Shown here: piece by piece, positions 1-64,000 of the stretch | Numbering within the stretch: the first letter of the stretch is position 1 | Layout of the letters: the number at the start of each line of letters is the position of its first letter | From: an uncultured Sphingomonadaceae bacterium | GTDB lineage: Bacteria > Pseudomonadota > Alphaproteobacteria > Sphingomonadales > Sphingomonadaceae | Direction of reading: 5' to 3' | DNA: 64,000 bases | Assembly: GCA_947501695.1 (NCBI GenBank) | Contig: CANMWO010000003.1 | Span: 211,001-275,000, forward strand | Made by a program: the position numbers and the translations under genes | Notes under the pieces: generated by a model | Database searches by the model: none | Told to the model about the DNA's origin: nothing | Seen by the model: the letters and a program-made list of their open reading frames with translations, nothing else

Positions 1-216
1 AAAGAAATAGCGTTTTGTGAGCAAATGACTGTCGTCAGAATGAGGAAATGTCTTCGTCAAATATAAGCAGTAAGATATAGCGTCACGAAGCGCCACGGCA
101 TGCCCGCTATCGTAAAAAAACTTGAACGCCGCCAAAGTTTCTCCAGGCCTGATCAGCCCCCCTTTGGAATCACCTACGTTTAAAAAATGCTCGTTTGTTT
201 CTTTTTTGCCGATCAC
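1..216 (-). CDS. Partial unknown protein, runs off the left edge
   Basis: An open frame of 72 codons reads leftward from a GTG at 214-216 to the window edge without a stop. AGGTGA sits 4 bases before the GTG, and an in-frame TAG lies a few codons further upstream, so GTG is the only good start. The translation looks protein-like: a Lys/Glu-rich start, then GDSKGGLIRPGETLAAFKFF and hydrophobic/aromatic residues. I recognise no family. It lies downstream of the integrase and reads the same way, as cargo of the putative integrated element would. The rest of 1-323 holds nothing else I can support. Confidence 0.42.
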   Translation of the reverse strand, partial: MIGKKETNEHFLNVGDSKGGLIRPGETLAAFKFFYDSGHAVALRDAISYCLYLTKTFPHSDDSHLLTKRYFF

Positions 217-323
217 ATTATCACCTAGATTTTGCTACCCTCTCACTGCCATGCATGAAGCTTTCCGAAGCAATGGCTCAAACGTTTGCAGTTCACAAAC
301 AATTACAGCCAATCTCTTTGCCA

Positions 324-2042
324 TCATTCAGACAGTATATTGGGCAAGCTGATAGGAACCTTCATTGCCGATATAGCTTCTGCCTTTAGTTCGATATTTG
401 GTCCTACTCCATAAATAGAGCTTACTTTTCCATCGCTGTGTCCCATGACGGCATCTATTAAATATTGGGGCTGAGAGGCATTTCGAAATGCATCTTCCGC
501 CCCATGCCGAAAGCTGTGGAACGTCAACGCTGGATCTTTCAGACCAACTCGGTCCATAATTCTTGTAAATTTTTTCGAAAATTCTGTGGAGGCTTGACCG
601 TCAACGCCGAACTTCACTTCTGAAAAAAGGCGCCTAGACGAATGCTTCCAGTGCTGCCTTCTTTTAACAAAGTCCAGAAAACCCAAATCGATCAAATCTT
701 GGTGTAACGGAATTTGCCTTACACCTGCCTCTGTTTTAACGTGTTTTTTATCACCGGAGCCTGACTTCTCGTTGATGTCCAAATGAGAAGTTCCGCTTTC
801 AAACTTGACGTCTGAAACATGCAACTGGACCAGTTCGCCCAGCCTTGCACCTGTGTAATAACCCAAAATTGGTATCCAATATTGTGCATCTTTATAGATT
901 TCTTTACCCGGTTCAAATCGGCGACCTTTTGATTTGCAGCCTATGAACATTGGCGATTGGAACAAAGTCAAAAGCTCTTTTTCCACAAATGGGCGACGAG
1001 TTTTCAAGCCCTTCGGCAGCTTTTCAGTAATCCATTTTACATCATCAGCTGGATTAATGGCTATTAAACCTTCTTCAGATTTAGCCCATCTGAAAAATGC
1101 TTTAGCTGGCTCATAAATCAAACGAGCTGTTTTGTTTTTAATCCGAGCGAATTTATTGGAGGTCAGTTTTTCAAAAAAACTCAACGACTTACCTTGGCCG
1201 TGCTTTTTACGGAGCATTAATAGCTTGTCGCGAAAGTCGCGGATTTGGCTGGAAGTGACACTGTTAAGCGATGTGTCAGAGCCTAAGAATTCCTGAAGAT
1301 AACCCAATTGCCAAGTTCGAGCCTTGTGAGTTTTCGCTATCCAAGAACTTTCTTTCACAGCCAGATAAGATGCGACCGCTTGCCCAACTTTTGGTCCGGC
1401 TGCCTCATTCTTGTGCTTTGAACACGAACCGCTGTGAGTGACATCACCATTTACGTGATTAAACAGAGAGTCTTTCGGTTGATATTCGCTAAGCGGATCC
1501 CGAACTCTTTCAATAAAATAGCGCTCGTTCTCAATCAAAACTCGAGCAAAGCCATTGAGCAACCGCATTTGTCCTTCTTTCGATAGACCCTTGAATTGCG
1601 CGCCGTGCCGATCGAGATATTGGTCAGCAAGTTTGGAAATACTTTTTTCAAAGTCGTTTAATTCAACCTGGTTTTCCAGACAGCTGATGCGATCCCGTGA
1701 AAAGCCGATCTGTTCGCGTCGTTCCAGATCAGGCCAATCAGTGCGCGGCAGGAATGGGCCAGTTTGATCTGCTAATAACTGGATATCTGAGAAACACGTA
1801 CGAACCAGTTTTCGGGCTTCTTTAGGACTTATATAAACATCTTGCTCAATCACGACAAAAACCTCCTGCAGTCTTCCTGAAATCTTCGCCGCAAACCGCT
1901 GAGCTAAAATACTAGAGTAAGTTCCAAGTGACTTGGAAACTTCCGATCGCTCAATACGCAGTCGCAACCGATCCGGCACTCGCATACGCAAATGATAGAT
2001 TCCATTTCGACGTTGAAGATGAGGAAAACGTACTCCGCTCAT
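324..2042 (-). CDS. Tyrosine recombinase / phage-type integrase
   Basis: Site-specific tyrosine recombinase, 572 residues from the chosen start. The N-terminus resembles the DUF6538 domain seen in many tRNA-targeting integrases (VRFPHLQRRNGIYHLRMRVP), followed by a SAM-like core-binding region near residues 220-340 and a C-terminal catalytic domain. The catalytic set is complete: R400 in TGARLGEL, H509-S-F-R512, H535 in MGHSDG and the nucleophile Y544 in SSIYG. The frame stays open upstream to 2174, but the extra 44 residues look untypical, while ATG at 2042 has GGAG upstream and begins at the usual family start. It reads away from tRNA-Tyr, whose 3' end is about 200 bases away, a classic island-end arrangement. 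Probably an active-type enzyme; the excision directionality factor was not seen. Confidence 0.9.
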   Translation of the reverse strand: MSGVRFPHLQRRNGIYHLRMRVPDRLRLRIERSEVSKSLGTYSSILAQRFAAKISGRLQEVFVVIEQDVYISPKEARKLVRTCFSDIQLLADQTGPFLPRTDWPDLERREQIGFSRDRISCLENQVELNDFEKSISKLADQYLDRHGAQFKGLSKEGQMRLLNGFARVLIENERYFIERVRDPLSEYQPKDSLFNHVNGDVTHSGSCSKHKNEAAGPKVGQAVASYLAVKESSWIAKTHKARTWQLGYLQEFLGSDTSLNSVTSSQIRDFRDKLLMLRKKHGQGKSLSFFEKLTSNKFARIKNKTARLIYEPAKAFFRWAKSEEGLIAINPADDVKWITEKLPKGLKTRRPFVEKELLTLFQSPMFIGCKSKGRRFEPGKEIYKDAQYWIPILGYYTGARLGELVQLHVSDVKFESGTSHLDINEKSGSGDKKHVKTEAGVRQIPLHQDLIDLGFLDFVKRRQHWKHSSRRLFSEVKFGVDGQASTEFSKKFTRIMDRVGLKDPALTFHSFRHGAEDAFRNASQPQYLIDAVMGHSDGKVSSIYGVGPNIELKAEAISAMKVPISLPNILSE

Positions 2043-2238
2043 GGCGGCGCTCTCCGGTTCCAGTCCCACCCAAATATTTGGACTGTCCCAACCGATATTG
2101 TTCCCTCGGAAGCAAGGGGCCGAATTAGGTAAAACCCAACTTGGCGGTATTTTATGTGGCACGATGTGTAGCAAAAACCAAGAAGACAGGAAACAACTTC
2201 TAACAAAGTCCCAGTCTTCTGAGCAATGCCATCAACAA

Positions 2239-2258
2239 TGGTGGACAGGATAGGATTC
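2239..2258. other. Candidate attachment-site core (3' end of tRNA-Tyr)
   Basis: The integrase start lies about 200 bases from the 3' end of this tRNA and on the same strand, the usual layout when a tyrosine recombinase inserts at a tRNA 3' end and restores it. The core would then lie in the T-arm/acceptor region. No second copy of this segment was noticed elsewhere in the window, as expected if the element extends leftward beyond position 1. The position is inferred and its limits are unknown. Confidence 0.4.
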
Positions 2259-2324
2259 GAACCTATGTACGCTTGCGCGGGCAGATTTACAGTCTGCTGC
2301 CTTTAACCACTCGGCCACCTGTCC
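2239..2324 (-). tRNA. tRNA-Tyr (anticodon GTA)
   Basis: An 86-nt class II tRNA on the minus strand. Its 7-bp acceptor stem pairs GGACAGG at the 5' end (2318-2324) with CCTGTCC (2243-2249). The anticodon loop ACTGTAAA carries GTA, there is a long variable arm, the T-loop is GGTTCGAATCC, and the terminal CCA is encoded (2239-2241). The long variable arm and GTA anticodon fit bacterial tRNA-Tyr. It is the likely integration target of the neighbouring integrase. Confidence 0.96.
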
Positions 2325-2482
2325 ATTTTGGTTGCCTATCTTGGCCGTTTTTCGGCAAGATGCGGCTCAATGACGAAAGCATCGCCCAGTGTCAATGCCT
2401 GCCCCTCCAAAATCGCACATTTGCTCAGAAAAAGACCTGAAAAAAAAGGTGTGCCATCGCAGTCGAGCGGCTAAAGAGCGCT

Positions 2483-3235
2483 ATGGCACGTAAAAATAGA
2501 TCTGTGAAGAAAACCGGCAGCGGTTTGAAATTCTGGGGCCGACATGCGGTGGAGGCCGCTCTGGCCAATCCGCATCGGTTCGTTAAAAAAATATCCGGCA
2601 CCCGGGAAGCGTTGGCAACACTTGACTTGCCCGAAGACTTGGCCGTTGTGTATAGCGACGTCGCCGATCTTGGCCGGGTCATCCCCCGCGAAGCGCCGCA
2701 TCAAGGGATGGTCATTGATGTTGATCCTTTACCCGAAATCTGGCTGGGCGACTTGCTCGACAAAGCCGCTGATAAGGGACGGCCAATATTAGTGCTGGAC
2801 CAGGTAACCGATCCCCATAATGTTGGTGCTATCCTTCGCTCTGCCGCAGCTTTTGATGCCGCCGCGATTGTGACACAGGATCGCCACGCCCCGCCGGAAT
2901 CCGGCACGCTAGCAAAATCAGCCTCTGGTGCGCTAGAAATCATACCTTGGGTTCGAGTGGTCAATCTGGCGCGGGCGCTCGATGAGATTGCCGAAGCAGG
3001 ATATTGGCGCATTGGCATGGACGGTGATGCGGAAGAGACACTTGGCAGCATCATGGGACAGAGCAAATTGGCCCTAGTGATGGGCGCAGAAGGCGAAGGC
3101 CTTCGACAGAATGTCGCTGGTCATTGCGATGCGCTGGCGCGGTTACCAATGGCTCCGCAGATGGAAAGTTTGAACGTGTCTAATGCTGCTGCGATCGCTC
3201 TTTATGCGGAATATACGAGAAACAGGGAGAGTTAG
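2483..3235 (+). CDS. rlmB: 23S rRNA (guanosine-2251-2'-O)-methyltransferase RlmB
   Basis: SpoU/TrmH-family RNA 2'-O-ribose methyltransferase, 250 residues, the family's usual size. It uses S-adenosylmethionine through a knotted SPOUT fold to methylate G2251 of 23S rRNA (family knowledge). An N-terminal substrate-binding domain starts with WGRHAVEAAL (about residues 13-22). SPOUT motif 1 is DQVTDPHNVGAILRS (about 106-120), motif 2 is LVMGAEGEGLRQ (about 197) and motif 3 is LNVSNAAAIALYA (about 229). The basic start ARKNRSVKK is common in this group. It is followed after 3 bases by a lipoprotein gene in the same direction. A paralogous tRNA methyltransferase is possible but less likely. Confidence 0.9.
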   Translation: MARKNRSVKKTGSGLKFWGRHAVEAALANPHRFVKKISGTREALATLDLPEDLAVVYSDVADLGRVIPREAPHQGMVIDVDPLPEIWLGDLLDKAADKGRPILVLDQVTDPHNVGAILRSAAAFDAAAIVTQDRHAPPESGTLAKSASGALEIIPWVRVVNLARALDEIAEAGYWRIGMDGDAEETLGSIMGQSKLALVMGAEGEGLRQNVAGHCDALARLPMAPQMESLNVSNAAAIALYAEYTRNRES

Positions 3236-3238
3236 AAT

Positions 3239-4147
3239 ATGAGAGAGCTTTTCAAATTTTTGGCCGCGCTAAGTGTGCCATTATTGCTATCCGGCTGTTT
3301 GCTGATCCCCGGCAAATTCGATTCCAAGATGCTACTCCAGAAAGACGGTCAATATACATTTTTCTATAATGGCCAGATGCAGATTTTTTCTGGCGACGAA
3401 AAAGGCCTGGGTGGACAAAGCTATACACCATTTGATCCAGACAGTCTGAAATGCTCGAGCAAAATTGATAACGAGACCGGCGAGGTCACTCTGCTAGATT
3501 ATGAAAGCTATGGTTCATCTGACGATGATACTGACGCGCCCTATCGCTACGAAGACCGGGAATGCAGCAAGGAAGAAATTGCCACCAAGCGCCAAGAGCA
3601 TGAAGACCGTAATGCCCGGCGCAAGAAGAAAGAGGACGAGCAAAAGGCAGTGATGGGATCGATGTTCGGGGGCGCTATTCCTGGCGACGACGAAAATCTG
3701 AAGAAATTCGCTGAGCAGCTTGCCAAATATGACGGTTGGAATAAGGTCGAATATGTCGGCAATAACATGTTTGAGGTCGAATATGCCATTAGCGGGCGGT
3801 TCGATCAGACCTTCTCTTTCCCGTCCATTCCCAGCGCGACTATGCAATTTCCTTTCGTTCAAATCATTAGGCGCAAAGGACAGGAGCTGGAAATCCTAAC
3901 CCCGGCGATGGCGGGTCCAGGCGGCTTATTCGGCGCGATGGCGATGAAGGAGATGGGTGGCAAAGGCATGCCTGAAATGTCGCCAATAGAAGGGACGTTT
4001 GTGATCGAAACCGATGGCGAGGTTTTGACCAACAACAGTGCCGATGGCTATATCAGCAATGGTGCCAATAAGACTATGACTTGGGAGGTCGGCAAAGACG
4101 GAGCCCTCGGCGAGAGCCCGCGTGCAATTGTGAAGCTAACCCGATAG
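3239..4147 (+). CDS. Predicted lipoprotein of unknown function
   Basis: A 302-residue exported protein starting 3 bases after rlmB. The first 20 residues form a lipoprotein signal with lipobox LLSGC (Cys20), so the mature protein should be membrane-anchored. The rest has a highly charged Lys/Glu/Arg stretch (about residues 115-140), a Gly/Met-rich segment around 225-245 (GLFGAMAMKEMGGKGMPEM) and a C-terminal part with alternating beta-like pattern. No catalytic motif or known family was recognised. A strong hairpin terminator follows the stop, so rlmB and this gene probably form a two-gene unit. Confidence 0.82.
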   Translation: MRELFKFLAALSVPLLLSGCLLIPGKFDSKMLLQKDGQYTFFYNGQMQIFSGDEKGLGGQSYTPFDPDSLKCSSKIDNETGEVTLLDYESYGSSDDDTDAPYRYEDRECSKEEIATKRQEHEDRNARRKKKEDEQKAVMGSMFGGAIPGDDENLKKFAEQLAKYDGWNKVEYVGNNMFEVEYAISGRFDQTFSFPSIPSATMQFPFVQIIRRKGQELEILTPAMAGPGGLFGAMAMKEMGGKGMPEMSPIEGTFVIETDGEVLTNNSADGYISNGANKTMTWEVGKDGALGESPRAIVKLTR

Positions 4148-4164
4148 CGCGCTAAGATGGTCAC

Positions 4165-4194
4165 AAAAAAGGGAGCGATAACTCGCTCCCTTTT
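4165..4194. terminator. Bidirectional intrinsic terminator
   Basis: An 8-bp perfect stem GGGAGCGA / TCGCTCCC with a 4-base loop (4171-4190) is preceded by six A and followed by four T. It therefore has a U-run on either strand and can serve both the lipoprotein gene from the left and the ferredoxin gene from the right. Confidence 0.9.
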
Positions 4195-4215
4195 CATATC
4201 CTATTATCGAAGAAT

Positions 4216-4533
4216 TTAATCTTCTTCGGCGACTTTCACTTTCAAACCGTCAAGATCATCATTCAATTCGATCTGGCAGCTGAGACGGGAAAATTCGTTA
4301 CGGTGGTCGCTGCTTTCCAGCAGATCATCTTCGTCTTCGCTCATCGCTGGCAGTTTATCTTTCCAGTCGGCATCGACATGAATATGACAGGTCGCGCAAG
4401 AACAGCATCCACCACAAAGCGCTAGCAATTCATCAAAGCCATTGTCGCGGATCGCTTCCATGACGTTGATACCGCTATCGACGGTAACGGCTTTTTCTTC
4501 TCCGGTACGACCGGTTACGTGGATGGTTGGCAT
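4216..4533 (-). CDS. 2Fe-2S ferredoxin, adrenodoxin-like
   Basis: Small electron carrier, 105 residues, full length for the group. The cluster-ligand pattern is complete: Cys40, Cys46, Cys49 and Cys86 (C-X5-C-X2-C-X36-C). The ends are acidic (final residues KVKVAEED), as in adrenodoxin/FdxB-type ferredoxins that serve cytochrome P450 or iron-sulphur assembly systems. Two extra cysteines (43 and 44) lie inside the cluster loop (CGGCCSCATC). The partner is not evident, since neither a P450 nor a reductase lies nearby. It is transcribed toward the terminator at 4165-4194 and ends the leftward unit. Confidence 0.93.
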   Translation of the reverse strand: MPTIHVTGRTGEEKAVTVDSGINVMEAIRDNGFDELLALCGGCCSCATCHIHVDADWKDKLPAMSEDEDDLLESSDHRNEFSRLSCQIELNDDLDGLKVKVAEED

Positions 4534-4636
4534 ATAAACCCCTTAAGCTGTTTTCATTCAAAATCCGGCACGCTATGTCCGCTCGATTAAAAAGAATCAA
4601 GGCCCGAAAAGGCCAGTAACCTGAGGCAGAGCCGCA

Positions 4637-5254
4637 ATGGGCCTATCAAAAGAGACGATCAGGACTAGCCTAGACGCGATTAGCAGCGTGGAACCCGCGC
4701 TTGGAAAAGCCATTATAGCGGCTGGCTATCCCGAACCGCGGATCAATCCCGAAGGCTATCAAACCTTGCTGCGCACGATTGTTGGTCAGCAAGTCAGCGT
4801 TGCCTCGGCGGCGGCGGTCTGGAACAAGCTGGAAGCGCGATTGGGCGCTGGTTGCCCAGCCGAAGCGCTCATCGCAACCGAGTTTGACGAGCTGCGTGCC
4901 TGCGGCCTGTCACGCCAAAAACAAGGCTATGCGCGCAGTCTGGCGGAACTGATATTGTCCGGTGAGCTGAATCTCAGTAACCTGCCGCAAGATGATGAAG
5001 AGGCGATTACGTTGCTCACTCAAGTTAAAGGCATTGGTCGCTGGTCGGCAGAAATCTATCTGCTCTTTGCCTTGGGCCGTCCCGATATCTGGCCAGCTGG
5101 TGATCTGGCAATCCAGGCCGGTGTCGGCGACATACTGGGTCATGACAAACGACCCTCGGAAAAGGACTTAAGGGATATCGCTTTGCCTTGGTCACCGCAT
5201 CGCGGGTCAGTGGCGATTTTCATCTGGCATCATTATAATACGATGGTGATGTAA
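4637..5254 (+). CDS. DNA-3-methyladenine glycosylase II family (AlkA-like)
   Basis: HhH-GPD base-excision glycosylase, 205 residues. It should remove alkylated purines from DNA. The sequence has the family's entry motif TLLRTIVGQQVSVASAA (about residues 44-60), the helix-hairpin-helix LTQVKGIGRWSAEIYLLFAL (about 130-149) and the catalytic aspartate D156 in PAGDLAIQ. It lacks the AlkA N-terminal beta domain and so resembles the short bacterial/yeast Mag1-type enzymes. The substrate range is inferred from the family. It stands alone, divergent from the ferredoxin and convergent with the next gene. Confidence 0.9.
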   Translation: MGLSKETIRTSLDAISSVEPALGKAIIAAGYPEPRINPEGYQTLLRTIVGQQVSVASAAAVWNKLEARLGAGCPAEALIATEFDELRACGLSRQKQGYARSLAELILSGELNLSNLPQDDEEAITLLTQVKGIGRWSAEIYLLFALGRPDIWPAGDLAIQAGVGDILGHDKRPSEKDLRDIALPWSPHRGSVAIFIWHHYNTMVM

Positions 5255-5274
5255 AGCCTGAAAGCAGTGGCAGT

Positions 5275-5802
5275 TTATTTTTTCAGTACGGGATTCAGCG
5301 CCATCACTTCTTCCATGAACGACCGAGGCTTTTTCCAGAATTTGGTTTTCATGTTAACCCGGTAACCCAATATCGCAACTGCCTCGCTGGCAAAATGCAC
5401 GCAATTGCGTTTGTTAAGGCTATAACTTTTCTGAGGCTTGTTCCGCCATTTGGCGACCAAGGCCATTAGCTCACGATATTTACTGTCATCCACCGTCACG
5501 GTGAAGTGCGGATTGCTACTGGCAATATATTTGGCCTTGGGCGTCTCGACCTTGCCCTTGACCGATCCCCATAAAATACCGGGTGAGACATTGACTGCTG
5601 TAAATCCGAAGCTGGTGTCGATGGTTTCGCCATTCTCCAGCTTTCCCTTCAGCACAAAGAAGGCGTGGGGAAAGTTCTTGCCAAAATCATGGGAGTAGAA
5701 GGTCACCGCGACTTGCGCCTGTGCTGGCAGAGCTAGCAAGAAAAGGGGAATAAGAACGGCCAGAAAACGCAGCCAAAGCATTACAAAAAACTGTTTTGTC
5801 AC
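5275..5802 (-). CDS. Secreted protein with papain-like (NlpC/P60- or LRAT-type) motif
   Basis: A 175-residue exported protein. A hydrophobic signal peptide ends near AQA-Q (residue 30). The mature part has a histidine in FPHAFFVLKG (H46) and a later NCVHFASEA segment (C134, H136). The order His, then Asn-Cys, resembles circularly permuted papain-like folds such as LRAT/YiiX-type proteins. The activity is not known; a thiol hydrolase or acyltransferase is a guess. Its start abuts the stop of the upstream ABC permease-binding protein, with no gap, so it is probably co-transcribed with that transporter and works in the periplasm. Confidence 0.8.
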   Translation of the reverse strand: MTKQFFVMLWLRFLAVLIPLFLLALPAQAQVAVTFYSHDFGKNFPHAFFVLKGKLENGETIDTSFGFTAVNVSPGILWGSVKGKVETPKAKYIASSNPHFTVTVDDSKYRELMALVAKWRNKPQKSYSLNKRNCVHFASEAVAILGYRVNMKTKFWKKPRSFMEEVMALNPVLKK

Positions 5803-7350
5803 TTACTGGTCTTTCCCGTTCTTGATGTGCTCATCCAGCCAGCGTGCTGCCTGTTTGGGCGATTGCTTATCTGCCTCACGGTCTACCTTATAGTTGGCCT
5901 CCCGCATATTTTCCACCGTGATAGCACCCACCAACGATTTGATCGCATCGATAAATTTTGCATCATCGCCGCGCCCTGGTGCGACCAAAAGCATCGCTTC
6001 GTAAGACGGCACCGCACCCTTCCCATCTTCCAGCACCACAAAGCCATTGGCGGCTATCCGTCCGTCCGAGGAAAAAGCTGAAATCACATCCACTTCTCCA
6101 CTCGATAGAGCTGGATACATGAAGGTCGGATTAAACGAACGCGCTTCTTTAAACTGAATCGGATAGGCCGCTTTGACCATCGCCCATTCTGGCCGTTCGA
6201 GAAATTCGAGATCCGTGCCAAAAGCGAAACCAGACGAAACGCGGGCAAGGTCATCCAGTGTTTTAAGCCGTTTGCTTTCTGCGTCTTCGGGACGGACCGC
6301 AAAAGCATAGGTATTTTCAAACCCTAGTGCGCCGAGCATGGTCACGCCATGTTCGGACGCGCTCCATTTGGCAATTTCGTTCACCATGTCGTCGGCAGGC
6401 ACCGTGTCGGTGCGCTTCATCTGGTTAGTCCAGATCGTTCCGGAATAATCGACATAAATATCGATATCATCTGCGGCTACCGCCTGAAACACCACCGCCG
6501 AACCAAGTCCGTCATGATAGCGCACCTTATAGCCGGCTTCCTCCAGCCGTAAGCCGATCAGGCGTGCCAAGATAAATTGTTCGGAAAAACCTTTCGCGCC
6601 AATATCCACCACATCGTCACGCTGGCCAAGATTGGGCAACAAGGCAAAGAGCAGTCCGATGCCGATCACCGCCGTCCCGCCCCAAGCGATAATCCTGCGC
6701 CGATTGCGGATTGCCCGTTCGATCATACCAAGCAGCAAATCAACGATTATAGCCAATCCTGCGGAGGCAAAACATCCGGTCAGGACCAAAGTCCAATTTT
6801 GTGTCTGCAGGCCTGCAAAAATTAAATCGCCAAGGCTAGCCTGCCCTACTGTAGTTGAAAGCGTCGCAGCGCCAATGGTCCAGACCGCCGCGGTTCTTAT
6901 TCCGGCCATGATCATCGGCGCGGCGAGTGGTGCTTCTACCAACCGTAATTTCTGTGCGGCAGTCATGCCTAAACCATCAGCCGCTTGTTTCGCAGCTGGC
7001 GCAACGCCGGTTAGTCCGGTGACCGCATTGCGCAGGATTGGCAGCAGAGCATAGAGAGTGAGCGCGAGCAGCGCTGGTAAAAATCCCAGCGCCGATATAC
7101 CGCCACCGAGCAAGGCCGACAGACCCAGTAGAACTGGATAAAACAGCGCAAGCAAAGCCAGTGCCGGAATAGTCTGGATCAGGCTCGCAAAGCCCAAAAT
7201 GACCGCCGCGACCTTTGCAGCACGCGCCGCCCAAATGGCGAGAGGTAAGCACAATGCCATAGCAAGCAGCAAGGCAGAAAAGCTCAACTGAATATGGGCC
7301 GCGAGCAACTCAGGGACCCGCGCGAACGCCTGTTGCCATGCCTGTGTCAT
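5803..7350 (-). CDS. Osmoprotectant-type ABC transporter, fused permease and substrate-binding protein
   Basis: A 515-residue fusion. About residues 1-215 form an OpuB/ProW-type permease with five or six membrane segments and an inner loop (GLTGVAPAAKQAADGLGMT) where the ATPase should dock. A further membrane segment follows (IIAWGGTAVIGIGLLFALL). The C-terminal about 270 residues are an OpuAC-type binding domain (DIGAKGFSEQFILARLIG, then DIYVDYSGTIWTNQM and FGTDLEFLERPEW). Relatives import glycine betaine, choline or similar compounds; the real ligand cannot be read here. It overlaps the ATPase gene upstream by 4 bases and abuts the papain-like gene downstream, forming a three-gene leftward operon. 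Confidence 0.92.
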   Translation of the reverse strand: MTQAWQQAFARVPELLAAHIQLSFSALLLAMALCLPLAIWAARAAKVAAVILGFASLIQTIPALALLALFYPVLLGLSALLGGGISALGFLPALLALTLYALLPILRNAVTGLTGVAPAAKQAADGLGMTAAQKLRLVEAPLAAPMIMAGIRTAAVWTIGAATLSTTVGQASLGDLIFAGLQTQNWTLVLTGCFASAGLAIIVDLLLGMIERAIRNRRRIIAWGGTAVIGIGLLFALLPNLGQRDDVVDIGAKGFSEQFILARLIGLRLEEAGYKVRYHDGLGSAVVFQAVAADDIDIYVDYSGTIWTNQMKRTDTVPADDMVNEIAKWSASEHGVTMLGALGFENTYAFAVRPEDAESKRLKTLDDLARVSSGFAFGTDLEFLERPEWAMVKAAYPIQFKEARSFNPTFMYPALSSGEVDVISAFSSDGRIAANGFVVLEDGKGAVPSYEAMLLVAPGRGDDAKFIDAIKSLVGAITVENMREANYKVDREADKQSPKQAARWLDEHIKNGKDQ

Positions 7351-8132
7351 GTCGTTTTACTCAGCGCTATCAAATGAGCAGCCTGCGCGCGCGGGATGGC
7401 GACCAGAGCCTCGGCTTCGTCACCAACCCCGCCGGACAACAGCTGCGCTGGCGTGGCATCCGCTTTTATCTGGCCATCTTCCATCACCAATATACGATCA
7501 GCGAGGTACAGCGCCTCTGCCATATCATGAGTTACGATAATCGTCGTCAGCCCCAACTTTTGGTGCAGCGCCTTATATTGACCGGCGAGACTATCTCGCG
7601 TGACCGGGTCGAGCGCGCCAAATGGCTCGTCCATCAACATCAGTCCAGGGCGAGTTGCCAACGCCCGGGCTACGCCTACACGTTGCTGTTGACCGCCACT
7701 CAATTGATGCGGCATTCGGTTGCTCATCTCCTGCGGTAATTCGACGAGGTCGAGCAGTTCGATTACCCGTTCTTGCCGCCCGTTTTTTTCGCCTGCCAGC
7801 TCCAAGCCGATGGCGATATTCCGCGATATGGTCATATGCGGGAACAGACCGATATTCTGAAAAACATAACCGATCCGGCGGCGCAGGACGTGGGGATCGA
7901 CCGCTTTCACATTTTCATCAGCGATCAAAACCTCACCCTCCGTCGGATCTACCAGCCGGTTGATCATTTTCAGCAAAGTGGATTTCCCGGACCCGGACAA
8001 CCCGACTAGTGCAACAAAGCTGCCAGCGGCAATATCCAGCGAAACATTGTCCACTGCTGTAATGGCACCATAGGTACGCCTGACATTTTGTAGGCTGATC
8101 GCTGGACCGGAGGCGGAAGGGGCAGAATTCAT
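7347..8132 (-). CDS. Osmoprotectant-type ABC transporter ATP-binding protein
   Basis: ATPase of the import system encoded just downstream, 261 residues. Walker A is GLSGSGKST (about residues 43-51), the signature is LSGGQQQRVGVARAL, Walker B is LMLMDEPFGALD and the switch histidine is in VTHDMAEAL. It resembles OpuA/ProV-type subunits for quaternary amine uptake but lacks the C-terminal CBS pair, so osmotic gating by CBS domains is not expected. It is the first gene of the leftward operon, and its stop overlaps the permease start by 4 bases. The promoter should lie in 8133-8252, shared with the divergent SDR gene. Confidence 0.93.
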   Translation of the reverse strand: MNSAPSASGPAISLQNVRRTYGAITAVDNVSLDIAAGSFVALVGLSGSGKSTLLKMINRLVDPTEGEVLIADENVKAVDPHVLRRRIGYVFQNIGLFPHMTISRNIAIGLELAGEKNGRQERVIELLDLVELPQEMSNRMPHQLSGGQQQRVGVARALATRPGLMLMDEPFGALDPVTRDSLAGQYKALHQKLGLTTIIVTHDMAEALYLADRILVMEDGQIKADATPAQLLSGGVGDEAEALVAIPRAQAAHLIALSKTT

Positions 8133-8252
8133 TAGGGATACTATTGGCCAGCTTTACACAATATGTCCAATCGCTCTTGACCTGATGCAGAAAAACCGCT
8201 CGAATAAACATCAATGTTAATAAGATAACAATTGAGATGGTGAGGACCAAAA

Positions 8253-9086
8253 ATGGCATATCAGAGCGGACAGAAATCAATATTCATTACCGGTGGTGCA
8301 TCGGGATTGGGTCGCGAAGTTGCTCGCTATTTCGCGGGTAAAGGCTGGTATATAGGTGTTGCCGATATCAACGAAGCCGGGATGACTGAAACCGCATCGC
8401 TGCTTCCCGAAGGCCAAAGCTCCATCCACAAGCTGGACGTGACCGATCGCGCCAACTGGAAGTCTGCGGTTGCCGATTTTGGTACAATTACTGGCGGTAC
8501 AATGAACGTCCTATTCAACAATGCAGGCATCGGTGAAGGCGGCCCAATTGAGGAAATGACCGACGAAGATATCGACCTGATGATCGCCATTAACTTTACA
8601 GGTTGCATTAGCGGGACGCGGGCCTGTTTCGAAATGCTAAAAAATACTCCAGAGAGCTGTGTGCTCTACACGGCCTCCGCGGCCGGTATTTATGGCGTGG
8701 CCGACCTCAGCGTTTATAGCGCCACAAAATTTGCTGTGCGCGGCCTTGCTGAATCCCACGATCTCGAATTTAACAAATATGGCATCAAATCCCGCTCGCT
8801 AATGCCGGGATTTGTCGACACCAACATCATCTCGGATGTAGTGGAAGGGACCAATCAAACGGGCAAAGAACGGCTCGAAGAAAGCGGTGTACTCGTCAGT
8901 CCGGTGTCCATTATCGGCCCCGAAGCATGGGAAGCAGTCCATGGCAGCAAGGTTCACCGACCTGTCAACAAAATGGCCAAACAACTGGCCTTTGCCGCCC
9001 GTTGGATGCCCGGCCGGTTACGCAAACAGTCGGTTGAATTGGCCGACCTTGGCAATGTTCTTGCCGGAGCAGAGCCTAAAAACTAG
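8253..9086 (+). CDS. Short-chain dehydrogenase/reductase
   Basis: Classical SDR oxidoreductase, 277 residues. The cofactor motif TGGASGLG lies near residue 14, followed by NNAGIGEGG and the catalytic Y155-x3-K159 (VYSATKF) with a preceding Ser in YTASAAG. An aspartate at the end of the second strand (VADINE) favours NAD(H) over NADP(H) by family rule. The substrate is unknown. The C-terminus is longer than a minimal SDR, with a basic stretch ([11 protein letters not shown]). It is divergent from the ABC operon, and its last 4 bases overlap the convergent phhB gene. Confidence 0.92.
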
Positions 9087-9379
9087 AGAAAATCCTCAAT
9101 TTTCCGGGCCAGATCGATATCGCGCTGCGACAGTCCGCCATCCTCGCCCGCGTCATGGGTGGTCAAAATGATGTCGACTCGATTATAGACGTTGAACCAT
9201 TCGGGATGATGATCGGCTTTCTCGGCATGCAAAGCCACTCGGGTCATGAACGCAAAGGCTTCGGTAAAGTCACCAAATTTAAATTGGCGGCCAATTGCGT
9301 CGCGTTTGTCATCATATGCCCAGTCCGGCAATGCGGCGAGCGCGGCTTCACGCTGGGCGTCATCTAGTTGTGCAACCAT
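9083..9379 (-). CDS. phhB: 4a-hydroxytetrahydrobiopterin dehydratase (PCD/DCoH)
   Basis: A 98-residue pterin-4a-carbinolamine dehydratase, full length. It dehydrates the hydroxypterin made by aromatic amino acid hydroxylases. The active-site motif [17 protein letters not shown] holds the paired histidines and the Pro-Glu-Trp of the family, and the C-terminus has LTTHDAGG-like residues ([13 protein letters not shown]) before DIDLARKIE. No phenylalanine hydroxylase gene is adjacent. It converges on the SDR gene with a 4-base overlap, and its promoter should lie in the short gap before ccmA. Confidence 0.93.
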
Positions 9380-9433
9380 TTTTCAATACTCCTGACTTGG
9401 CTTTGCTGCCGTTTCATGGCTTAAGTCTTCCCC

Positions 9434-10072
9434 ATGAACCGAGGGGCGTCAACCAAAATGCGGGATGAAGGCAGTGATAGTCTGCGCGCCGATGCGCTTT
9501 CGTGCGTGCGCGGCGACAAATTGCTGTTCCGCGAATTGAATTTTGCCCTGATGTCCGGCCAAGCGGGGTTAGTCACCGGGCCCAATGGCGTCGGCAAATC
9601 CAGCCTGCTCCGATTGATTGCCGGATTGCTCGAACCGTTTTCGGGATCAATCCATACACCCGCGTCCATAGCATTATGTGACGACCGGATGGCACTCGAC
9701 GAAAACCTGCCGCTACAAAACGCGCTCCGATTTTGGGCTAAGCTTGATGGCAAGACGGATGATGATTGCACAACAGCGATTGCTGCTGCGGGCATGGGTC
9801 ATCTCGCCGAAGTCCCGATCCGCTATTTCTCGACCGGCCAACGCCAACGCGCACGTCTAGCACGGACCTTTTTGTCGGATACCGATTTATGGTTGCTGGA
9901 TGAGCCCGCCAATGGCCTCGATAGTGCATCGGTGGAGCTGCTCGGGCAAACCCTGCAAGGCCATCTCGATCGCGGCGGGATGATCCTTGCTGCGAGCCAT
10001 ATCGCCTTGCCGATCACCTTTAACCTGAACCTTGAACTGGCGGCGGTGGAGCAATTGGAGGCACCGCTATGA
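9434..10072 (+). CDS. ccmA: Haem ABC exporter ATP-binding protein CcmA
   Basis: ATPase of the cytochrome c maturation system I, 212 residues. Walker A is GPNGVGKSSLL (about residues 50-60), the signature is FSTGQRQRARLAR and Walker B is LWLLDEPANGLD, all typical of CcmA. With CcmB it powers release of holo-CcmE at the inner membrane (family knowledge). The ATG at 9434 is used, but ATG at 9458 is possible; neither has a strong ribosome site. It overlaps ccmB by 4 bases (ATGA). ccmC and ccmD do not follow, unlike in many compact ccm operons. Confidence 0.92.
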   Translation: MNRGASTKMRDEGSDSLRADALSCVRGDKLLFRELNFALMSGQAGLVTGPNGVGKSSLLRLIAGLLEPFSGSIHTPASIALCDDRMALDENLPLQNALRFWAKLDGKTDDDCTTAIAAAGMGHLAEVPIRYFSTGQRQRARLARTFLSDTDLWLLDEPANGLDSASVELLGQTLQGHLDRGGMILAASHIALPITFNLNLELAAVEQLEAPL

Positions 10073-10719
10073 TAGGTGCACTCAAGACACTGATCTGGCG
10101 CGATGTCCGCCAGAGCTATGCAAGTGGCGGGACATGGCTACCGGTTATCTTCTATCTGTCAGCCGCAACCCTATTCCCCTTCGCAGTCGGCCCAGATCGT
10201 GATTTGCTGCTCCAGACTGGCGGCGGGATATTGTGGATCGCCGCCCTGCTCGCGACCTTGTTGCCGCTCGACCGGCTGGTACAGCCGGATCTCGACAATG
10301 GGCTTTATGATCAACTACTGGTCCGAGGGATTACCGATGAGCTCATCGCCTTTGCGCGGCTGATCTCGCACTGGTTAGCCTTTGGACCACCTTTGCTATT
10401 TGCGGCCTTACTCGCGAGCGGACTAATGGGCCTGGAAGGACCGCCGTTAGCAACCTTGCTGGCGAGCCTTGCCATCGCCACGCCGGCACTGGCTGGCTTG
10501 GCAGTGATGATTGCGGCGCTTACCGCTGGTCTGAAAGGCGCAGGGGCTTTAGGCGGCTTGCTGCTGGTGCCGCTGGCCATTCCGTTGTTGATTTTTGGGG
10601 CTGGCAGCCTCGCCGATCAAAGCGGCAGTGCGTTGTTATTCCTGAGCGCTGTGTCGCTCCTGCTGGTAGCGATTACGCCTTTTGCTGCCGGAGCAGCGTT
10701 ACGAGCCTTGCGCGAATAA
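10069..10719 (+). CDS. ccmB: Haem exporter permease CcmB
   Basis: Membrane subunit of the cytochrome c maturation transporter, 216 residues with about six membrane segments. The start IWRDVRQSYASGGTWLPVIFYL and the LLPLDRLVQPDLDNGLYDQLL segment are typical for CcmB. The start overlaps the ccmA stop (ATGA), indicating translational coupling. The gene ends 2 bases before the convergent cinA-like gene, so no other ccm gene can follow in this operon. Covalent haem attachment is consistent with the CxxCH alcohol dehydrogenase at 13.2-15.4 kb. Confidence 0.92.
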   Translation: MIGALKTLIWRDVRQSYASGGTWLPVIFYLSAATLFPFAVGPDRDLLLQTGGGILWIAALLATLLPLDRLVQPDLDNGLYDQLLVRGITDELIAFARLISHWLAFGPPLLFAALLASGLMGLEGPPLATLLASLAIATPALAGLAVMIAALTAGLKGAGALGGLLLVPLAIPLLIFGAGSLADQSGSALLFLSAVSLLLVAITPFAAGAALRALRE

Positions 10720-10721
10720 CC

Positions 10722-11480
10722 TTAAATCCCGCCGTCAGTAACTTCATAGCCCGCCGCTTCCAGACCGGTTTTTAAGACGGCCGTGCAGGTCGCCAAATCA
10801 TCCGCATCAGTCGACCGCACCACAAAATTCGCCCCCACAGTGCCATTGCGGAAAAACGGATAGCTACCGATCTGACATCCTTCATGGGCATTTTCAGCAG
10901 CGCTCAGGACATCGGCAATCTCGCTCTCTGGAGCCCATGCCCCGAGTGTTGCGGACAAAAGCGGTGCGCCGCCTTCCAATGTACCGGTCAATGCATCGAG
11001 CATGCCGGCCGTAATATGCGGTACGCCTGCCATCAGGAATAAATTATCGATCTTAATACCCGGAGCGCCAGACATGCGGTTTTCAATTAACTCCGCGCCA
11101 TCGGGCACCCGTGCCATGCGCAAGCGGCCTTCGTTGATCCCGCCCTTATCGACATAATATTTTTCGAGTATCGCCCGCGCGGTCGGGTGGATGACGACAT
11201 CAACGCCCAGCGCCTTGGAAATGGCATCGACCGTAATATCATCATGGGTCGGGCCAATGCCGCCAGTGGTGAAGAGATAGTCATTGCGTGCCCGCAATAT
11301 GTTCACCGCTTCGGCAATCGCGTCCATATCATCGGCGATTACCCGCACTTCACCGAGCCTGATGCCTTGCACATTCAGCCATTTGGCGACCTGTGCGATA
11401 TTCTTGTCCTGAGTACGGCCAGAGAGGATTTCGTCTCCAATGACGATCAGGGCGGCGGTGTAAATGCGGGATTTGCTCAT
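10722..11480 (-). CDS. CinA-like molybdopterin-binding-domain protein
   Basis: A 252-residue protein with one MoaB/MogA-type domain: ALIVIGDEILSGRTQDKN at the N-terminus and TTGGIGPTHDDITVDAISKAL (about residues 68-88). It matches stand-alone CinA N-terminal proteins; the C-terminal nicotinamide-nucleotide amidase domain is absent. Relatives of the N-terminal domain hydrolyse ADP-ribose-type or related pyrophosphates, so the exact reaction is uncertain. The ATG at 11480 (MSKSRIY) is preferred to the longer frame starting at 11516, because the family begins just there. Convergent with ccmB. Confidence 0.88.
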   Translation of the reverse strand: MSKSRIYTAALIVIGDEILSGRTQDKNIAQVAKWLNVQGIRLGEVRVIADDMDAIAEAVNILRARNDYLFTTGGIGPTHDDITVDAISKALGVDVVIHPTARAILEKYYVDKGGINEGRLRMARVPDGAELIENRMSGAPGIKIDNLFLMAGVPHITAGMLDALTGTLEGGAPLLSATLGAWAPESEIADVLSAAENAHEGCQIGSYPFFRNGTVGANFVVRSTDADDLATCTAVLKTGLEAAGYEVTDGGI

Positions 11481-11596
11481 GGCATTCGGATATAGAGCAG
11501 TTCGGCAAATCATCAACGGCCATTTGTAATTTGGTAAGGTCCTGCATTTAGACTCTGCCCGGGGCGCATATAAATCATCTCCAACGGGAGAATATT

Positions 11597-12247
11597 ATGA
11601 CCATGCAATTTGGTATTGAGGCGGCGTTGCACGATGATTCCGCTAGCCTTTTAATTTCCCAAGATGGCACGCGCCTGATCATTGAAGAAAATAGTGCTCC
11701 GCCCAGCATGGTCTCCCTTATCGTTGGCGTCGTCTTTGCACTGTCTTTTCTGGCTTTCGGAATATTTGTTGCGAGCTGGGAAATCGATCCTGCCAGCGAA
11801 GTTTTGCGTTTCCCCGTCGCCGGCCTTTTTGCGCTCATTGGCCTGGGCTTGCTATGGGCCGTGATCAGCCGAAGGAAAACTATCCGGCACATGACCGCAG
11901 ATAGCCAAAACCAGACTATCGAATATGGCCAATTGGTTGCCGGTAAGAAAGGCGACTGGCGATACCAGAAAAAGGGCATTTTCGATTATAGTAAGGCGGA
12001 CCGATTCGACATCGGCTATATCGATCACACAGAACCTGGTGCAGAACAGACTTTCACCGGTCTCTATGTAAAAACACCAGACGGACCGCGCGGTGGCTTA
12101 TTGGTAATGGGCGCGCTCTATGAAATTGAAATCGCGATCGACTATATCTACCGGCACATGAACGATGCACCACAAAATGGCAATTTCGGTGACGAGGGCA
12201 ACAGCCTGCCGCGCAGTTTTGTTCCGCAAAACAAGGATAATGGCTGA
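11597..12247 (+). CDS. Predicted inner-membrane protein of unknown function
   Basis: A 216-residue protein, preceded by GGGAG about 8 bases before the start. Two membrane segments lie near residues 38-60 (VSLIVGVVFALSFLAFGIFV) and 72-90 (FPVAGLFALIGLGLLWAVIS). The remainder is a soluble, beta-rich part with several acidic and aromatic residues, and the C-terminal tail is polar (NGNFGDEGNSLPR). I recognise no family or catalytic motif. It stands alone in a rightward gap between the cinA-like gene and map and may be co-transcribed with map, which starts 42 bases after its stop. Confidence 0.8.
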   Translation: MTMQFGIEAALHDDSASLLISQDGTRLIIEENSAPPSMVSLIVGVVFALSFLAFGIFVASWEIDPASEVLRFPVAGLFALIGLGLLWAVISRRKTIRHMTADSQNQTIEYGQLVAGKKGDWRYQKKGIFDYSKADRFDIGYIDHTEPGAEQTFTGLYVKTPDGPRGGLLVMGALYEIEIAIDYIYRHMNDAPQNGNFGDEGNSLPRSFVPQNKDNG

Positions 12248-12289
12248 TTCCCTCTCGTCAAACCGAGATAATGTCCATATATATTCCCC

Positions 12290-13117
12290 ATGACTGATTA
12301 TCTGACCGTAGAAGAAGCCACCCCGCAAAGCCGAACCGGCGCGATTAAACTCCATGGCCCGGAAGGCTTTGAAGGCATGCGCAAAGCCGGACGGCTGGCC
12401 GCTGAAATTCTGGATTCTTTGGTGCCGCATGTGGTCCCCGGTGTCACAACCGGATTTCTCGATGATATGGTCCGCATACATGCGTTTCGCGAAGGCGCTG
12501 TACCCGCAACGCTCGGCTATCGCGGGTTTACCCATAGCTGCTGCACCTCAATCAATCATGTCGTATGCCACGGTATTCCCGGCGACAAAAAACTCAAAGA
12601 AGGCGATATCGTCAATATTGACGTGACCGTGATCGTTGATGGTTGGCATGGCGATACCAGCCGCATGTTCCTAGTCGGCAAGGCGCCAGTCAAGGCGGCC
12701 AAGCTGGTACAAAATACCTATGAATCTTTGATGCTAGGCATTGAGCAAGCAAAACCCGGCAATCGCATGGGTGATGTTGCCCACGCAATCCAAACCCATG
12801 CCGAAGGCAATCGCTATAGCGTGGTCCGCGATTTTTGTGGCCATGGTCTTGGGCAGATGTTCCATGATGCGCCCGAAGTTGTTCATGCAGGACGCCCCGG
12901 CACCGGCCCGGAATTGCGGCCAGGCATGTTCTTTACCATCGAGCCGATGATCAATATCGGAAAATATGCCGTCAAAATGCTGGAAGATGGCTGGACCGCC
13001 GTGACCCGCGACCGTTCGCTCTCCGCACAGTTCGAACATAGTATCGGGATTACCGAAACCGGTTGCGAGATTTTCACCAAAAGCCCCGCTGGTCTGGACT
13101 GTCCGCCTTACGCATAA
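12290..13117 (+). CDS. map: Methionine aminopeptidase type I
   Basis: Removes the N-terminal methionine from new proteins; cytosolic dimetal enzyme, 275 residues. Typical type I landmarks are present: HGIPGDKKLKEGDIVNIDVTV with the first metal aspartate, DGWHGDTSRMF with the second, GHGLGQMFHDAPEV with the metal histidine, FFTIEPMI with a metal glutamate, and QFEHSIGITE with the last. The N-terminal extension (about 25 residues, EEATPQSRTGAIKL) is common in sphingomonad homologues. The stop codon lies inside a 9-bp tandem repeat (13111-13133). No close operon partner downstream. Confidence 0.94.
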   Translation: MTDYLTVEEATPQSRTGAIKLHGPEGFEGMRKAGRLAAEILDSLVPHVVPGVTTGFLDDMVRIHAFREGAVPATLGYRGFTHSCCTSINHVVCHGIPGDKKLKEGDIVNIDVTVIVDGWHGDTSRMFLVGKAPVKAAKLVQNTYESLMLGIEQAKPGNRMGDVAHAIQTHAEGNRYSVVRDFCGHGLGQMFHDAPEVVHAGRPGTGPELRPGMFFTIEPMINIGKYAVKMLEDGWTAVTRDRSLSAQFEHSIGITETGCEIFTKSPAGLDCPPYA

Positions 13118-13133
13118 TGCGCATAATGCGCAT
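13111..13133. repeat. 9-bp tandem repeat over the map stop codon
   Basis: The unit CGCATAATG occurs twice in full and once in part (2.5 copies) across the end of map. Every unit places the same TAA stop in frame, so loss or gain of a unit would not change the protein. Probably replication slippage. Confidence 0.85.
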
Positions 13134-13156
13134 CGGCCTTGACCGTAGCGTCTAAA

Positions 13157-13174
13157 TTTAGCTAGTCAGTTAAA
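13157..13174. promoter_or_regulatory. Candidate operator upstream of the PQQ alcohol dehydrogenase
   Basis: TTTAGCTAGTCAGTTAAA, an imperfect dyad. Its right half, TCAGTTAAA, is identical to the perfect palindrome at 28692-28709, and it matches the TTTAA-N8-TTAAA pattern of three other sites except for one base in the left arm. A TTGACC, possibly a -35 box, lies at 13139-13144, so the dyad would overlap the -10 region, a position that suits repression. The bound protein is unknown. Confidence 0.5.
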
Positions 13175-13219
13175 TCAGGTTGGGCCCATGAAGGCTGAAC
13201 CGGCTCGGGAGAAGTGACG

Positions 13220-15379
13220 ATGCGTCGTTTGGGATTATTTTTTGTAACATGCTTATTGGCCGCTTGCCAAAATCAAACGGCTGAAGAGGGTAGCGCATCT
13301 GCCGCTAGTGGTGGCGCTGAATGGAGCAATATTGGCTTTAACGCCAAGGAACAACGGCACAGTCCCCTAGACCAGATTAACGAGAGCAATGTCGGCGAAC
13401 TGGGCATAGCCTGGTTCAAGGATTTGCCGGACGCCCGAGGTCAGGAAGCGACGCCGATTGTTGTCGATGGCAAACTCTACATCTCCACAGCTTGGTCGAA
13501 AGTCTTCGCATATGATGCGAAAACCGGCAAGGAACTCTGGTCTTATGATCCGGAAGTACCCGGCGACAAAGCAGTTGATGCTTGCTGCGATGTCGTCAAT
13601 CGCGGCGTTGCGATTTCGCGCGGCAAGTTATTTTTCGGCACTATTGATGGCCGCCTGATCGCATTGGACGCGAATACAGGTGCGCGGCTTTGGGAAAAGC
13701 AGACCACCGATAATTCAAAGCCTTACACCATTACTGGCGCGCCGCGTGTGGTGAAAAACATGGTCATCATTGGCAATGGCGGCGCGGAATTTGGCGTACG
13801 CGGCTATGTGACTGCTTATAATGTTTCCGACGGTTCTCAGAAATGGCGCTTCTACACCGTTCCCAATCCCGAAGGCAAAGCGGACGGCGCGGCGAGCGAC
13901 GAGATTTTTGCGAAAGCCGCGAATAAAACCTGGGGTGATGGAAATTGGAGAGAATCCGGCGGCGGCGGAACCGTCTGGGACAGTATCGTCTATGACGAAG
14001 AGCTAGACCAACTCTATTTCGGCGTTGGCAATGGCAACCCCTGGAATCACGGACTGCGTTCCGGTGGAGAGGGCGACAATCTGTTTCTTTCCTCGATCGT
14101 TGCAGTGAATCCTGACACAGGAAAATATCTCTGGCATTATCAGGAAACACCCGCAGAAACTTGGGACTATACTGCCACCCAGCATATTATCATTGCCGAG
14201 GTGGATTGGCCCGTCGACGCCAAAGAGGGCGAAACCACGGCGTTGACCGAGAAACGCAAAGTGCTCTTCCATGCGCCCAAGAACGGATTTTTCTTTGTCA
14301 TCGACCGGACAAATGGCCGGTTGATGAGCGCAGAACCTTTTGTCGACAATATCAATTGGGCTGAGGGCTATGATCTGGAAACCGGTCGGCCAATAGAAAA
14401 CCCGGAAGCGCGTTTCTATAAAACCGGCAAACCATTTGTTTCGATCCCGGGCGCTCTGGGCGCTCATAACTGGCATCCGATGAGCTATAATCCGAAAAGT
14501 GGTTTGGTTTATATTCCCGCACAACAAATTCCGCAGGGTTATGATGTGCCTACCACTGACATTGACAAGAAACGTGAGCGGCTGGGCTTTAACGTTGGCA
14601 TCTCCTGGGCGATTGGCCAACTACCCGATGATCCGGCAATCTATAAAGCGGCGATCGCTGCTACCACGGGTAAGCTAGTCGCCTTTGATCCTAACACCGG
14701 TAAAGTGGCCTGGTCCGTCGATCACCCCGCTGCATGGAATGGCGGAACAATGACAACGGCCGGTAATCTGGTCTTTCAAGGTACCAGCGTTGGCCTGTTC
14801 AAAGCCTATACCGCCGATAGCGGCAAAGAGCTTTTGAGCCTCGATATGCAGTCCGGCATTGTTAGCGCGCCATCGACCTATTTGGTGGACGGTGAACAAT
14901 ATGTCGCGTTCCTGACCAGCAAGGGTGGTGCCTTTCCGCTGGTTGCCGGTGTCGCCGGCGGCGCATCACGGCAAGTTCCGAATATTCCGCGGCTGGTTGT
15001 CATGAAACTGGGCGGGGAAACAGCACTACCGGCACTGCCAGAGAAAAGCGAAGTCGTCTGGAACCCGCCGGAGCCAACCGGGACACCGGAACAGGTCGCT
15101 GAAGGTAAAGCGCTTTATGGCCGCAACTGCCTCGTCTGTCATGGCGACAGCGCGGTGGGTAATGGCTTTACACCGGATCTGCGTATTTCCGGTACTCTGG
15201 CCAGCACAGAAGCATGGGCTTCGATCATAACTGGCGGCGCATTGAAACAACATGGCATGGTGAGCTTTTCGTCACAGCTAAATGCCGGTCAAGTCGAAGC
15301 AATGCGTCATTATGTTATCGATCGGTCTAATTGGACCAAGGCCAATGTCGCCGAAGACACCGCTCCCATTGCGCGATAA
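13220..15379 (+). CDS. PQQ-dependent quinohaemoprotein alcohol dehydrogenase, lipoprotein
   Basis: Oxidises alcohols in the periplasm with PQQ and passes electrons to a fused haem c; 719 residues. A lipobox (LLAAC, Cys16) predicts a lipid anchor. The eight-bladed propeller shows the vicinal disulphide C122-C123 (DACCDVVNRG), the family segment DNLFLSSIVAVNPDTG and the catalytic aspartate D316 in ETWDYTATQ. A cytochrome c domain at the end has C637-x2-C640-H641 (NCLVCHG). ATG at 13220 is chosen over GTG at 13214 because GGGAGAAG then has proper spacing and the signal peptide starts cleanly. No PQQ biosynthesis genes lie nearby. A shared palindrome lies 46 bases upstream. Confidence 0.93.
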   Translation: MRRLGLFFVTCLLAACQNQTAEEGSASAASGGAEWSNIGFNAKEQRHSPLDQINESNVGELGIAWFKDLPDARGQEATPIVVDGKLYISTAWSKVFAYDAKTGKELWSYDPEVPGDKAVDACCDVVNRGVAISRGKLFFGTIDGRLIALDANTGARLWEKQTTDNSKPYTITGAPRVVKNMVIIGNGGAEFGVRGYVTAYNVSDGSQKWRFYTVPNPEGKADGAASDEIFAKAANKTWGDGNWRESGGGGTVWDSIVYDEELDQLYFGVGNGNPWNHGLRSGGEGDNLFLSSIVAVNPDTGKYLWHYQETPAETWDYTATQHIIIAEVDWPVDAKEGETTALTEKRKVLFHAPKNGFFFVIDRTNGRLMSAEPFVDNINWAEGYDLETGRPIENPEARFYKTGKPFVSIPGALGAHNWHPMSYNPKSGLVYIPAQQIPQGYDVPTTDIDKKRERLGFNVGISWAIGQLPDDPAIYKAAIAATTGKLVAFDPNTGKVAWSVDHPAAWNGGTMTTAGNLVFQGTSVGLFKAYTADSGKELLSLDMQSGIVSAPSTYLVDGEQYVAFLTSKGGAFPLVAGVAGGASRQVPNIPRLVVMKLGGETALPALPEKSEVVWNPPEPTGTPEQVAEGKALYGRNCLVCHGDSAVGNGFTPDLRISGTLASTEAWASIITGGALKQHGMVSFSSQLNAGQVEAMRHYVIDRSNWTKANVAEDTAPIAR

Positions 15380-15416
15380 CATAGGCGAATCCTTGCTGCC
15401 TAAAATTTAGGCTGAT

Positions 15417-15445
15417 CCGCCCAAAAATGCCTGTTTTTTGGGCGG
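15417..15445. terminator. Stem-loop after the PQQ dehydrogenase gene
   Basis: An 11-bp perfect stem, CCGCCCAAAAA with TTTTTGGGCGG, and a short loop. The T-run lies inside the stem rather than after it. An alternative, weaker hairpin pairs AGGC (15408-15411) with GCCT (15429-15432) and would be followed by GTTTTTT, a terminator-like form. Either way it probably separates this gene from glnB. Confidence 0.6.
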
Positions 15446-15507
15446 CATTGAAACTATCCTCGTTTGGCTTTAGCAGTTTATCAGCGATTCTTTTACTGAT
15501 TCCAATC

Positions 15508-15523
15508 TGGCATGGTAATTGAA
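15508..15523 (+). promoter_or_regulatory. Weak candidate sigma-54 promoter for glnB
   Basis: TGGCATG-N4-TTGAA keeps the -24 GG and the 10-base gap but has GA instead of GC at -12. It lies about 80 bases before glnB, a gene often under NtrC/sigma-54 control in alphaproteobacteria. The mismatch at -12 makes this tentative. Confidence 0.28.
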
Positions 15524-15529
15524 TTGTAG

Positions 15530-15940
<411 letters not shown>

Positions 15941-16023
15941 GACAGCGCCATAGAAAAAGCGACGCTATTTGATTTTCACCTTTCAGCTAATTTAAACATC
16001 AAAACAAACCAAGGGACAAAATA

Positions 16024-17436
16024 ATGGGCAATACACCTGCAGACGTCATGAAAATGATCAAGGAACATGAGATTGAGTGGGTCGATGTGCGCTTCACCGA
16101 TCCACGCGGCAAATGGCAGCATCTGTCTATGTGTGCAGAAGTGATCGACGAAGATGTTTTGGAAGAAGGCTTTATGTTTGATGGCTCGTCCATCGAAGGC
16201 TGGAAAGCGATTAACGAATCCGACATGATCCTGCGTCCTGATCTGGATGCTGTTTACATGGATCCGTTTTCAGCCACGCCAATGATGGTATTGGTCTGTA
16301 ACATTGTCGAACCCGGCGATGGCTCTCTCTATGGTCGCGACCCACGCTCCACGGCTGTGCGGGCAGAGGCTTATCTGAAGTCTACAGGCATTGGTGACAC
16401 AGTCTATGTTGGTCCAGAACCAGAATTCTTCATGTTTGACGATGTCAAATTTGAAGATGGATACGATCGTTCAGGCTTTAAAATCGATGATGTCGAGCTG
16501 CCCACTAACACTGGCCGCGATTATGAAATCGGCAATATGGGCCATCGCCCTCGCGCCAAAGGTGGTTATTTCCCAGTTGCACCAGTTGATAGCGCTATGG
16601 ATATTCGCGCTGAAATGGTTGCGACCATGATGGAAATGGGATTGCCGATGGACAAGCATCATCACGAAGTGGCCGCAGCACAGCACGAGCTGGGCATTAC
16701 CTTTGGTACACTGACTGAAACTGCTGACCGCACACAGGTTTACAAATATGTCGTGCAGCAAGTTGCCCATGCCTATGGCAAAACCGCAACCTTCATGCCG
16801 AAACCGATCAAGGAAGATAACGGCTCCGGCATGCACACGCATATGTCGATCTGGAAAGACGGCAAGCCGCTTTTCGCAGGCAATGAATATGCTGGCCTGT
16901 CGGAAATGTGCCTTCATTATATTGGTGGCGTGATCAAACATGCCAAAGCATGTAACGCCTTCACCAATGCCACGACCAACAGCTATAAGCGACTGGTTCC
17001 CGGTTTTGAAGCACCCGTGCTGCTGGCTTATTCCAGCCGTAACCGTTCTGCCTCTTGCCGTATTCCTTACGGTGCAGGAGACAAAGCGAAGCGCGTTGAA
17101 TTCCGTTTCCCGGATGCGCTTGCCAACCCATATCTGTCGGCAGCAGCCCTGTTGATGGCTGGTCTCGACGGCATTGAGAATAAAATCCACCCCGGCGATG
17201 CGATGGACAAAAACCTCTATGACCTGCCGCCAGCGGAACTGGCCGAAGTTCCAACCGTTTGTGGTTCGCTCCGTGAAGCGCTCGAAGCCCTCGAAGCCGA
17301 TCATGAATTCCTGCTCAAAGGCGATGTGTTCTCTAAAGACCAGATCGACGCTTATGCGGAATTGAAATGGGAAGAAGTCAGCCGTTTGGAAACAACCCCA
17401 AGCCCGGTTGAATTTGACATGTATTATTCGTCTTAA
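16024..17436 (+). CDS. glnA: Glutamine synthetase type I
   Basis: Makes glutamine from glutamate, ammonia and ATP as a dodecamer; 470 residues, typical GSI-beta length. Landmarks include [19 protein letters not shown] (beta-grasp loop), the metal/substrate segment [11 protein letters not shown], the ATP-binding stretch [19 protein letters not shown], and Y399 in KNLYDLPP, the adenylylation tyrosine equivalent to Tyr397 of E. coli. It therefore belongs to the GlnE-regulated class. Ribosome site AAGGGA lies about 7 bases upstream. It follows glnB and ends at a strong terminator. Confidence 0.97.
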
Positions 17437-17457
17437 AATAGGCGACCCAACAAAATG

Positions 17458-17488
17458 AAACCCGGGGCAAGCAATTGCTCCGGGTTTT
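17458..17488 (+). terminator. Intrinsic terminator after glnA
   Basis: A stem of about 12 bp (AACCCGG-GGCAA pairing TTGCT-CCGGGTT, with one G-T pair) and loop GCAA, followed by five T. It closes the glnBA operon. Confidence 0.92.
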
Positions 17489-17568
17489 TCTGTCTAGGCC
17501 GTCTCCAAAGCGCGATGTTCAGCATCCCGACAGACTTCTCATGCGTATGAGAATATGGGGAATATGGT

Positions 17569-18213
17569 ATGATACGACAAAATTTGACGTTCTTTTTCAC
17601 AGCAATAGCGTTGCTGTTGTCCGCCAGTCTTGCAGGGGCGCAAGAACCCGATTTTCTCGAACTGGAAGGGGTCAGCCTGGAAATGACACCAGACCAAGTG
17701 CGGGCTGCCATGCAGGCCAGAGGCAATTCTATAGCCGGGAAAGACAAAGACGACCGGTTAAAATACAATACGAGCTTCCAAAATCTGGTTGCTGTAAAAC
17801 GGCAGGATCCAGAACGATTCAAAAGATATACATTAACCAGCGAGCTGCGCTACGAAACCGAGCGGGGTCATTTGCGCATCAGTTTCATGCCGTTTGTCGA
17901 TCGGCTTGTTGTCGTTTCGGCGCGTTTATCTTCTAACGAAGCGCCTTGGCTGGACAGCGCTATTCCTAATTGTACAAAGTTTATCGATAAGATGAGCGAA
18001 AGGTACCAACTCGATACAAGCACCAATAAACAATTGGGACTTTCCGGCTATTCTTCAAAGCAACGACCGATGACGGTGAATGGCCAGTTGCAAGAAGATG
18101 GACAAATTCTGCGCTTCCTTTGCTCTCCCAGAATCATGCCACAAATTCTCCTTCACAATCCCCATGCCCGGGACTTGCTCCTGCAACAGATTGACCAAGC
18201 GCTATCCGATTAG
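17569..18213 (+). CDS. Exported protein of unknown function
   Basis: A 214-residue protein with a clear Sec signal peptide (LTFFFTAIALLLSASLAGAQ, cleavage near residue 24). The mature start, FLELEGVSLEMTPDQVRAAM, resembles a small domain common in sphingomonad exported proteins in which a short helix follows a beta strand (weak resemblance). Two cysteines lie in the mature part (PNCTKF and FLCSPR) and might form a disulphide. No enzyme motif was seen. It is flanked by the glnA terminator upstream and the convergent tamB gene downstream, so it is probably monocistronic. Confidence 0.78.
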   Translation: MIRQNLTFFFTAIALLLSASLAGAQEPDFLELEGVSLEMTPDQVRAAMQARGNSIAGKDKDDRLKYNTSFQNLVAVKRQDPERFKRYTLTSELRYETERGHLRISFMPFVDRLVVVSARLSSNEAPWLDSAIPNCTKFIDKMSERYQLDTSTNKQLGLSGYSSKQRPMTVNGQLQEDGQILRFLCSPRIMPQILLHNPHARDLLLQQIDQALSD

Positions 18214-18257
18214 CCTTTGCTGACCCTATCCAGATAGCGATCACTGTGCCGGGGAAA

Positions 18258-21200
18258 TCAATAGTCCTTCGACACCTGCACATTCACATTTTGGCGGCCG
18301 ATGGTTGAGATACTCGATAATATCGATAACCAGCGGGTGATCTGGAATTCCAGCGTTGTCGCGCTATAGCCCTTGCCGTCGGTGATCAGCTCAACATAAG
18401 CACGGCGGGTGATATATTTGCCCGCAGCGATTGATGTACCCTGGCCGCTGTCGACGTCCGATGGCAGGATACGCAATCGGTCGAGGCCAACAGCTTTGCG
18501 GAGCTGGTTGATCGGATCAAGCCCGCCCCCGCTATTGAGCGAGGCAACCGCTGCGGCCAATTGTACTGCTTCTGGTGCCGACAGATCAGATATGGATGCC
18601 CCGAACAAGACACGGGATAGCAATTCATCCTCTGGCAAAGCGGGCACACTGTTAAATGCGATTTCTGGTCTGTTGCCGCGGCCAGTGACATTGATCGTGG
18701 CATTGAGGCCGGTCAGATTTGCTTCAGCTTCAATATCCAGTATCGGATTGGGTGGTTGGTTGCCCACAAAGCGAATCCGTCCGCGCTCCAGCTGAAACCG
18801 GCGGCCAGCAAATGTGTAGTTGCCGCGGACAAGGTTCGCGCTGCCCGTCATGGCAAAATTATCGACGGGGCCTGATACTTTCAAATTGGCGCGCCATTCG
18901 CTGTCGAGACCAAGTCCTTTCACCTGCAAGCGATTAGGCGCCGTGGCATTGAGTGCAAAGCGCCAAGGGCGGCTGCGAACAACCGGCGGGCGTTCATCGG
19001 CGCGGCGGTTGATTTCGGTCACTTTGATTTTCGGCAGAGCAACGGTTTCAGTGGCATTGCCAAATTGGAAAAAACTGCGATTCAGTGTCAGATCACCGGA
19101 TATCAGCCCCCCATCAGCGGAGCTACGAATCTCGATTGGTCCGGTAACCGTCGCCGCAAAATCATCGCGGGCTATTAAACGGGCATTTTGAGCATTCATA
19201 TCAAGCATGATGCCAACGCCTTCGCCTGGACTCACTGCGAAGTTGAAACTGCCGCTGCCGCTTACCGATCCACCTCCCCTGGTCAAGCCCGTGATTTCGG
19301 GAAGTATTAGCCGTGATCCGTCAAACTGACCTTGCGCCTTGATACCGGAGATCACTGTTCCGGTGAGACCGCTTTCCAGTCGGGCATTGGTGGTGCGCAG
19401 CTGTCCGTTAATTTGTGGATTGGCAAGCGTCCCCCGCACATCGGCACTGAGATTGAGCGGCCCGGTAAGATCAAATGTTTCCACGCCGGTAAGCCGCCAC
19501 AAGGCATCAGCCGCGCCATTGAATCGTGCTTGAGCGAATAGGGGGCTGCGCGTTAATTCATCCTTCCAATCGCCACCACCAAAGCCGGTAACCCGGCCCT
19601 GAAAGCGACCGATAGTTTTCGATTGCGACTGAATAATTCCGCGTGCTGCAGCGTTGCGATTGGAAATTGCAATGTTCAAACCGAGGTCAATGGGCGTCGA
19701 CGTCAGAATCAATCCGGATCTGGTAAGACCCTTGATGTTCAGCTTCGCTTCCCCGGTCGGCATTTGCGAACCCGTTTGGGTTAATTTGACCGTACCATTG
19801 GCCTCTCCGCCAAGCCCTAAATCATCTGCAACAATATCTGCAAGGGTTAGCGGCATTTTTGAAAGGTTCACGTCGAGCCGCGAAGTTCCGCTTGCCCATT
19901 GACCGGAAACGCGCGTGCGGCCTTTGCCATAGCTTAACAGTGTCGGTGACATCGACCAGCCACCGCTTACGCGGCTCAATTCAAGCGGTTGGACAAGCCG
20001 CAAAGTTCGGCCTTCAAACAAACCATTTCCCGTCATCTCATAACGATCCGGTGTAATCTTCGCCCTTGCTTGAAAATTGAAAGTGCTGCCCCTTGTACCG
20101 GCAACCGAGAATGTCGCATCGCCGGTTCCGTTGATCAGTTTGGCATTTCCGGCAATCCGACCGACCATCAAATCTCCGCGGCTGATCCCCTGCGCTTGCA
20201 CGGTCACATCAACGTTAGACTGTCCTTCGACGAGCACAACATCTGCATCCAGCGTTCCGGTTCGAATGAAAATTGGTGGCACGCCGTCAAAACGAGCATT
20301 TTCGGCATTTAGTTTCGCGCGGATCAATTGACGGTTCGGCCTGGGTTCAAACAAAACACTCCCAATCACGCCACCGCCACTTATCGAAAGATTACCCGCT
20401 AGCCCTTCGGCCGTCGGACGAATGACCCCGGTGGCTAGCGTATCCGATACCTTTAGCTGATCGACACGAACGCGGGTTTCTTGGCCCGCGATAGCTACAA
20501 TCGCCCCATTGCCGGTAAAAGGCCCCAGCGTTGATCCACCGGCAGCTGTAAAGGTAAAGCCATTTTCAGCTGGATCAAGATTGAGCTTCACCGCGGAAAG
20601 GCCCGCCGCAGGCAGCGGACTATCAAGTAAAACCGCAATCTGTGGGCGATCCAAAGAACCCTCAAGGCCTAGATCAAAACCACCATATTGGTCATGCTCG
20701 CCGCGTCCGGTAAACTCGAATATAGTGGCGGTTTGCTGCACGCCGCTGCCTTTAAAGCGCAGCTTCGGCGCTGTAATATTCAAATCAGGAAAACGCAGCT
20801 TGCGATCAGCACCCAGCACCAGTCCGGTCTTGACCACTGGGAGACCACCGCCCAATTCGCGCAGAAACACATTATCAAATCGTCTCAAATTTGCTGTCAC
20901 TTTTCCATCGAGCGATACACCAGCAGCCCCCGGTCCAATTTCCAAATCCGCGAGGATGTCAATAATTCCGATCCCGTTCATTGCGAAACCCGGTGCTTGC
21001 GCATCCAAGACAATGGCATAGTCCCCAGTGGCCAGACGTGCGTCAATATCGGCCGTGGCCCTGACACTGTCCGTTGTAATGACTGCATTCTCGGCAAACA
21101 GACGCCCTTGCTCCAATCGCAAAAGAGCATTGCCGTTAAAGCCGGACAAAAGCTGTTTGAGCAGATCCCCATTGCCAATCAGCGACCCGACCGCCAACTC

Positions 21201-22439
21201 TACCGGTATATCAAAACCATCGCTATCGCGCCTTCCCTCGCCGGATGCCCGGACACTAGTCAACAAGGTTTTGCCAATCGCCAATTGCGGCGCAGTCAGT
21301 AAATATTGATAGCGTAACTCTGAAAATTTTCCGTTGAGCAGCGCTTTGAGTTCCAGATCTTGCGCCTTCATGTTTGCTGTCAGAACCGAAGGGTCGCGAA
21401 CATCAAATTCCATTTTCAACGCATCGACGGCATTGCGAGCGAGATCAATTCCGCCCTTGGCAGCGAGACCAACAGCAGCAGAACGCATCGTCATATCCAG
21501 TTGGACCAACCTGTTTTCGACAGACGCATTGCCATTGACCACCAGTCGCGGGGCAGCAAGTTTTGCAACGAGCCCTTTCGGCAAGAGGTCCGCTTCAATA
21601 TTACCGTCATAACCAAATAAGCCATCACGGGCCTCAAGCGTTAGTTCGGTTAACGATCGATCTGCGCTTTCCACCAGTAGGCTTCCGTCCCATTTGGCCC
21701 AGTCGCCTTCGCCGGCAAGTGTGATCACAAAATCGCGCTGCAAGCCAAGTTGGCGCGATATAGCACCTTCTGCCGGCGCAATGATTTCGGCATTCAGATC
21801 GAGCTTTTCTCGATCGGGTTCAGCGTTAAAGCTCAGATTAATCTTGTCACCGCTGCGGGTTGTCGCGGCATCGAGATTGATCATCACGCGGCCGGATCGG
21901 ATATCGGCTGCTCCGGACAGATCGGCACGCTGAGCCTCCCCGACGACAGCTTCCTCCAAAAGCAGATTATCGGCCCGAAAAGCCCCAAGATAAATATCAA
22001 AGTCTGGTAACAGCGGCTTATCTTCTTGCGTATCAACCAGTTCCGGCAACCGCTTGAGCCGTGCCTTCGAGATGACGGCATTGGAAATATTCAGCTCGTT
22101 AAAAATCCATGCCAATGGACTCCAGTCTAGTGCAACACTACCAGCCTCAAAAAACACCCCCTTGGGGTCTGCTAGCGTAAGATCGACAATCTCCATCTGC
22201 TTGTAGATTGATCCGTCGATCGCTCCGATATTTATTCGCAAGCCGTCGTCGGGTTCCAGCGCTTCGATCTCGCTGATAACATATTCATGGCCGCTGTCAC
22301 TGTCCAACCAGTAAGCAGCACCTGCCAAAGCTATCCCTATTAACAAGACGAGACTAGCTATGATAACCAGAATGGTTTTGCGCACCGGGCGGCGCGATTT
22401 CATAGATGGAATATCACTGCTTGGTTCGTCGTTATCCAT
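18258..22439 (-). CDS. tamB: Translocation and assembly module protein TamB
   Basis: A very large AsmA-like/TamB protein, 1393 residues. An N-terminal membrane anchor (about residues 20-42, KTILVIIASLVLLIGIALAGAAYWL) is followed by a long periplasmic beta-rich body of repeated strands. The conserved C-terminal DUF490 domain ends with GKYITRRAYVELITDG and VNVQVSKDY. TamB bridges the envelope and, with TamA, helps insert outer-membrane proteins or move phospholipids (family knowledge). Its start shares one base with the tamA stop, so the two are translationally coupled. No truncation was seen. Confidence 0.94.
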   Translation of the reverse strand: MDNDEPSSDIPSMKSRRPVRKTILVIIASLVLLIGIALAGAAYWLDSDSGHEYVISEIEALEPDDGLRINIGAIDGSIYKQMEIVDLTLADPKGVFFEAGSVALDWSPLAWIFNELNISNAVISKARLKRLPELVDTQEDKPLLPDFDIYLGAFRADNLLLEEAVVGEAQRADLSGAADIRSGRVMINLDAATTRSGDKINLSFNAEPDREKLDLNAEIIAPAEGAISRQLGLQRDFVITLAGEGDWAKWDGSLLVESADRSLTELTLEARDGLFGYDGNIEADLLPKGLVAKLAAPRLVVNGNASVENRLVQLDMTMRSAAVGLAAKGGIDLARNAVDALKMEFDVRDPSVLTANMKAQDLELKALLNGKFSELRYQYLLTAPQLAIGKTLLTSVRASGEGRRDSDGFDIPVELAVGSLIGNGDLLKQLLSGFNGNALLRLEQGRLFAENAVITTDSVRATADIDARLATGDYAIVLDAQAPGFAMNGIGIIDILADLEIGPGAAGVSLDGKVTANLRRFDNVFLRELGGGLPVVKTGLVLGADRKLRFPDLNITAPKLRFKGSGVQQTATIFEFTGRGEHDQYGGFDLGLEGSLDRPQIAVLLDSPLPAAGLSAVKLNLDPAENGFTFTAAGGSTLGPFTGNGAIVAIAGQETRVRVDQLKVSDTLATGVIRPTAEGLAGNLSISGGGVIGSVLFEPRPNRQLIRAKLNAENARFDGVPPIFIRTGTLDADVVLVEGQSNVDVTVQAQGISRGDLMVGRIAGNAKLINGTGDATFSVAGTRGSTFNFQARAKITPDRYEMTGNGLFEGRTLRLVQPLELSRVSGGWSMSPTLLSYGKGRTRVSGQWASGTSRLDVNLSKMPLTLADIVADDLGLGGEANGTVKLTQTGSQMPTGEAKLNIKGLTRSGLILTSTPIDLGLNIAISNRNAAARGIIQSQSKTIGRFQGRVTGFGGGDWKDELTRSPLFAQARFNGAADALWRLTGVETFDLTGPLNLSADVRGTLANPQINGQLRTTNARLESGLTGTVISGIKAQGQFDGSRLILPEITGLTRGGGSVSGSGSFNFAVSPGEGVGIMLDMNAQNARLIARDDFAATVTGPIEIRSSADGGLISGDLTLNRSFFQFGNATETVALPKIKVTEINRRADERPPVVRSRPWRFALNATAPNRLQVKGLGLDSEWRANLKVSGPVDNFAMTGSANLVRGNYTFAGRRFQLERGRIRFVGNQPPNPILDIEAEANLTGLNATINVTGRGNRPEIAFNSVPALPEDELLSRVLFGASISDLSAPEAVQLAAAVASLNSGGGLDPINQLRKAVGLDRLRILPSDVDSGQGTSIAAGKYITRRAYVELITDGKGYSATTLEFQITRWLSILSSISTIGRQNVNVQVSKDY

Positions 22440-24589
22440 CAGAAAGCCTGTCCAAGCGAGACATAAACGGCAATCCGGGAATCGCCCGGTTGCGGATTAA
22501 TCGGCGTACCGACATCCACCCGGATCGGGCCAAAGTCGCTATAATAGCGGAGACCGAGACCTGTACCGAAACGCAGCCCAGTAAAATCCGGCAAGGATTC
22601 AGTATATACATTACCCGCATCGATAAATGGCACGACGCCAAAATTGCCGCCAAAGGCATCCAGACGAACCCGGGCTTCCAACGAAAATTCAACCAAAGAG
22701 CGCCCACCTGCTGGGTCATTATTCACATCGCGTGGACCGATCCGTTGAAAGCCAAAACCGCGAATCGAACCGCCGCCGCCGGAATAGAGACGCCGCGACG
22801 GCGCAATACGGTTACTGCCTGCACCAACAATAGACCCAAATCTTGCTCGTCCGGCCAAAACAATTTTCTCGGACACGGGATAATAAGCACTGCCATCAAT
22901 CTGGCTGCGCACGTAATAAAAGCTGCCCGACTGCAACGAAGCCTCTGGTGATAACCTTGCACTAAGACGAAAGCCGGTCCTCGGATCGAGAAGGTCATCG
23001 CTGCCATCATAGGCCAAAGTCACTGGCAGTGCGCCGATGAAGAAGGTGTCGCGTGATGTTGTTTGATTATCGCCATCAATATCGCGTTCCTGTGATGCAA
23101 GAAGCTCGAATCCCGCTGACCAATTCCATTTCTTTTGGAAAATCAGATTGCTTTGCCGCTCCAAGCTGCCGGAGACGGAAAATGTTCTCGCTTCAAAAGC
23201 CGAGTTATCAATATTGCTGAGCGCGACCTGGCCGTTGAGAACATTATCCCGGCGACGGAAATTGTTTCGGCGATATGTAATGCTACCAGATTGTTCCTGC
23301 GTCGCTAAAACTCCCGTCAGCCGGATCAGCCCTTCGGGGGGAAAGAAATTGCGGTGCTCCCAGCTAACCTCCGAACGAAGCCCTTCACCAGTGCCATAGC
23401 CTAAAGCGCCCGATATCGTGCGCAGCGGTGCAGGCGTGACGTTGGTGGCCAGATCAACAACTCCCGGCTGGTCCTCAGACGCGACCGGCTTTAGGTTCAC
23501 AGTCGATACCAGTCCGGTGGAGATCAGCGCCCGCCGGAAATCTTCCACTTCCGATTGCTGATAGAGGTCACCTTCGTCAAACCGTGCAATCAATTGCGCA
23601 TGATCCGGTCCGAACAGATCCTCATTCTCCATCAAAATCGAGCCGAAAACATATTTGTTGCCAGGTGTCACAACGATATCAAGATCGCCACTACGCTCGG
23701 CATGGTCGATGGTCAGCTCTGGCTCGCCCGTCTCTGCAAAAGCATATCCGTTTTCGGCCAATTCACGATCCAACCTAGCTTTGGCTTCTATGATCCGATC
23801 GCTATCGATAGTGTCGCCGGATTCTAGTCCAAAAGCATCACGGAATTTTTCGGCATCAACACCCTCGGCTTTATCGGCATCGCCTAGCGTGATCGCATCG
23901 AGTTGATATTGTGGACCCGCTATAATTCCGATGGTCACCGCGATTTCAGTGCCTTTTCCTTCAGCGAAACTATTTCGCACAATTGCGTCATAATAGCCCT
24001 CAATACGCAATAGCCGTTCCACCAGCTCGCGGTCAGTCTCTGCGCGCCGTTTGATCTGCGCGAAATTGGCTTCATCGCCGCGATATTCTTCAAGCGCAGA
24101 TAATGATTGGAACCGGTCAGAAAAAATTGCATCCACGTTTTCGGGCAAACCGGAAAAGCTAACTTTGTAGCGGCGCTCTGCCAAGGTATCCGTAGGTTGA
24201 AAATTAGCTGCGACACCTTCTTCCAGTTCCGCCTCGGCCTCTTCCCTGACGCTCTCGTCTTCGATGTCAGCAATTTCTTCTTCAGCAAGTCGGCGATCCA
24301 ACTCCAGGTCGCGCCGCGTTTCGGTTGTCGGCTCCTGCGTTTCTATACCCTCGGCAACGGGTGCATCAAGGTCTGGCCAATCAACGCCAAAGTCGGGAAG
24401 GTCGGCTAACGGTTTATCCGGGTCCAGAGGTTCTTCATCGAATGTAGCGTCAGCGGTCGTAGTATCTGTTGCGCTTTGAGTTTCTGCATTTTGCGCCAAA
24501 ACTACAGGTGGTACGGCCAGTGACAAGGCCGCAAGGACTATTCCAACCAGCAACATGAAAAGGCGATAACGATACGCGGTCAGGCCCAT
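22439..24589 (-). CDS. tamA: Outer-membrane assembly factor TamA (BamA/Omp85 family)
   Basis: A 716-residue Omp85 protein. A signal peptide ends near VLAQ (residue 33). An acidic Asp/Glu-rich low-complexity stretch (about residues 40-130) comes before the POTRA region (about 130-390), and a C-terminal 16-strand barrel ends in VYVSLGQAF with the terminal phenylalanine. The barrel motif GGGGSIRGFGFQRIGP fits the conserved VRGF/Y signature of the family. It should pair with TamB. The acidic linker is longer than in enterobacterial TamA. The promoter should lie in 24590-24839, shared with the divergent secreted-protein gene. Confidence 0.94.
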   Translation of the reverse strand: MGLTAYRYRLFMLLVGIVLAALSLAVPPVVLAQNAETQSATDTTTADATFDEEPLDPDKPLADLPDFGVDWPDLDAPVAEGIETQEPTTETRRDLELDRRLAEEEIADIEDESVREEAEAELEEGVAANFQPTDTLAERRYKVSFSGLPENVDAIFSDRFQSLSALEEYRGDEANFAQIKRRAETDRELVERLLRIEGYYDAIVRNSFAEGKGTEIAVTIGIIAGPQYQLDAITLGDADKAEGVDAEKFRDAFGLESGDTIDSDRIIEAKARLDRELAENGYAFAETGEPELTIDHAERSGDLDIVVTPGNKYVFGSILMENEDLFGPDHAQLIARFDEGDLYQQSEVEDFRRALISTGLVSTVNLKPVASEDQPGVVDLATNVTPAPLRTISGALGYGTGEGLRSEVSWEHRNFFPPEGLIRLTGVLATQEQSGSITYRRNNFRRRDNVLNGQVALSNIDNSAFEARTFSVSGSLERQSNLIFQKKWNWSAGFELLASQERDIDGDNQTTSRDTFFIGALPVTLAYDGSDDLLDPRTGFRLSARLSPEASLQSGSFYYVRSQIDGSAYYPVSEKIVLAGRARFGSIVGAGSNRIAPSRRLYSGGGGSIRGFGFQRIGPRDVNNDPAGGRSLVEFSLEARVRLDAFGGNFGVVPFIDAGNVYTESLPDFTGLRFGTGLGLRYYSDFGPIRVDVGTPINPQPGDSRIAVYVSLGQAF

Positions 24590-24747
24590 AGCAGATTCTT
24601 TAGCCGCTCACTCTGGAGGAAGCCAACAAAATAGGCCGGTTTTAGGCGAGTGCATCATTTAACCGGACAATCTGCTGAATAATCAATGGATAAGCACCCC
24701 GTGAGCGACTTGTCACATGTATCTTTATGTGACCATTATCGCCGCAT

Positions 24748-24763
24748 TTAACCAGCTGTTAAC
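24748..24763. promoter_or_regulatory. CtrA-like binding site
   Basis: TTAACCAGCTGTTAAC is an exact match to TTAA-N7-TTAAC, the full CtrA box of alphaproteobacteria. It lies about 80 bases upstream of the secreted-protein gene and about 160 bases from the divergent tamA start. Binding is inferred from the motif alone. Confidence 0.45.
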
Positions 24764-24839
24764 CATCTTGGCCCATATTTTGTCTGTTAGTATAAACGGC
24801 CTGCGTATCGGGTCGTTATCAAAGTGGGAATGTAACATA

Positions 24840-25406
24840 ATGTCGAGTAAACGGACCATATTTGTCGAAGCTGCTATCGTCGTGGGCGTATTGACCGCCG
24901 GAATAGCTACAGCACAGGCAGCGCATGCTGCTCCGCTGCAAGCTGCTGTTCAGGCCGCCGACTCGCGTGCAAACGTGAAAATCGAGAGCAAGATACTGGT
25001 TGAGCGCACTGAACAAAATGCGGCCGGCAACGCGGTCACCAAACTACACCCACCAAGTGACGTGAAGGTCGTCCCTGGCGACAAGCTGATATTCATAAAC
25101 AGCTATAGCAACACGGGCAGCACTGCTGTGACTGGATTTGTGGTAAATAACCCAATCCATTCTGCCGTCGCTTTTTCAAGCGTTAGCGAAGATTGGGCAA
25201 CCGTATCGGTCGATGGCGGCAAAAATTTTGCCAAGCTCACAGAGCTCACAGTCACCGACACTGTCCAGGAAAGCCCAGAAACGGAAACTACCAGCATCAC
25301 CCGCGCCGCGCAGCCACGCGATGTAACACATATCCGGTGGCTGTTTGCTAATGCCATTGCAGCCAATGCTTCTGGCGAACTGCGCTTTAGCGGTGTCGTA
25401 AAATAG
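24840..25406 (+). CDS. Secreted protein with DUF11-like domain
   Basis: A 188-residue exported protein. The signal region (TIFVEAAIVVGVLTAGIATAQAAHA) ends near AHA-A. The mature part has VVPGDKLIFINSYSNTGSTAVTGFVV, like the conserved-repeat (DUF11-type) domain of surface or envelope proteins, and ends HIRWLFANAIAANASGELRFSGVVK. The ATG at 24840 is chosen over the upstream in-frame ATG at 24717, which would place 41 unlikely residues before the signal peptide. The upstream region has a CtrA-like box, suggesting cell-cycle or surface regulation. Function unknown. Confidence 0.8.
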   Translation: MSSKRTIFVEAAIVVGVLTAGIATAQAAHAAPLQAAVQAADSRANVKIESKILVERTEQNAAGNAVTKLHPPSDVKVVPGDKLIFINSYSNTGSTAVTGFVVNNPIHSAVAFSSVSEDWATVSVDGGKNFAKLTELTVTDTVQESPETETTSITRAAQPRDVTHIRWLFANAIAANASGELRFSGVVK

Positions 25407-25413
25407 AGCCGGT

Positions 25414-26580
25414 TTAGCGGCCTATACGGTCGCACTGCCATTCAACCGTATCTGCGCCAATGAGCCGCGCCAGACGGGCCAGCTCAGCGTCGAGTTTTTC
25501 CGCGCGATCACCGGTCCATTTTACGCCGGTCTCAGGCCATATTTGAATGACCTTCACGATTCCTGCCTTGCGGTCGGCTTTCAATTCAATGCGGCCGACA
25601 AACCGGTCACGCTCCAGAATCGGATAGACATAGTAACCCCAACGCCGCTCGGCTGCGGGTACAAAAATCTCGATCCGATAATCAAAACCGAATAGCCGTG
25701 CCAGCCGCGTGCGATCCCGTATGGCGGGATCGAATGGACTCAATATCCGCAGCCGCGATGTCGGGGATTTGGCATCGACGAGCAGTGATTCAACATTAGC
25801 CGGTGCGACCATGCTGACCCAATCACCCTCTATCGTTTCGAGCTCTACCGGTATCAGATGATCCGATGCCTTGCCGGCCCATATCTTGACCTCCGGTGCG
25901 TCCATTGCCGCCCAAAATCTTTGAATCTCGCCCAATGTGCCGAAACCCAAGCGATCGAGCGCAGCCTTGCACAGCCAATCCACTTGATGTTCATCGCTAT
26001 GTTCCATTTCCCGATGGGCAGCAGGCACTACCCGTTCGGCGAGGTCATAATATTTGATAAATTTCTCGCGATGCGATGTTGCCAACTCACCGGCATACCA
26101 GAGCTGATCCAAGGCGCGCTTATGGGGCGGGCGGGCCCACATTTCCTTTTTGCCGACAATTTTGGTGTCAAACGCGTGGGTCGATAAGGGTCCTTCTTGC
26201 GCAATACGCGCTTTGATCGCCGCTATGTCGGCTGAATCCATGACTTTATGTTTGGCAGCCCGCGCGCCAAGGCGACGAAATTGACGTTGCCAAAGGGGAT
26301 AAAATTCCATCGGCAAGACCGAGGCATCATGTGTGAAATGTTCAAAAACCGATCGCTCTTTACCGAGTAGCTCATTCAACATCGGCTCGCGATAATTCTG
26401 GTTGCGGCTCCACAAAATGTGATGATGGGCACGGGTGACATTGCGGATTGTGTCGAGCTGGACAAAACCTAAATCCTTGATGATTTGCAGCAAGTCGAGC
26501 GGTCCGGTTGGCGCGCATGAAAGCCCTTGTCTGTCCAACCACAAGCGGCGCGCATCCCGGTTTTTGATCCTGAGCGCCAT
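25414..26580 (-). CDS. Winged-helix DNA glycosylase, AlkZ/YcaQ family
   Basis: A 388-residue AlkZ-type protein (family once DUF1006). Family members unhook interstrand crosslinks or remove alkylated bases. The catalytic-type motif QLD (Q41-x-D43) sits in GFVQLDTIRNVTRAHHHILWSR, followed by FEHFTHDASVLP, both strongly conserved in the family. The C-terminal half carries the usual FDPAIRDRTRLARLFGFDYRIE and RWGYYVYPIL segments. The frame is open further upstream, but ATG at 26580 comes one base after the DMT transporter stop and fits the family start. The substrate range is inferred only. Confidence 0.9.
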   Translation of the reverse strand: MALRIKNRDARRLWLDRQGLSCAPTGPLDLLQIIKDLGFVQLDTIRNVTRAHHHILWSRNQNYREPMLNELLGKERSVFEHFTHDASVLPMEFYPLWQRQFRRLGARAAKHKVMDSADIAAIKARIAQEGPLSTHAFDTKIVGKKEMWARPPHKRALDQLWYAGELATSHREKFIKYYDLAERVVPAAHREMEHSDEHQVDWLCKAALDRLGFGTLGEIQRFWAAMDAPEVKIWAGKASDHLIPVELETIEGDWVSMVAPANVESLLVDAKSPTSRLRILSPFDPAIRDRTRLARLFGFDYRIEIFVPAAERRWGYYVYPILERDRFVGRIELKADRKAGIVKVIQIWPETGVKWTGDRAEKLDAELARLARLIGADTVEWQCDRIGR

Positions 26581-26581
26581 A

Positions 26582-27496
26582 TCAAATAGCCGTGGTTTCG
26601 ACATGGGCGGCCGGACGGCCGCGGCGGGTGGCCAATATGCAACCAGCAACGATCAGCACCGTGCCGAATATTGTCGGCAAGGTGACGGGTTCTGAAAAGA
26701 ATATCCATCCAAAAATTGCTGCCCAGATAAAGGCGCTATATTCCAGATTAATCAGAACCTGCGCCTGCGCCCGCGCATAGCCCCAAGCGATGAACAGCGC
26801 GGAGATAATCGACAATAAGGCTGCGGCCAAAAATTCCGGGGCATATTGCATGTCCGGAACGACCGCAAAAAACGGCGCGACCAGCGCATAGCTGACCCCG
26901 ACCACAAGATTTTGGAAAAAGCTGATTTCAATGGGGTCCGCGAGCAAGGCCTGGCTGCGCTGGATCACCAGATTGGCGGCATAGAGTAGCGCGGACAGCA
27001 ACACCGCACCAAAACCGAGCAGCTCATCATTGGTATATTCACCGCTTATCTTTCCCCAACCAATGACGACAACCCCGGCGAGGCCGAGCACAGACGCAAA
27101 GATCGCATTGCGGTGAATAGTTTCGCCCAGGAACACCGCCGCCAGATAAAGCGCGATAATCGGCGCAATGAACGACAGCGCCACGGCTTCGGCAATTGGC
27201 ACCCGGACGAGTGCCCAAAAGAACAGAAACGCCATGAAAACTGTAATAATCCCGCGCTGCAGATGAATTTTCAACGTGGGCATCGCGGGCAATTTGGGGC
27301 GGCGCGCGAAATAGAGCATGCTCACCAGAATAAGCGCCAACAACACCCGCCAGAATATCGCATTATAAGCCCCCAACGAGATGCTGAGGCTCTTCATCGC
27401 AACATCCATCAGGCAGAAAAAGGCCAGGCCAACTAGCACTGAGCCTATTGGCAATATTGGCGCACCTTGGTTTTGAGGATCAGGACCGACGGACAT
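26582..27496 (-). CDS. DMT-family (EamA) transporter
   Basis: An inner-membrane transporter of the drug/metabolite family, 304 residues with ten predicted membrane helices in two EamA repeats (first half to about residue 155, second from about 160). Typical stretches are FWALVRVPIAEAVALSFIAP and FIWAAIFGWIFFSEPVTLPTI. Substrates in the family include amino acids and other metabolites. The open frame extends to 27730, but the first 78 residues are Arg-rich and unlike a membrane protein, so ATG at 27496 is used. It lies 41 bases after the acyl-CoA dehydrogenase gene and just before the AlkZ-like gene, all leftward. Confidence 0.9.
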   Translation of the reverse strand: MSVGPDPQNQGAPILPIGSVLVGLAFFCLMDVAMKSLSISLGAYNAIFWRVLLALILVSMLYFARRPKLPAMPTLKIHLQRGIITVFMAFLFFWALVRVPIAEAVALSFIAPIIALYLAAVFLGETIHRNAIFASVLGLAGVVVIGWGKISGEYTNDELLGFGAVLLSALLYAANLVIQRSQALLADPIEISFFQNLVVGVSYALVAPFFAVVPDMQYAPEFLAAALLSIISALFIAWGYARAQAQVLINLEYSAFIWAAIFGWIFFSEPVTLPTIFGTVLIVAGCILATRRGRPAAHVETTAI

Positions 27497-27537
27497 CGAA
27501 ATGCTATCGGGCCGACGCGTAAAAAAGTCTAGCCGTG

Positions 27538-28680
27538 TTAAAGCCCCATTTGCCGCACGGCCAGATCGCGCATGATTTCCTCTGAGCCGCCGCCAATTGC
27601 CATTACTTTCACCTCGCGGTAAAAGCGTTCGACGACATTGCCGCGCAAATAGGCGGCCCCGCCCCAGATTTGCATGGCTTCGCTCGCGCAATATTCGAGG
27701 TTTTTGGTGCTGAAAAACTTGGCTTTGCAAATCTGATCAACCGGCATCTGGCCGTTTTCGGTCAGGAAGCAAATCTGGTTGACCCATGCTTCGGTCGCAT
27801 CAACACGAGCCGACATTTCGGCGATTTTATGCCGGATCACCTGATGCTGGCTGAGTGGCTTGCCAAAGGTCTCGCGTTGCTGCGCATAGGCAATGGATTC
27901 CTCCAGCAACACCCGCATCATGCCGAGACACTGCGCGACCATGCCGAGCCGTTCATAGTTGAAATTATGCATGATCTGGATGAACCCGCGGCCTTCGTCA
28001 CCAAGCATATTGCCTGCCGGAACCCGGACATCATCGAAATAGAGCGTCGCCTGATCCGATGCCCACCACCCCATTTTCTTGTCCAGCGCGGTGCGCGAAA
28101 AGCCTTCCATGTCCTTCTCGACAAGGAAGAGCGAAATACCGTTCAGACCCTCGCCGCCAGTGCGCGCACCGACGACGAAATAATCTGATGTCATCCCGCC
28201 CGTGATAAACGTCTTGGACCCGTTGATGATCCAGTGATTGCCATCTTGCCGCGCGGTCGTTTTCATATTGGCGACATCAGAGCCACCGCCTGGTTCTGTT
28301 ACGCCCAGACTCGAGCCTGTGCGCCCTTCGACAATATCTTTGAGAATGCGGTCCTTAATCTCTTGCGATGCCATTTTTTCGATCGGGCCAATGGAAATAC
28401 TGCGCCCACCCAGTGCCGCCAATGTCCCGCCATTATGCGCGCGTGCGGCTTCCTCGCCCCAGATGCAGCGCATATACATATCGTCAAAACCAAGGCCGCC
28501 ATATTGCTCTGCGACACCAAAGCCCCAGGCGCCCAGTGCCCCAACTTTTTCATGGATTTCCCAAGGGATTTCGCCTGCTTCATCCCAGTCATTGGCAAAG
28601 GGCTGCAATTCGGTCTCGGTAAACCGCCGGGTCATTTCGCGAAATTGTTGGCGTTCTTCGGTATCCTCGGCGTGGCGCAT
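27538..28680 (-). CDS. Acyl-CoA dehydrogenase
   Basis: FAD flavoenzyme that forms the 2,3-double bond of acyl-CoA, 380 residues, normal length. It has an N-terminal helical domain, the FAD-contact motif GVTEPGGGSDVANMKT (about residues 125-140), and the C-terminal IWGGAAYLRGNVVERFYREVKVMAIGGGSEEIMRDL segment. The chain-length or branched-chain class cannot be set by eye. It follows the thioesterase after a 24-base gap that contains an 18-bp perfect palindrome ending only 12 bases before the ATG. AAAGGA precedes the start. The context (Fe-ADH, thioesterase) suggests breakdown of an alcohol-derived acyl chain. Confidence 0.94.
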   Translation of the reverse strand: MRHAEDTEERQQFREMTRRFTETELQPFANDWDEAGEIPWEIHEKVGALGAWGFGVAEQYGGLGFDDMYMRCIWGEEAARAHNGGTLAALGGRSISIGPIEKMASQEIKDRILKDIVEGRTGSSLGVTEPGGGSDVANMKTTARQDGNHWIINGSKTFITGGMTSDYFVVGARTGGEGLNGISLFLVEKDMEGFSRTALDKKMGWWASDQATLYFDDVRVPAGNMLGDEGRGFIQIMHNFNYERLGMVAQCLGMMRVLLEESIAYAQQRETFGKPLSQHQVIRHKIAEMSARVDATEAWVNQICFLTENGQMPVDQICKAKFFSTKNLEYCASEAMQIWGGAAYLRGNVVERFYREVKVMAIGGGSEEIMRDLAVRQMGL

Positions 28681-28691
28681 GGTCTCGGTCC

Positions 28692-28709
28692 TTTAACTGA
28701 TCAGTTAAA
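28692..28709. promoter_or_regulatory. Perfect 18-bp palindrome, candidate operator
   Basis: TTTAACTGATCAGTTAAA is fully self-complementary. It spans the thioesterase stop codon and ends 11 bases upstream of the acyl-CoA dehydrogenase start codon. The same TTTAA-N8-TTAAA frame recurs before both TonB receptors and, with one change, before the PQQ dehydrogenase. Dyads of this size are typical of TetR-type or FadR-type regulators; no such gene is in the window. Confidence 0.6.
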
Positions 28710-29154
28710 AGGTTATCAATTCCAGCGCAGAACGCAAGGGCGCGGACAGCGGGGTGGGCCGCCGGCTCTCCCGATCCACATAGACATGGGTGAAGCTGCC
28801 TGCCGCAGACGCGGTTTTTTCATCACCGCGAAACAGACCAACACCATAGGTGACACTGGTCCGGCCGAGCTTCTCAACCCGGATACGCGCTTCGACTAGA
28901 TCGGGAAATGATATGGGCGCAAAATATTCGCAAGATGTCTGGACTACCAACCCAATGACATCGCTCTTACCAATGTCGAGCGCCCCTTGTTCGATCAGAT
29001 AGCGGTTTACCGCACTATCGAACCAGAAATAATAGACCGCATTATTGACATGACCATAGGGATCATTGTCATTCCAGCGGGTAGTGATCGATGAGCCGTC
29101 ACGGTAATCATCCCAGACGGGTGGCGGTGTCCGATCTTTACCAGGCATCGGCAT
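28705..29154 (-). CDS. Hot-dog-fold acyl-CoA thioesterase
   Basis: Thioesterase of the 4-hydroxybenzoyl-CoA/YbgC-like group, 149 residues. The hot-dog active-site stretch WNDNDPYGHVNNAVYYFWFDSAVN (about residues 28-51) has the Asp and the GHVNN motif of the family. It hydrolyses an acyl-CoA thioester, substrate unknown. The start overlaps the end of the Fe-ADH gene by 17 bases; ATG at 29148 is an alternative. Together with the Fe-ADH and the acyl-CoA dehydrogenase it forms a leftward catabolic operon. Confidence 0.9.
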   Translation of the reverse strand: MPMPGKDRTPPPVWDDYRDGSSITTRWNDNDPYGHVNNAVYYFWFDSAVNRYLIEQGALDIGKSDVIGLVVQTSCEYFAPISFPDLVEARIRVEKLGRTSVTYGVGLFRGDEKTASAAGSFTHVYVDRESRRPTPLSAPLRSALELITF

Positions 29155-30298
29155 AGATCCGTTTGGCGTCGGCTAGGTCCAGCTCTTTGGGATTATTGAC
29201 CAGCAGCCTTGTCTGCAACATCGCTGCCTCTGCCAGTTCATCCACAGCATCTTCGCCAATCCCGACATCCCGCAAGCGGCGGGGGGCATTGACCTTCACG
29301 GCGAGCGCTTCGAGATAGTCGATCAATTCCTGTGCTCGCGCCTCGGCGCTATTCGGGCCGGTTTTTGGTACATTCAGCGCATCGGCCAGTTCCGCGTAAA
29401 GCGGCGCAGCGGCATCGAGATTAAACTGCATGATGTGCGGCATAACCAGCGCATTGGAGAGGCCGTGCGGGATATGATAAATCCCGCCCAGCGGATAGGC
29501 CAGCGCATGGATAGCGCCCACGGGGGAATTGGCAAACGCCTGCCCCGCCAGCATGGAACCGCGCAGCATCGCTTCTCGCGCCGCCATATTGGTGCCGTCA
29601 GAACAAGCCGTCTCAATATGCCCGGTCAGTAATTTCAGCGCCTCGATCGCCAGCATATCCGATACCGGATTTTTGGCATTGCGGCCGGTATAAGCCTCGA
29701 TCGCATGGACCATCGCGTCAATACCCGTGGCCGCTGTCACATCAGCGGGCAATCCCAGCGTCAACGAGGGGTCGAGGATCGCGGCGTCGGCGAAGAGATG
29801 CGGCGAAACAATCCCTGCCTTGGTCGTCTCGCCAGTGGTCAGGATGGAGATAGCGGTGACTTCGGAACCCGTGCCCGATGTTGTTGGGATCAGGATGGTT
29901 GGCAGACCTTTGCGGGCCAATTGACCCACACCATAGATTTCGGAAAGCGCTTGCGCGTCATCTATCGCCAGCGCCGCCACAACTTTGGTCGTATCAAGCG
30001 AGCTACCACCACCTAGGCCAATGACGATATCGACCTTCGCCGCCTTCGCCATATCAATGGCTTGCTGCACGACCGCTTCGGGTGGATCGGCGACGACCGC
30101 ATCATATATCTGCGCGGTTAAACCCGCATCGGATAGAGCCTGCTCCACCGGAGCGATCAGGCCAGCGCCGATAATGCCTTTGTCGGTGACGATAAGAGGA
30201 CGGGATGCGCCCAAGGCGGCAATTTGATCGGCCAGCATCGCAAGGCATCCCTCACCAAAATGCAGGACCGGTACGGATTGAAAACTATAGCTCTTCAT
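29138..30298 (-). CDS. Iron-containing alcohol dehydrogenase
   Basis: Group III alcohol dehydrogenase, 386 residues, standard length. It has the NAD(P)-binding GLGGGSSLDTTK motif (about residues 92-103), PTTSGTGSEVT, and metal ligands in the HALAYPLGGIYHIPHG segment, which holds the family's histidines. The physiological direction is unknown. ATG at 30298 (MKSYSFQSVP) is used; the upstream in-frame start at 30340 adds 14 residues that do not fit the family. It is the first gene of the leftward catabolic unit, and its promoter should lie between 30299 and the terminator at 30355-30381. Confidence 0.93.
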   Translation of the reverse strand: MKSYSFQSVPVLHFGEGCLAMLADQIAALGASRPLIVTDKGIIGAGLIAPVEQALSDAGLTAQIYDAVVADPPEAVVQQAIDMAKAAKVDIVIGLGGGSSLDTTKVVAALAIDDAQALSEIYGVGQLARKGLPTILIPTTSGTGSEVTAISILTTGETTKAGIVSPHLFADAAILDPSLTLGLPADVTAATGIDAMVHAIEAYTGRNAKNPVSDMLAIEALKLLTGHIETACSDGTNMAAREAMLRGSMLAGQAFANSPVGAIHALAYPLGGIYHIPHGLSNALVMPHIMQFNLDAAAPLYAELADALNVPKTGPNSAEARAQELIDYLEALAVKVNAPRRLRDVGIGEDAVDELAEAAMLQTRLLVNNPKELDLADAKRIYADAW

Positions 30299-30354
30299 GG
30301 TCGGACTTTTGCACCGATCATGCGTGCGCGCAACCGGCATTGATCAGGGGCAAC

Positions 30355-30381
30355 AAAAAAGGGGCCGGAAAAACCGGCCCC
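30355..30381 (-). terminator. Intrinsic terminator of the first TonB receptor gene
   Basis: Stem GGGGCCGG / CCGGCCCC with a 5-base A/T loop (30361-30381), followed on the minus strand by six T. It lies 40 bases after the receptor stop. A nearly identical terminator follows the second receptor gene, showing the pair arose by duplication that included the 3' flank. Confidence 0.93.
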
Positions 30382-30421
30382 TCCTTGGTGGTGACGAAAT
30401 GCCCCCAAACCTTATGTCGTT

Positions 30422-32956
30422 TTAGAATGCTCCGCGAAGGGTCAAACCAAATGTCCGTGGCTCCTGCGGGAAAGCAGAGCGTGAACCAGACCGCAACACA
30501 GTGTTAAACGTAACACCGCGTGTGGTTTCGTTGGTCAGGTTTTGAACCCAGGCTTCGATGCCCCATGTGTCATCCTGGCTACCGATACCGGCGCGCAGGT
30601 TGATTTTGACATTGCCGTCTTGAACATCAAATGGAACTGGCGTCCGTGTCGTCAGATCCGATGGATCAAACGCTTGTGTTGACGTCCGGCGATCGCTCTC
30701 GAACCGGACGGAACCGTTCAGGAAGAAATCCAGATTATCGCCAAGATCGCGCTCATAGGTTGCGCCGGTAATGGCAACAATCTGAGGCGCATTGGTCAAT
30801 GAGTTTCCGCATAGCGAAAGAACATTGTTCGATGTCTGCGTTCCAGCGCAATCATTTGGATAGTTCGCATCGGTATAAGTAACACCAGCATTCAGGGTGA
30901 AATTATCATCAGGCCGGATGACAGCTTCGATTTCAACACCCTGCGATTCCGCTTTTGGTACGTTGAAAGTCTGGAACTGAGCGCCCGTAAATTCAAGAAC
31001 CTGGAAGTTTGAGAATTCCTCATAGAAAGCCGCAACGTTCAAAGTTACTGCGTTGTCCAGGAACTTGGCTTTCAAACCAATCTCATAGGCATCAACTTCT
31101 TCCGAAAGGAAGCTTGGATCTGCACCACTAACAGCCGCCGTTGAATCGAGGTTGAAACCGCCTGATTTATAACCATGCGTAAAGCTGGCATAAATATTGA
31201 TCGGATCAGCAAACTCATAGGATGCTTTAACTGTGTAGATCAACTCGCTGTCGCTAAAGTCACCGGTAAAGGTCCGTGGCAAAGGAAGGCCATTGCCCGG
31301 TGCTGTTGCTGAGCCAGGCAGGTCGGCTGGAGCCACAAAGGCAAAACAGCCGGTTCCGAACAATCCGTTACCCAAAGCGGTACCCAAAGGTGGCGCAGGA
31401 GGCGCACCAGCAGGCGGTGTGCCGGTAACGTTGGATGCAATTGCGCCACAAAGCGCATTGTTCACAGCAGGCTGGCTAAAGCTACCGGTTTTGCTTTCGT
31501 CAGAATAACGCAGACCCACGGTGAATTCCAAGCCGTCTGTGATTTCAAGCGAATTATGCGTGAAGAACGAGAAGCTCTCACTGTCCTGAGCATAAGCATT
31601 GGTTGCCGTCACGCTGGCCGGACTAACTCCGCCAGAGAAAAGAGCCAATGGCGCCGGTCCTGCGGCACCACCGAATAGAGCGCCAACAAGTCCGTCATAA
31701 TCAGCACCCAGCGAGAAATCGGTTTGTTGCCGGATTTTCTCGTCGGAATAATAAGCGCCAACCAACCAGTTCAGGCTTCCGTCGAACAATTCACCCTGGA
31801 AACGCAGTTCATGCGTTTGTGTGGTGATTTCGGTGTTGAGACGGTCGACATTGAAGACATCTAGACCCGAGAAATCCGAGTCATAGGATTCAACAGATTC
31901 GAAATCGCGGTAAGAACCGATATAGATGACATCTGCATTATCACCGAGTGGGAATTCGATCTCGGCACTAACACCCCATTGGTCAACATCTGCTTCAGGC
32001 ACGAAGTTCAGGGTTGCGACCCGGTCTTCCAATGCTCGCTCAGCCGCAGTTTGATCATTGCGATTTGCGTTGAAATTAGGAGCAGCCATACCGCCACGAG
32101 CGCCAAGGCCAACCGCAGCAAATGCGCCACCAGTTTCAACTGGAGATTGCAAAAGCTCTACAGCGCCACAGCAACTGGACGTGCTCTTGGAATAATCGCC
32201 GATCAAACGAACCGTCAGACCGCTATCGCCTTCATAACCAATTTGACCACGCACGAGATATTGATCGATATCATTGGTTTCACCAATGTCGTTACCCGCG
32301 CCGTCTAAAACGTCGATATAACCATCGCGTTGACGATAAGCACCGGTCAAACGAACCGCGAGCGTATCTTGGATAATCGGAGCGTTAATCGCGCCCTGAA
32401 CACTCAGCAGATCATAATTGCCGTAACTTGCATTAGCAAAACCACTAAATTCCGAAACATCAGGACGTTTGTTGGTGATATTCAAAGCACCAGCTGATGT
32501 GTTCCGACCGAACAATGTGCCCTGTGGTCCACGCAGAACTTCGACCCGTTCAACATCGACAAATTCGGAAAGCGCAACGCCGGGACGCGATTGATAAACG
32601 CCATCAACGAAAATACCGACAGCGGACTCAAAACCAATATTATTGGACGTCGTACCAACACCGCGAATTCGCAAAACAACCGAACCGGATGCGATCTGCG
32701 CGTTTGAAACTGCGAAACTAGGCGAAACACTGCCGATATTCTGAACGTTAACGACACCCTGTTGCTCCAATTGGACCGGGCTAATTGCCGTCACAGCGAG
32801 CGGAATATCTTGAACATCCTGGGCACGGCGGGTGGCGGTCACGATGATGACATTGTCATCAACGGTTTCTTCTGCGCCTTGATCTTGCGCATAAGCTGGG
32901 GCTGTCATGGCACTGGTGCACAAAGCTGCCATGAGGACGCGATTCAAACTTTTCAT
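30422..32956 (-). CDS. TonB-dependent receptor (paralogue 1)
   Basis: Outer-membrane gated transporter, 844 residues. The signal peptide ends at AYAQ (about residue 24). A TonB box-like IIVTATRR is followed by a plug with VLRIRGVGTTSNN and VEVLRGPQGTLFGRNTSAGALN, then a 22-strand barrel ending in FGLTLRGAF. The substrate is unknown; siderophores, terpenoid or aromatic compounds are all possible for this sphingomonad type. A Pro/Gly/Ala-rich insertion (near residues 510-550, TGTPPAGAPPAPPLGTALG) is absent from paralogue 2 and lies in an outer loop. GGGAGAG is 7 bases before the ATG. An operator-like dyad lies about 100 bases upstream. Confidence 0.95.
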   Translation of the reverse strand: MKSLNRVLMAALCTSAMTAPAYAQDQGAEETVDDNVIIVTATRRAQDVQDIPLAVTAISPVQLEQQGVVNVQNIGSVSPSFAVSNAQIASGSVVLRIRGVGTTSNNIGFESAVGIFVDGVYQSRPGVALSEFVDVERVEVLRGPQGTLFGRNTSAGALNITNKRPDVSEFSGFANASYGNYDLLSVQGAINAPIIQDTLAVRLTGAYRQRDGYIDVLDGAGNDIGETNDIDQYLVRGQIGYEGDSGLTVRLIGDYSKSTSSCCGAVELLQSPVETGGAFAAVGLGARGGMAAPNFNANRNDQTAAERALEDRVATLNFVPEADVDQWGVSAEIEFPLGDNADVIYIGSYRDFESVESYDSDFSGLDVFNVDRLNTEITTQTHELRFQGELFDGSLNWLVGAYYSDEKIRQQTDFSLGADYDGLVGALFGGAAGPAPLALFSGGVSPASVTATNAYAQDSESFSFFTHNSLEITDGLEFTVGLRYSDESKTGSFSQPAVNNALCGAIASNVTGTPPAGAPPAPPLGTALGNGLFGTGCFAFVAPADLPGSATAPGNGLPLPRTFTGDFSDSELIYTVKASYEFADPINIYASFTHGYKSGGFNLDSTAAVSGADPSFLSEEVDAYEIGLKAKFLDNAVTLNVAAFYEEFSNFQVLEFTGAQFQTFNVPKAESQGVEIEAVIRPDDNFTLNAGVTYTDANYPNDCAGTQTSNNVLSLCGNSLTNAPQIVAITGATYERDLGDNLDFFLNGSVRFESDRRTSTQAFDPSDLTTRTPVPFDVQDGNVKINLRAGIGSQDDTWGIEAWVQNLTNETTRGVTFNTVLRSGSRSAFPQEPRTFGLTLRGAF

Positions 32957-33056
32957 AACTATTCTCTCCCGTTGAAATCACCGCCGCTTACCATTTGTCC
33001 CTATAATTTGGGGAAGGAGCATGGTCTTATTACGTCGGTTTCAAGAGCATAGGTCG

Positions 33057-33074
33057 TTTAATCAGATCGTTAAA
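33057..33074. promoter_or_regulatory. Candidate operator upstream of TonB receptor 1
   Basis: TTTAATCAGATCGTTAAA, dyad with arms TTTAA and TTAAA and an 8-base centre. It lies 101 bases upstream of the start codon, nearly the same distance as the site before receptor 2 (98 bases). It is one of four related sites in the window. Confidence 0.58.
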
Positions 33075-33140
33075 TCAAGGCGATATGCACATTACTGTAC
33101 AGAAAAACGCGGGCCGTGGTAAAAATGATACAATGCAAAA

Positions 33141-33167
33141 CGGCTGGATTTCCGGTGGAACCAGCCG
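33141..33167. other. Stem-loop upstream of TonB receptor 1
   Basis: CGGCTGG pairs with CCAGCCG, with an inner TTCC/GGAA extension. Read on the minus strand it is followed by TTTTG, so it may be a weak second terminator insulating the receptor 1 promoter. Function unproven. Confidence 0.4.
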
Positions 33168-33240
33168 ATCAAAACACAATCTGTGGTATATATGATGCTA
33201 TTGTTACACCATCGGGCGAGTGCGAATGGGCCGGACGCAC

Positions 33241-33266
33241 AAAAAAGGGGCCGGAAAACCGGCCCC
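33241..33266 (-). terminator. Intrinsic terminator of the second TonB receptor gene
   Basis: Stem GGGGCCGG / CCGGCCCC with a 4-base loop (33247-33266), followed on the minus strand by six T. It is almost identical to the terminator at 30355-30381. Confidence 0.93.
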
Positions 33267-33304
33267 AATCATGCTGACGAAATGCCCCCTAAGCCATTAT
33301 AGTT

Positions 33305-35773
33305 TTAGAATTTTCCGCGCAGCGTGACACCAAATGTCCGTGGCTCTTGAATATAAGCGGAGCGCGATCCTGATCGAAGGACTGTATTAAAGGTCACCCC
33401 ACGAGTCACTTCATTGGTCAAATTGTTAACCCATGCCTCTATGGCCCACAGGTCATCCTGGCTGCCGATACCGGCGCGCAAATTAATCTTGGTATTGCCG
33501 TCCTGAATATCGAAAGCGAGGGGCGTCTTGTCATCTAGATCACCAGGATTAGATGGCTGGGTGGATGTCCGGCGATCGCTTTCCATGCGGATTTGACCGT
33601 TGAGGAAAAAATCGAGATTATTGCCGATATCATTTTCATAAGTTGCGCCAGCTATCGCAACAATGTCCGGAGCATTGGTGAGCGAAGCGCCGCATAGATT
33701 CTGAACCTGTAGATCGGTCAAATCACCCGCGCAATCATTGGGGTATCTCGCATCCGTATAAGTAAGGCCCGCATTCAGAGTGAAATGATCGTCCGGACGA
33801 ATGACCGTTTCAATTTCAACGCCGGTGGTTTTCGCTTTGGGTACGTTGAACGTCTGGAACTGAGCACCCGTAAATTCCAGAATTTGAAAATCCGTAAATT
33901 CTTCATGGAAGCCGGCAACATTCAGCGTCACCCGATTATCAAGGAACTTGGCCTTCAAGCCTACTTCATAGGCATCAACCTCTTCGGAATCGAAGCGCGG
34001 GTCACCACCACCGGCTGCAGCAGTGGAATCGAGATTGAAGCCGCCAGATTTATAGCCGTGGGTAAAGCTCGCATAGACATTGACTGGGGCGGCAAATTGA
34101 TAGGCGATTTTACCGGTATAGATGAGTTCGCTATCGTTAAACTCACCGTTAAATTCCCTTGGCAAAACTGCGAAGGGAATCGCGGCGTCTGTTGCATCGG
34201 TGCCAATAGCGGGTGCCAAAAACGCGAAGCAGCCGAGCCCGACCAAGCCTCCCGGATTAGTTGCTGGATCGGCAAGAAAGGCGCTCCGGATACCGGCGCA
34301 CAGTGGATTGTTGTTAGCAGCCTGTTCAAAACCGCCATCTTTGGACTCGTCAGAGTAACGCAAACCAACAGTCAGTTCCAAACCGTCGGTAACTTCCAGC
34401 GTATTATGGGTAAATAGCGACCAGCTCTTGCTGCTTTGGTTATAGCTGTTGGTCGTCGTGACAACCGAAGGATCGATGCCGGTAATAGTCTCCAACGGAC
34501 TGGCACCCAACGCGCCCTGCAAAAGCACGCCGACCAACGCGTCATATTCGTTACCCAGTGAGAAATCGACATCCTGCTCTATGTCTTCATCCGAATAATA
34601 ACCGCCAACCAGCCAGTTTAGTGCGCCGTCAAAGGCTTCGCCTTGCACCCGGAGTTCATGGGTCATGGTGTTGATATTGGACCGCGCCAGATCAACATCA
34701 AATATATCGAGTGCGGTAAAATCAGAGTCATAGGATTCTCTGGTGTCAAATTCGCGATAGGAACCGATATAGATAATGTCTGCGTTGTCGCTGATCGGAA
34801 ATTCAATCTCTCCGGTGACGCCCCATTGCTCTATATTGCCGCGCGGCGCGAAATTGGCTGACGCGATGCGATCGTTGACGGCTTCCTGTCCGTTATTGGG
34901 CTGAAACTGGCCGCCACGAGCACCAAGACCAAGGGCTTCAAAAACGCCCCCCGTTTCCAAGGGCGAAGGCAGCAATTCAATAGCAGAACAGCAATTGGCC
35001 GTGCTTTTCGAAAAATCGCCGATCACGCGGACCTTCAAACCGCTGTCGCCTTCATAACCGAGCTGACCACGCACAAGATATTGGTCAATCTCGTTCGATT
35101 CGCCAATTTTCTCGGTTTCATCGACCACATCGATAATTCCGTCACGCTCACGATAGGCACCGGTCAAACGAAGCGCTAATGTGTCCTGAACAATCGGGAC
35201 ATTAATCGCGCCTTGGACGCTCATCAGGTCATGATTGCCGTAGGTGGCATTCACGAAGCCACCAAAATCATTGAGATCGGGACGCACATTGGTGATCGTC
35301 AATGCACCAGCTGAAGTATTGCGGCCGAATAATGTACCTTGCGGACCACGGAGAATTTCAACCCGCTCAACATCAACAAATTCGGAAAGCGCTACGCCGG
35401 GACGAGACTGATAAACACCATCAACAAAAATACCGACCGCGCTTTCAAAACCGATATTATTGGATGTCGTTCCGACGCCCCTGATCTGCAACACTATCGT
35501 GCCCGATGCAGCCTGCGCACTGGATGTCGAAAAACTGGGCGAGACTTGCGTGATATCCTGAACGTTCACGACGCCCTGCCGCTCCAGTTGGACCGGGCTG
35601 ACTGCGGTCACGGCCAGCGGAATATCCTGAACATCCTGCGCCCGGCGCGTGGCCGTCACGATGATGATATTGTCATCAGTGGCTTCTTCAGCGCCTTGAT
35701 CTTGCGCATAAGCGGGAGTGGCGATTGCTGTGCTGCACAGGGCCGCCAAGAGGACGCGATTCATACTATTCAT
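33305..35773 (-). CDS. TonB-dependent receptor (paralogue 2)
   Basis: Outer-membrane TonB-gated transporter, 822 residues, closely related to the receptor encoded just downstream. The signal peptide MNSMNRVLLAALCSTAIATPAYAQ, the TonB box region IIVTATRR and the plug (VLQIRGVGTTSNN, VEILRGPQGTLFGRN) are nearly identical, while the outer-loop regions differ most. The barrel ends FGVTLRGKF. ATG at 35773 is chosen since GGAGAG then lies 7 bases away, exactly as in paralogue 1; the frame is open to an ATG at 35788. It has its own promoter region and terminator, so the two are likely expressed separately but under the same kind of operator. Confidence 0.95.
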   Translation of the reverse strand: MNSMNRVLLAALCSTAIATPAYAQDQGAEEATDDNIIIVTATRRAQDVQDIPLAVTAVSPVQLERQGVVNVQDITQVSPSFSTSSAQAASGTIVLQIRGVGTTSNNIGFESAVGIFVDGVYQSRPGVALSEFVDVERVEILRGPQGTLFGRNTSAGALTITNVRPDLNDFGGFVNATYGNHDLMSVQGAINVPIVQDTLALRLTGAYRERDGIIDVVDETEKIGESNEIDQYLVRGQLGYEGDSGLKVRVIGDFSKSTANCCSAIELLPSPLETGGVFEALGLGARGGQFQPNNGQEAVNDRIASANFAPRGNIEQWGVTGEIEFPISDNADIIYIGSYREFDTRESYDSDFTALDIFDVDLARSNINTMTHELRVQGEAFDGALNWLVGGYYSDEDIEQDVDFSLGNEYDALVGVLLQGALGASPLETITGIDPSVVTTTNSYNQSSKSWSLFTHNTLEVTDGLELTVGLRYSDESKDGGFEQAANNNPLCAGIRSAFLADPATNPGGLVGLGCFAFLAPAIGTDATDAAIPFAVLPREFNGEFNDSELIYTGKIAYQFAAPVNVYASFTHGYKSGGFNLDSTAAAGGGDPRFDSEEVDAYEVGLKAKFLDNRVTLNVAGFHEEFTDFQILEFTGAQFQTFNVPKAKTTGVEIETVIRPDDHFTLNAGLTYTDARYPNDCAGDLTDLQVQNLCGASLTNAPDIVAIAGATYENDIGNNLDFFLNGQIRMESDRRTSTQPSNPGDLDDKTPLAFDIQDGNTKINLRAGIGSQDDLWAIEAWVNNLTNEVTRGVTFNTVLRSGSRSAYIQEPRTFGVTLRGKF

Positions 35774-35870
35774 AATCATTCTCTCCATTTGAACGTAACC
35801 ACAGCGTTGCCATTTTCGTGGGGATGGTGGGGAATGGTCTTATTTGCTGCGGCTACGCTTGCATAAGTCA

Positions 35871-35888
35871 TTTAACTGGGCCATTAAA
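35871..35888. promoter_or_regulatory. Candidate operator upstream of TonB receptor 2
   Basis: TTTAACTGGGCCATTAAA, dyad with the TTTAA-N8-TTAAA pattern. It lies 98 bases upstream of the receptor 2 start and about 156 bases upstream of the divergent DUF3604 gene, so it could serve both directions. Confidence 0.58.
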
Positions 35889-35938
35889 TCAACCGAAGAA
35901 GCACGATCTAGCGCAGATAAAAAGGCGCTGTGTTATTA

Positions 35939-35956
35939 GAGAAACAAGGGTTTCTC
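35939..35956. promoter_or_regulatory. Inverted repeat upstream of the DUF3604 gene
   Basis: GAGAAAC and GTTTCTC flank a 4-base centre, a perfect 7-bp dyad about 90 bases before the DUF3604 start. It may be a separate operator or an RNA hairpin in the leader. No related copy was found. Confidence 0.35.
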
Positions 35957-36043
35957 AGCATTGTGAAGCCGTACGGCAGAGTCGTGTAAAACGAGGGGTA
36001 AAAAGGATGCGCCCAGTCAATGAGGCGTACGGAGGGGAAAGAA

Positions 36044-37951
36044 ATGAAACGCAATTTATTGGCTATGGCTGCAGTTGGCGGATTGATGGCCGGCTGTTCT
36101 GGCGGCAGCGAATCAACCGAGCAAAATGATGTCGCGTTGGCACCAGGCGAAACGACAGAACAACCCAATCCCGATCGCAATGTCTATTTTGGCGACCTCC
36201 ATATCCATACCCGCAACAGTTTTGATGCTTATATTTTCAACGTCCGCACGACACCGGAAGATGCTTATAAATTCGGTATGGGCGAAGGTATTACCCACCC
36301 GTCCGGCTATGATTTGAAACTCGAAGGTCCCGCGCTGGATTTCATGGCGGTCACCGATCACGCAGCCTATCTCGGTCACCTGCCCGCGATGGACACCGAA
36401 GGCACGGAAATTTCCAAGCTCGACATGGCCAGGGATATGTTCAGCGCCGATCCGGACAAGATCATCGCGGCGTTCCAGCTGATCGGCGGCGCGGTGCGCG
36501 ATGGCCGCAAGATGGACGGTGTCTATGATCCGAAAATTATCGGTGACGTCTGGAAAGCCACGATCGACGCCGCGGATAAATATTACAAGCCCGGCAAATT
36601 CACGACCTTCTCCGCCTATGAATATACCGCCACGCGGGTGACGCAGGGTGAAGGTGGCGGTTTTGCGGGCGGCAATCTCCACCGCAATGTCGTCTTCCGC
36701 GGTTCGGCCCCCGACATGCCCTTTGGCACACTCGATTCCACCAATCCTGAAGAGCTGTGGAACTGGATGGACGAACAGCGCGCCGCCGGACATGACGGGC
36801 TTTCGATCCCGCATAACAGCAATGTGTCGGACGGCGAGATGTTCAAGCTGGAAACCTATAATGGCCAGCCGCTGACCAAGGCTTATGCCGATCAGCGTAT
36901 CCGCAATGAACCGATTGTAGAGATCACGCAGGTCAAGGGCACATCCGAAACCCACCCGTCACTCTCACCCAATGATGAATGGGCCGATTTCGGGATTTAC
37001 GAATATCTGCTGTCCTCGCAGATCAAATCCAAGGTCAACGGAAGCTATGTGCGCGAAGCACTAGCCAATGGCCTGATGCTGGAAGACAAGATCGGCAGCA
37101 ATCCTTTCCAATTCGGTCTGATCGGGTCCACCGACAGCCATGTCGCTGGCGGCTCGTTTGATGAAAAGAATTTCTGGTCCAAAATCGGCGTTGTGGATGG
37201 CACGCCGGAAGCCCGAGGTTCGGTTCCTCCGGGTGGCAAAAAAAGCTGGGAAGGCGTGACGGTTGATCCGCGCGCGGCCAGCTGGTTCTCTCGCTGGGGC
37301 GCTTCTGGCTATGCGGCAGTCTGGGCCGAGGAAAATACCCGCGAGGCGATATTTGACGCGATGCGGCGCAAGGAAACCTACGCGACCACCGGAACGCGGA
37401 TTAAATTGCGCTTCTTTGGCGGTTTTGGTTTTGACGCGGCGATGCTGGATGATCCGGAGATGGTATCCAAAGCCTATAAGGACGGCGTCAGCATGGGCGG
37501 CGATCTCGTTGGTCAGGGCAAAGCCCCAGGCTTCATCGTCTGGGCGATGCGCGATGCGATGAGCGCGCCGCTGCAACGGGTACAGATTGTCAAAGTCTGG
37601 ACCGATGGCGGCAAGACCAATGAAAAACTGTTTGATGTTGCCTGTTCCGATGGCGGGACGGTCGACCCGGCAACCGCGCGCTGTCCCAACAATGGCGCGA
37701 AAGTCAATCTGGCAGACTGCTCCATCTCCACCGACAAAGGCGCACCGGAACTCAAAACCTTCTGGCGTGATCCAGAGCATAAAGCGGGGCAACGCGCTTC
37801 CTATTATGTCCGGGTGCTGGAGAACCCGGTTTGTCGCTGGTCCACATGGGACGCCATCCGCGCAGGCGTGCCGCCAAACCCAGCGTTGCAAAAAACCATT
37901 CAGGAACGCGCCTGGTCTTCGCCCATCTGGTATGTGCCGACCAAGGTCTGA
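36044..37951 (+). CDS. DUF3604 lipoprotein with PHP-like metal-binding motifs
   Basis: A 635-residue exported protein of the DUF3604 family. The lipobox LMAGC (Cys17) predicts a lipid anchor. Metal-binding-type motifs resemble PHP phosphoesterases: FGDLHIHTRNSFDA (H-x-H, about residues 47-60), MAVTDHAAYLGHL (D-H, about 98-110), SIPHNSNVS, and GSTDSHVAGG (D-x-H, about 362-371). The reaction is unknown. The start at 36044 has GGAGGGG upstream; the in-frame ATG at 36020 would disturb the signal peptide. It heads a rightward unit with a foldase and a HupE/UreJ protein, a combination that suggests one envelope function. Confidence 0.9.
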   Translation: MKRNLLAMAAVGGLMAGCSGGSESTEQNDVALAPGETTEQPNPDRNVYFGDLHIHTRNSFDAYIFNVRTTPEDAYKFGMGEGITHPSGYDLKLEGPALDFMAVTDHAAYLGHLPAMDTEGTEISKLDMARDMFSADPDKIIAAFQLIGGAVRDGRKMDGVYDPKIIGDVWKATIDAADKYYKPGKFTTFSAYEYTATRVTQGEGGGFAGGNLHRNVVFRGSAPDMPFGTLDSTNPEELWNWMDEQRAAGHDGLSIPHNSNVSDGEMFKLETYNGQPLTKAYADQRIRNEPIVEITQVKGTSETHPSLSPNDEWADFGIYEYLLSSQIKSKVNGSYVREALANGLMLEDKIGSNPFQFGLIGSTDSHVAGGSFDEKNFWSKIGVVDGTPEARGSVPPGGKKSWEGVTVDPRAASWFSRWGASGYAAVWAEENTREAIFDAMRRKETYATTGTRIKLRFFGGFGFDAAMLDDPEMVSKAYKDGVSMGGDLVGQGKAPGFIVWAMRDAMSAPLQRVQIVKVWTDGGKTNEKLFDVACSDGGTVDPATARCPNNGAKVNLADCSISTDKGAPELKTFWRDPEHKAGQRASYYVRVLENPVCRWSTWDAIRAGVPPNPALQKTIQERAWSSPIWYVPTKV

Positions 37952-37966
37952 TTGACGGGATAATTT

Positions 37967-38794
37967 GTGAAAATATTTCGAGATCCGATCACGCATTTTG
38001 TTCTGATCGGGCTGGCGCTGATCGCGATCAATCATGTCTGGAACAGCTATCAGGGCGAACAGGGTCGGACGATCACGGTTAGCACAGCCGAGATTGATCG
38101 GCTCAGCGTCCTATGGGCCAATACTGCTGGCCGCTTGCCCACCGGCGAGGATAAACAGCAGATTATTGATCAATATGTGCAGCAGGAAGCATTGGTGCGT
38201 GAGGCCGAGCGGCTTGGCCTTGGCGATGATGACACGATTATCAAACGCCGTCTGGCCCAAAAAATGGATTTTCTGGTCAGCGGCGAAAGCAAGGCGGTCA
38301 CGCCTTCCGAAGCAGATTTGAAAATATGGTTTGAACAAAATCGTGACAAGTTTGCCGCCCCCGAACGACGGAGTTTTGTGCACATCTATCTCAGTCCGGA
38401 AAAACATGGCGGCAGCATTGAAACGGTGGCTGCCAGCACCCTGCGCGCGGCAAAATCAGGCACAGATTGGAAGGGACTTGGCGATCCGTTCATTCAAAAA
38501 CGTAGCTATGCCGCCATACCGGAGAGCGAAGTCACTCGATTGTTCGGACCGGATTTCGCTAGCGCCATGTTCAAGCTGACAGCGGGAGAGTGGAGCCCGC
38601 CCATTGGCTCTGCTTTCGGTCTGCATCTGGTGCGCATCGAAACCATCGACAGCGCGGCCGAGGCAAGTTTTGAACCGATCAAAGCGGAGGTTGCCGCCGC
38701 ATGGCAGGAAGACCAGACCAGTAAAGCCAAACAGGCGGCATTGGAGAAACTGGTGCGCGGTTATGATGTGGTGATTGAGAGCGCAAGCGAGTGA
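37967..38794 (+). CDS. Membrane-anchored peptidyl-prolyl isomerase, PpiC/parvulin type
   Basis: A 275-residue protein starting with GTG 15 bases after the DUF3604 stop. An N-terminal membrane anchor (PITHFVLIGLALIAINHVW) is followed by a helical segment with QQIIDQYVQQEALVREAERLGL, typical of SurA/PpiD-like chaperones, and then a parvulin-type domain (about residues 125-245; APERRSFVHIYLS, IGSAFGLHLVRIE). It should act in the periplasm on folding of a partner, perhaps its DUF3604 neighbour (inference). The final GTGA overlaps the start of the HupE-like gene. Confidence 0.88.
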   Translation: MKIFRDPITHFVLIGLALIAINHVWNSYQGEQGRTITVSTAEIDRLSVLWANTAGRLPTGEDKQQIIDQYVQQEALVREAERLGLGDDDTIIKRRLAQKMDFLVSGESKAVTPSEADLKIWFEQNRDKFAAPERRSFVHIYLSPEKHGGSIETVAASTLRAAKSGTDWKGLGDPFIQKRSYAAIPESEVTRLFGPDFASAMFKLTAGEWSPPIGSAFGLHLVRIETIDSAAEASFEPIKAEVAAAWQEDQTSKAKQAALEKLVRGYDVVIESASE

Positions 38795-39762
38795 CCTTCA
38801 TCCGGCTTGGTCTGTTATGCTGTATCATCATTTGGCTGAACGCGGCAGCGGCCAGCGCCCATGAAATCAGACCCGCAGCGCTGGAACTGACAGAGCAACC
38901 GGACGGCCTGGTCGGAGTGATCTGGAAACAGCCGATATTGTCTGGCCGCAAACTCAAGATGCGCCCCATCCTGCCGGACCAATGTCCACCACCGGCGGTG
39001 ACCAGTCAGACCATATCGGGCGACGCGATTGTCGAAAGCTGGCAAGTACAGTGCAAGCTCAACACAGGGCGCATAACAATAGAGGGACTTGACCGCACGC
39101 TCACCGATGTGTTTGTCCGCATCCGCCTTTTGGATGGAGCGGAAACCGCCCATATCTTGCGCCCCGCCAGTGCTTCTTTTGCTTTGGGCACAACGAGCGG
39201 TTCTCCGGCCAGCGCTTATCTGCGCATCGGTGCAGAGCATATGCTATTCGGCTGGGATCATCTGTTATTCGTGCTCGGCCTGTTATTGCTCACAGCGACG
39301 CGGCAGCTCTTATGGGTCATCACCGCTTTCACGCTCGGTCATAGTGTCACGCTTGCGATCACCGCGCTGGGCCTGTTCACTCTGCCAAGCGAACCGGTGG
39401 AATTGCTGATAGCGCTCTCGATATTTTTCCTTGCCATGGAAGTGGTGCGGAAATGGAATGGCAAGACCAGCCTCACCATTCGAAAACCTTGGCTGATCGC
39501 TCTGGCTTTCGGCTTGCTACATGGTCTCGGATTCGCTGGCGCGCTGGCCGATATTGGTTTGCCTAAAGGTGAGGAAATATGGGCCTTGCTATTGTTCAAC
39601 CTGGGCGTGGAGATCGGGCAGATAATGTTCGTGGCTCTGGCCCTCACATTGCTGTGGTGCGCGCGGCTTGTCAGTGTGGATCGTCGCAAATGGATCGAGA
39701 CACCGGCGCTCTATCTGGTTGGCGGGCTCGGTGCCTTTTACACGCTCAGCCGGATATTGTGA
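38791..39762 (+). CDS. HupE/UreJ-family membrane protein
   Basis: A 323-residue protein with a signal peptide (ending ASA-H near residue 23), a periplasmic beta-like domain of about 130 residues, then about seven membrane helices. The helices carry the HupE/UreJ-type histidine motifs: AEHMLFGWDHLLF (about residues 149-161), TLGHSVTLAI and FGLLHGLGFAGAL, and then FNLGVEIGQ. Relatives are linked to nickel or cobalt transport, but here no hydrogenase or urease gene is near, so the substrate is open. It starts with GTG overlapping the foldase stop by 4 bases, so it is coupled to that gene. Confidence 0.88.
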   Translation: MTFIRLGLLCCIIIWLNAAAASAHEIRPAALELTEQPDGLVGVIWKQPILSGRKLKMRPILPDQCPPPAVTSQTISGDAIVESWQVQCKLNTGRITIEGLDRTLTDVFVRIRLLDGAETAHILRPASASFALGTTSGSPASAYLRIGAEHMLFGWDHLLFVLGLLLLTATRQLLWVITAFTLGHSVTLAITALGLFTLPSEPVELLIALSIFFLAMEVVRKWNGKTSLTIRKPWLIALAFGLLHGLGFAGALADIGLPKGEEIWALLLFNLGVEIGQIMFVALALTLLWCARLVSVDRRKWIETPALYLVGGLGAFYTLSRIL

Positions 39763-40058
39763 GCGCCGAACGGCTGCGGTGATAAAACTGGCTTTCCTAC
39801 ACGGCGGATTTTTCATAGGCTTTGCGGGCTATGACTTCGCCATTTCATTTTTTGCCATTCGCACCCGTTCGCAATCGTCACCAGACGGATCGCGCAGCCG
39901 CTAATTCACCACTCGGTTCGTCGCAATTTGAACCCCATTTTGCGTAGAAACTGTATAAATAGTTCAGCTTTTTCTATCCCAATATGAATGAATATCTGAC
40001 TTGGCGGACCCCGTCTTCACCGCTACAGAAGCCTCAACAGCAAATTTAAGGACATTCT
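39763..40058. other. Intergenic region before gpmA, no gene seen
   Basis: Short frames exist but none has a ribosome site or protein-like composition. It presumably holds the gpmA promoter. AAGGA lies 7 bases before the gpmA start. Confidence 0.6.
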
Positions 40059-40745
40059 ATGCCTCAGCTCATCCTTCTTCGTCACGGCCAGTCACAATGG
40101 AATCTCGAAAATCGCTTCACCGGTTGGTGGGATGTTGATGTCACTGAAAAAGGGATTGAAGAAGCACGCGAGGCGGGCCGCCTCATGAAGGCCAAAGGCA
40201 TTGAGTCAGATCTATGCTTTACCAGCCTGCAAAGCCGGGCAATTAAAACATTGAATCTGGCGCTGGAAGAAATGGACCGGATGTGGCTGCCAGTGGAAAA
40301 AAACTACCGCCTGAATGAACGCCATTATGGCGGGCTAACCGGCCTCAACAAACAGGAAACCCGTGACAAGCATGGCGACGAACAGGTCCATATCTGGCGC
40401 CGCAGCTTTGACACACCGCCGCCGCCCATGGCCGCAGACAGCGAATATCAAATGACATCTGACCCGCGCTATGCGGGCATCGAAGTCCCTGCGACCGAGA
40501 GCCTGAAAGACACAATCGCTCGCGTTCTGCCTTATTGGAAAACCCGGATCGCGCCGGAATTACAATCGGGCAAGCGGGTCCTGATCTCCGCGCACGGCAA
40601 CAGCCTGCGCGCCTTGGTCAAGCATCTGTCAGGTATTTCGGATGATGAAATAACCGGTCTGGAAATCCCGACCGGCCAGCCGATTATCTATGATCTTGAT
40701 GATGATTTGAACGAGAAAGAACGCTATTATTTGTCTGAGCGTTAA
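40059..40745 (+). CDS. gpmA: 2,3-bisphosphoglycerate-dependent phosphoglycerate mutase
   Basis: Interconverts 3- and 2-phosphoglycerate in glycolysis; 228 residues, family length. The phosphohistidine motif is [10 protein letters not shown] (R8-H9-G10), followed by [16 protein letters not shown] and the second half-site [14 protein letters not shown] (seen as [13 protein letters not shown]). The catalytic second histidine lies in [16 protein letters not shown]. All dPGM marks are present, including the long insertion that separates mutases from phosphatases. It stands alone; the next gene is convergent. Confidence 0.96.
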
Positions 40746-40754
40746 AAAAGGCGC

Positions 40755-41336
40755 TTAATCTATGTCATTTTTGGATTGATACATGGCTTCATCGGCCCGC
40801 GACATGAGGTCGGCAACAGTATCTGTCGGACCAACAAAACTATAACCGATGGCAGCACCAAATTTTAGATTTTGACCTTCATGAACCAGATTGGCAGTCT
40901 TGATACGGTCAATCAAAGACAATATCTTGCTTTCCACTTGGTCCGCATCCAGATTATCAAGCAGCAGGGCAAATTCATCGCCGCCGATCCGTGCAACCAT
41001 GTCGCAAATACGAATGTTGTCTTTCAATATTTTTGCGAGATGGATCAGTAAAACATCCCCGGCGACATGGCCATAACCATCATTTACAGCCTTTAGATCA
41101 TCGACATCCAAAAAGAGCAAAGCTGTATTATCACCATAGCGCTGACACCGTTTTATCCGCTTTTCCAGGCTTTCGATAAAATGACGACGATTGGAAAGTC
41201 CGGTTAGAACATCATGGTTGGCGCGTTGCTCCATTTCAAAAAGCTCTTCTTTTAATCGCATAATTTCTGAATGAAGAGCAGTACAATTGGTACATTTTTG
41301 CTTGCTTTCATTACCATTAATAGTTTCAACAATCAA
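40755..41336 (-). CDS. Diguanylate cyclase (GGDEF domain)
   Basis: Makes cyclic di-GMP from two GTP; 193 residues. The short N-terminal part holds C-T-N-C (K-C-T-N-C-T, about residues 15-18) and a short coiled coil (EIMRLKEELFEMEQRAN). The GGDEF domain (about residues 35-190) has the intact GGDEF active site in ARIGGDEFALL, plus an RxxD inhibitory site five residues before it (RICD-MVARI). There is no membrane segment or known sensor domain, so it is cytosolic; the CxxC pair might bind metal or sense redox state (inference). A GTTC-N7-GTTC box lies about 50 bases upstream. Confidence 0.93.
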   Translation of the reverse strand: MIVETINGNESKQKCTNCTALHSEIMRLKEELFEMEQRANHDVLTGLSNRRHFIESLEKRIKRCQRYGDNTALLFLDVDDLKAVNDGYGHVAGDVLLIHLAKILKDNIRICDMVARIGGDEFALLLDNLDADQVESKILSLIDRIKTANLVHEGQNLKFGAAIGYSFVGPTDTVADLMSRADEAMYQSKNDID

Positions 41337-41386
41337 TTTTCTACCCCTGGCGTGATACTCTTGTTTACTAGTATTTACGCTTTATT

Positions 41387-41401
41387 GTTCTTTAGTTGTT
41401 C
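41387..41401. promoter_or_regulatory. LexA-like box upstream of the GGDEF gene
   Basis: GTTCTTTAGTTGTTC matches the alphaproteobacterial SOS operator GTTC-N7-GTTC exactly. It lies 51-65 bases upstream of the diguanylate cyclase start, a promoter position. About two such matches are expected by chance in a window this size over both strands, so this is tentative. Confidence 0.38.
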
Positions 41402-41561
41402 TAAAGTAGTTTAGTCAAGAAAATTGATCCGTAAGGATTGATATGAGTCCTCTATTGTAAAGTTGATGCTAGAAAAGCGCGCCTACCACCACTGGTGCAT
41501 TGCGTGATCATCATTTCATGGCTAAACGGTTTTGCTTCCGCGACACTATTCAGGTGCAAGT

Positions 41562-42053
41562 ATGACCGAAGAAGCCACCCCGAAAATTGGAATCATCATG
41601 GGCAGTCAATCCGACTGGGCGACGATGCAGCTAACCGCGGACATTCTAGGGCAGCTTGATATTACCCATGAAGTCAAAATCGTTTCAGCCCATCGGACAC
41701 CGGACCGGCTTTATGATTATGCAAAGTCAGCGGCATCCCGCAATCTGAAGGTGATCATTGCAGGAGCTGGTGGAGCGGCCCATTTGCCGGGCATGGCAGC
41801 AGCCATGACGCGCGTGCCAGTCTTGGGCGTGCCGATCCAATCCAGAACCCTGAACGGTGTCGACAGCCTCTTGTCCATTGCCCAGATGCCCGCCGGCATA
41901 CCGGTTGGTACTTTGGCGATTGGCGACGCGGGTGCAAAAAATGCTGCTCTGCTAGCGGCGGCCATACTGGCCAATGAAGATGCCGCTTTGGGAGAACGCC
42001 TCGATGCATGGCGCGCTGCACAAAGCGATGCCGTTGCAGAGCAACCGGAATAA
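41562..42053 (+). CDS. purE: N5-carboxyaminoimidazole ribonucleotide mutase PurE
   Basis: Purine biosynthesis, class I PurE, 163 residues. It has the start motif [14 protein letters not shown] (about residues 9-22), the catalytic histidine H44 in [26 protein letters not shown], and [27 protein letters not shown]. It rearranges N5-CAIR made by PurK to CAIR. ATG at 41562 is chosen (AGGTG 6 bases upstream); the in-frame TTG at 41532 is unlikely. It is followed 9 bases later by purK, so the pair is an operon. Confidence 0.96.
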
Positions 42054-42062
42054 TCGGCTGCT

Positions 42063-43133
42063 ATGAGCCCGCTTCCTCCCGGTTCGACAATTGGCATATT
42101 AGGTGGCGGCCAACTCGGTCGGATGCTGTCCGTTGCAGCCGCGCAACTTGGTTATCGCTGCCATATTTATGCACCAGATGACGCCAGCGTTGCTGCTAAC
42201 GTAGCGGCTGAATTTACCTGCGCGCAGGACGATGACATCCAAGCCTTGGGCAAATTTGCCGACGCCTGCGACGTTATCACATTTGAATTTGAAAATGTCC
42301 CCGTCGCGCCGCTGACAGCAATAGCCGATCGCGCACCGTTATATCCGCCGGTAACAGCGCTCGACATTGCTCAAAACCGGATTGCGGAAAAAAATTATGC
42401 GCGCACCCATGGCGGCACAACCGCCCCGTTTGCTGAAGTCACCGACCGCGCGTCTCTAGACAGCGCAATAACCGAAATAGGCGTACCGGCCATCCTCAAA
42501 ACCATTCGGATGGGCTATGACGGCAAGGGGCAAGCAAGGATAAAGCCGGGAGACGATCTCGACACGCATTGGGATAGCGTGGCCCATCAACCTTGTGTTG
42601 CAGAAGGGTTTGTGACCTTCACCCACGAATTTTCAGTCATTCTCGTACGCGGACAAGACGGCGCCATTCGCTATTGGGATACGCCACATAATATCCATGA
42701 AGATGGCATATTGGCAGAATCTATCATTCCAGTGCCATCCGAAATAGCCGGGCAAGAACAAGCTGCCCGGGCGCTGGCCGCCAAAATGGCAGAGGCCATG
42801 GGCTATGTCGGCGTGCTGACTTGCGAATTTTTCGCCACTACCGACGGGCCGGTGTTCAACGAAATGGCCCCGCGCGTCCATAATAGCGGCCACTGGACGA
42901 TCGAAGGCGCGATCACCAGCCAGTTTGAAAATCACATCCGGGCCATTTGCGGATTGCCGCTGGGTGACACCGGACTGGCCGCTAAAAAGGTTGAGATGAC
43001 AAATCTTATTGGTGGCAATGCAGACGAGTGGCAGGCGTTGCTATCCGACCCGGCAAACCACCTTCATCTCTACGGAAAAGGCGAAAGCCGACCGGGCCGG
43101 AAAATGGGCCATGTCACGAAATTATTTTTCTGA
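42063..43133 (+). CDS. purK: N5-carboxyaminoimidazole ribonucleotide synthase PurK
   Basis: ATP-grasp enzyme of purine synthesis that carboxylates AIR with bicarbonate; 356 residues. The N-terminus has GILGGGQLGRMLSVAAAQLG, the ATP-grasp core has LKTIRMGYDGKGQARI and CVAEGFVTFTHEFSVI, and the C-terminal part has GVLTCEFFATTDGPVFNEMAPRVHNSGHWT with the metal-binding residues. All are typical for PurK. It is the second gene of the purEK operon and is followed after 35 bases by folA. Confidence 0.96.
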   Translation: MSPLPPGSTIGILGGGQLGRMLSVAAAQLGYRCHIYAPDDASVAANVAAEFTCAQDDDIQALGKFADACDVITFEFENVPVAPLTAIADRAPLYPPVTALDIAQNRIAEKNYARTHGGTTAPFAEVTDRASLDSAITEIGVPAILKTIRMGYDGKGQARIKPGDDLDTHWDSVAHQPCVAEGFVTFTHEFSVILVRGQDGAIRYWDTPHNIHEDGILAESIIPVPSEIAGQEQAARALAAKMAEAMGYVGVLTCEFFATTDGPVFNEMAPRVHNSGHWTIEGAITSQFENHIRAICGLPLGDTGLAAKKVEMTNLIGGNADEWQALLSDPANHLHLYGKGESRPGRKMGHVTKLFF

Positions 43134-43168
43134 TTTGCACATGGTTTGATCTGAGCTAGGCGCATCTC

Positions 43169-43663
43169 ATGAACCATCCCGAAATCATCCTGATCCTAGC
43201 GCGCGCCGACAATGGCGTGATTGGCAAAGACGGTACTATGCCCTGGCACTTGCCAGCCGACCTGCGCCATTTCAAATCGCTGACGCAGGGCAAACCAATG
43301 ATCATGGGGCGCAAGACGTTTGACAGCTTACCCGGTCTGCTGCCGGGTCGTCGGCATATCGTCCTGACCCGCGACAAAGATTGGGAAGCAGAAGGCGCCG
43401 AGGTTGCTGGCAGTGTTAAGGAAGCCCTGAAAATTGCTAATGCCCCGCATATCGCGATTATTGGCGGCGCCGAGATTTACCGGCTCTTTCTGCCCAAAGC
43501 AGACCGCATTGCGCTCACCGAAGTGCATATAGATGTCGACGGCGACACAAATATGGATGGCTTTGATCCCGAAATTTGGCATGAAAGCGAACGGAAAAGC
43601 CATGAACCTGTGGGCGGAAAGCCGGGCTTCTCCTTTGTGACCCTGAAAAGGAAAGATGGATGA
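43169..43663 (+). CDS. folA: Dihydrofolate reductase
   Basis: Reduces dihydrofolate to tetrahydrofolate with NADPH; 164 residues. It has the standard start ILILARADNGVIGKDGTMPWHLPADLRHF with the active-site acidic residue in DLRHF, GKPMIMGRKTFDSLP, HIVLTRD and the GGAEIYRLFLP segment. The C-terminus ends FSFVTLKRKDG. Its stop overlaps the following dipeptidase start by 4 bases (ATGA). Folate and purine genes sitting together is plausible for one-carbon metabolism. Confidence 0.96.
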   Translation: MNHPEIILILARADNGVIGKDGTMPWHLPADLRHFKSLTQGKPMIMGRKTFDSLPGLLPGRRHIVLTRDKDWEAEGAEVAGSVKEALKIANAPHIAIIGGAEIYRLFLPKADRIALTEVHIDVDGDTNMDGFDPEIWHESERKSHEPVGGKPGFSFVTLKRKDG

Positions 43664-44874
43664 AGAAAATTTTGGTGGCCATCCTGACATTTCTCACTGT
43701 CTTGGCCATTGGTTTTTTTATTTTTGCACCCAGCCTGTTTGAAAAGCAGAACAACAAGATTGACGGGCAGCCCTTGCCAGAAATCACTGCCGAAGCGCAA
43801 AAGCTGCATGACAGTTTGATGATCGTCGATCTCCACAGCGATACATTGCTATGGAAGCGCAAGATTACCGACAGCGTCGATTATGGTCATGTTGACCTGA
43901 AACGCATGCAGCAAGGCAATGTTGGCTTGCAGATATTCTCCAGCGTCACCAAAACACCCAAAGGCCAGAATTACGATAGCAATAGCGCGGAAACAGATAA
44001 TGTTACGATGCTGGCGATCGCGCAGCTGCAGCCTGTCCGGACATGGAATTCTTTGCTGGAGCGGCAATTGTGGCACGCCACTAAGCTCGACCGCGCGGTC
44101 ACCGCATCCGATGGCGCGATGGTTGCGATCAGTGCCCCATCCCATGTTGATGGCCTGGCATTGGCCCGCTCCAAAACCGAAAAAATAATTGGGGTAATGT
44201 TTTCCGCCGAAGGTCTGCAAACACTCGAAGGCAAGCGAGAGAATCTCGATAAGCTATATGATGCCGGTATGCGCATGGCAGGGCTTGTTCATTTTTTCGA
44301 TAATGAACTGGCTGGATCAATGCACGGCGAGAAAAAAGGCGGTCTCACCGATTTTGGCCGGCAGATTGTCCGCGACATGGAAGATAAAGGCATGATCGTC
44401 GATATTGCCCATAGCAGCCGAGACACAGTCGCCGATGTCCTGAAAATGGCACGGCGTCCGGTGGTGTCGAGCCATGGTGGCGTACAAGCCGTCTGTGCCG
44501 TCAATCGCAACCTCAACAATGAAGAGATTAAGGGCGTCGCCGCAACCGGCGGTGTCATCGGCCTTGGTTATTGGGATGGCGCGATGTGCGACACCGATCC
44601 GAAAACCATCGCGAAAGCTGCAAAATATGTCCGCGACCTGGTGGGGATTGAACATATCGCGCTGGGCGGAGATTTTGATGGGGCCGTCACCACGCGCTTC
44701 GACACCAGCGGCATCGTCCATGTCACTCAAGCCTTGATGGAGGCCGGTTTTACAGAAGCAGAAATTCGTGCCGTCATGGGTGGCAATGCGCTACGGGTTT
44801 TAAAGCAAGGTCTCATCCCACTCAAAGATTTACCAAAACAAGCGGTTGAACAAACCAGCGAAACTGGCCAATAG
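43660..44874 (+). CDS. Membrane dipeptidase (M19, renal dipeptidase family)
   Basis: Zinc dipeptidase-like protein, 404 residues. An N-terminal membrane anchor/signal (KILVAILTFLTVLAIGFFIFAP) places it in the envelope. The metal motif DLHSDTLLW (H-x-D, about residues 51-59), the bridging glutamate region MFSAEGLQTLEG, the IVDIAHSSRDT histidine segment, VSSHGGVQAVC and GGDFDGAVTT are all typical of M19 enzymes. It probably cleaves dipeptides, perhaps with D-residues. It overlaps folA by 4 bases at its start, and ribF begins 10 bases after its stop. Confidence 0.92.
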   Translation: MKKILVAILTFLTVLAIGFFIFAPSLFEKQNNKIDGQPLPEITAEAQKLHDSLMIVDLHSDTLLWKRKITDSVDYGHVDLKRMQQGNVGLQIFSSVTKTPKGQNYDSNSAETDNVTMLAIAQLQPVRTWNSLLERQLWHATKLDRAVTASDGAMVAISAPSHVDGLALARSKTEKIIGVMFSAEGLQTLEGKRENLDKLYDAGMRMAGLVHFFDNELAGSMHGEKKGGLTDFGRQIVRDMEDKGMIVDIAHSSRDTVADVLKMARRPVVSSHGGVQAVCAVNRNLNNEEIKGVAATGGVIGLGYWDGAMCDTDPKTIAKAAKYVRDLVGIEHIALGGDFDGAVTTRFDTSGIVHVTQALMEAGFTEAEIRAVMGGNALRVLKQGLIPLKDLPKQAVEQTSETGQ

Positions 44875-44884
44875 CCGAAATATC

Positions 44885-45805
44885 ATGCGGTTAAGTGGGC
44901 AAAACAGGATAGCGGAAAAGCTACGCGGTGCAATTATTGCGCTGGGTAATTTTGATGGCTTTCACAAAGGTCACCAGATGGTGGCACAGACGGCGATCGA
45001 CTGGGCCAAGGCCGAGGGTCGACCGGCCATTATCGCAACCTTTGATCCCCATCCCGTGCGTCATTTTCAGCCCGATGCCCCGCCTTTTCGCCTGACCAGT
45101 CTTGACCAGCGTGAGCGCTTGTTCACGGCTGCTGGCGCTGATGCCATGTTGGTCTTTGAATTTGGCGCGGAACTCGCCGGCACCACGGCGGAAGATTTTG
45201 TGCAAAAACTGCTAGTCGAGCGCTTTGGCGCGGCGGGCATTGTGACGGGTGAAGATTTCACCTTTGGCAAGGGCCGCGCCGGCAATGTCGAAGTGATGAC
45301 AGAATTGGGCGCGCCTCTTGGCCTATCAACCAAAGCGGTTGGTCCGGTGAGCGATAGCGAAGAGGTAATTTCCTCCAGCCGTATCCGCGATGCTCTGAAA
45401 GCTGGCGATTGCGAAACGGCAACCGAACTGCTCACGCGCCCCTTTGCCATAGAAGGCGTGGTCATTCATGGTGATAAAAACGGCCGCAAGCTGGGTTATC
45501 CCACCGCCAATATCGACATCGACCATTATCTGCGCCCCAAATATGGCATTTACGCCGTTAAAGGCCGCTTGCCGGACGGACGCGTGGTCAACGGAGCCGC
45601 GAACCTCGGCATTCGTCCGACCTTTGATCCGCCCAAAGAATTGCTTGAGCCCTATTTCTTTGATTTTGCCGAAGATCTTTACGGGCAAGTGATTGAGGTC
45701 GAGCTGCACCATTTCCTGCGCGGCGAGGCGAAATTTGACGATCTCGACGGTCTCATGGTGCAGATGGCGAAAGACTGCGACAAGGCCCGGACCCTGCTTG
45801 CATGA
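44885..45805 (+). CDS. ribF: Bifunctional riboflavin kinase/FAD synthetase
   Basis: Makes FMN and FAD from riboflavin; 306 residues. The N-terminal adenylyltransferase domain has ALGNFDGFHKGHQMVAQ (about residues 19-35) and ISSSRIRDALKAGD. The C-terminal kinase domain has EGVVIHGDKNGRKLGYPTANI with the PTAN motif and YAVKGRLPDG. ATG at 44885 is used because the upstream TTG at 44846 would overlap the dipeptidase gene and add unlikely residues. Its stop overlaps the GDPD start by 4 bases. Flavins serve, among others, the acyl-CoA dehydrogenase and nitronate monooxygenase in this window. Confidence 0.95.
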   Translation: MRLSGQNRIAEKLRGAIIALGNFDGFHKGHQMVAQTAIDWAKAEGRPAIIATFDPHPVRHFQPDAPPFRLTSLDQRERLFTAAGADAMLVFEFGAELAGTTAEDFVQKLLVERFGAAGIVTGEDFTFGKGRAGNVEVMTELGAPLGLSTKAVGPVSDSEEVISSSRIRDALKAGDCETATELLTRPFAIEGVVIHGDKNGRKLGYPTANIDIDHYLRPKYGIYAVKGRLPDGRVVNGAANLGIRPTFDPPKELLEPYFFDFAEDLYGQVIEVELHHFLRGEAKFDDLDGLMVQMAKDCDKARTLLA

Positions 45806-46785
45806 AGAAAAAGCTGTTATGGAGTCTGGGCGGACTTTGGATGCTTTTCCTCATCATCCTGTTGCTCAACAGCTCCCGCTGGGTCCCCGATCCCGATGGC
45901 CGCCTAAAAATGATCGCCCATCGCGGGGTCCACCATATCTATGATCCCACCGGCCTTGGACGGGATGATTGCACTGCGATTCGCATGCTGCCGGGCCAAG
46001 AAGAGCTGGAGATTTTCGAAAATACAATACACTCGATTCGCGCAGCCGTTGGCATGCAGGCGGATATGGTGGAAGTCGATGTCGCGCCGACCAAAGACGG
46101 AAAGATGGTGCTGTTTCACGACTGGACCGTCGATTGCCGCACCGAAGCGAGCGGCGATACGCGGGACTTTACGCTGGCCGAATTACAGGCGCTGGATATC
46201 GGCTATGGCTATTCATCTGATGGTGGCAAGACATTCCCCCTGCGCGGCAAAGGCGTTGGCAAAATACCCACGGTAGAAGAAGCCATTGCATCGGAAACCT
46301 TCAAACCGTTCCTGTTCAACTTCAAGAGCAAAAATCCCGCCGAAGCAGATCAACTTTACGCAATCCTCAAAGCCGCAGGCCGCGATCCGCTGAAAGAAGG
46401 CGACGGATTTTACGGAGCGGAAGCGCCGGTGCAGCGCATGAAAGAACTGATCCCCGGGATTTGGGCCTGGTCCAAACCCGGCGTCAAAGCCTGTACCAAG
46501 GATTATGCGTGGATGGGCTGGCTCGGCATGACGCCCGACAGCTGCAAAAACGGCACATTGGTGGTGCCGCTCGACTATCAATGGGCCTTTGCCGGATGGC
46601 CCAATCGCGCCACGGCCCGCATGGAAGCCGTCGGTGCCCGCACCCTGATTATCGGACCGATGAATGACCGCGAATCCACCCGGGGGCTGACCTATGGCGA
46701 TCAGCTGTCGGACATTCCGGCAAGCTATAATGGCTATGTCATGGTCGAGGATATTAGCAAGGTGGGACCAGCGCTTATTCGCTAG
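45802..46785 (+). CDS. Glycerophosphodiester phosphodiesterase family protein
   Basis: A GDPD-fold protein of 327 residues with an N-terminal membrane anchor (LWSLGGLWMLFLIILLLNSS). The catalytic-type motif KMIAHRGVHHIYDPTG (about residues 35-50), then ENTIHSIRAAVGMQADMVEVDVAPTKDGKMVLFHDWTVD, matches the family's HR/E-x-D/H pattern. It has four cysteines (e.g. DDCTAI, VDCRTE, KACTKD, DSCKNG) that may form disulphides in the periplasm. The product of typical members is glycerol-3-phosphate plus alcohol, but this divergent form may use another lipid. It is coupled to ribF by a 4-base overlap. Confidence 0.88.
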   Translation: MKKKLLWSLGGLWMLFLIILLLNSSRWVPDPDGRLKMIAHRGVHHIYDPTGLGRDDCTAIRMLPGQEELEIFENTIHSIRAAVGMQADMVEVDVAPTKDGKMVLFHDWTVDCRTEASGDTRDFTLAELQALDIGYGYSSDGGKTFPLRGKGVGKIPTVEEAIASETFKPFLFNFKSKNPAEADQLYAILKAAGRDPLKEGDGFYGAEAPVQRMKELIPGIWAWSKPGVKACTKDYAWMGWLGMTPDSCKNGTLVVPLDYQWAFAGWPNRATARMEAVGARTLIIGPMNDRESTRGLTYGDQLSDIPASYNGYVMVEDISKVGPALIR

Positions 46786-46858
46786 GCCAGATGTGTACAG
46801 TCACGCGCTTTAAATCCCGCTTGCACCCGCGCGTCGCCTCGCCTAATCCCCGCCAATC

Positions 46859-49837
46859 ATGACTGACAATGCACCAGATTATAAAGATACGGTTTTCCTG
46901 CCGAAAACCGATTTCCCGATGAAAGCCGGCCTTGCGAATAAGGAACCGGCGATTTTGGAGCGTTGGCAGAATATTGGGCTTTACGAAAAGCTCCGCGAAG
47001 CGCGCGCTGGCCGCGAAAAGTTTATTTTTCACGATGGTCCACCTTATGCCAATGGCAATATCCATATCGGTCACAGCCTGAACAAGACGCTCAAGGATTT
47101 GGTCGTCCGCTCGCAAAATATGCTTGGCAAGGATGCGCCCTTTGTTCCCGGGTGGGATTGTCACGGCCTGCCGATTGAGTGGAAGATCGAGGAACAGTAC
47201 CGCAAGAAAAAGCGCAATAAGGATGAGGTTCCGGCGAGCGAATTTCGCGCAGAATGTCGCACTTATGCGGACAATTGGGTCAATGTGCAGCGCGAGGAAT
47301 TCAAGCGGCTCGGCATCCTGGCGCAGTGGGACAAGCCCTATCTGACGATGGACTACGATGCCGAAGCGGCGATTGTCACAGAGCTGCTGAAATTTGCGGA
47401 AGCGGGACAGCTTTATCGCGGTGCGAAACCGGTGATGTGGTCGCCGGTTGAGAAAACCGCCTTGGCCGAAGCCGAGGTGGAATATGAAGATATTACCTCG
47501 ACCCAGATTGATGTGGCGTTTGAGATTGTCGAAGCGCCAAATGCGCCAGAGCTAGTCGGCGCGCATGCGGTGATCTGGACGACGACGCCTTGGACCATTC
47601 CGGTCAATCAGGCACTCGCCTATGGGGCGGATGTTGATTACGAGCTAGTCAACATTAGCCTAGATATAGATCAGGATCTGGCCAATGGGTCGGTCGAACT
47701 ATCAGCATGGGTATCGTTGGTAGATCATCTTCGCGAAAATTCGTTTCTAGTCGCTAAGTCTTTAGCTTCAGAACTAGCAAACCGGGTGAGGGTTTTTGCT
47801 CAGCGATTGATTGCCGGAACGGAAGCAACGATTTCAACCGATGACATCTATATTGCGTGGAAGGGCAAAGGCTCCCAACTCGCCGGAGCCATCGCCAAAC
47901 ACCCAATGGCGGACAAATTCCCGGACAGCGAATTCTACACCAAGCCGCGCCCATTTCTCGACGGTTCGCATTTCGTCACCACCGATGCGGGTACCGGCCT
48001 TGTCCATATGTCCCCCGATCATGGCGAGGATGATTTTGACCTCTGCAAAGCCAATGGCATCAACCCGGTCTTCGCCGTCGATGCGGACGGTGTCTATCGT
48101 GACGACTGGGACTGGCTGCCACGCGGCGATGACCGCGCGGGCGGGATGATCAACAAGAAATTCGTCAGCAGCACCGGTCCGATTTGTGAAGACCTGCGCG
48201 CAGCAGGCGCCTTGCTCTCGGCCAGTGATGATTTCCAACATAGCTATCCGCATAGCTGGCGGTCCAAGGCGAAGATCATCTATCGCTGTACGCCGCAATG
48301 GTTTGTGCCGATGGATGACCCGCTCACCGCGCCTAGCCAGATCGAACCGATTGAAGATGAGCCGGGCGAGACAGTTGTCGGCCACGGCGAAGGCGTCGCC
48401 GCGACCCTGCGTGAAGTCGCTCTCGATGAAATCCGCAACAAAGTGCGCTTTGTTCCGGAACGCGGCCGTCGCCGTCTGGAATCGATGGTGGAAGGCCGCC
48501 CAGACTGGGTGCTCAGCCGCCAGCGCGCATGGGGCGTGCCGATTGCGCTTTATGTCGATCGCAAGACCGGCGACTATCTGAATGATCCCGCGGTCAACGA
48601 ACGCATCATCGCCGCCTTCAAAACCGGCGGCGCAGATGCTTGGTTCAATGCGGATCATCAAGAGTTTTTGGGCAATGAATATGCTCTCGATGACTATGAA
48701 GTGATCACCGACATTCTCGACGTCTGGTTTGACAGCGGCTGCACCCACGCCTTTGTGCTGGAAAGCGGCAAATGGCCGGATCACCAGACCCCGGCGGATC
48801 TCTATCTGGAAGGCAGCGACCAGCATCGCGGCTGGTTCCAGTCGAGCCTGCTAGAATCATGCGGCACACGCGGCCATGCGCCTTATAAAGCCGTGCTAAC
48901 CCACGGCATGACACTCGACAAAAACGGCAAGAAAATGTCGAAGTCGCTCGGCAACACCCTCGACCCGCAAAAAATTATCAACGTCAATGGCGCCGATATC
49001 CTGCGCCTCTGGGCCGCTAGCGTCGATTTCACCGAAGATCACCGGATTGGCGATGAAATCATCAAAGGCGTCACCGACAGTTACCGCAAATTGCGCAACA
49101 CCTTCCGCTATATGATCGGCGGCCTCAGCGATTTTCAGGATAGCGAGCGGGTGGCTGTCGCCGATATGCCGGAGCTGGAGCGTTATGTGCTGCACCGTCT
49201 GGCCGAGGTTGACGCGAAGCTGAAACAGCATGTGCACGATTTCGCCTTTGGTCCTTATATGCGCGAACTGACTGCCTTTGCGCAGGATGACCTGAGCGCA
49301 TTTTTCTTCGATATCCGCAAGGATTGCCTCTATTGCGATGCGCCGGATGATCCGAAACGCATGGCCTACCGGACGGTGATGGACATATTGTTCCACGCCC
49401 TCACCCGCTATATCGCGCCAGTGCTGGTCTTTACCGCCGAAGAAATCTGGCAGAGCCGTTTTCCGGATGAGAATGACTCGATCCATTTGAAAGAGTGGCC
49501 GGAAGTTGATGGCGCTTGGACCGACGATGCGCTCGCTGGGAAATGGGAAAATATTCGGACTGCGCGGATTAATGTCACCGAAGCGATTGAACCGCTGCGC
49601 CGGGAAAAGACAATCCGCTCCAGTCTGGAAGCGGAAGTCACTTATCCGATGACTGATCTGCCCATGGACGTCAGCGAATTTTCTGAAATCTGCATCGTCG
49701 CCGATATTAAAGACGGGAGCGAAATCACAGTGACCAAGACCGAGCACAGCAAATGCGGTCGCTGCTGGCGCTTGCTTCCCGACGTTTCGGAAGACGGCGC
49801 GCTCTGTGGCCGCTGTGACGGGGTTCTCAACGCATGA
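46859..49837 (+). CDS. ileS: Isoleucyl-tRNA synthetase
   Basis: Charges tRNA-Ile; 992 residues. It has the HIGH signature as GNIHIGHSLNK (about residues 65-75), a CP1 editing domain, the KMSKS signature GKKMSKSLGNTLDPQK, and a C-terminal zinc finger CGRCWRLLPDVSEDGALCGRCDG. The CP1 editing domain has an unusual stretch (about 47640-47840: ELVNISLDIDQDLANGSVEL and on to TDDIYIAWKGKGS), longer than I expect and with rare codons (several CTA, TTA, TCA, CGA, AGG, GGG). The rest is normal. Its last 4 bases overlap lspA. Confidence 0.95.
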   Translation: MTDNAPDYKDTVFLPKTDFPMKAGLANKEPAILERWQNIGLYEKLREARAGREKFIFHDGPPYANGNIHIGHSLNKTLKDLVVRSQNMLGKDAPFVPGWDCHGLPIEWKIEEQYRKKKRNKDEVPASEFRAECRTYADNWVNVQREEFKRLGILAQWDKPYLTMDYDAEAAIVTELLKFAEAGQLYRGAKPVMWSPVEKTALAEAEVEYEDITSTQIDVAFEIVEAPNAPELVGAHAVIWTTTPWTIPVNQALAYGADVDYELVNISLDIDQDLANGSVELSAWVSLVDHLRENSFLVAKSLASELANRVRVFAQRLIAGTEATISTDDIYIAWKGKGSQLAGAIAKHPMADKFPDSEFYTKPRPFLDGSHFVTTDAGTGLVHMSPDHGEDDFDLCKANGINPVFAVDADGVYRDDWDWLPRGDDRAGGMINKKFVSSTGPICEDLRAAGALLSASDDFQHSYPHSWRSKAKIIYRCTPQWFVPMDDPLTAPSQIEPIEDEPGETVVGHGEGVAATLREVALDEIRNKVRFVPERGRRRLESMVEGRPDWVLSRQRAWGVPIALYVDRKTGDYLNDPAVNERIIAAFKTGGADAWFNADHQEFLGNEYALDDYEVITDILDVWFDSGCTHAFVLESGKWPDHQTPADLYLEGSDQHRGWFQSSLLESCGTRGHAPYKAVLTHGMTLDKNGKKMSKSLGNTLDPQKIINVNGADILRLWAASVDFTEDHRIGDEIIKGVTDSYRKLRNTFRYMIGGLSDFQDSERVAVADMPELERYVLHRLAEVDAKLKQHVHDFAFGPYMRELTAFAQDDLSAFFFDIRKDCLYCDAPDDPKRMAYRTVMDILFHALTRYIAPVLVFTAEEIWQSRFPDENDSIHLKEWPEVDGAWTDDALAGKWENIRTARINVTEAIEPLRREKTIRSSLEAEVTYPMTDLPMDVSEFSEICIVADIKDGSEITVTKTEHSKCGRCWRLLPDVSEDGALCGRCDGVLNA

Positions 49838-50334
49838 CCGAAGCAGCATCGAAATACCGGATCACCGGCCTTGTCGTGGCATTCACGATCTTCATCGCGG
49901 ACCAGTTCACCAAATATATGGTGATGCATCCGCTCGACCTGAAAGCCAAAGGCCAGATTGAACTGCTGCCGTTTTTCAACCTGACCTGGGCGGAAAATTA
50001 TGGCGTCTCGATGGGCTTTCTGACCGCTTCGACAGACTTTCAACGCTGGGCGCTGGTAGCGCTAACCGGTCTGATCGGCGTCGCTGTCCTGATATGGATG
50101 TGGCGGGAAAAGGCGAAATGGGATATTATCGCGCTGTCGTTCGTTCTTGGCGGAGCGATGGGCAATATCTTGGATCGCGCGCGGCTTGGCTATGTCGCTG
50201 ATTTCGCGGATTTACATATTGGCGACTTCCGTCCGTTCCTGATTTTTAACGTGGCCGATGCGGCAATCTCTATCGGTGTTGTAATCCTGCTTGCACGCGC
50301 GCTGTTAATACGCGAGAAGCCGGACGAGGAATAA
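49834..50334 (+). CDS. lspA: Lipoprotein signal peptidase (signal peptidase II)
   Basis: Inner-membrane aspartic protease that removes signal peptides from prolipoproteins; 166 residues, four membrane segments. It has FNLTWAENYGVSMGFL, GGAMGNILDRARLGYVADFADL and FNVADAAISIG, which carry the two catalytic aspartates of the family. It starts with ATG overlapping the ileS stop, the usual ileS-lspA arrangement. The many lipoproteins in this window (PQQ dehydrogenase, DUF3604, BamF-like, metallo-beta-lactamase fold) depend on it. Confidence 0.96.
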   Translation: MTEAASKYRITGLVVAFTIFIADQFTKYMVMHPLDLKAKGQIELLPFFNLTWAENYGVSMGFLTASTDFQRWALVALTGLIGVAVLIWMWREKAKWDIIALSFVLGGAMGNILDRARLGYVADFADLHIGDFRPFLIFNVADAAISIGVVILLARALLIREKPDEE

Positions 50335-50410
50335 TATTCAGCTTGGCGACAGTTGACCCATGGCAAAGAGCCCGTCAAAGGCTCTACAAAGAGATTTAAG
50401 GGAAGTGAAT

Positions 50411-50818
50411 ATGCGTAAATCAATCATCGGTATCAGCCTGGTTTCATTGGTTGGACTGTCCGCATGCGGATCAAGCGGCCTGTTTGACCGTGACCGTCCC
50501 GACGAATTTGCAGTGTCGCGTCAGGCGCCATTGGTAATCCCACCCGATTTCGCGCTTACTCCTCCCAAGCCCGGCCAGCCGCGCCCGCAAGATGGCGGTG
50601 TGCAGCAACAGACTTTGGAAGCCATGTTCGGCGGATCACAAGCGCGTAGCGTCACCGAATCCGCGATTGTCGGCCAGGCTGGAAGCTCCGACGCAGGCAT
50701 TCGCTCTTCCGTTGGCGATGCTGGTACATTTACAGTCGATAAAGGCAGCGTAACCCGCGATATTATCGCCGCACCCGAAGGTGATGGTCAGAGCGCACAG
50801 GCTGCTACGCCGGAGTAA
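50411..50818 (+). CDS. BamF-like DUF3035 lipoprotein
   Basis: A small 135-residue lipoprotein with lipobox GLSAC (Cys19). Just after the lipid site is FDRDRPDEFAVSRQAPLVIPPDF, the RPDEF-type motif of the BamF/BamC-like outer-membrane assembly accessory proteins of alphaproteobacteria. The rest is low complexity (Pro, Gln, Gly, Ser). ATG at 50411 has GGGAAG upstream; the in-frame ATG at 50360 is before the signal peptide. It lies 76 bases after lspA in the same direction, in keeping with a BAM-complex lipoprotein role (family knowledge). Confidence 0.87.
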   Translation: MRKSIIGISLVSLVGLSACGSSGLFDRDRPDEFAVSRQAPLVIPPDFALTPPKPGQPRPQDGGVQQQTLEAMFGGSQARSVTESAIVGQAGSSDAGIRSSVGDAGTFTVDKGSVTRDIIAAPEGDGQSAQAATPE

Positions 50819-50856
50819 GCTTTCGCATAGAGCGGGGGTATTTAACGCTACTAAAA

Positions 50857-50886
50857 ATGTCTGCAATTTCCCGAAAGCGGGCAATT
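50857..50886. repeat. REP-like palindrome, copy a
   Basis: Imperfect palindrome beginning ATGTCTGC and ending GAAAGCGGGCAATT, related to the copies at 51213-51241 and 52804-52836. It appears eroded (GCGGGC for GCGGAC). It sits at the left end of the small accessory block. Confidence 0.55.
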
Positions 50887-50909
50887 GAACGCTCCCCTTG
50901 AGATGTGGC

Positions 50910-51182
50910 TCATCGATTTTTCATAGCCGCGCCACATTTGGGACATGGATCAATAATCCAAGGATAGAAGATTATCCCCGATTGGGTTATAAATCCATGG
51001 CCACAAGCTCTGGGTGTGAAATAGATTTTCAAAGAGAGCAGCGCACAAATTATCGATATTGCGATCCAGAGGTAGTTAAGCGGCCCAGGGGCCAAATCAG
51101 ATAGAATCGCTGAAATCGCCAAAAAAGAAGTGAATACCAATTTTAACGTGAGTCTAGTTGATTGACTGGTTTCGTTTTGCAT
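50910..51182 (-). CDS. Small membrane protein with zinc-ribbon-like cysteines
   Basis: A 90-residue protein with two membrane segments (LVFTSFLAISAILSDLAP and LWIAISIICALLSLKIYF) and a C-terminal ACGHGF ... DPCPKCGAAM stretch, with cysteines and a histidine spaced as in a zinc ribbon. I recognise no family. The start has only a weak ribosome site (AGGC). It stands alone in the accessory block between two REP-like elements, which raises the chance of horizontal gain. Existence as a gene is likely but not certain. Confidence 0.65.
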   Translation of the reverse strand: MQNETSQSTRLTLKLVFTSFLAISAILSDLAPGPLNYLWIAISIICALLSLKIYFTPRACGHGFITQSGIIFYPWIIDPCPKCGAAMKNR

Positions 51183-51212
51183 TAGCCTGCCTGCTCACTC
51201 TAAAGAACTATC

Positions 51213-51241
51213 ATGTCCGCAACATCCCGAAAGGGGACATT
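51213..51241. repeat. REP-like palindrome, copy b
   Basis: ATGTCCGC at the left and GAAAGGGGACATT at the right (29 bases in all), related to copies a and c. It lies between the zinc-ribbon gene and the MarR gene. Confidence 0.6.
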
Positions 51242-51308
51242 AGCCCAAACTATTCAGAACGATCGGTGCTGGGGAAGAAAGCGGGCTGTCCGATTTTTTC
51301 CAACAAAG

Positions 51309-51752
51309 CTAAGACACTGCATCAACCTTGGCTCTTACCTTGTCCAGTATTTTGAGTAGGTTTTCTCTCTCGCGCACAGTCAAAGGTTCAAGCAGAAAGT
51401 GCATGTTCTCCATATCTTGCGCTTCGATTGAATTGCGCAACTCAATACCGGCAGCGGTTAGCCTATGAACCTTTGCTCGGCCATCTTTGGGGTGGGGACC
51501 GCGTTTCAAGAAACCTTTGCGGATCAGGCGATCCAGCGCAGATTGTTGGGTCGTTGGCGCCACGCCCAATGCATCTGCGATCGCTTTGGCAGGGCAATCG
51601 GGATTGGCGCTAACAAATCGGATCGTCTGAAAATCCAAGGGGCTGTAGCGCATCCGTCCTTGTGCAGAAGGAAAGGATTGTTCGTTCACAAGGAACAAGT
51701 TGATGAGCGAATTAATATGCGCGTGAAGACGCGCGGCCTGATCATTTTTCAT
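51309..51752 (-). CDS. MarR-family transcriptional regulator
   Basis: A 147-residue winged-helix regulator. It has the MarR layout: helix for dimer contact (HINSLINLFLVNEQ), recognition region SANPDCPAKAIADALGVAPTTQQSALDRLIRKGFLKR (about residues 49-85), the wing with GRAKVHRLT, and a C-terminal dimer helix (NLLKILDKVRAKVDAVS). ATG at 51752 is used; the TTG at 51761 is less likely. A large perfect inverted repeat lies 23 bases upstream in the gap with the divergent NTF2-DoxX genes, so it probably represses itself and those genes, in response to an unknown ligand. Confidence 0.92.
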   Translation of the reverse strand: MKNDQAARLHAHINSLINLFLVNEQSFPSAQGRMRYSPLDFQTIRFVSANPDCPAKAIADALGVAPTTQQSALDRLIRKGFLKRGPHPKDGRAKVHRLTAAGIELRNSIEAQDMENMHFLLEPLTVRERENLLKILDKVRAKVDAVS

Positions 51753-51774
51753 AGAGTCCAATAAATCGCTTGTA

Positions 51775-51810
51775 ATACGATATTCGTATTATATAGTACG
51801 AATATCGTAT
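51775..51810. promoter_or_regulatory. MarR operator, perfect inverted repeat
   Basis: ATACGATATTCGTA (51775-51788) and its exact reverse complement TACGAATATCGTAT (51797-51810) flank an 8-base A/T-rich centre TTATATAG. Each arm is itself nearly palindromic, as if two overlapping dyads were present. It lies between the MarR gene and the divergent NTF2-DoxX pair and covers a probable -10 element. Confidence 0.85.
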
Positions 51811-51854
51811 GAATGAGTCGTGCGATGCCCTAACACCAATAAAGGACCCTCGCA

Positions 51855-52340
51855 ATGTTAAAACTGAGTTTAGCCGCTGCGCTGATTGCCGCTGCAACCC
51901 CCATCTCAGCCGTCGCTGGAACCGCTGAAGCCGACCCCGTAAACAACGTCGTAATACCTCTATTCGATGCAGTTGCACAAGAAAACCTTGCCTCCGCGCG
52001 GTCACTCCTCGTCGACCGGGCGCCCATCTATGCGATGTTTAATCCCACGGGTCAGACGGATACTGCTTCCATCCGCACTTTCCCCGCCGTAGCCTATTTC
52101 GGGACGGTTACGCAAAACTATGAGAATATCGTATTCTCGGACAGAACTTACAGCGTGACTGACGATGGCAAGACTGTGTGGATGGAAGCCAATGGTAACT
52201 TGCGACTGGAGAAGACCGGTAGCCCCTATCTCAACCGCTATGTGTTCAAGATTACCCTGAATGATGAGCAGAAGATCACTGAGATACGAGAATGGGTGAA
52301 CACTGTGACGCTTACCCAGCAGGGCATAACAGCGAACTAA
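51855..52340 (+). CDS. Exported NTF2-like (SnoaL/DUF4440-type) protein
   Basis: A 161-residue protein with a signal peptide ending near AVAG-T (residue 22). The mature part has the NTF2-fold pattern: a first helix with NNVVIPLFDAVAQENLASARSLL, a strand region, and YVFKITLNDEQKITEIREWVN at the end. Members may bind or isomerise small hydrophobic molecules; no catalytic residues are clear. It follows the MarR operator and is 4 bases before the DoxX gene. A MarR-regulated stress or detoxification pair is a reasonable inference. Confidence 0.82.
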   Translation: MLKLSLAAALIAAATPISAVAGTAEADPVNNVVIPLFDAVAQENLASARSLLVDRAPIYAMFNPTGQTDTASIRTFPAVAYFGTVTQNYENIVFSDRTYSVTDDGKTVWMEANGNLRLEKTGSPYLNRYVFKITLNDEQKITEIREWVNTVTLTQQGITAN

Positions 52341-52344
52341 AGTG

Positions 52345-52758
52345 ATGAGCCCGCGTCGTTGCTTGATGTACGTGATCGGAAGGGCGGGGCTAGCCTCGCT
52401 CTTCATTCTCGGCGGAATCAACAAGATCCGGAACTTTGAAGCCACGCTTGCCACTATCGATTCCTCGCTTCTTCACCCTCCGCTTATTTTCTTGCTGGCA
52501 ACGATTGGTCTTGAATTGACCTTGGGCATGGCACTTGCGCTTGGAACACGTCTCGCTGGATCGGCCGCTCTTGTGCTTTCGGTATTTACCCTCGCAACCA
52601 ATGCGCTGTTTCATCGGTTCTGGGAGCTGTCAGGAGAACTCTATACATTGGAACTCTCGCTGTTCTTCAAGAATGTCGCCATTGCAGGCGCTTTGCTCGC
52701 CGTTGCCAGCATCGAGAATTCGACTTCAAGGCAAACATCAGCATCCTATCGCAACTGA
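52345..52758 (+). CDS. DoxX-family membrane protein
   Basis: A 137-residue membrane protein with four helices and the DoxX start YVIGRAGLASLFILGGINKIRNF. Further stretches are HPPLIFLLATIGLELTLGMALALGTRLAG and FTLATNALFHRFW, typical of the family. DoxX proteins are linked to thiosulphate-quinone oxidation or to redox/thiol stress, depending on the lineage. ATG at 52345 or GTG at 52342 are both possible. It lies directly after the exported NTF2-like gene and shares its promoter and MarR operator. Confidence 0.88.
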   Translation: MSPRRCLMYVIGRAGLASLFILGGINKIRNFEATLATIDSSLLHPPLIFLLATIGLELTLGMALALGTRLAGSAALVLSVFTLATNALFHRFWELSGELYTLELSLFFKNVAIAGALLAVASIENSTSRQTSASYRN

Positions 52759-52803
52759 TCGTCCGCTATGTGGTGGTCAGCGGAAGGTCAGCGTAATTTG
52801 CGC

Positions 52804-52836
52804 GAATGTCCGCTTTTGCGCCCTTAGCGGACATTC
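52804..52836. repeat. REP-like palindrome, copy c
   Basis: GAATGTCCGCT and AGCGGACATTC form an 11-bp stem around an 11-base centre. It is related to copies a and b and is placed between the convergent DoxX and purH genes, so it may also act as a terminator. Confidence 0.7.
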
Positions 52837-52861
52837 AATCAAACTTGAAATTCCGTCCCAA

Positions 52862-54454
52862 TCAATGCCGGAAATGCCGCATCCCGGTAAACAGCATCGC
52901 AAGACCCGCTTCGTCCGCAGCCGCGATCACCTCGTCGTCACGGATCGACCCGCCCGGCTGAATCACCGCGGTCGCCCCCGCTTCGACTGCTGCCATCAAA
53001 CCATCGGCAAAGGGGAAGAAGGCGTCGGACGCCACTGCTGACCCAATTGTCCGCGCGTCGCTCCAGCCTGCTTTTTCGGCCGCATCCTTGGCTTTCCATG
53101 CGGCAATGCGTGCAGATTCGAGACGGTTCATTTGCCCTGCGCCAACACCTGCGGTGGAACCGCCTTTGGCATAGACAATTGCATTGGACTTCACATGTTT
53201 CGCGACCGTCCATGCGAACAGACAGTCCGCCATTTCCTGCTCGCTTGGCGTGCGCTTGGTGACGCATTTCAGGTCATCCTGCGTGATCTGGCCATTGTCG
53301 CGCGATTGCAGGAGATATCCGCCCGCAATAGACTTGACGCCCATGCCCGGCCGCGCCGGATCGGGCAGATCGCCAGTGAGTAGCAACCGCAGATTCTTCT
53401 TCTTCGCAAAAATCGCGCGCGCATCAGCATCGGCTGCGGGCGCGCAGACCACTTCGGTAAAGATGCCGGTCATTGCTTCAGCCGCCGCGCCGTCCAAGGG
53501 CCTGTTCACAGCGATAATCCCGCCAAAGGCAGAGACGCTGTCGCAGGCCAAAGCCGCTTGATAGGCTTCCAATATGGTGTCCCCACTGGCAACACCGCAA
53601 GGATTGGCATGTTTGACAATCACCACCGTTGGTGGTCCGTCGCGAAACTCGCTGACCAGTTCCAGCGCCGCATCGGCATCATTATAATTATTATAGCTGA
53701 GCGCCTTGCCCTGCAATTGTTCGGCCTGCGCAATGCCTTTGGTCGACGGACCATCGGGCAGATAAAGCGCCGCCATCTGGTGCGGGTTTTCGCCGTAGCG
53801 CAGTTCCGTCGGCTGGCTCATCGTCAACGGTAAGGTAGGCGGGAACATCTGCTGCTGATCCGCAAAGCCAAACCATTGGGCAATCATACCGTCATAGCTG
53901 GCAGTGGCAGCGAAAGCTTTGGCCGCCATTTTCTTACGAAAATCGATGCTGGTTGCGCCATCGCTTTCTTTCAGTTCCGCTAGCAATGTGTCGTAATCCG
54001 AAGGATCGGTGACGATGGTTACGAAATCATGGTTCTTCGCGGCACTGCGTACCATGCTCGGTCCGCCAATATCAATATTCTCGATAATCTCGTCGCGTTC
54101 AGCGCCTTTCGCAACGGTCTGGGCAAATGGGTAGAGATTGACAATCACCAGATCAATTCCGGCAATGTCATGTTCTTCCATCGACGCGACATGACCGGCA
54201 TCATCGCGCCGCGCAAGCAGGCCACCATGCACTTTGGGGTGAAGCGTTTTCACGCGACCATCCATCATTTCTGGAAAATTCGTCACGTCGGAGATATCGG
54301 CGACGTCCAGCCCCGCATCACGCAATGCCTTGGCCGTACCGCCGGTCGAGATCAAAGCCACACCCATCGCAGCCAGCTCTTTGCCAAGATCGGCCAGGCC
54401 GCTTTTGTCCGACACAGACAGCAAAGCCCGTTTGATTGTAATATTTTCGGTCAT
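52862..54454 (-). CDS. purH: Bifunctional AICAR transformylase / IMP cyclohydrolase
   Basis: Does the last two steps of IMP synthesis; 530 residues, family length. The N-terminal cyclohydrolase domain has [18 protein letters not shown] and [11 protein letters not shown] and [14 protein letters not shown]. The C-terminal transformylase has [24 protein letters not shown] (Lys and His of the active site) and [10 protein letters not shown]. It is the last gene of a leftward cluster with the heparinase-like gene and rpe. The spacing to the heparinase-like gene is 8 bases, so it is likely one operon. Confidence 0.96.
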
Positions 54455-54462
54455 GATAGTCT

Positions 54463-56274
54463 TTATCCCATATGTTTGAGCAGCCAGCCGGTCGCTCCAC
54501 CGCCGCTACCCACTATATCCGTTATCACCATCTGCATGACGCTATGAGGAATCCCCATGCCATCTACCCAGACACTATCTTCCAAGACAATTGTCCCGCT
54601 TGTTGAGCGGAACTGCCATAAATTCCCGTCTTTTAAGCGCAGCAACACGCCCTTGCCGTCTGATATCAGGTCGCTTTCAATATCAGGGCCAAGATGGAAA
54701 CGCAGCGCATATTCCACGTCCTTTTTCTTCCGCCGGCGCAACTTTTTATTTTGGGGACCATGGGGGATCAGCATATCCTCGCCGCGCAATTCCAGTCCAT
54801 CGGAACGCATCAACAAAAGTCGTTTGTGAACCAGTCCGAAACGCCGACCATAGCCGTCATGGCTTGCTTCCAGCCGGGTCGCATTTTCAACGTCGCGACG
54901 GAACAACTCCACTTCGTTCACCCCGCGCCCAAGCTTACCATCGGGTAGGATAGAAGTGCTGTTGCTATTATCAATACACAAGGTGCTGTGTGCCGCCGTC
55001 GAACGCAACCCCCGCGCCAATCCAGCAGGTATGGTAGCGCCAACCAATCCCGCGCCACCACAATTGGCAATGATCCGGTTGTCACCATTAGAAAATTCAA
55101 ACGCTAGCGTGGATGCGCAACCCGCCACCGCCATCCGTGCAATCGGCGGCGGCGCAGCGTCAAGGATCAGGACGGAGCGGCCCGAGGACACCCGTTGATA
55201 ACCCCAATCGCGCGCCTGCCGTAACGGTCGGGCGCGAACTCCGCTGGCTTCGATGACCTGCGCAACTTGCTCGGCGGAGGTTGCACCGCCGCCCTGCCAA
55301 TTGCCCATGCTACCGTCAAAATGTGTGAGACCTGTGAGCGGTGGAACCGCTAGCGCCAAAGCATTTTCGATAAATTCTGGCATATCTTCGTCACGCGCGA
55401 GATAGACTTGCTTCAGCATCGACAGCAGGATGACCGCATCCATCTGATTGAGCGGAGACCGTGAGACGGAACCCCCATCAGCATGGAAAAATTCACCCAT
55501 GGCTTTTTCGAGACCCGCTTCGCCAACAATCCGGCGAACCCGACCTTCCGGGATCAACAATGATGCCGCAACGACACCGCTCCAAGCGACCAGCCGACCG
55601 AGGCTGGAGGTCGCTTTGTCTGCTGTGCGATCGAGATGCCGAGCGGTACGGGCAATATTGTTGAGCACCTTGGAGCGATAAATGAGATCGCCGGACGACA
55701 GAATAAGCGGCGCATGACTTGCCCAGATCAGTAACCGCCAGCCGCAATTATCTGGCCGCCAAGCTGGTTGCCGGATTTTTTTACCGTTAGCATCCAGCCA
55801 TTCTTCCATCAGCTTTTCAGCAACCGGCAATGCCTGATCGCGGGATGCCGCAGTATCAAGGTCGCGCAGCCACTGAAAGCGGTGAATATAATCTTCAAAG
55901 GCCGGTGGCAGTTTCAGGTCGGTAAAATCTATGCCTTCGAGCTTTTTCTTGAGGCCGCGAAACAGGAAATGGCCGGCCCGAACAGCTGTGCCCTGAACGC
56001 GATCACCGTCTACCGGATCAACCGGCACAGCCAGCAACCGCAAAGGCAATTTACCTGACAGCCGCAGCCGATGGAGTGGCATCCGCCAAGTCATACGATA
56101 GTAAAGCAGGGCCGTTTGCTCAGCGAGCGATTGCCCGCGATCACCGTCCGCACGCAGCGTAAGGCTTTGACCTTCGGGCGCCTTGGTTTCTTCGCCGCTG
56201 TAGCGATTCACGCCAGCACCCGGATCGCCCTCATCATCGGCGATGCCACCTTGGTCAGGCCGATTTGCGCTCAT
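54463..56274 (-). CDS. Heparinase II/III-like protein
   Basis: A 603-residue protein with an alpha-helical barrel domain (about residues 50-350) and a C-terminal heparinase II/III beta-sandwich (about 370-600), with blocks such as [23 protein letters not shown] and [23 protein letters not shown]. No signal peptide is seen; the N-terminus is polar ([16 protein letters not shown]), so export is not obvious. It lies between rpe (4-base overlap) and purH, a placement seen in sphingomonads. The substrate may be an acidic polysaccharide or a cell-wall polymer; uncertain. Confidence 0.85.
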
Positions 56275-56933
56275 TCACCCCTCAGGCCGCTAATATTGGC
56301 TGCATATTGATCAGGGCCGCCCCGGAACGTGGCCGTGCCCGCTACCAGCGTGTCAGCACCAGCGGCAATGGCTTTTGGCGCAGTATTTAAATCAATGCCG
56401 CCATCAACTTCTAACCGGATATCTTTGCCGGTTGCATCGATCCGTTTGCGAATGGCTTCGATCTTGCGAAGCTGTGTGTCGATAAAATTCTGCCCGCCAA
56501 AACCGGGATTGACGCTCATGACCAATATTAGATCAAGATCGTCGATCAAATAATCGAGCACATCCAAGGGCGTTGCCGGGTTTAGCACGAGTCCGGCCTG
56601 TTTGCCCAGTGTATGGATCGTCTGAACCGTACGGTGCGGATGCGCGCCAGCCTCTGGATGGAAAGAAATAATATCGGCGCCTGCATCGGCAAAGGCCTCA
56701 AGATACTGATCCACTGGCGATATCATCAGATGAACATCAAACGGCTTATCACTATGGGAACGCAGCGCTTTCACGACAGCGGGGCCGATTGTAATGTTCG
56801 GAACAAAATGGCCGTCCATCACATCGACATGCACCCAGTCACAGCCCGCTCCATCAATCGCGCGGACCTCTTCACCTAGTCGCGCGAAATCGGCGGAGAG
56901 GATGGAGGGGGCGATACGGATTGAGCTGGTCAT
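56271..56933 (-). CDS. rpe: Ribulose-phosphate 3-epimerase
   Basis: Converts ribulose-5-phosphate to xylulose-5-phosphate; TIM barrel of 220 residues. It has the family start IAPSILSADFARLGEEVRAI, DWVHVDVMDGHFVPNITIGP with a catalytic aspartate, VDQYLEAFADAGADIISFHPEA, the LVMSVNPGFGGQ phosphate loop, and LEVDGGIDLNTAPKAIAAGADTLVAG. All metal and acid-base residues are in place. It overlaps the heparinase-like gene by 4 bases, while the rsmB gene lies upstream with a 118-base gap. Confidence 0.96.
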   Translation of the reverse strand: MTSSIRIAPSILSADFARLGEEVRAIDGAGCDWVHVDVMDGHFVPNITIGPAVVKALRSHSDKPFDVHLMISPVDQYLEAFADAGADIISFHPEAGAHPHRTVQTIHTLGKQAGLVLNPATPLDVLDYLIDDLDLILVMSVNPGFGGQNFIDTQLRKIEAIRKRIDATGKDIRLEVDGGIDLNTAPKAIAAGADTLVAGTATFRGGPDQYAANISGLRGE

Positions 56934-57051
56934 GGCAGTTCCTTTGCGATCCTGCGTTTAGGTTTTTTGCATAGGACCCGCAAGGCGCGATTCGGCTGAA
57001 AACCCAATGGCCTGTGGACAATTTGGGGACAGGCTGGATTTTATCGTCTGA

Positions 57052-58332
57052 TCAGTCTTTTCGCTGCAGTTTCGCTATGAAAAAGCCGTCAACATGGCCC
57101 TTTTCGGCAAGCATATTCGGCAGCGTCCTTACGCAGCCATTGTCGGTCGGGCTAATGCCCTCGGGAAGCATATCATCCGTCGTCGGAACAATTGCAAAAT
57201 CAGCATGGCGTTCGAGAAATTGTTCGATCTGCTCTTCGCCCTCTTCGGGTTCGAGCGAGCAGACGGCATAGACCAGCATACCGCTTGGTTTAACCCACGG
57301 CGCGATCCGATCGAGCAGCGCTTCTTGTACCTCTGCGCGGTCAGCAATCTGTCGTGACCCGATGCAATGTAGCACATCGGGGTGACGACGGAAAATACCG
57401 GTCGCGCTGCACGGCGCGTCGAGCAGGATCGCATCGGCGAGCTCTGAAGGCTCCCATTTCATCAAGTCGGCAATGACGATTTCTGCGTCCAATTTGGTCC
57501 GGCCAAGATTATCCTTGAACCGCTCCATCCGTTTCTCGCTGTTGTCGACGGATAGCGTTTTCCAGCCTGCCGCCGCCAGTTGCATTGTCTTGCCGCCGGG
57601 CGCTGCACAGAGATCGAGCACGGTTTTTCCGTTTCCTTCACCCAACAGTCGCGCTGGCAGGGAAGCCGCGAGATCTTGCACCCAAAAAGCGCCCTCATCA
57701 AAGCCGGGCAATTCGGTGACAGGCAGGTTTGGCTGCAAACGCAGATGTTGGGAGGCGAGCTTCTCGCCCTTTAATTTTCCTGCATCATCAGTCTTAAAAC
57801 TGAGATCAAGCGGCGGAGAGTTGGCCCAAGCCTGTCCGGCTGCGATGGCCACATCTTCACCCCAGTTATGGGTCCAACGGTCCAGCGTTTCGCCTGGAAT
57901 TTCAGGATGTTCCGGCAGAGCCAATGCACCGGATTCTACACCACGCATCACGGTGGAAAATACACCATGGACCAGCCGTCGCGGGCCGCCGTGAACCAGC
58001 GGCAAAGCGGTCGCAATAGCGGCATGCTGGGGTGTTTCGAGCACCAATACTTGCACCAAGGCGATACGCAGCGCCATCCGCGCCTTGGCATCATCGGGCA
58101 GGCGTTTCTTGGTCGCGCTGTCGATCATGGCATCCAAGGCGGTCATCCAGCGCAGCGCATTGGCTGCAATATTATGCGCCAGCGAGCGATCAGAAGGATT
58201 GGCTAGCTTAGCGGTGGCCACGGGCAGCGCTTGATCGAGTGTTTCGCCGCGACGGCATACAGCGTCCAGCAAGCGTATCGCTGCGGTCCGTGCTGGCAGG
58301 CCGGGAATTTTTGAGGGGCTTTCAGTGTTCAT
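57052..58332 (-). CDS. rsmB: 16S rRNA (cytosine-967-C5)-methyltransferase RsmB
   Basis: RNA m5C methyltransferase, 426 residues. It has a NusB-like N-terminal domain (about residues 10-145), then a SAM domain with VLDLCAAPGGKTMQLAAAG. Two catalytic cysteines are visible: C308 in DAPCSATGIFRRHPDV (base-binding motif IV) and C358 in YAVCSLEPEEGEEQ (motif VI). The NusB domain and DLCAAPGGKT favour RsmB over RsmF. It lies upstream of rpe with a 118-base gap in the same direction. Confidence 0.92.
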   Translation of the reverse strand: MNTESPSKIPGLPARTAAIRLLDAVCRRGETLDQALPVATAKLANPSDRSLAHNIAANALRWMTALDAMIDSATKKRLPDDAKARMALRIALVQVLVLETPQHAAIATALPLVHGGPRRLVHGVFSTVMRGVESGALALPEHPEIPGETLDRWTHNWGEDVAIAAGQAWANSPPLDLSFKTDDAGKLKGEKLASQHLRLQPNLPVTELPGFDEGAFWVQDLAASLPARLLGEGNGKTVLDLCAAPGGKTMQLAAAGWKTLSVDNSEKRMERFKDNLGRTKLDAEIVIADLMKWEPSELADAILLDAPCSATGIFRRHPDVLHCIGSRQIADRAEVQEALLDRIAPWVKPSGMLVYAVCSLEPEEGEEQIEQFLERHADFAIVPTTDDMLPEGISPTDNGCVRTLPNMLAEKGHVDGFFIAKLQRKD

Positions 58333-58400
58333 CTTATGGCATTCCGCACTTGCTGCGAGACCCGGGGTGGATCACGCTGGCTTCCCCATAGACGCCCTAG

Positions 58401-58421
58401 GCTCTGGATCAAGTCCAGAGC
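58401..58421. repeat. Palindromic GGATCAAGTCC element
   Basis: GCTCTGGA and TCCAGAGC form a perfect 8-bp stem around TCAAG. The core GGATCAAGTCC resembles dispersed palindromic repeats common in alphaproteobacteria (from memory). It has no T-run, but it lies between htpX and rsmB and could end htpX transcription. Confidence 0.6.
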
Positions 58422-58430
58422 AAGTTACGG

Positions 58431-59348
58431 CTAGTTTCCGCGGGTCGGGTCAAGTGCGCTACGCTTGCCTTTGATCCGGCTCATATCGCCAATTTCATCG
58501 CTATTGCTTGACCAGCCATCTGATCCACCGCCCAATCCACCGCCATGGGCCATATCCTGCAGTGCGGCAATCCGATCCTCGGTCGCGGGATGGGTTGAGA
58601 ACATCTGTTTGACACCAGCGGGTACGATGTAGAGTTGAGCCGCCGCTGGATTGCGCTGCGCCACCGGATTGGGGATGCGCTGCGCCTGTCCCGAAATCTT
58701 GTGGAGCGCGGAGGCCAGTGCCAACGGCTTACCGCTAATATCTGCCGCTGCTTTATCCGCGCCATATTCACGGGTGCGACTGATCGCCATTTGCACAATC
58801 ATTGCTGCAAAGGGAGCGATAAACACTGCCAAAATACCGGCCAGACCCCGATTGCTCCTGAAAAACATGCCAAAATTGGCGAGCATCGAGACTGCACCAG
58901 CAATGGTCGCAACCATCGTCATGATCAGCGTATCACGGTTCTTCACATGACCCAGTTCATGGGCCATCACGCCTTCAATTTCATCATAGCTGAGCATGTT
59001 GAGCAGCCCGGTCGTCGCGGCAACCGCCGAATTTTCCGGATCACGGCCCGTGGCAAAAGCATTGGGCTGCGGCTGGTCAACAATATAGACTTTCGGCATG
59101 GGCAGCTGCGCGCGCTGCGCCAAACGCTGCACCATCGTATAAAATTCGGGATGGCTGCCCGCATCGACCTCAACCGCCTTGTGCATTTTCAGAACGATTT
59201 TATCGGCATTCCAGTAGGTAAACAGGTTCATCCCCGCCGCTACCAACAGCGCCAATATCGCCCCGCGTGGTCCACCGAGCGAGAAGCCCATAACCATGAA
59301 CAAGGCCGTCAGTGCCGCCAGCAACATCGTCGTCTTTATAAAATTCAT
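58431..59348 (-). CDS. htpX: Zinc metalloprotease HtpX
   Basis: Membrane-bound M48 peptidase in inner-membrane quality control, 305 residues. Two hydrophobic segments at the start ([21 protein letters not shown] and [17 protein letters not shown]), the zinc motif H130-E-L-G-H134 ([10 protein letters not shown]), two further membrane segments ([19 protein letters not shown] and [18 protein letters not shown]), and [12 protein letters not shown] at the end are typical. A Gly/Ser-rich C-terminal tail ([19 protein letters not shown]) of about 25 residues is added. Zinc ligand Glu lies in [12 protein letters not shown]. Single gene, divergent from the SDHAF4-like gene. Confidence 0.95.
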
Positions 59349-59432
59349 GGCTTTACTCGCTTGATTATAGTGGTTTCTCCCTCAATATAGGGGTTGAGGC
59401 GGGCTTTTTCAAATGTGCAGGAAATAGAAACT

Positions 59433-59630
59433 ATGGCCGATAACGATAGAAAAGCCGATGCGAGAATGCCCGGTGAGCGCCCTGACCATGTCAAAGCCCC
59501 TGCCCATCTGTCCAAAAGCCCACCCGTGCCACAACCCGATCCGCTCGACAAAGCGGACGATATCTTGGAAAAAGACGGCCCCACCCGCTACGGTGATTGG
59601 GAACTTAAAGGTCTGGCCATAGATTTTTGA
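59433..59630 (+). CDS. DUF1674 protein, SDHAF4 homologue
   Basis: A 65-residue protein ending in RYGDWELKGLAIDF, the hallmark of DUF1674/SDHAF4, a flavinylation-assembly factor for succinate dehydrogenase in mitochondria. The N-terminal half is polar and low complexity (Pro-rich PVPQPDPLDKAD). The in-frame ATG at 59394 adds 13 residues that do not fit the family, so 59433 is used. It lies 10 bases before the nitronate monooxygenase gene; a shared transcript is likely, although the sdh genes are elsewhere. Confidence 0.88.
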   Translation: MADNDRKADARMPGERPDHVKAPAHLSKSPPVPQPDPLDKADDILEKDGPTRYGDWELKGLAIDF

Positions 59631-59640
59631 AGGAACAGAA

Positions 59641-60639
59641 ATGAACCGCTTTGCCGATCATTTCGATTTGAAAATCCCCTTGGCCCTCGCCCCCATGGCA
59701 CTGGCATCCGGCGGCGATCTCGCATCGGCCTGCGCGCAGGCCGGAACATTGGGACTGGTCGGCGGCGGCTATGGTGATCTGGAATGGACCAGCCGGGAAT
59801 ATCAAATGGCTGTGGACGCTATCGGTGATAGTGCAGCGGCCATGAAGCGTCTGGGCTGCGGTTTCATCAGCTGGAAGCTGGCCGAAAATGCTGATGCTCT
59901 TGATTGGTTGATCGACAATCATCGCACTGCTGCGGTCATGCTGTCCTTTGGTGATCCCCGGCCATTTTCCAAACGGATCATAGATTCCGGTGCGTCGCTT
60001 ATCTGCCAAATCCATTCGCTCAAAGATTTGCCGCTGGCGGTGGAAGCAGGCGCAAAAATAATTGTCGCGCAAGGCACCGAGGCTGGCGGACATGGCGCAA
60101 CCCAAGAGCGCGGACGCGGAACATTTTCCTTTATCTCGGAAACGGCAGACTGGCTTGCGGTCCAAGCGCCTGAAACCTATTTGCTGGGTGCCGGGGGTAT
60201 TGCCGATGGCCGGGGCCTGGCCGCCGCGATGGTCCTGGGCGCAGATGGCGCGATGATGGGATCACGGTTCTGGGCCACAAAAGAATCGCTGGCCAACCCA
60301 CAAGCCAAGACTGTGGCCACCCAGACAGATGGCGATAATACGGCGCGCAGTTCGGTCTTTGATATTTTGCGACGGAAGAACTGGCCTGAATCTTTTGACT
60401 TTCGGGCCATTCGAAATGACCTGTACCGGCAATGGGAAGATCGCATTGATAAGTTGCAAAATGATCCGGAAGAAGGTCGCGCGGCCTATGATGATGGCGT
60501 GCGCCAAGCAGATTTTAACAGAGCGCATATCGGTATCGGCGAGGCTGCTGGTATGATATCCAACGTCCCGGATGCGGCAACCTTGATTGGTGATATAGAA
60601 TCAGAAATGAAAAGCGCGCTCAAGCGGCTTAATCCGTGA
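59641..60639 (+). CDS. Nitronate monooxygenase
   Basis: FMN-dependent TIM-barrel enzyme of 332 residues that oxidises alkyl nitronates such as propionate 3-nitronate. The start (PLALAPMALASGGDLASACAQAG) and GLVGGGYGD match the family. The EAGGHGATQERG segment holds the catalytic-type histidine near residue 146, and LGAGGIADGRGLAAAMVLGADGAMMGSRFWAT binds the FMN phosphate. It is 10 bases after the SDHAF4-like gene and may share its promoter. The substrate in this organism is unknown; related enoyl-reductase-type proteins are a minor alternative. Confidence 0.9.
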   Translation: MNRFADHFDLKIPLALAPMALASGGDLASACAQAGTLGLVGGGYGDLEWTSREYQMAVDAIGDSAAAMKRLGCGFISWKLAENADALDWLIDNHRTAAVMLSFGDPRPFSKRIIDSGASLICQIHSLKDLPLAVEAGAKIIVAQGTEAGGHGATQERGRGTFSFISETADWLAVQAPETYLLGAGGIADGRGLAAAMVLGADGAMMGSRFWATKESLANPQAKTVATQTDGDNTARSSVFDILRRKNWPESFDFRAIRNDLYRQWEDRIDKLQNDPEEGRAAYDDGVRQADFNRAHIGIGEAAGMISNVPDAATLIGDIESEMKSALKRLNP

Positions 60640-60660
60640 TCGAAACTTGGAGGGCCCAGA

Positions 60661-60990
60661 ATGACCGTTAGTGCAGAAATCGCCGTTCTGATCGGCGCCG
60701 TGGTCGGCGCGATAGCCTCTCTCGCAACGGTATTCCTCACGCATTGGCTTTCCAAGCGCCGCGAATATCGGCTGGATGACAAACGCAAAGAGCGGCTAAT
60801 CCTGTTGCTGCGCGGTGAAAAATATAAGTGGCGGGATATTGAAACCTTATCGTCTGCCGTCGGTGCCGACATAATCAAAACCAAAGAATTGCTAATCGAG
60901 ATAGACGCGCGGCAGAGCCTGTCGAACAACAGTAGCTGGGGCCTGATTGCGCGCAATCCCTATCCGGAAGATATCCAGCCCAAGAATTGA
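60661..60990 (+). CDS. Small membrane-anchored protein of unknown function
   Basis: A 109-residue protein with one N-terminal membrane segment (about residues 4-28, SAEIAVLIGAVVGAIASLATVFL) and a basic linker (SKRREYRLDDKRKERL). A C-terminal helical domain follows with WRDIETLSSAVGADIIKTKELLIEIDARQS, resembling a small winged-helix (weak). GGAGGG lies 5 bases before the start. It follows nitronate monooxygenase by 21 bases and is convergent with the NTF2-like gene. No family recognised. Confidence 0.78.
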   Translation: MTVSAEIAVLIGAVVGAIASLATVFLTHWLSKRREYRLDDKRKERLILLLRGEKYKWRDIETLSSAVGADIIKTKELLIEIDARQSLSNNSSWGLIARNPYPEDIQPKN

Positions 60991-60995
60991 GAATG

Positions 60996-61343
60996 CTAGC
61001 CCTCCGGCACGGCGTAAAAATCGCGATAAGAGATAAGCTGGCCATCCGCGACTTTATACAGTCCAACGCCTTCAATATCCCCCTCAGGCCGTTTCCACAG
61101 CCAGCGGGACCACGCGACATGCTCGTCGCCAGCAATTTCCAACACCTCAAAGTGCATTTTCTTGTCGGCCAATTCCTTGGTGAGGCCTGCCAGCAGCTTC
61201 TCAATCGCGGGCTTCCCTTCGACGCGGCCAATGGCAGGATCTTCAAACACAGCATCATCCGCAAATAGAGGACTTAATTTCGTATAATCATGGTCATTCT
61301 GAATTTCCCAGAATTTCTCGATCACCTGCTTTGCTGTTGTCAT
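60996..61343 (-). CDS. NTF2-like (SnoaL-type) cytosolic protein
   Basis: A 115-residue protein with the NTF2 fold: KQVIEKFWEIQNDHDYTKLSPLFADDAVFEDPAIGRVEGKPAI at the N-terminus and a beta-rich C-terminus ending SYRDFYAVPEG. No signal peptide. ATG at 61343 (AAGGGA upstream) is used; the upstream in-frame ATG at 61403 is less likely. Possibly a small-molecule isomerase or binding protein. It converges on the small membrane protein gene (5-base gap) and is downstream of the metallo-beta-lactamase-fold gene's 3' end, reading the same way. Confidence 0.85.
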   Translation of the reverse strand: MTTAKQVIEKFWEIQNDHDYTKLSPLFADDAVFEDPAIGRVEGKPAIEKLLAGLTKELADKKMHFEVLEIAGDEHVAWSRWLWKRPEGDIEGVGLYKVADGQLISYRDFYAVPEG

Positions 61344-61420
61344 ATCAATTCCCTTCACTCGCCTTATGGCAAAGGAATAGGCGCCAAGCCCATCCAGCGA
61401 CAAGTCCTCATTTGACTAGC

Positions 61421-62389
61421 CTATGGCGCGGCTTTGGCCGATTGTTTTTGCAGCGCGTCTTTGAACCAGCCTTCGACGCGGGTGATAAATTTTCCAAAAG
61501 CCTTATCATCGACAAAGGCTAAGGCATCGCCTGCCTTTTGCTTTTCGCGTTTTTTCATCATGCCGAAAAAGCCCGGATGATTGGCGACGAACACGTCCGG
61601 GTTTAGGTTACGGGTTTTGTCAAACGTGCTGCGATAATCATCCACTATGCCTTCATATTGCGGCGGATTAACGAGCCGGTTCGCGGCAACAGTGGCGGAG
61701 CAAAAGACCAGCACGTCATAAATCTTGCCGCCCTGCGTAACGTCCATACTCCAAGACGTACAACCGCGCGAATGACCGGGGTGCAAATGGGCGGTCATCG
61801 TCACGCCGCCAAGGCTTACGGTTTCACCATCGGCAATGATCCGGTCGACCTTGACCGGAGGCGCGAACAGGAAGTCTTCCTCCTCGGACCCGAGATAGAA
61901 ACCGCCCTCCAGAGCAGACCGATCCCCTTCGCTGGCAATCATCTGCGCGCCGCTCATGGCTTTCAAATCCGCAAGCCCGCCCGAATGATCGAGATGAGCA
62001 TGGCTGTTGAGCAGGATTTTTATGTCCTTGGGATCATAGCCGAGTTTAGTGATCGCTTCGGCCACGGTTGATGCCTGGTCGGGCATGCCGCCGTCGATAA
62101 CAATGTGTCCATCGGGCGTCGGGATGAAGAACATGCCGAGACCTTCGGTTCCAACATAATATAAGCCTGCGCCTTGTTCGCCAACTACTTGAAAGGGCTC
62201 GACTGCAGCATACCAGCTCGGATTACCCTTGCGCCATTTGGCTAGATTTTCAGTGCTGACTCTATTTTCTGCGAGGGCCGTGGGCGCTGGCGTACCAGCC
62301 TGTTCATTAGATGATTCGGCGATATCGGGAATCGGCGCACAGGCCGCGAGAGCCAATAGAGGCAATGTTAAAAAGCGCATCATTTTCAT
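61421..62389 (-). CDS. Lipoprotein of the subclass B3 metallo-beta-lactamase type
   Basis: A 322-residue protein with an MBL fold and a lipobox (LALAAC, Cys17). Zinc ligands fit subclass B3: H130-A-H132-L-D134-H135 (NSHAHLDHSGG), H206 in PGHSRGCTSW, and H271 in VANHPGFF. The spacing (76 and 65 residues) is close to the B3 pattern, and the GHSRGCTSW stretch is typical of that subclass. Family members hydrolyse beta-lactams or related lactones, but the real substrate here is not known. The start at 62389 has GGAG 9 bases upstream. Divergently placed regulator genes do not control it directly, since the XRE gene lies upstream on the same strand. Confidence 0.88.
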   Translation of the reverse strand: MKMMRFLTLPLLALAACAPIPDIAESSNEQAGTPAPTALAENRVSTENLAKWRKGNPSWYAAVEPFQVVGEQGAGLYYVGTEGLGMFFIPTPDGHIVIDGGMPDQASTVAEAITKLGYDPKDIKILLNSHAHLDHSGGLADLKAMSGAQMIASEGDRSALEGGFYLGSEEEDFLFAPPVKVDRIIADGETVSLGGVTMTAHLHPGHSRGCTSWSMDVTQGGKIYDVLVFCSATVAANRLVNPPQYEGIVDDYRSTFDKTRNLNPDVFVANHPGFFGMMKKREKQKAGDALAFVDDKAFGKFITRVEGWFKDALQKQSAKAAP

Positions 62390-62439
62390 ATTCAAAAACT
62401 CCACTCCCCGACAAACCCTATGCTGCGAGATGCCAGTCG

Positions 62440-63201
62440 TTACCTTTCGAAAAACTGAATGGTCTCATCGTCCATCGGGAACATGAGTTCAATACGTGTT
62501 TCGCCGGCTTGGGTATCCTGTACCGATCCGAATTGGGCAATGGTGGAGAAAAGCGACAAGCGGTTTTCACCTAGTCGCAAGATAGTGGGAATCACGGCTT
62601 GATTGAGATTGATCGATCCCAGATCGGCATTTTTGACCCGCTCGAGATCAGCCACACGTTGCATCAGGGCAGACAGCTTTTCATCTCCACCCAGCTCCAA
62701 TATTTCAGTGCGCAACCGGGTCAGCGAAAGCATTGCTACTTCATCCCAATTTTCAATCAGATTCATCTCTGCACTGTTGATCAATATGTCCATCATATTG
62801 ACCGTGCCGGCCGGATCAGCAAACGCCAACAGCATCTCTGCTCCCTTGTTAGAGCGCACCACATTCCAGTGCCGATCTACCGCTATGCCGGGAAAGGGGT
62901 CATGATGGTCGAGCATGGTTGCAATGGCTTGATGGACCGGAGCTAGTTCGGGCGCATCTTCGGGCAGGCTGGGATAAATGGCCGCAAAACCCGCTGCATG
63001 CAGCGCCTGATTAGCCATAGGCCGGGGCAGTTGTAGGGCTTCCGACAGCCGCAGCACCATCGCCCGGCTGGGATTGGAACGACCGGATTCGAGAAAACTG
63101 AGATGGCGTGCCGACATGTCGGCTTCGAGAGAGAGGTCCAACTGGCTAAACCGGCGGACCTTGCGCCATTCCTTCAATATGCTGCCAAATTCTGATCGCA
63201 T
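62440..63201 (-). CDS. XRE-family regulator with MmyB-like ligand-binding domain
   Basis: A 253-residue regulator. The N-terminal helix-turn-helix (about residues 5-62) has GSILKEWRKVRRFSQLDLSLEADMSARHLSFLESGRSNPS, and the C-terminal part has PGIAVDRHWNVVRSNKGAEMLL, typical of the MmyB-like domain that binds fatty-acid-like ligands in relatives. It is divergent from a membrane protein gene, with a 155-base gap that holds a 26-bp tandem duplication. It may regulate itself and that gene. The adjacent metallo-beta-lactamase-fold gene lies downstream in the same direction and may be in the same transcript. Confidence 0.9.
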   Translation of the reverse strand: MRSEFGSILKEWRKVRRFSQLDLSLEADMSARHLSFLESGRSNPSRAMVLRLSEALQLPRPMANQALHAAGFAAIYPSLPEDAPELAPVHQAIATMLDHHDPFPGIAVDRHWNVVRSNKGAEMLLAFADPAGTVNMMDILINSAEMNLIENWDEVAMLSLTRLRTEILELGGDEKLSALMQRVADLERVKNADLGSINLNQAVIPTILRLGENRLSLFSTIAQFGSVQDTQAGETRIELMFPMDDETIQFFER

Positions 63202-63240
63202 TACCCGCTCCTCCTGTCATTATTACCGTATCATGCCAGC

Positions 63241-63292
63241 ACAGCACAAGCAGCGCACTTACCCATACAGCACAAGCAGCGCACTTACCCAT
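63241..63292. repeat. 26-bp perfect tandem duplication
   Basis: A 26-base unit beginning ACAGCACAAGCAGCGCACTT occurs twice with no gap (63241-63266 and 63267-63292) between the XRE regulator and the divergent membrane protein gene. The unit ends in ACCCAT. It may duplicate a regulatory element. Confidence 0.95.
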
Positions 63293-63356
63293 GAGGTAAT
63301 TGTTTTCGCTATCGTTATCGGGTTTCATGATCCTCAACTGAAAAAGGAGATAGATT

Positions 63357-63791
63357 ATGTCACCCAAAGCAGCAGCCAATTTTATGCGCTTCCTTGCAAT
63401 CGCGTCCTTGCTATCCGCCCTGGTATTTGCGCTGGGAGCCATCGGTGATCCAACCGGCATTTTAAACCAGTTTCTCACTATCATCATTCCTGGTTCCGAG
63501 GGAGTTGGCGGCATCGCTACGCCAGAGGCCAAAGTCGGCTTTGCCATCGCCGGCGGGCTCTTTGCCGGTTTCATGATGATGCTCTTGCTGATTACCGCAC
63601 CAGCGATTGAAGAGGGCAATGCGGCCATTAAACGCGCGAGCATCTATGCGCTCTTGGCGTGGTTTGTCATCGACAGCAGTGCATCAATTGCAGGGGGCGT
63701 TCCACTAAACGCGCTATCCAACAGCGTCCTTCTGATACTCTATTTGCTGCCGCTGGTTTGGGTCAAAGCACCCGAAACCGCATCGGTTTAA
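63357..63791 (+). CDS. Predicted four-helix membrane protein
   Basis: A 144-residue membrane protein with about four helices (LAIASLLSALVFALGAIG; VGFAIAGGLFAGFMMMLLLITAP; ASIYALLAWFVIDSSASIAG; SNSVLLILYLLPLVWV). AAAGGAG lies 8 bases before the ATG. I recognise no family. It is divergent from the XRE/MmyB regulator and is followed 12 bases later by another membrane protein gene, so the two probably form an operon that the regulator controls. Confidence 0.83.
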   Translation: MSPKAAANFMRFLAIASLLSALVFALGAIGDPTGILNQFLTIIIPGSEGVGGIATPEAKVGFAIAGGLFAGFMMMLLLITAPAIEEGNAAIKRASIYALLAWFVIDSSASIAGGVPLNALSNSVLLILYLLPLVWVKAPETASV

Positions 63792-63803
63792 GAGGAGGCT
63801 AAC

Positions 63804-64000
63804 ATGTCTAAAGGCTATTTTTTCACCTTCGCTCTTATTGGTGCCATATTATGGTTCATCGCAGCGATGATTATCCAGTTTTTCCCGGACATGTTCCTAG
63901 GCGGCACTACGGGAATGATCTTGTTCCTGGTTTCGATCCCGGGAACTTGGATTACCGTCTATCTGTTGATGAAAGTGACCGGACTGCCGCGAGCCCATAT
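63804..64000 (+). CDS. Partial membrane protein, runs off the right edge
   Basis: An open frame of 65 codons begins with ATG at 63804, preceded by a strong AGGAGG 5 bases upstream. The start MSKGYFFTFALIGAILWFIAAMI, then MFLGGTTGMILFLVSIPGTWITV, shows two membrane segments. The rest lies beyond the window. It follows the four-helix membrane protein by 12 bases in the same operon. No family recognised. Confidence 0.85.
   Translation, partial: MSKGYFFTFALIGAILWFIAAMIIQFFPDMFLGGTTGMILFLVSIPGTWITVYLLMKVTGLPRAH

Follow-up and report, generated by a model that had tools for sequence, protein, structure and literature searches.

Palindromes before acyl-CoA, alcohol-oxidation and TonB-receptor genes of a Sphingomonadaceae bacterium as probable operators of a TetR-family regulator

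Four related palindromes stand near genes for an alcohol dehydrogenase, an acyl-CoA dehydrogenase (ACAD) and two TonB-dependent receptors in a 64-kb stretch of DNA, and this raises the questions of whether they mark one regulon, which protein would bind them and what such a regulon would be for. The window, meaning this whole stretch, is C3:211001-275000 of a 3.6-Mb genome. The preliminary description had claimed four sites of the TTTAA-N8-TTAAA type, one of them a perfect palindrome, and all four 18-mers were confirmed together with their coordinates. None of them has a strand.

The first palindrome, TTTAGCTAGTCAGTTAAA (13157..13174), lies 5' of a gene for a PQQ-dependent quinohemoprotein alcohol dehydrogenase with a cytochrome c domain (13214..15379, plus strand; TIGR03075 629.6 bits, PF13442), whose best solved-structure match is the type II quinohemoprotein alcohol dehydrogenase 1kv9 (E 1e-201). 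It is the weakest of the four, with a PWM score of 14.4. The perfect 18-bp palindrome, TTTAACTGATCAGTTAAA (28692..28709), is located between the genes for a 4HBT thioesterase (28705..29154, minus strand; PF03061) and an ACAD (27538..28680, minus strand; PF00441/PF02770/PF02771); 11 bases separate it from the ACAD ATG, and one of its arms contains the thioesterase stop codon. The remaining two precede the receptor genes, TTTAATCAGATCGTTAAA (33057..33074) 100 bases upstream of TBDT1 (30422..32956) and TTTAACTGGGCCATTAAA (35871..35888) about 98 bases upstream of TBDT2 (33305..35788). Both receptors are encoded on the minus strand, carry PF00593 and PF07715 and are 72% identical to each other. The distances of 98 and 101 bases proposed earlier hold if TBDT2 starts at the in-frame ATG at 35773, whereas from the longest-ORF start at 35788 the TBDT2 gap is 82 bases. 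An iron-containing alcohol dehydrogenase gene (29138..30340, minus strand; PF00465) belongs to one gene run with the receptors, the thioesterase and the ACAD, and this order is kept in 10/10 inspected genus loci. The TTTAACTGGGCCATTAAA region is shared with a divergent gene for a DUF3604 protein (36020..37951, plus strand; PF12228, 713 bits), a possible further target. A third receptor paralog (L116, C3:146432-149020), 73% identical to TBDT2, lies approximately 92 kb to the left of the receptor pair, with no upstream PWM site of at least 14 among the matches listed.

Within the window the pattern is clearly overrepresented, with 7 strand-wise matches vs a mean of 0.11 in window shuffles. Genome-wide, the loose pattern TTTAR-N8-TTAAA gave no excess over the reversed control (18 forward and 19 reverse matches vs 20 and 14), so that the simplest check suggested earlier went against the proposal. 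The loose pattern was therefore replaced by the refined TTTAAY(N6)RTTAAA, with 11 matches in the genome vs 2 for its reversed control, and by a PWM. The signal resides in the position of the sites, in their inner bases (Y...R, then CG..CG) and in their conservation. Among 19 of the 20 loose-pattern positions in the genome (C3:623022 was left out), 14 are within about 110 bp 5' of a gene start and five are intragenic. The intragenic ones score 14.4 at most; low scores also occur among the 14 upstream positions, namely L004 (11.3) and the window site at 13157 (14.4), and one of the 14 (L011) overlaps a 110-aa ORF that was taken as spurious. The PWM was built from 81 exact-pattern sites and excludes the sites of G000 and G089, the off-consensus matches of G001 (1), G087 (1) and G023 (3), one TTTAG site of G131, the matches of G008, G032, G040, G069 and G094, and unlisted matches. 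Applied to the 1.04 Mb fetched around matches, it found 128 sites scoring at least 14, of which 93 are intergenic, although 87% of the bases were called coding; the reversed motif gave 8 matches, 6 of them intragenic. The 35/128 sites inside called ORFs count against the regulon reading, and crude ORF calling in G+C-rich genomes probably explains part of them.

No matching regulator had been seen in the window, and this is borne out: the candidate is encoded 15 kb to its left. This candidate TetR regulator (C3:195218-195892; PF14514, 168 bits) stands at the end of a thiolase-SDR-enoyl-CoA hydratase-tetR run that is itself headed by a site (C3:192169), so the search for a TetR gene with the same site in its own promoter, proposed in the preliminary description, was successful. 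Although PF00440 is weak (19.8 vs a cut-off of 24), the AlphaFold model (pLDDT 85.5) is nearly all helical and matches 2qtq and other TetR structures; on this basis the protein has the helix-turn-helix TetR_N and the all-helical ligand domain of the TetR family. Its closest relatives are found in uncultured Sphingomonadaceae and Sphingorhabdus sp. EL138, then more distantly in Parasphingorhabdus marina. Among solved proteins the closest is Saro_1072 from Novosphingobium aromaticivorans (PDB 2qtq, 2rha), with 62% identity to the predicted model (Foldseek TMt 0.96, E 9e-19) and a recognition segment that is identical in the alignment. For Saro_1072 there is just a crystal structure, which bears the title "predicted dna-binding transcriptional regulator," and the matches listed report no operator, targets or ligand for it. 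The literature matches listed, whose coverage leaves out most subscription journals, likewise hold no report on this motif, this TetR or the function of Saro_1072; in the accessible part of PMC2685735, 2qtq and 2rha are merely among the structures used as data.

The association of the site with the tetR gene extends to relatives. The best 80 of 274 relatives in a species-genome collection were taken as TetR loci, and they come from Sphingorhabdus, Parasphingorhabdus, Novosphingobium, Blastomonas and other relatives. A site scoring at least 17 is present in 71/80 of these loci and the reversed motif in 0/80. In 65/71 the site is 2.9-3.2 kb before tetR, which in the window's genome is the start of the thiolase run. 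Shorter distances are seen in L219, L220 and L275 (2.1-2.2 kb before tetR) and in L219, L234 and L248 (32-72 bp 5' of where the tetR match begins), and the sole match of L213 is 5.7 kb downstream of tetR. Nine loci are without a site; in six of them (L216, L226, L228, L240, L264, L273) the upstream sequence is shorter than 2.7 kb. As far as sequence can tell, a site before the regulator's own run or gene in most of the 80 loci points to a palindromic operator and to autoregulation. The segment GLNSALVKYYFGNK is invariant in 16 aligned TetR orthologs and differs in 7/8 paralogs shown. Paralog L055 has NSALVKYYFGNK, which shares most of the recognition segment, and its genome (G027) is without a site, which cautions against over-reading this segment. 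A different palindrome, AAGTGATCACTT, is found at L022:4191-4202, across the stop codon of the enoyl-CoA hydratase gene that immediately precedes tetR.

What the sites precede was assigned in the window's own genome by Pfam and NCBIfam. Besides the quinohemoprotein alcohol dehydrogenase, the ACAD and the two receptors of the window, and the thiolase run, sites are located before an acyl-CoA ligase followed by a P450 (C3:187622; best NCBIfam match FadD4, below cut-off), before ACADs (C3:422148 and C1:350540, in addition to 28692), a CoA-transferase III (C1:124217), an enoyl-CoA hydratase (C3:488987), an alpha/beta hydrolase and amidohydrolase (C1:707041), a metallo-beta-lactamase-fold protein adjoined by an AMP-ligase gene (C1:573941) and an aldo/keto reductase (C1:205554). 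The low-scoring site C1:337008 has a DUF4402 gene downstream. Downstream of a target ACAD of the same genome (G000) there is also an APH-type phosphotransferase (L026:7028-8089).

In relatives, 18/71 first target genes encode ACADs and 14/71 thiolases, as determined by blastp against known members, which gave 0/59 for each class among control genes of the same stretches. By Pfam, the controls include 2/59 enoyl-CoA hydratases; that listing covers 25 of 58 families, so the control zeros for ACADs and thiolases rest on blastp. The other first targets include 4 AMP-ligases, 3 GMC oxidoreductases, 3 enoyl-CoA hydratases and 2 CoA-transferases. These 71 genes include G089 and exclude G000, and 25 sites scoring at least 20 contributed no target, since a complete gene start was lacking within 250 bp. 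The acyl side of the acyl- and alcohol-related theme suggested earlier is thus strongly supported; its alcohol side gains moderate support from the PQQ dehydrogenase sites in relatives and the GMC oxidoreductases (3/71). APH and DUF6285 proteins each make up 2/71 first targets; with the APH-type phosphotransferase noted above, this resembles the levulinate (4-hydroxyacyl-CoA) set. An unexpected target class is a cluster of approximately 285-aa proteins whose genes follow a site in four family genomes (L122, L127, L154, L188); the L122 member is an AAA (MoxR-like) ATPase by Pfam.

The palindromes are very probably operators of one TetR repressor that would control acyl-CoA catabolism, alcohol oxidation and TonB receptors. 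Judged by its sites, the regulon proposed in the preliminary description is real, but it is wider than earlier thought, covering acyl-CoA degradation genome-wide. The idea of one pathway for an unknown compound did not survive: many acyl-CoA operons throughout the genome are preceded by a site, and the TetR therefore looks like a general regulator of acyl-CoA catabolism. It is most likely an acyl-CoA-responsive repressor in Sphingorhabdus, Parasphingorhabdus and Novosphingobium, although we infer its binding, repression and ligand. In the proposed mechanism, TetR dimers would bind TTTAAYCGNNCGRTTAAA-like sites near promoters and repress the operons of acyl-CoA catabolism along with the genes for the quinohemoprotein alcohol dehydrogenase and the TonB receptors. 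Their release, most likely by a substrate-derived acyl-CoA, would jointly induce uptake, alcohol oxidation, CoA activation and beta-oxidation. The site at 28692 might serve an internal promoter or form a roadblock. A consensus scan for sigma-70-like promoters found none over the receptor sites, with match numbers as in shuffles, and for this reason repression by position is a prediction. An acyl-CoA is the likely effector, since acyl-CoA enzymes make up the targets and FadR structures are among the distant structural neighbors of the candidate TetR; EthR2, RutR and KstR2 are structurally as near as FadR, so this hint to the effector is a lead only.

PsrA, FadP and Bacillus FadR are TetR-family regulators like the candidate, with regulons dominated by acyl-CoA catabolic genes. 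According to the accessible part of PMC5343134, FadP and PsrA are both TetR-type regulators of fatty-acid degradation, and within the set of taxa compared there FadP is restricted to betaproteobacteria. As with these regulators, genes of acyl-CoA catabolism are the targets here. The candidate fails the curated NCBIfam cut-offs of PsrA (21.4 of 300 bits) and Bacillus FadR (21.9 of 200) and by this measure is not orthologous to them, yet it probably works like them. Its putative regulon differs from theirs by the TonB receptors and the periplasmic PQQ alcohol dehydrogenase, and this combination is the least expected feature of the regulon. PA3973 of Pseudomonas aeruginosa has a different motif (SAAGRNMTGAACG) and an AidB-type ACAD. 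For the Saro_1072 family, with a crystal structure since 2007, these findings add a predicted operator, a site at its own operon and a list of targets. Control of lipid-type catabolism in these sphingomonads becomes testable, and specific TonB-dependent receptors, whose substrates are seldom known, are linked to acyl-CoA metabolism. More tentatively, one lineage-wide TetR of the Saro_1072 family might sense an acyl-CoA and co-induce TonB-dependent import across the outer membrane, periplasmic PQQ alcohol oxidation, CoA activation and beta-oxidation, in which case the tandem receptors would import a lipid-like alcohol or ester and not iron or sugar.

The same TetR regulon could instead respond to an intermediate from a single, particular type of substrate, such as isoprenoid, steroid or branched alcohols, and constitute the pathway for it, which we consider rather unlikely. 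Such a substrate would fit a pair of neighboring ACAD genes that follow a single site (L021), with PimC the best NCBIfam match of one of them (below cut-off); it would also fit the CoA-transferase III, the cytochrome P450 adjoining the acyl-CoA ligase, and the GMC and PQQ alcohol dehydrogenases among the targets or their neighbors. The targets, however, vary by genome, and the commonest ones are plain beta-oxidation genes: of 15 site-bearing genomes, 10 have the thiolase cluster as a target, 7 have one ACAD cluster and 6 the ligase. A steroid-degradation reading after PMC12882949 was dropped, as the TetR palindromes printed in the accessible part of that paper (ATAGGGCCATTG, GCATGCGGGATGC) are not this motif.

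The tie between the TetR and the sites is also evident from their co-occurrence. TetR orthologs, defined by at least 52% identity, were found in 17 of 149 family genomes, presence being scored in the sampled family set and titled loci. At least two refined sites occur in 15/17 TetR-positive vs 2/132 TetR-negative genomes (Fisher p 1e-16). Site totals are 120 vs 21 for the reversed pattern in the former and 12 vs 28 in the latter. The exceptions among TetR-positive genomes are G138 with no exact sites, G069 with one and G068 with 13 vs 11 control matches. That another regulator binds the sites and the TetR merely travels with the clade is improbable. The co-occurrence is partly phylogenetic and binding of the TetR to the sites is predicted, but a site heads the TetR run or precedes tetR in most of the 80 loci, and the five family genomes with only 36-38% paralogs of the TetR have 0 sites.

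Conservation in relatives, another check proposed earlier, was found for the ACAD, receptor and PQQ dehydrogenase sites (counts include the window's own copy; the genus set has 32 genomes). A site of at least 17 precedes the ACAD in 25/26 genus loci, where the outer TTTAA/TTAAA are kept and the inner bases vary between subgroups; one more distant ACAD relative, in G023, is without a site. For TBDT2-type receptors such a site is present in 19/27 genus loci, 14 of these at 96-107 bp, and missing in 8/27. Across the family, with one receptor relative per genome, it is found in 7/10 TetR-positive vs 0/20 TetR-negative genomes (best score 10.1), and PQQ dehydrogenase relatives have a site of at least 14 in 6/10 vs 0/20 (maximum 6.5; Fisher p 4e-4). 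At these thresholds 3/10 receptor and 4/10 PQQ dehydrogenase relatives of TetR-positive genomes are without a site, the copy of the latter in same-genus G089 scores only 9.2, and the G137 row is not independent, since its PQQ dehydrogenase site is among the 81 PWM sites. The receptor count leaves out three partial loci (L335-L337), and the ACAD and M48 counts leave out a partial ACAD locus (L388), an M48 locus with stops (L367) and an M48 match without a locus (G168). Without a locus and hence unscored are 9/39 listed matches of one relatives search and most of another.

The TBDT1 site is patchy, scoring at least 13 in L338, L340, L343, L316, L318, L321, L322 and L325 and not found in L339, L341 and L342. 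In L316, L318, L321, L322 and L325 TBDT2 is missing from this place and DUF3604 adjoins TBDT1; all five keep the TBDT2-type site beside DUF3604 and have another (13.4-18.2) before TBDT1. This retention hints at DUF3604 as a putative target, and membership of the DUF3604 trio in the regulon, suggested earlier, remains only possible on the basis of the common divergent region and these five genomes.

A fifth PWM match in the window (17.1; 59352..59369, strandless), 5' of an M48 peptidase gene, was dropped, as a site of at least 17 is present in 2/29 genus loci; it serves as a check of the method, picturing an unconserved match. It is scarcely credible that the palindromes are chance AT-rich matches: the loose pattern does equal its reversed control genome-wide, but window shuffles give 0.11, the ACAD and receptor sites are kept at 25/26 and 19/27 genus loci while inner bases change, none precedes the 20 receptor and 20 PQQ dehydrogenase relatives of TetR-negative genomes, and an unconserved match looks like the M48 case. 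Several receptor copies of the genus (G089 C1:1592281-1594830, L317 of G154 and L331 of G170) contain a single in-frame stop and may be decaying.
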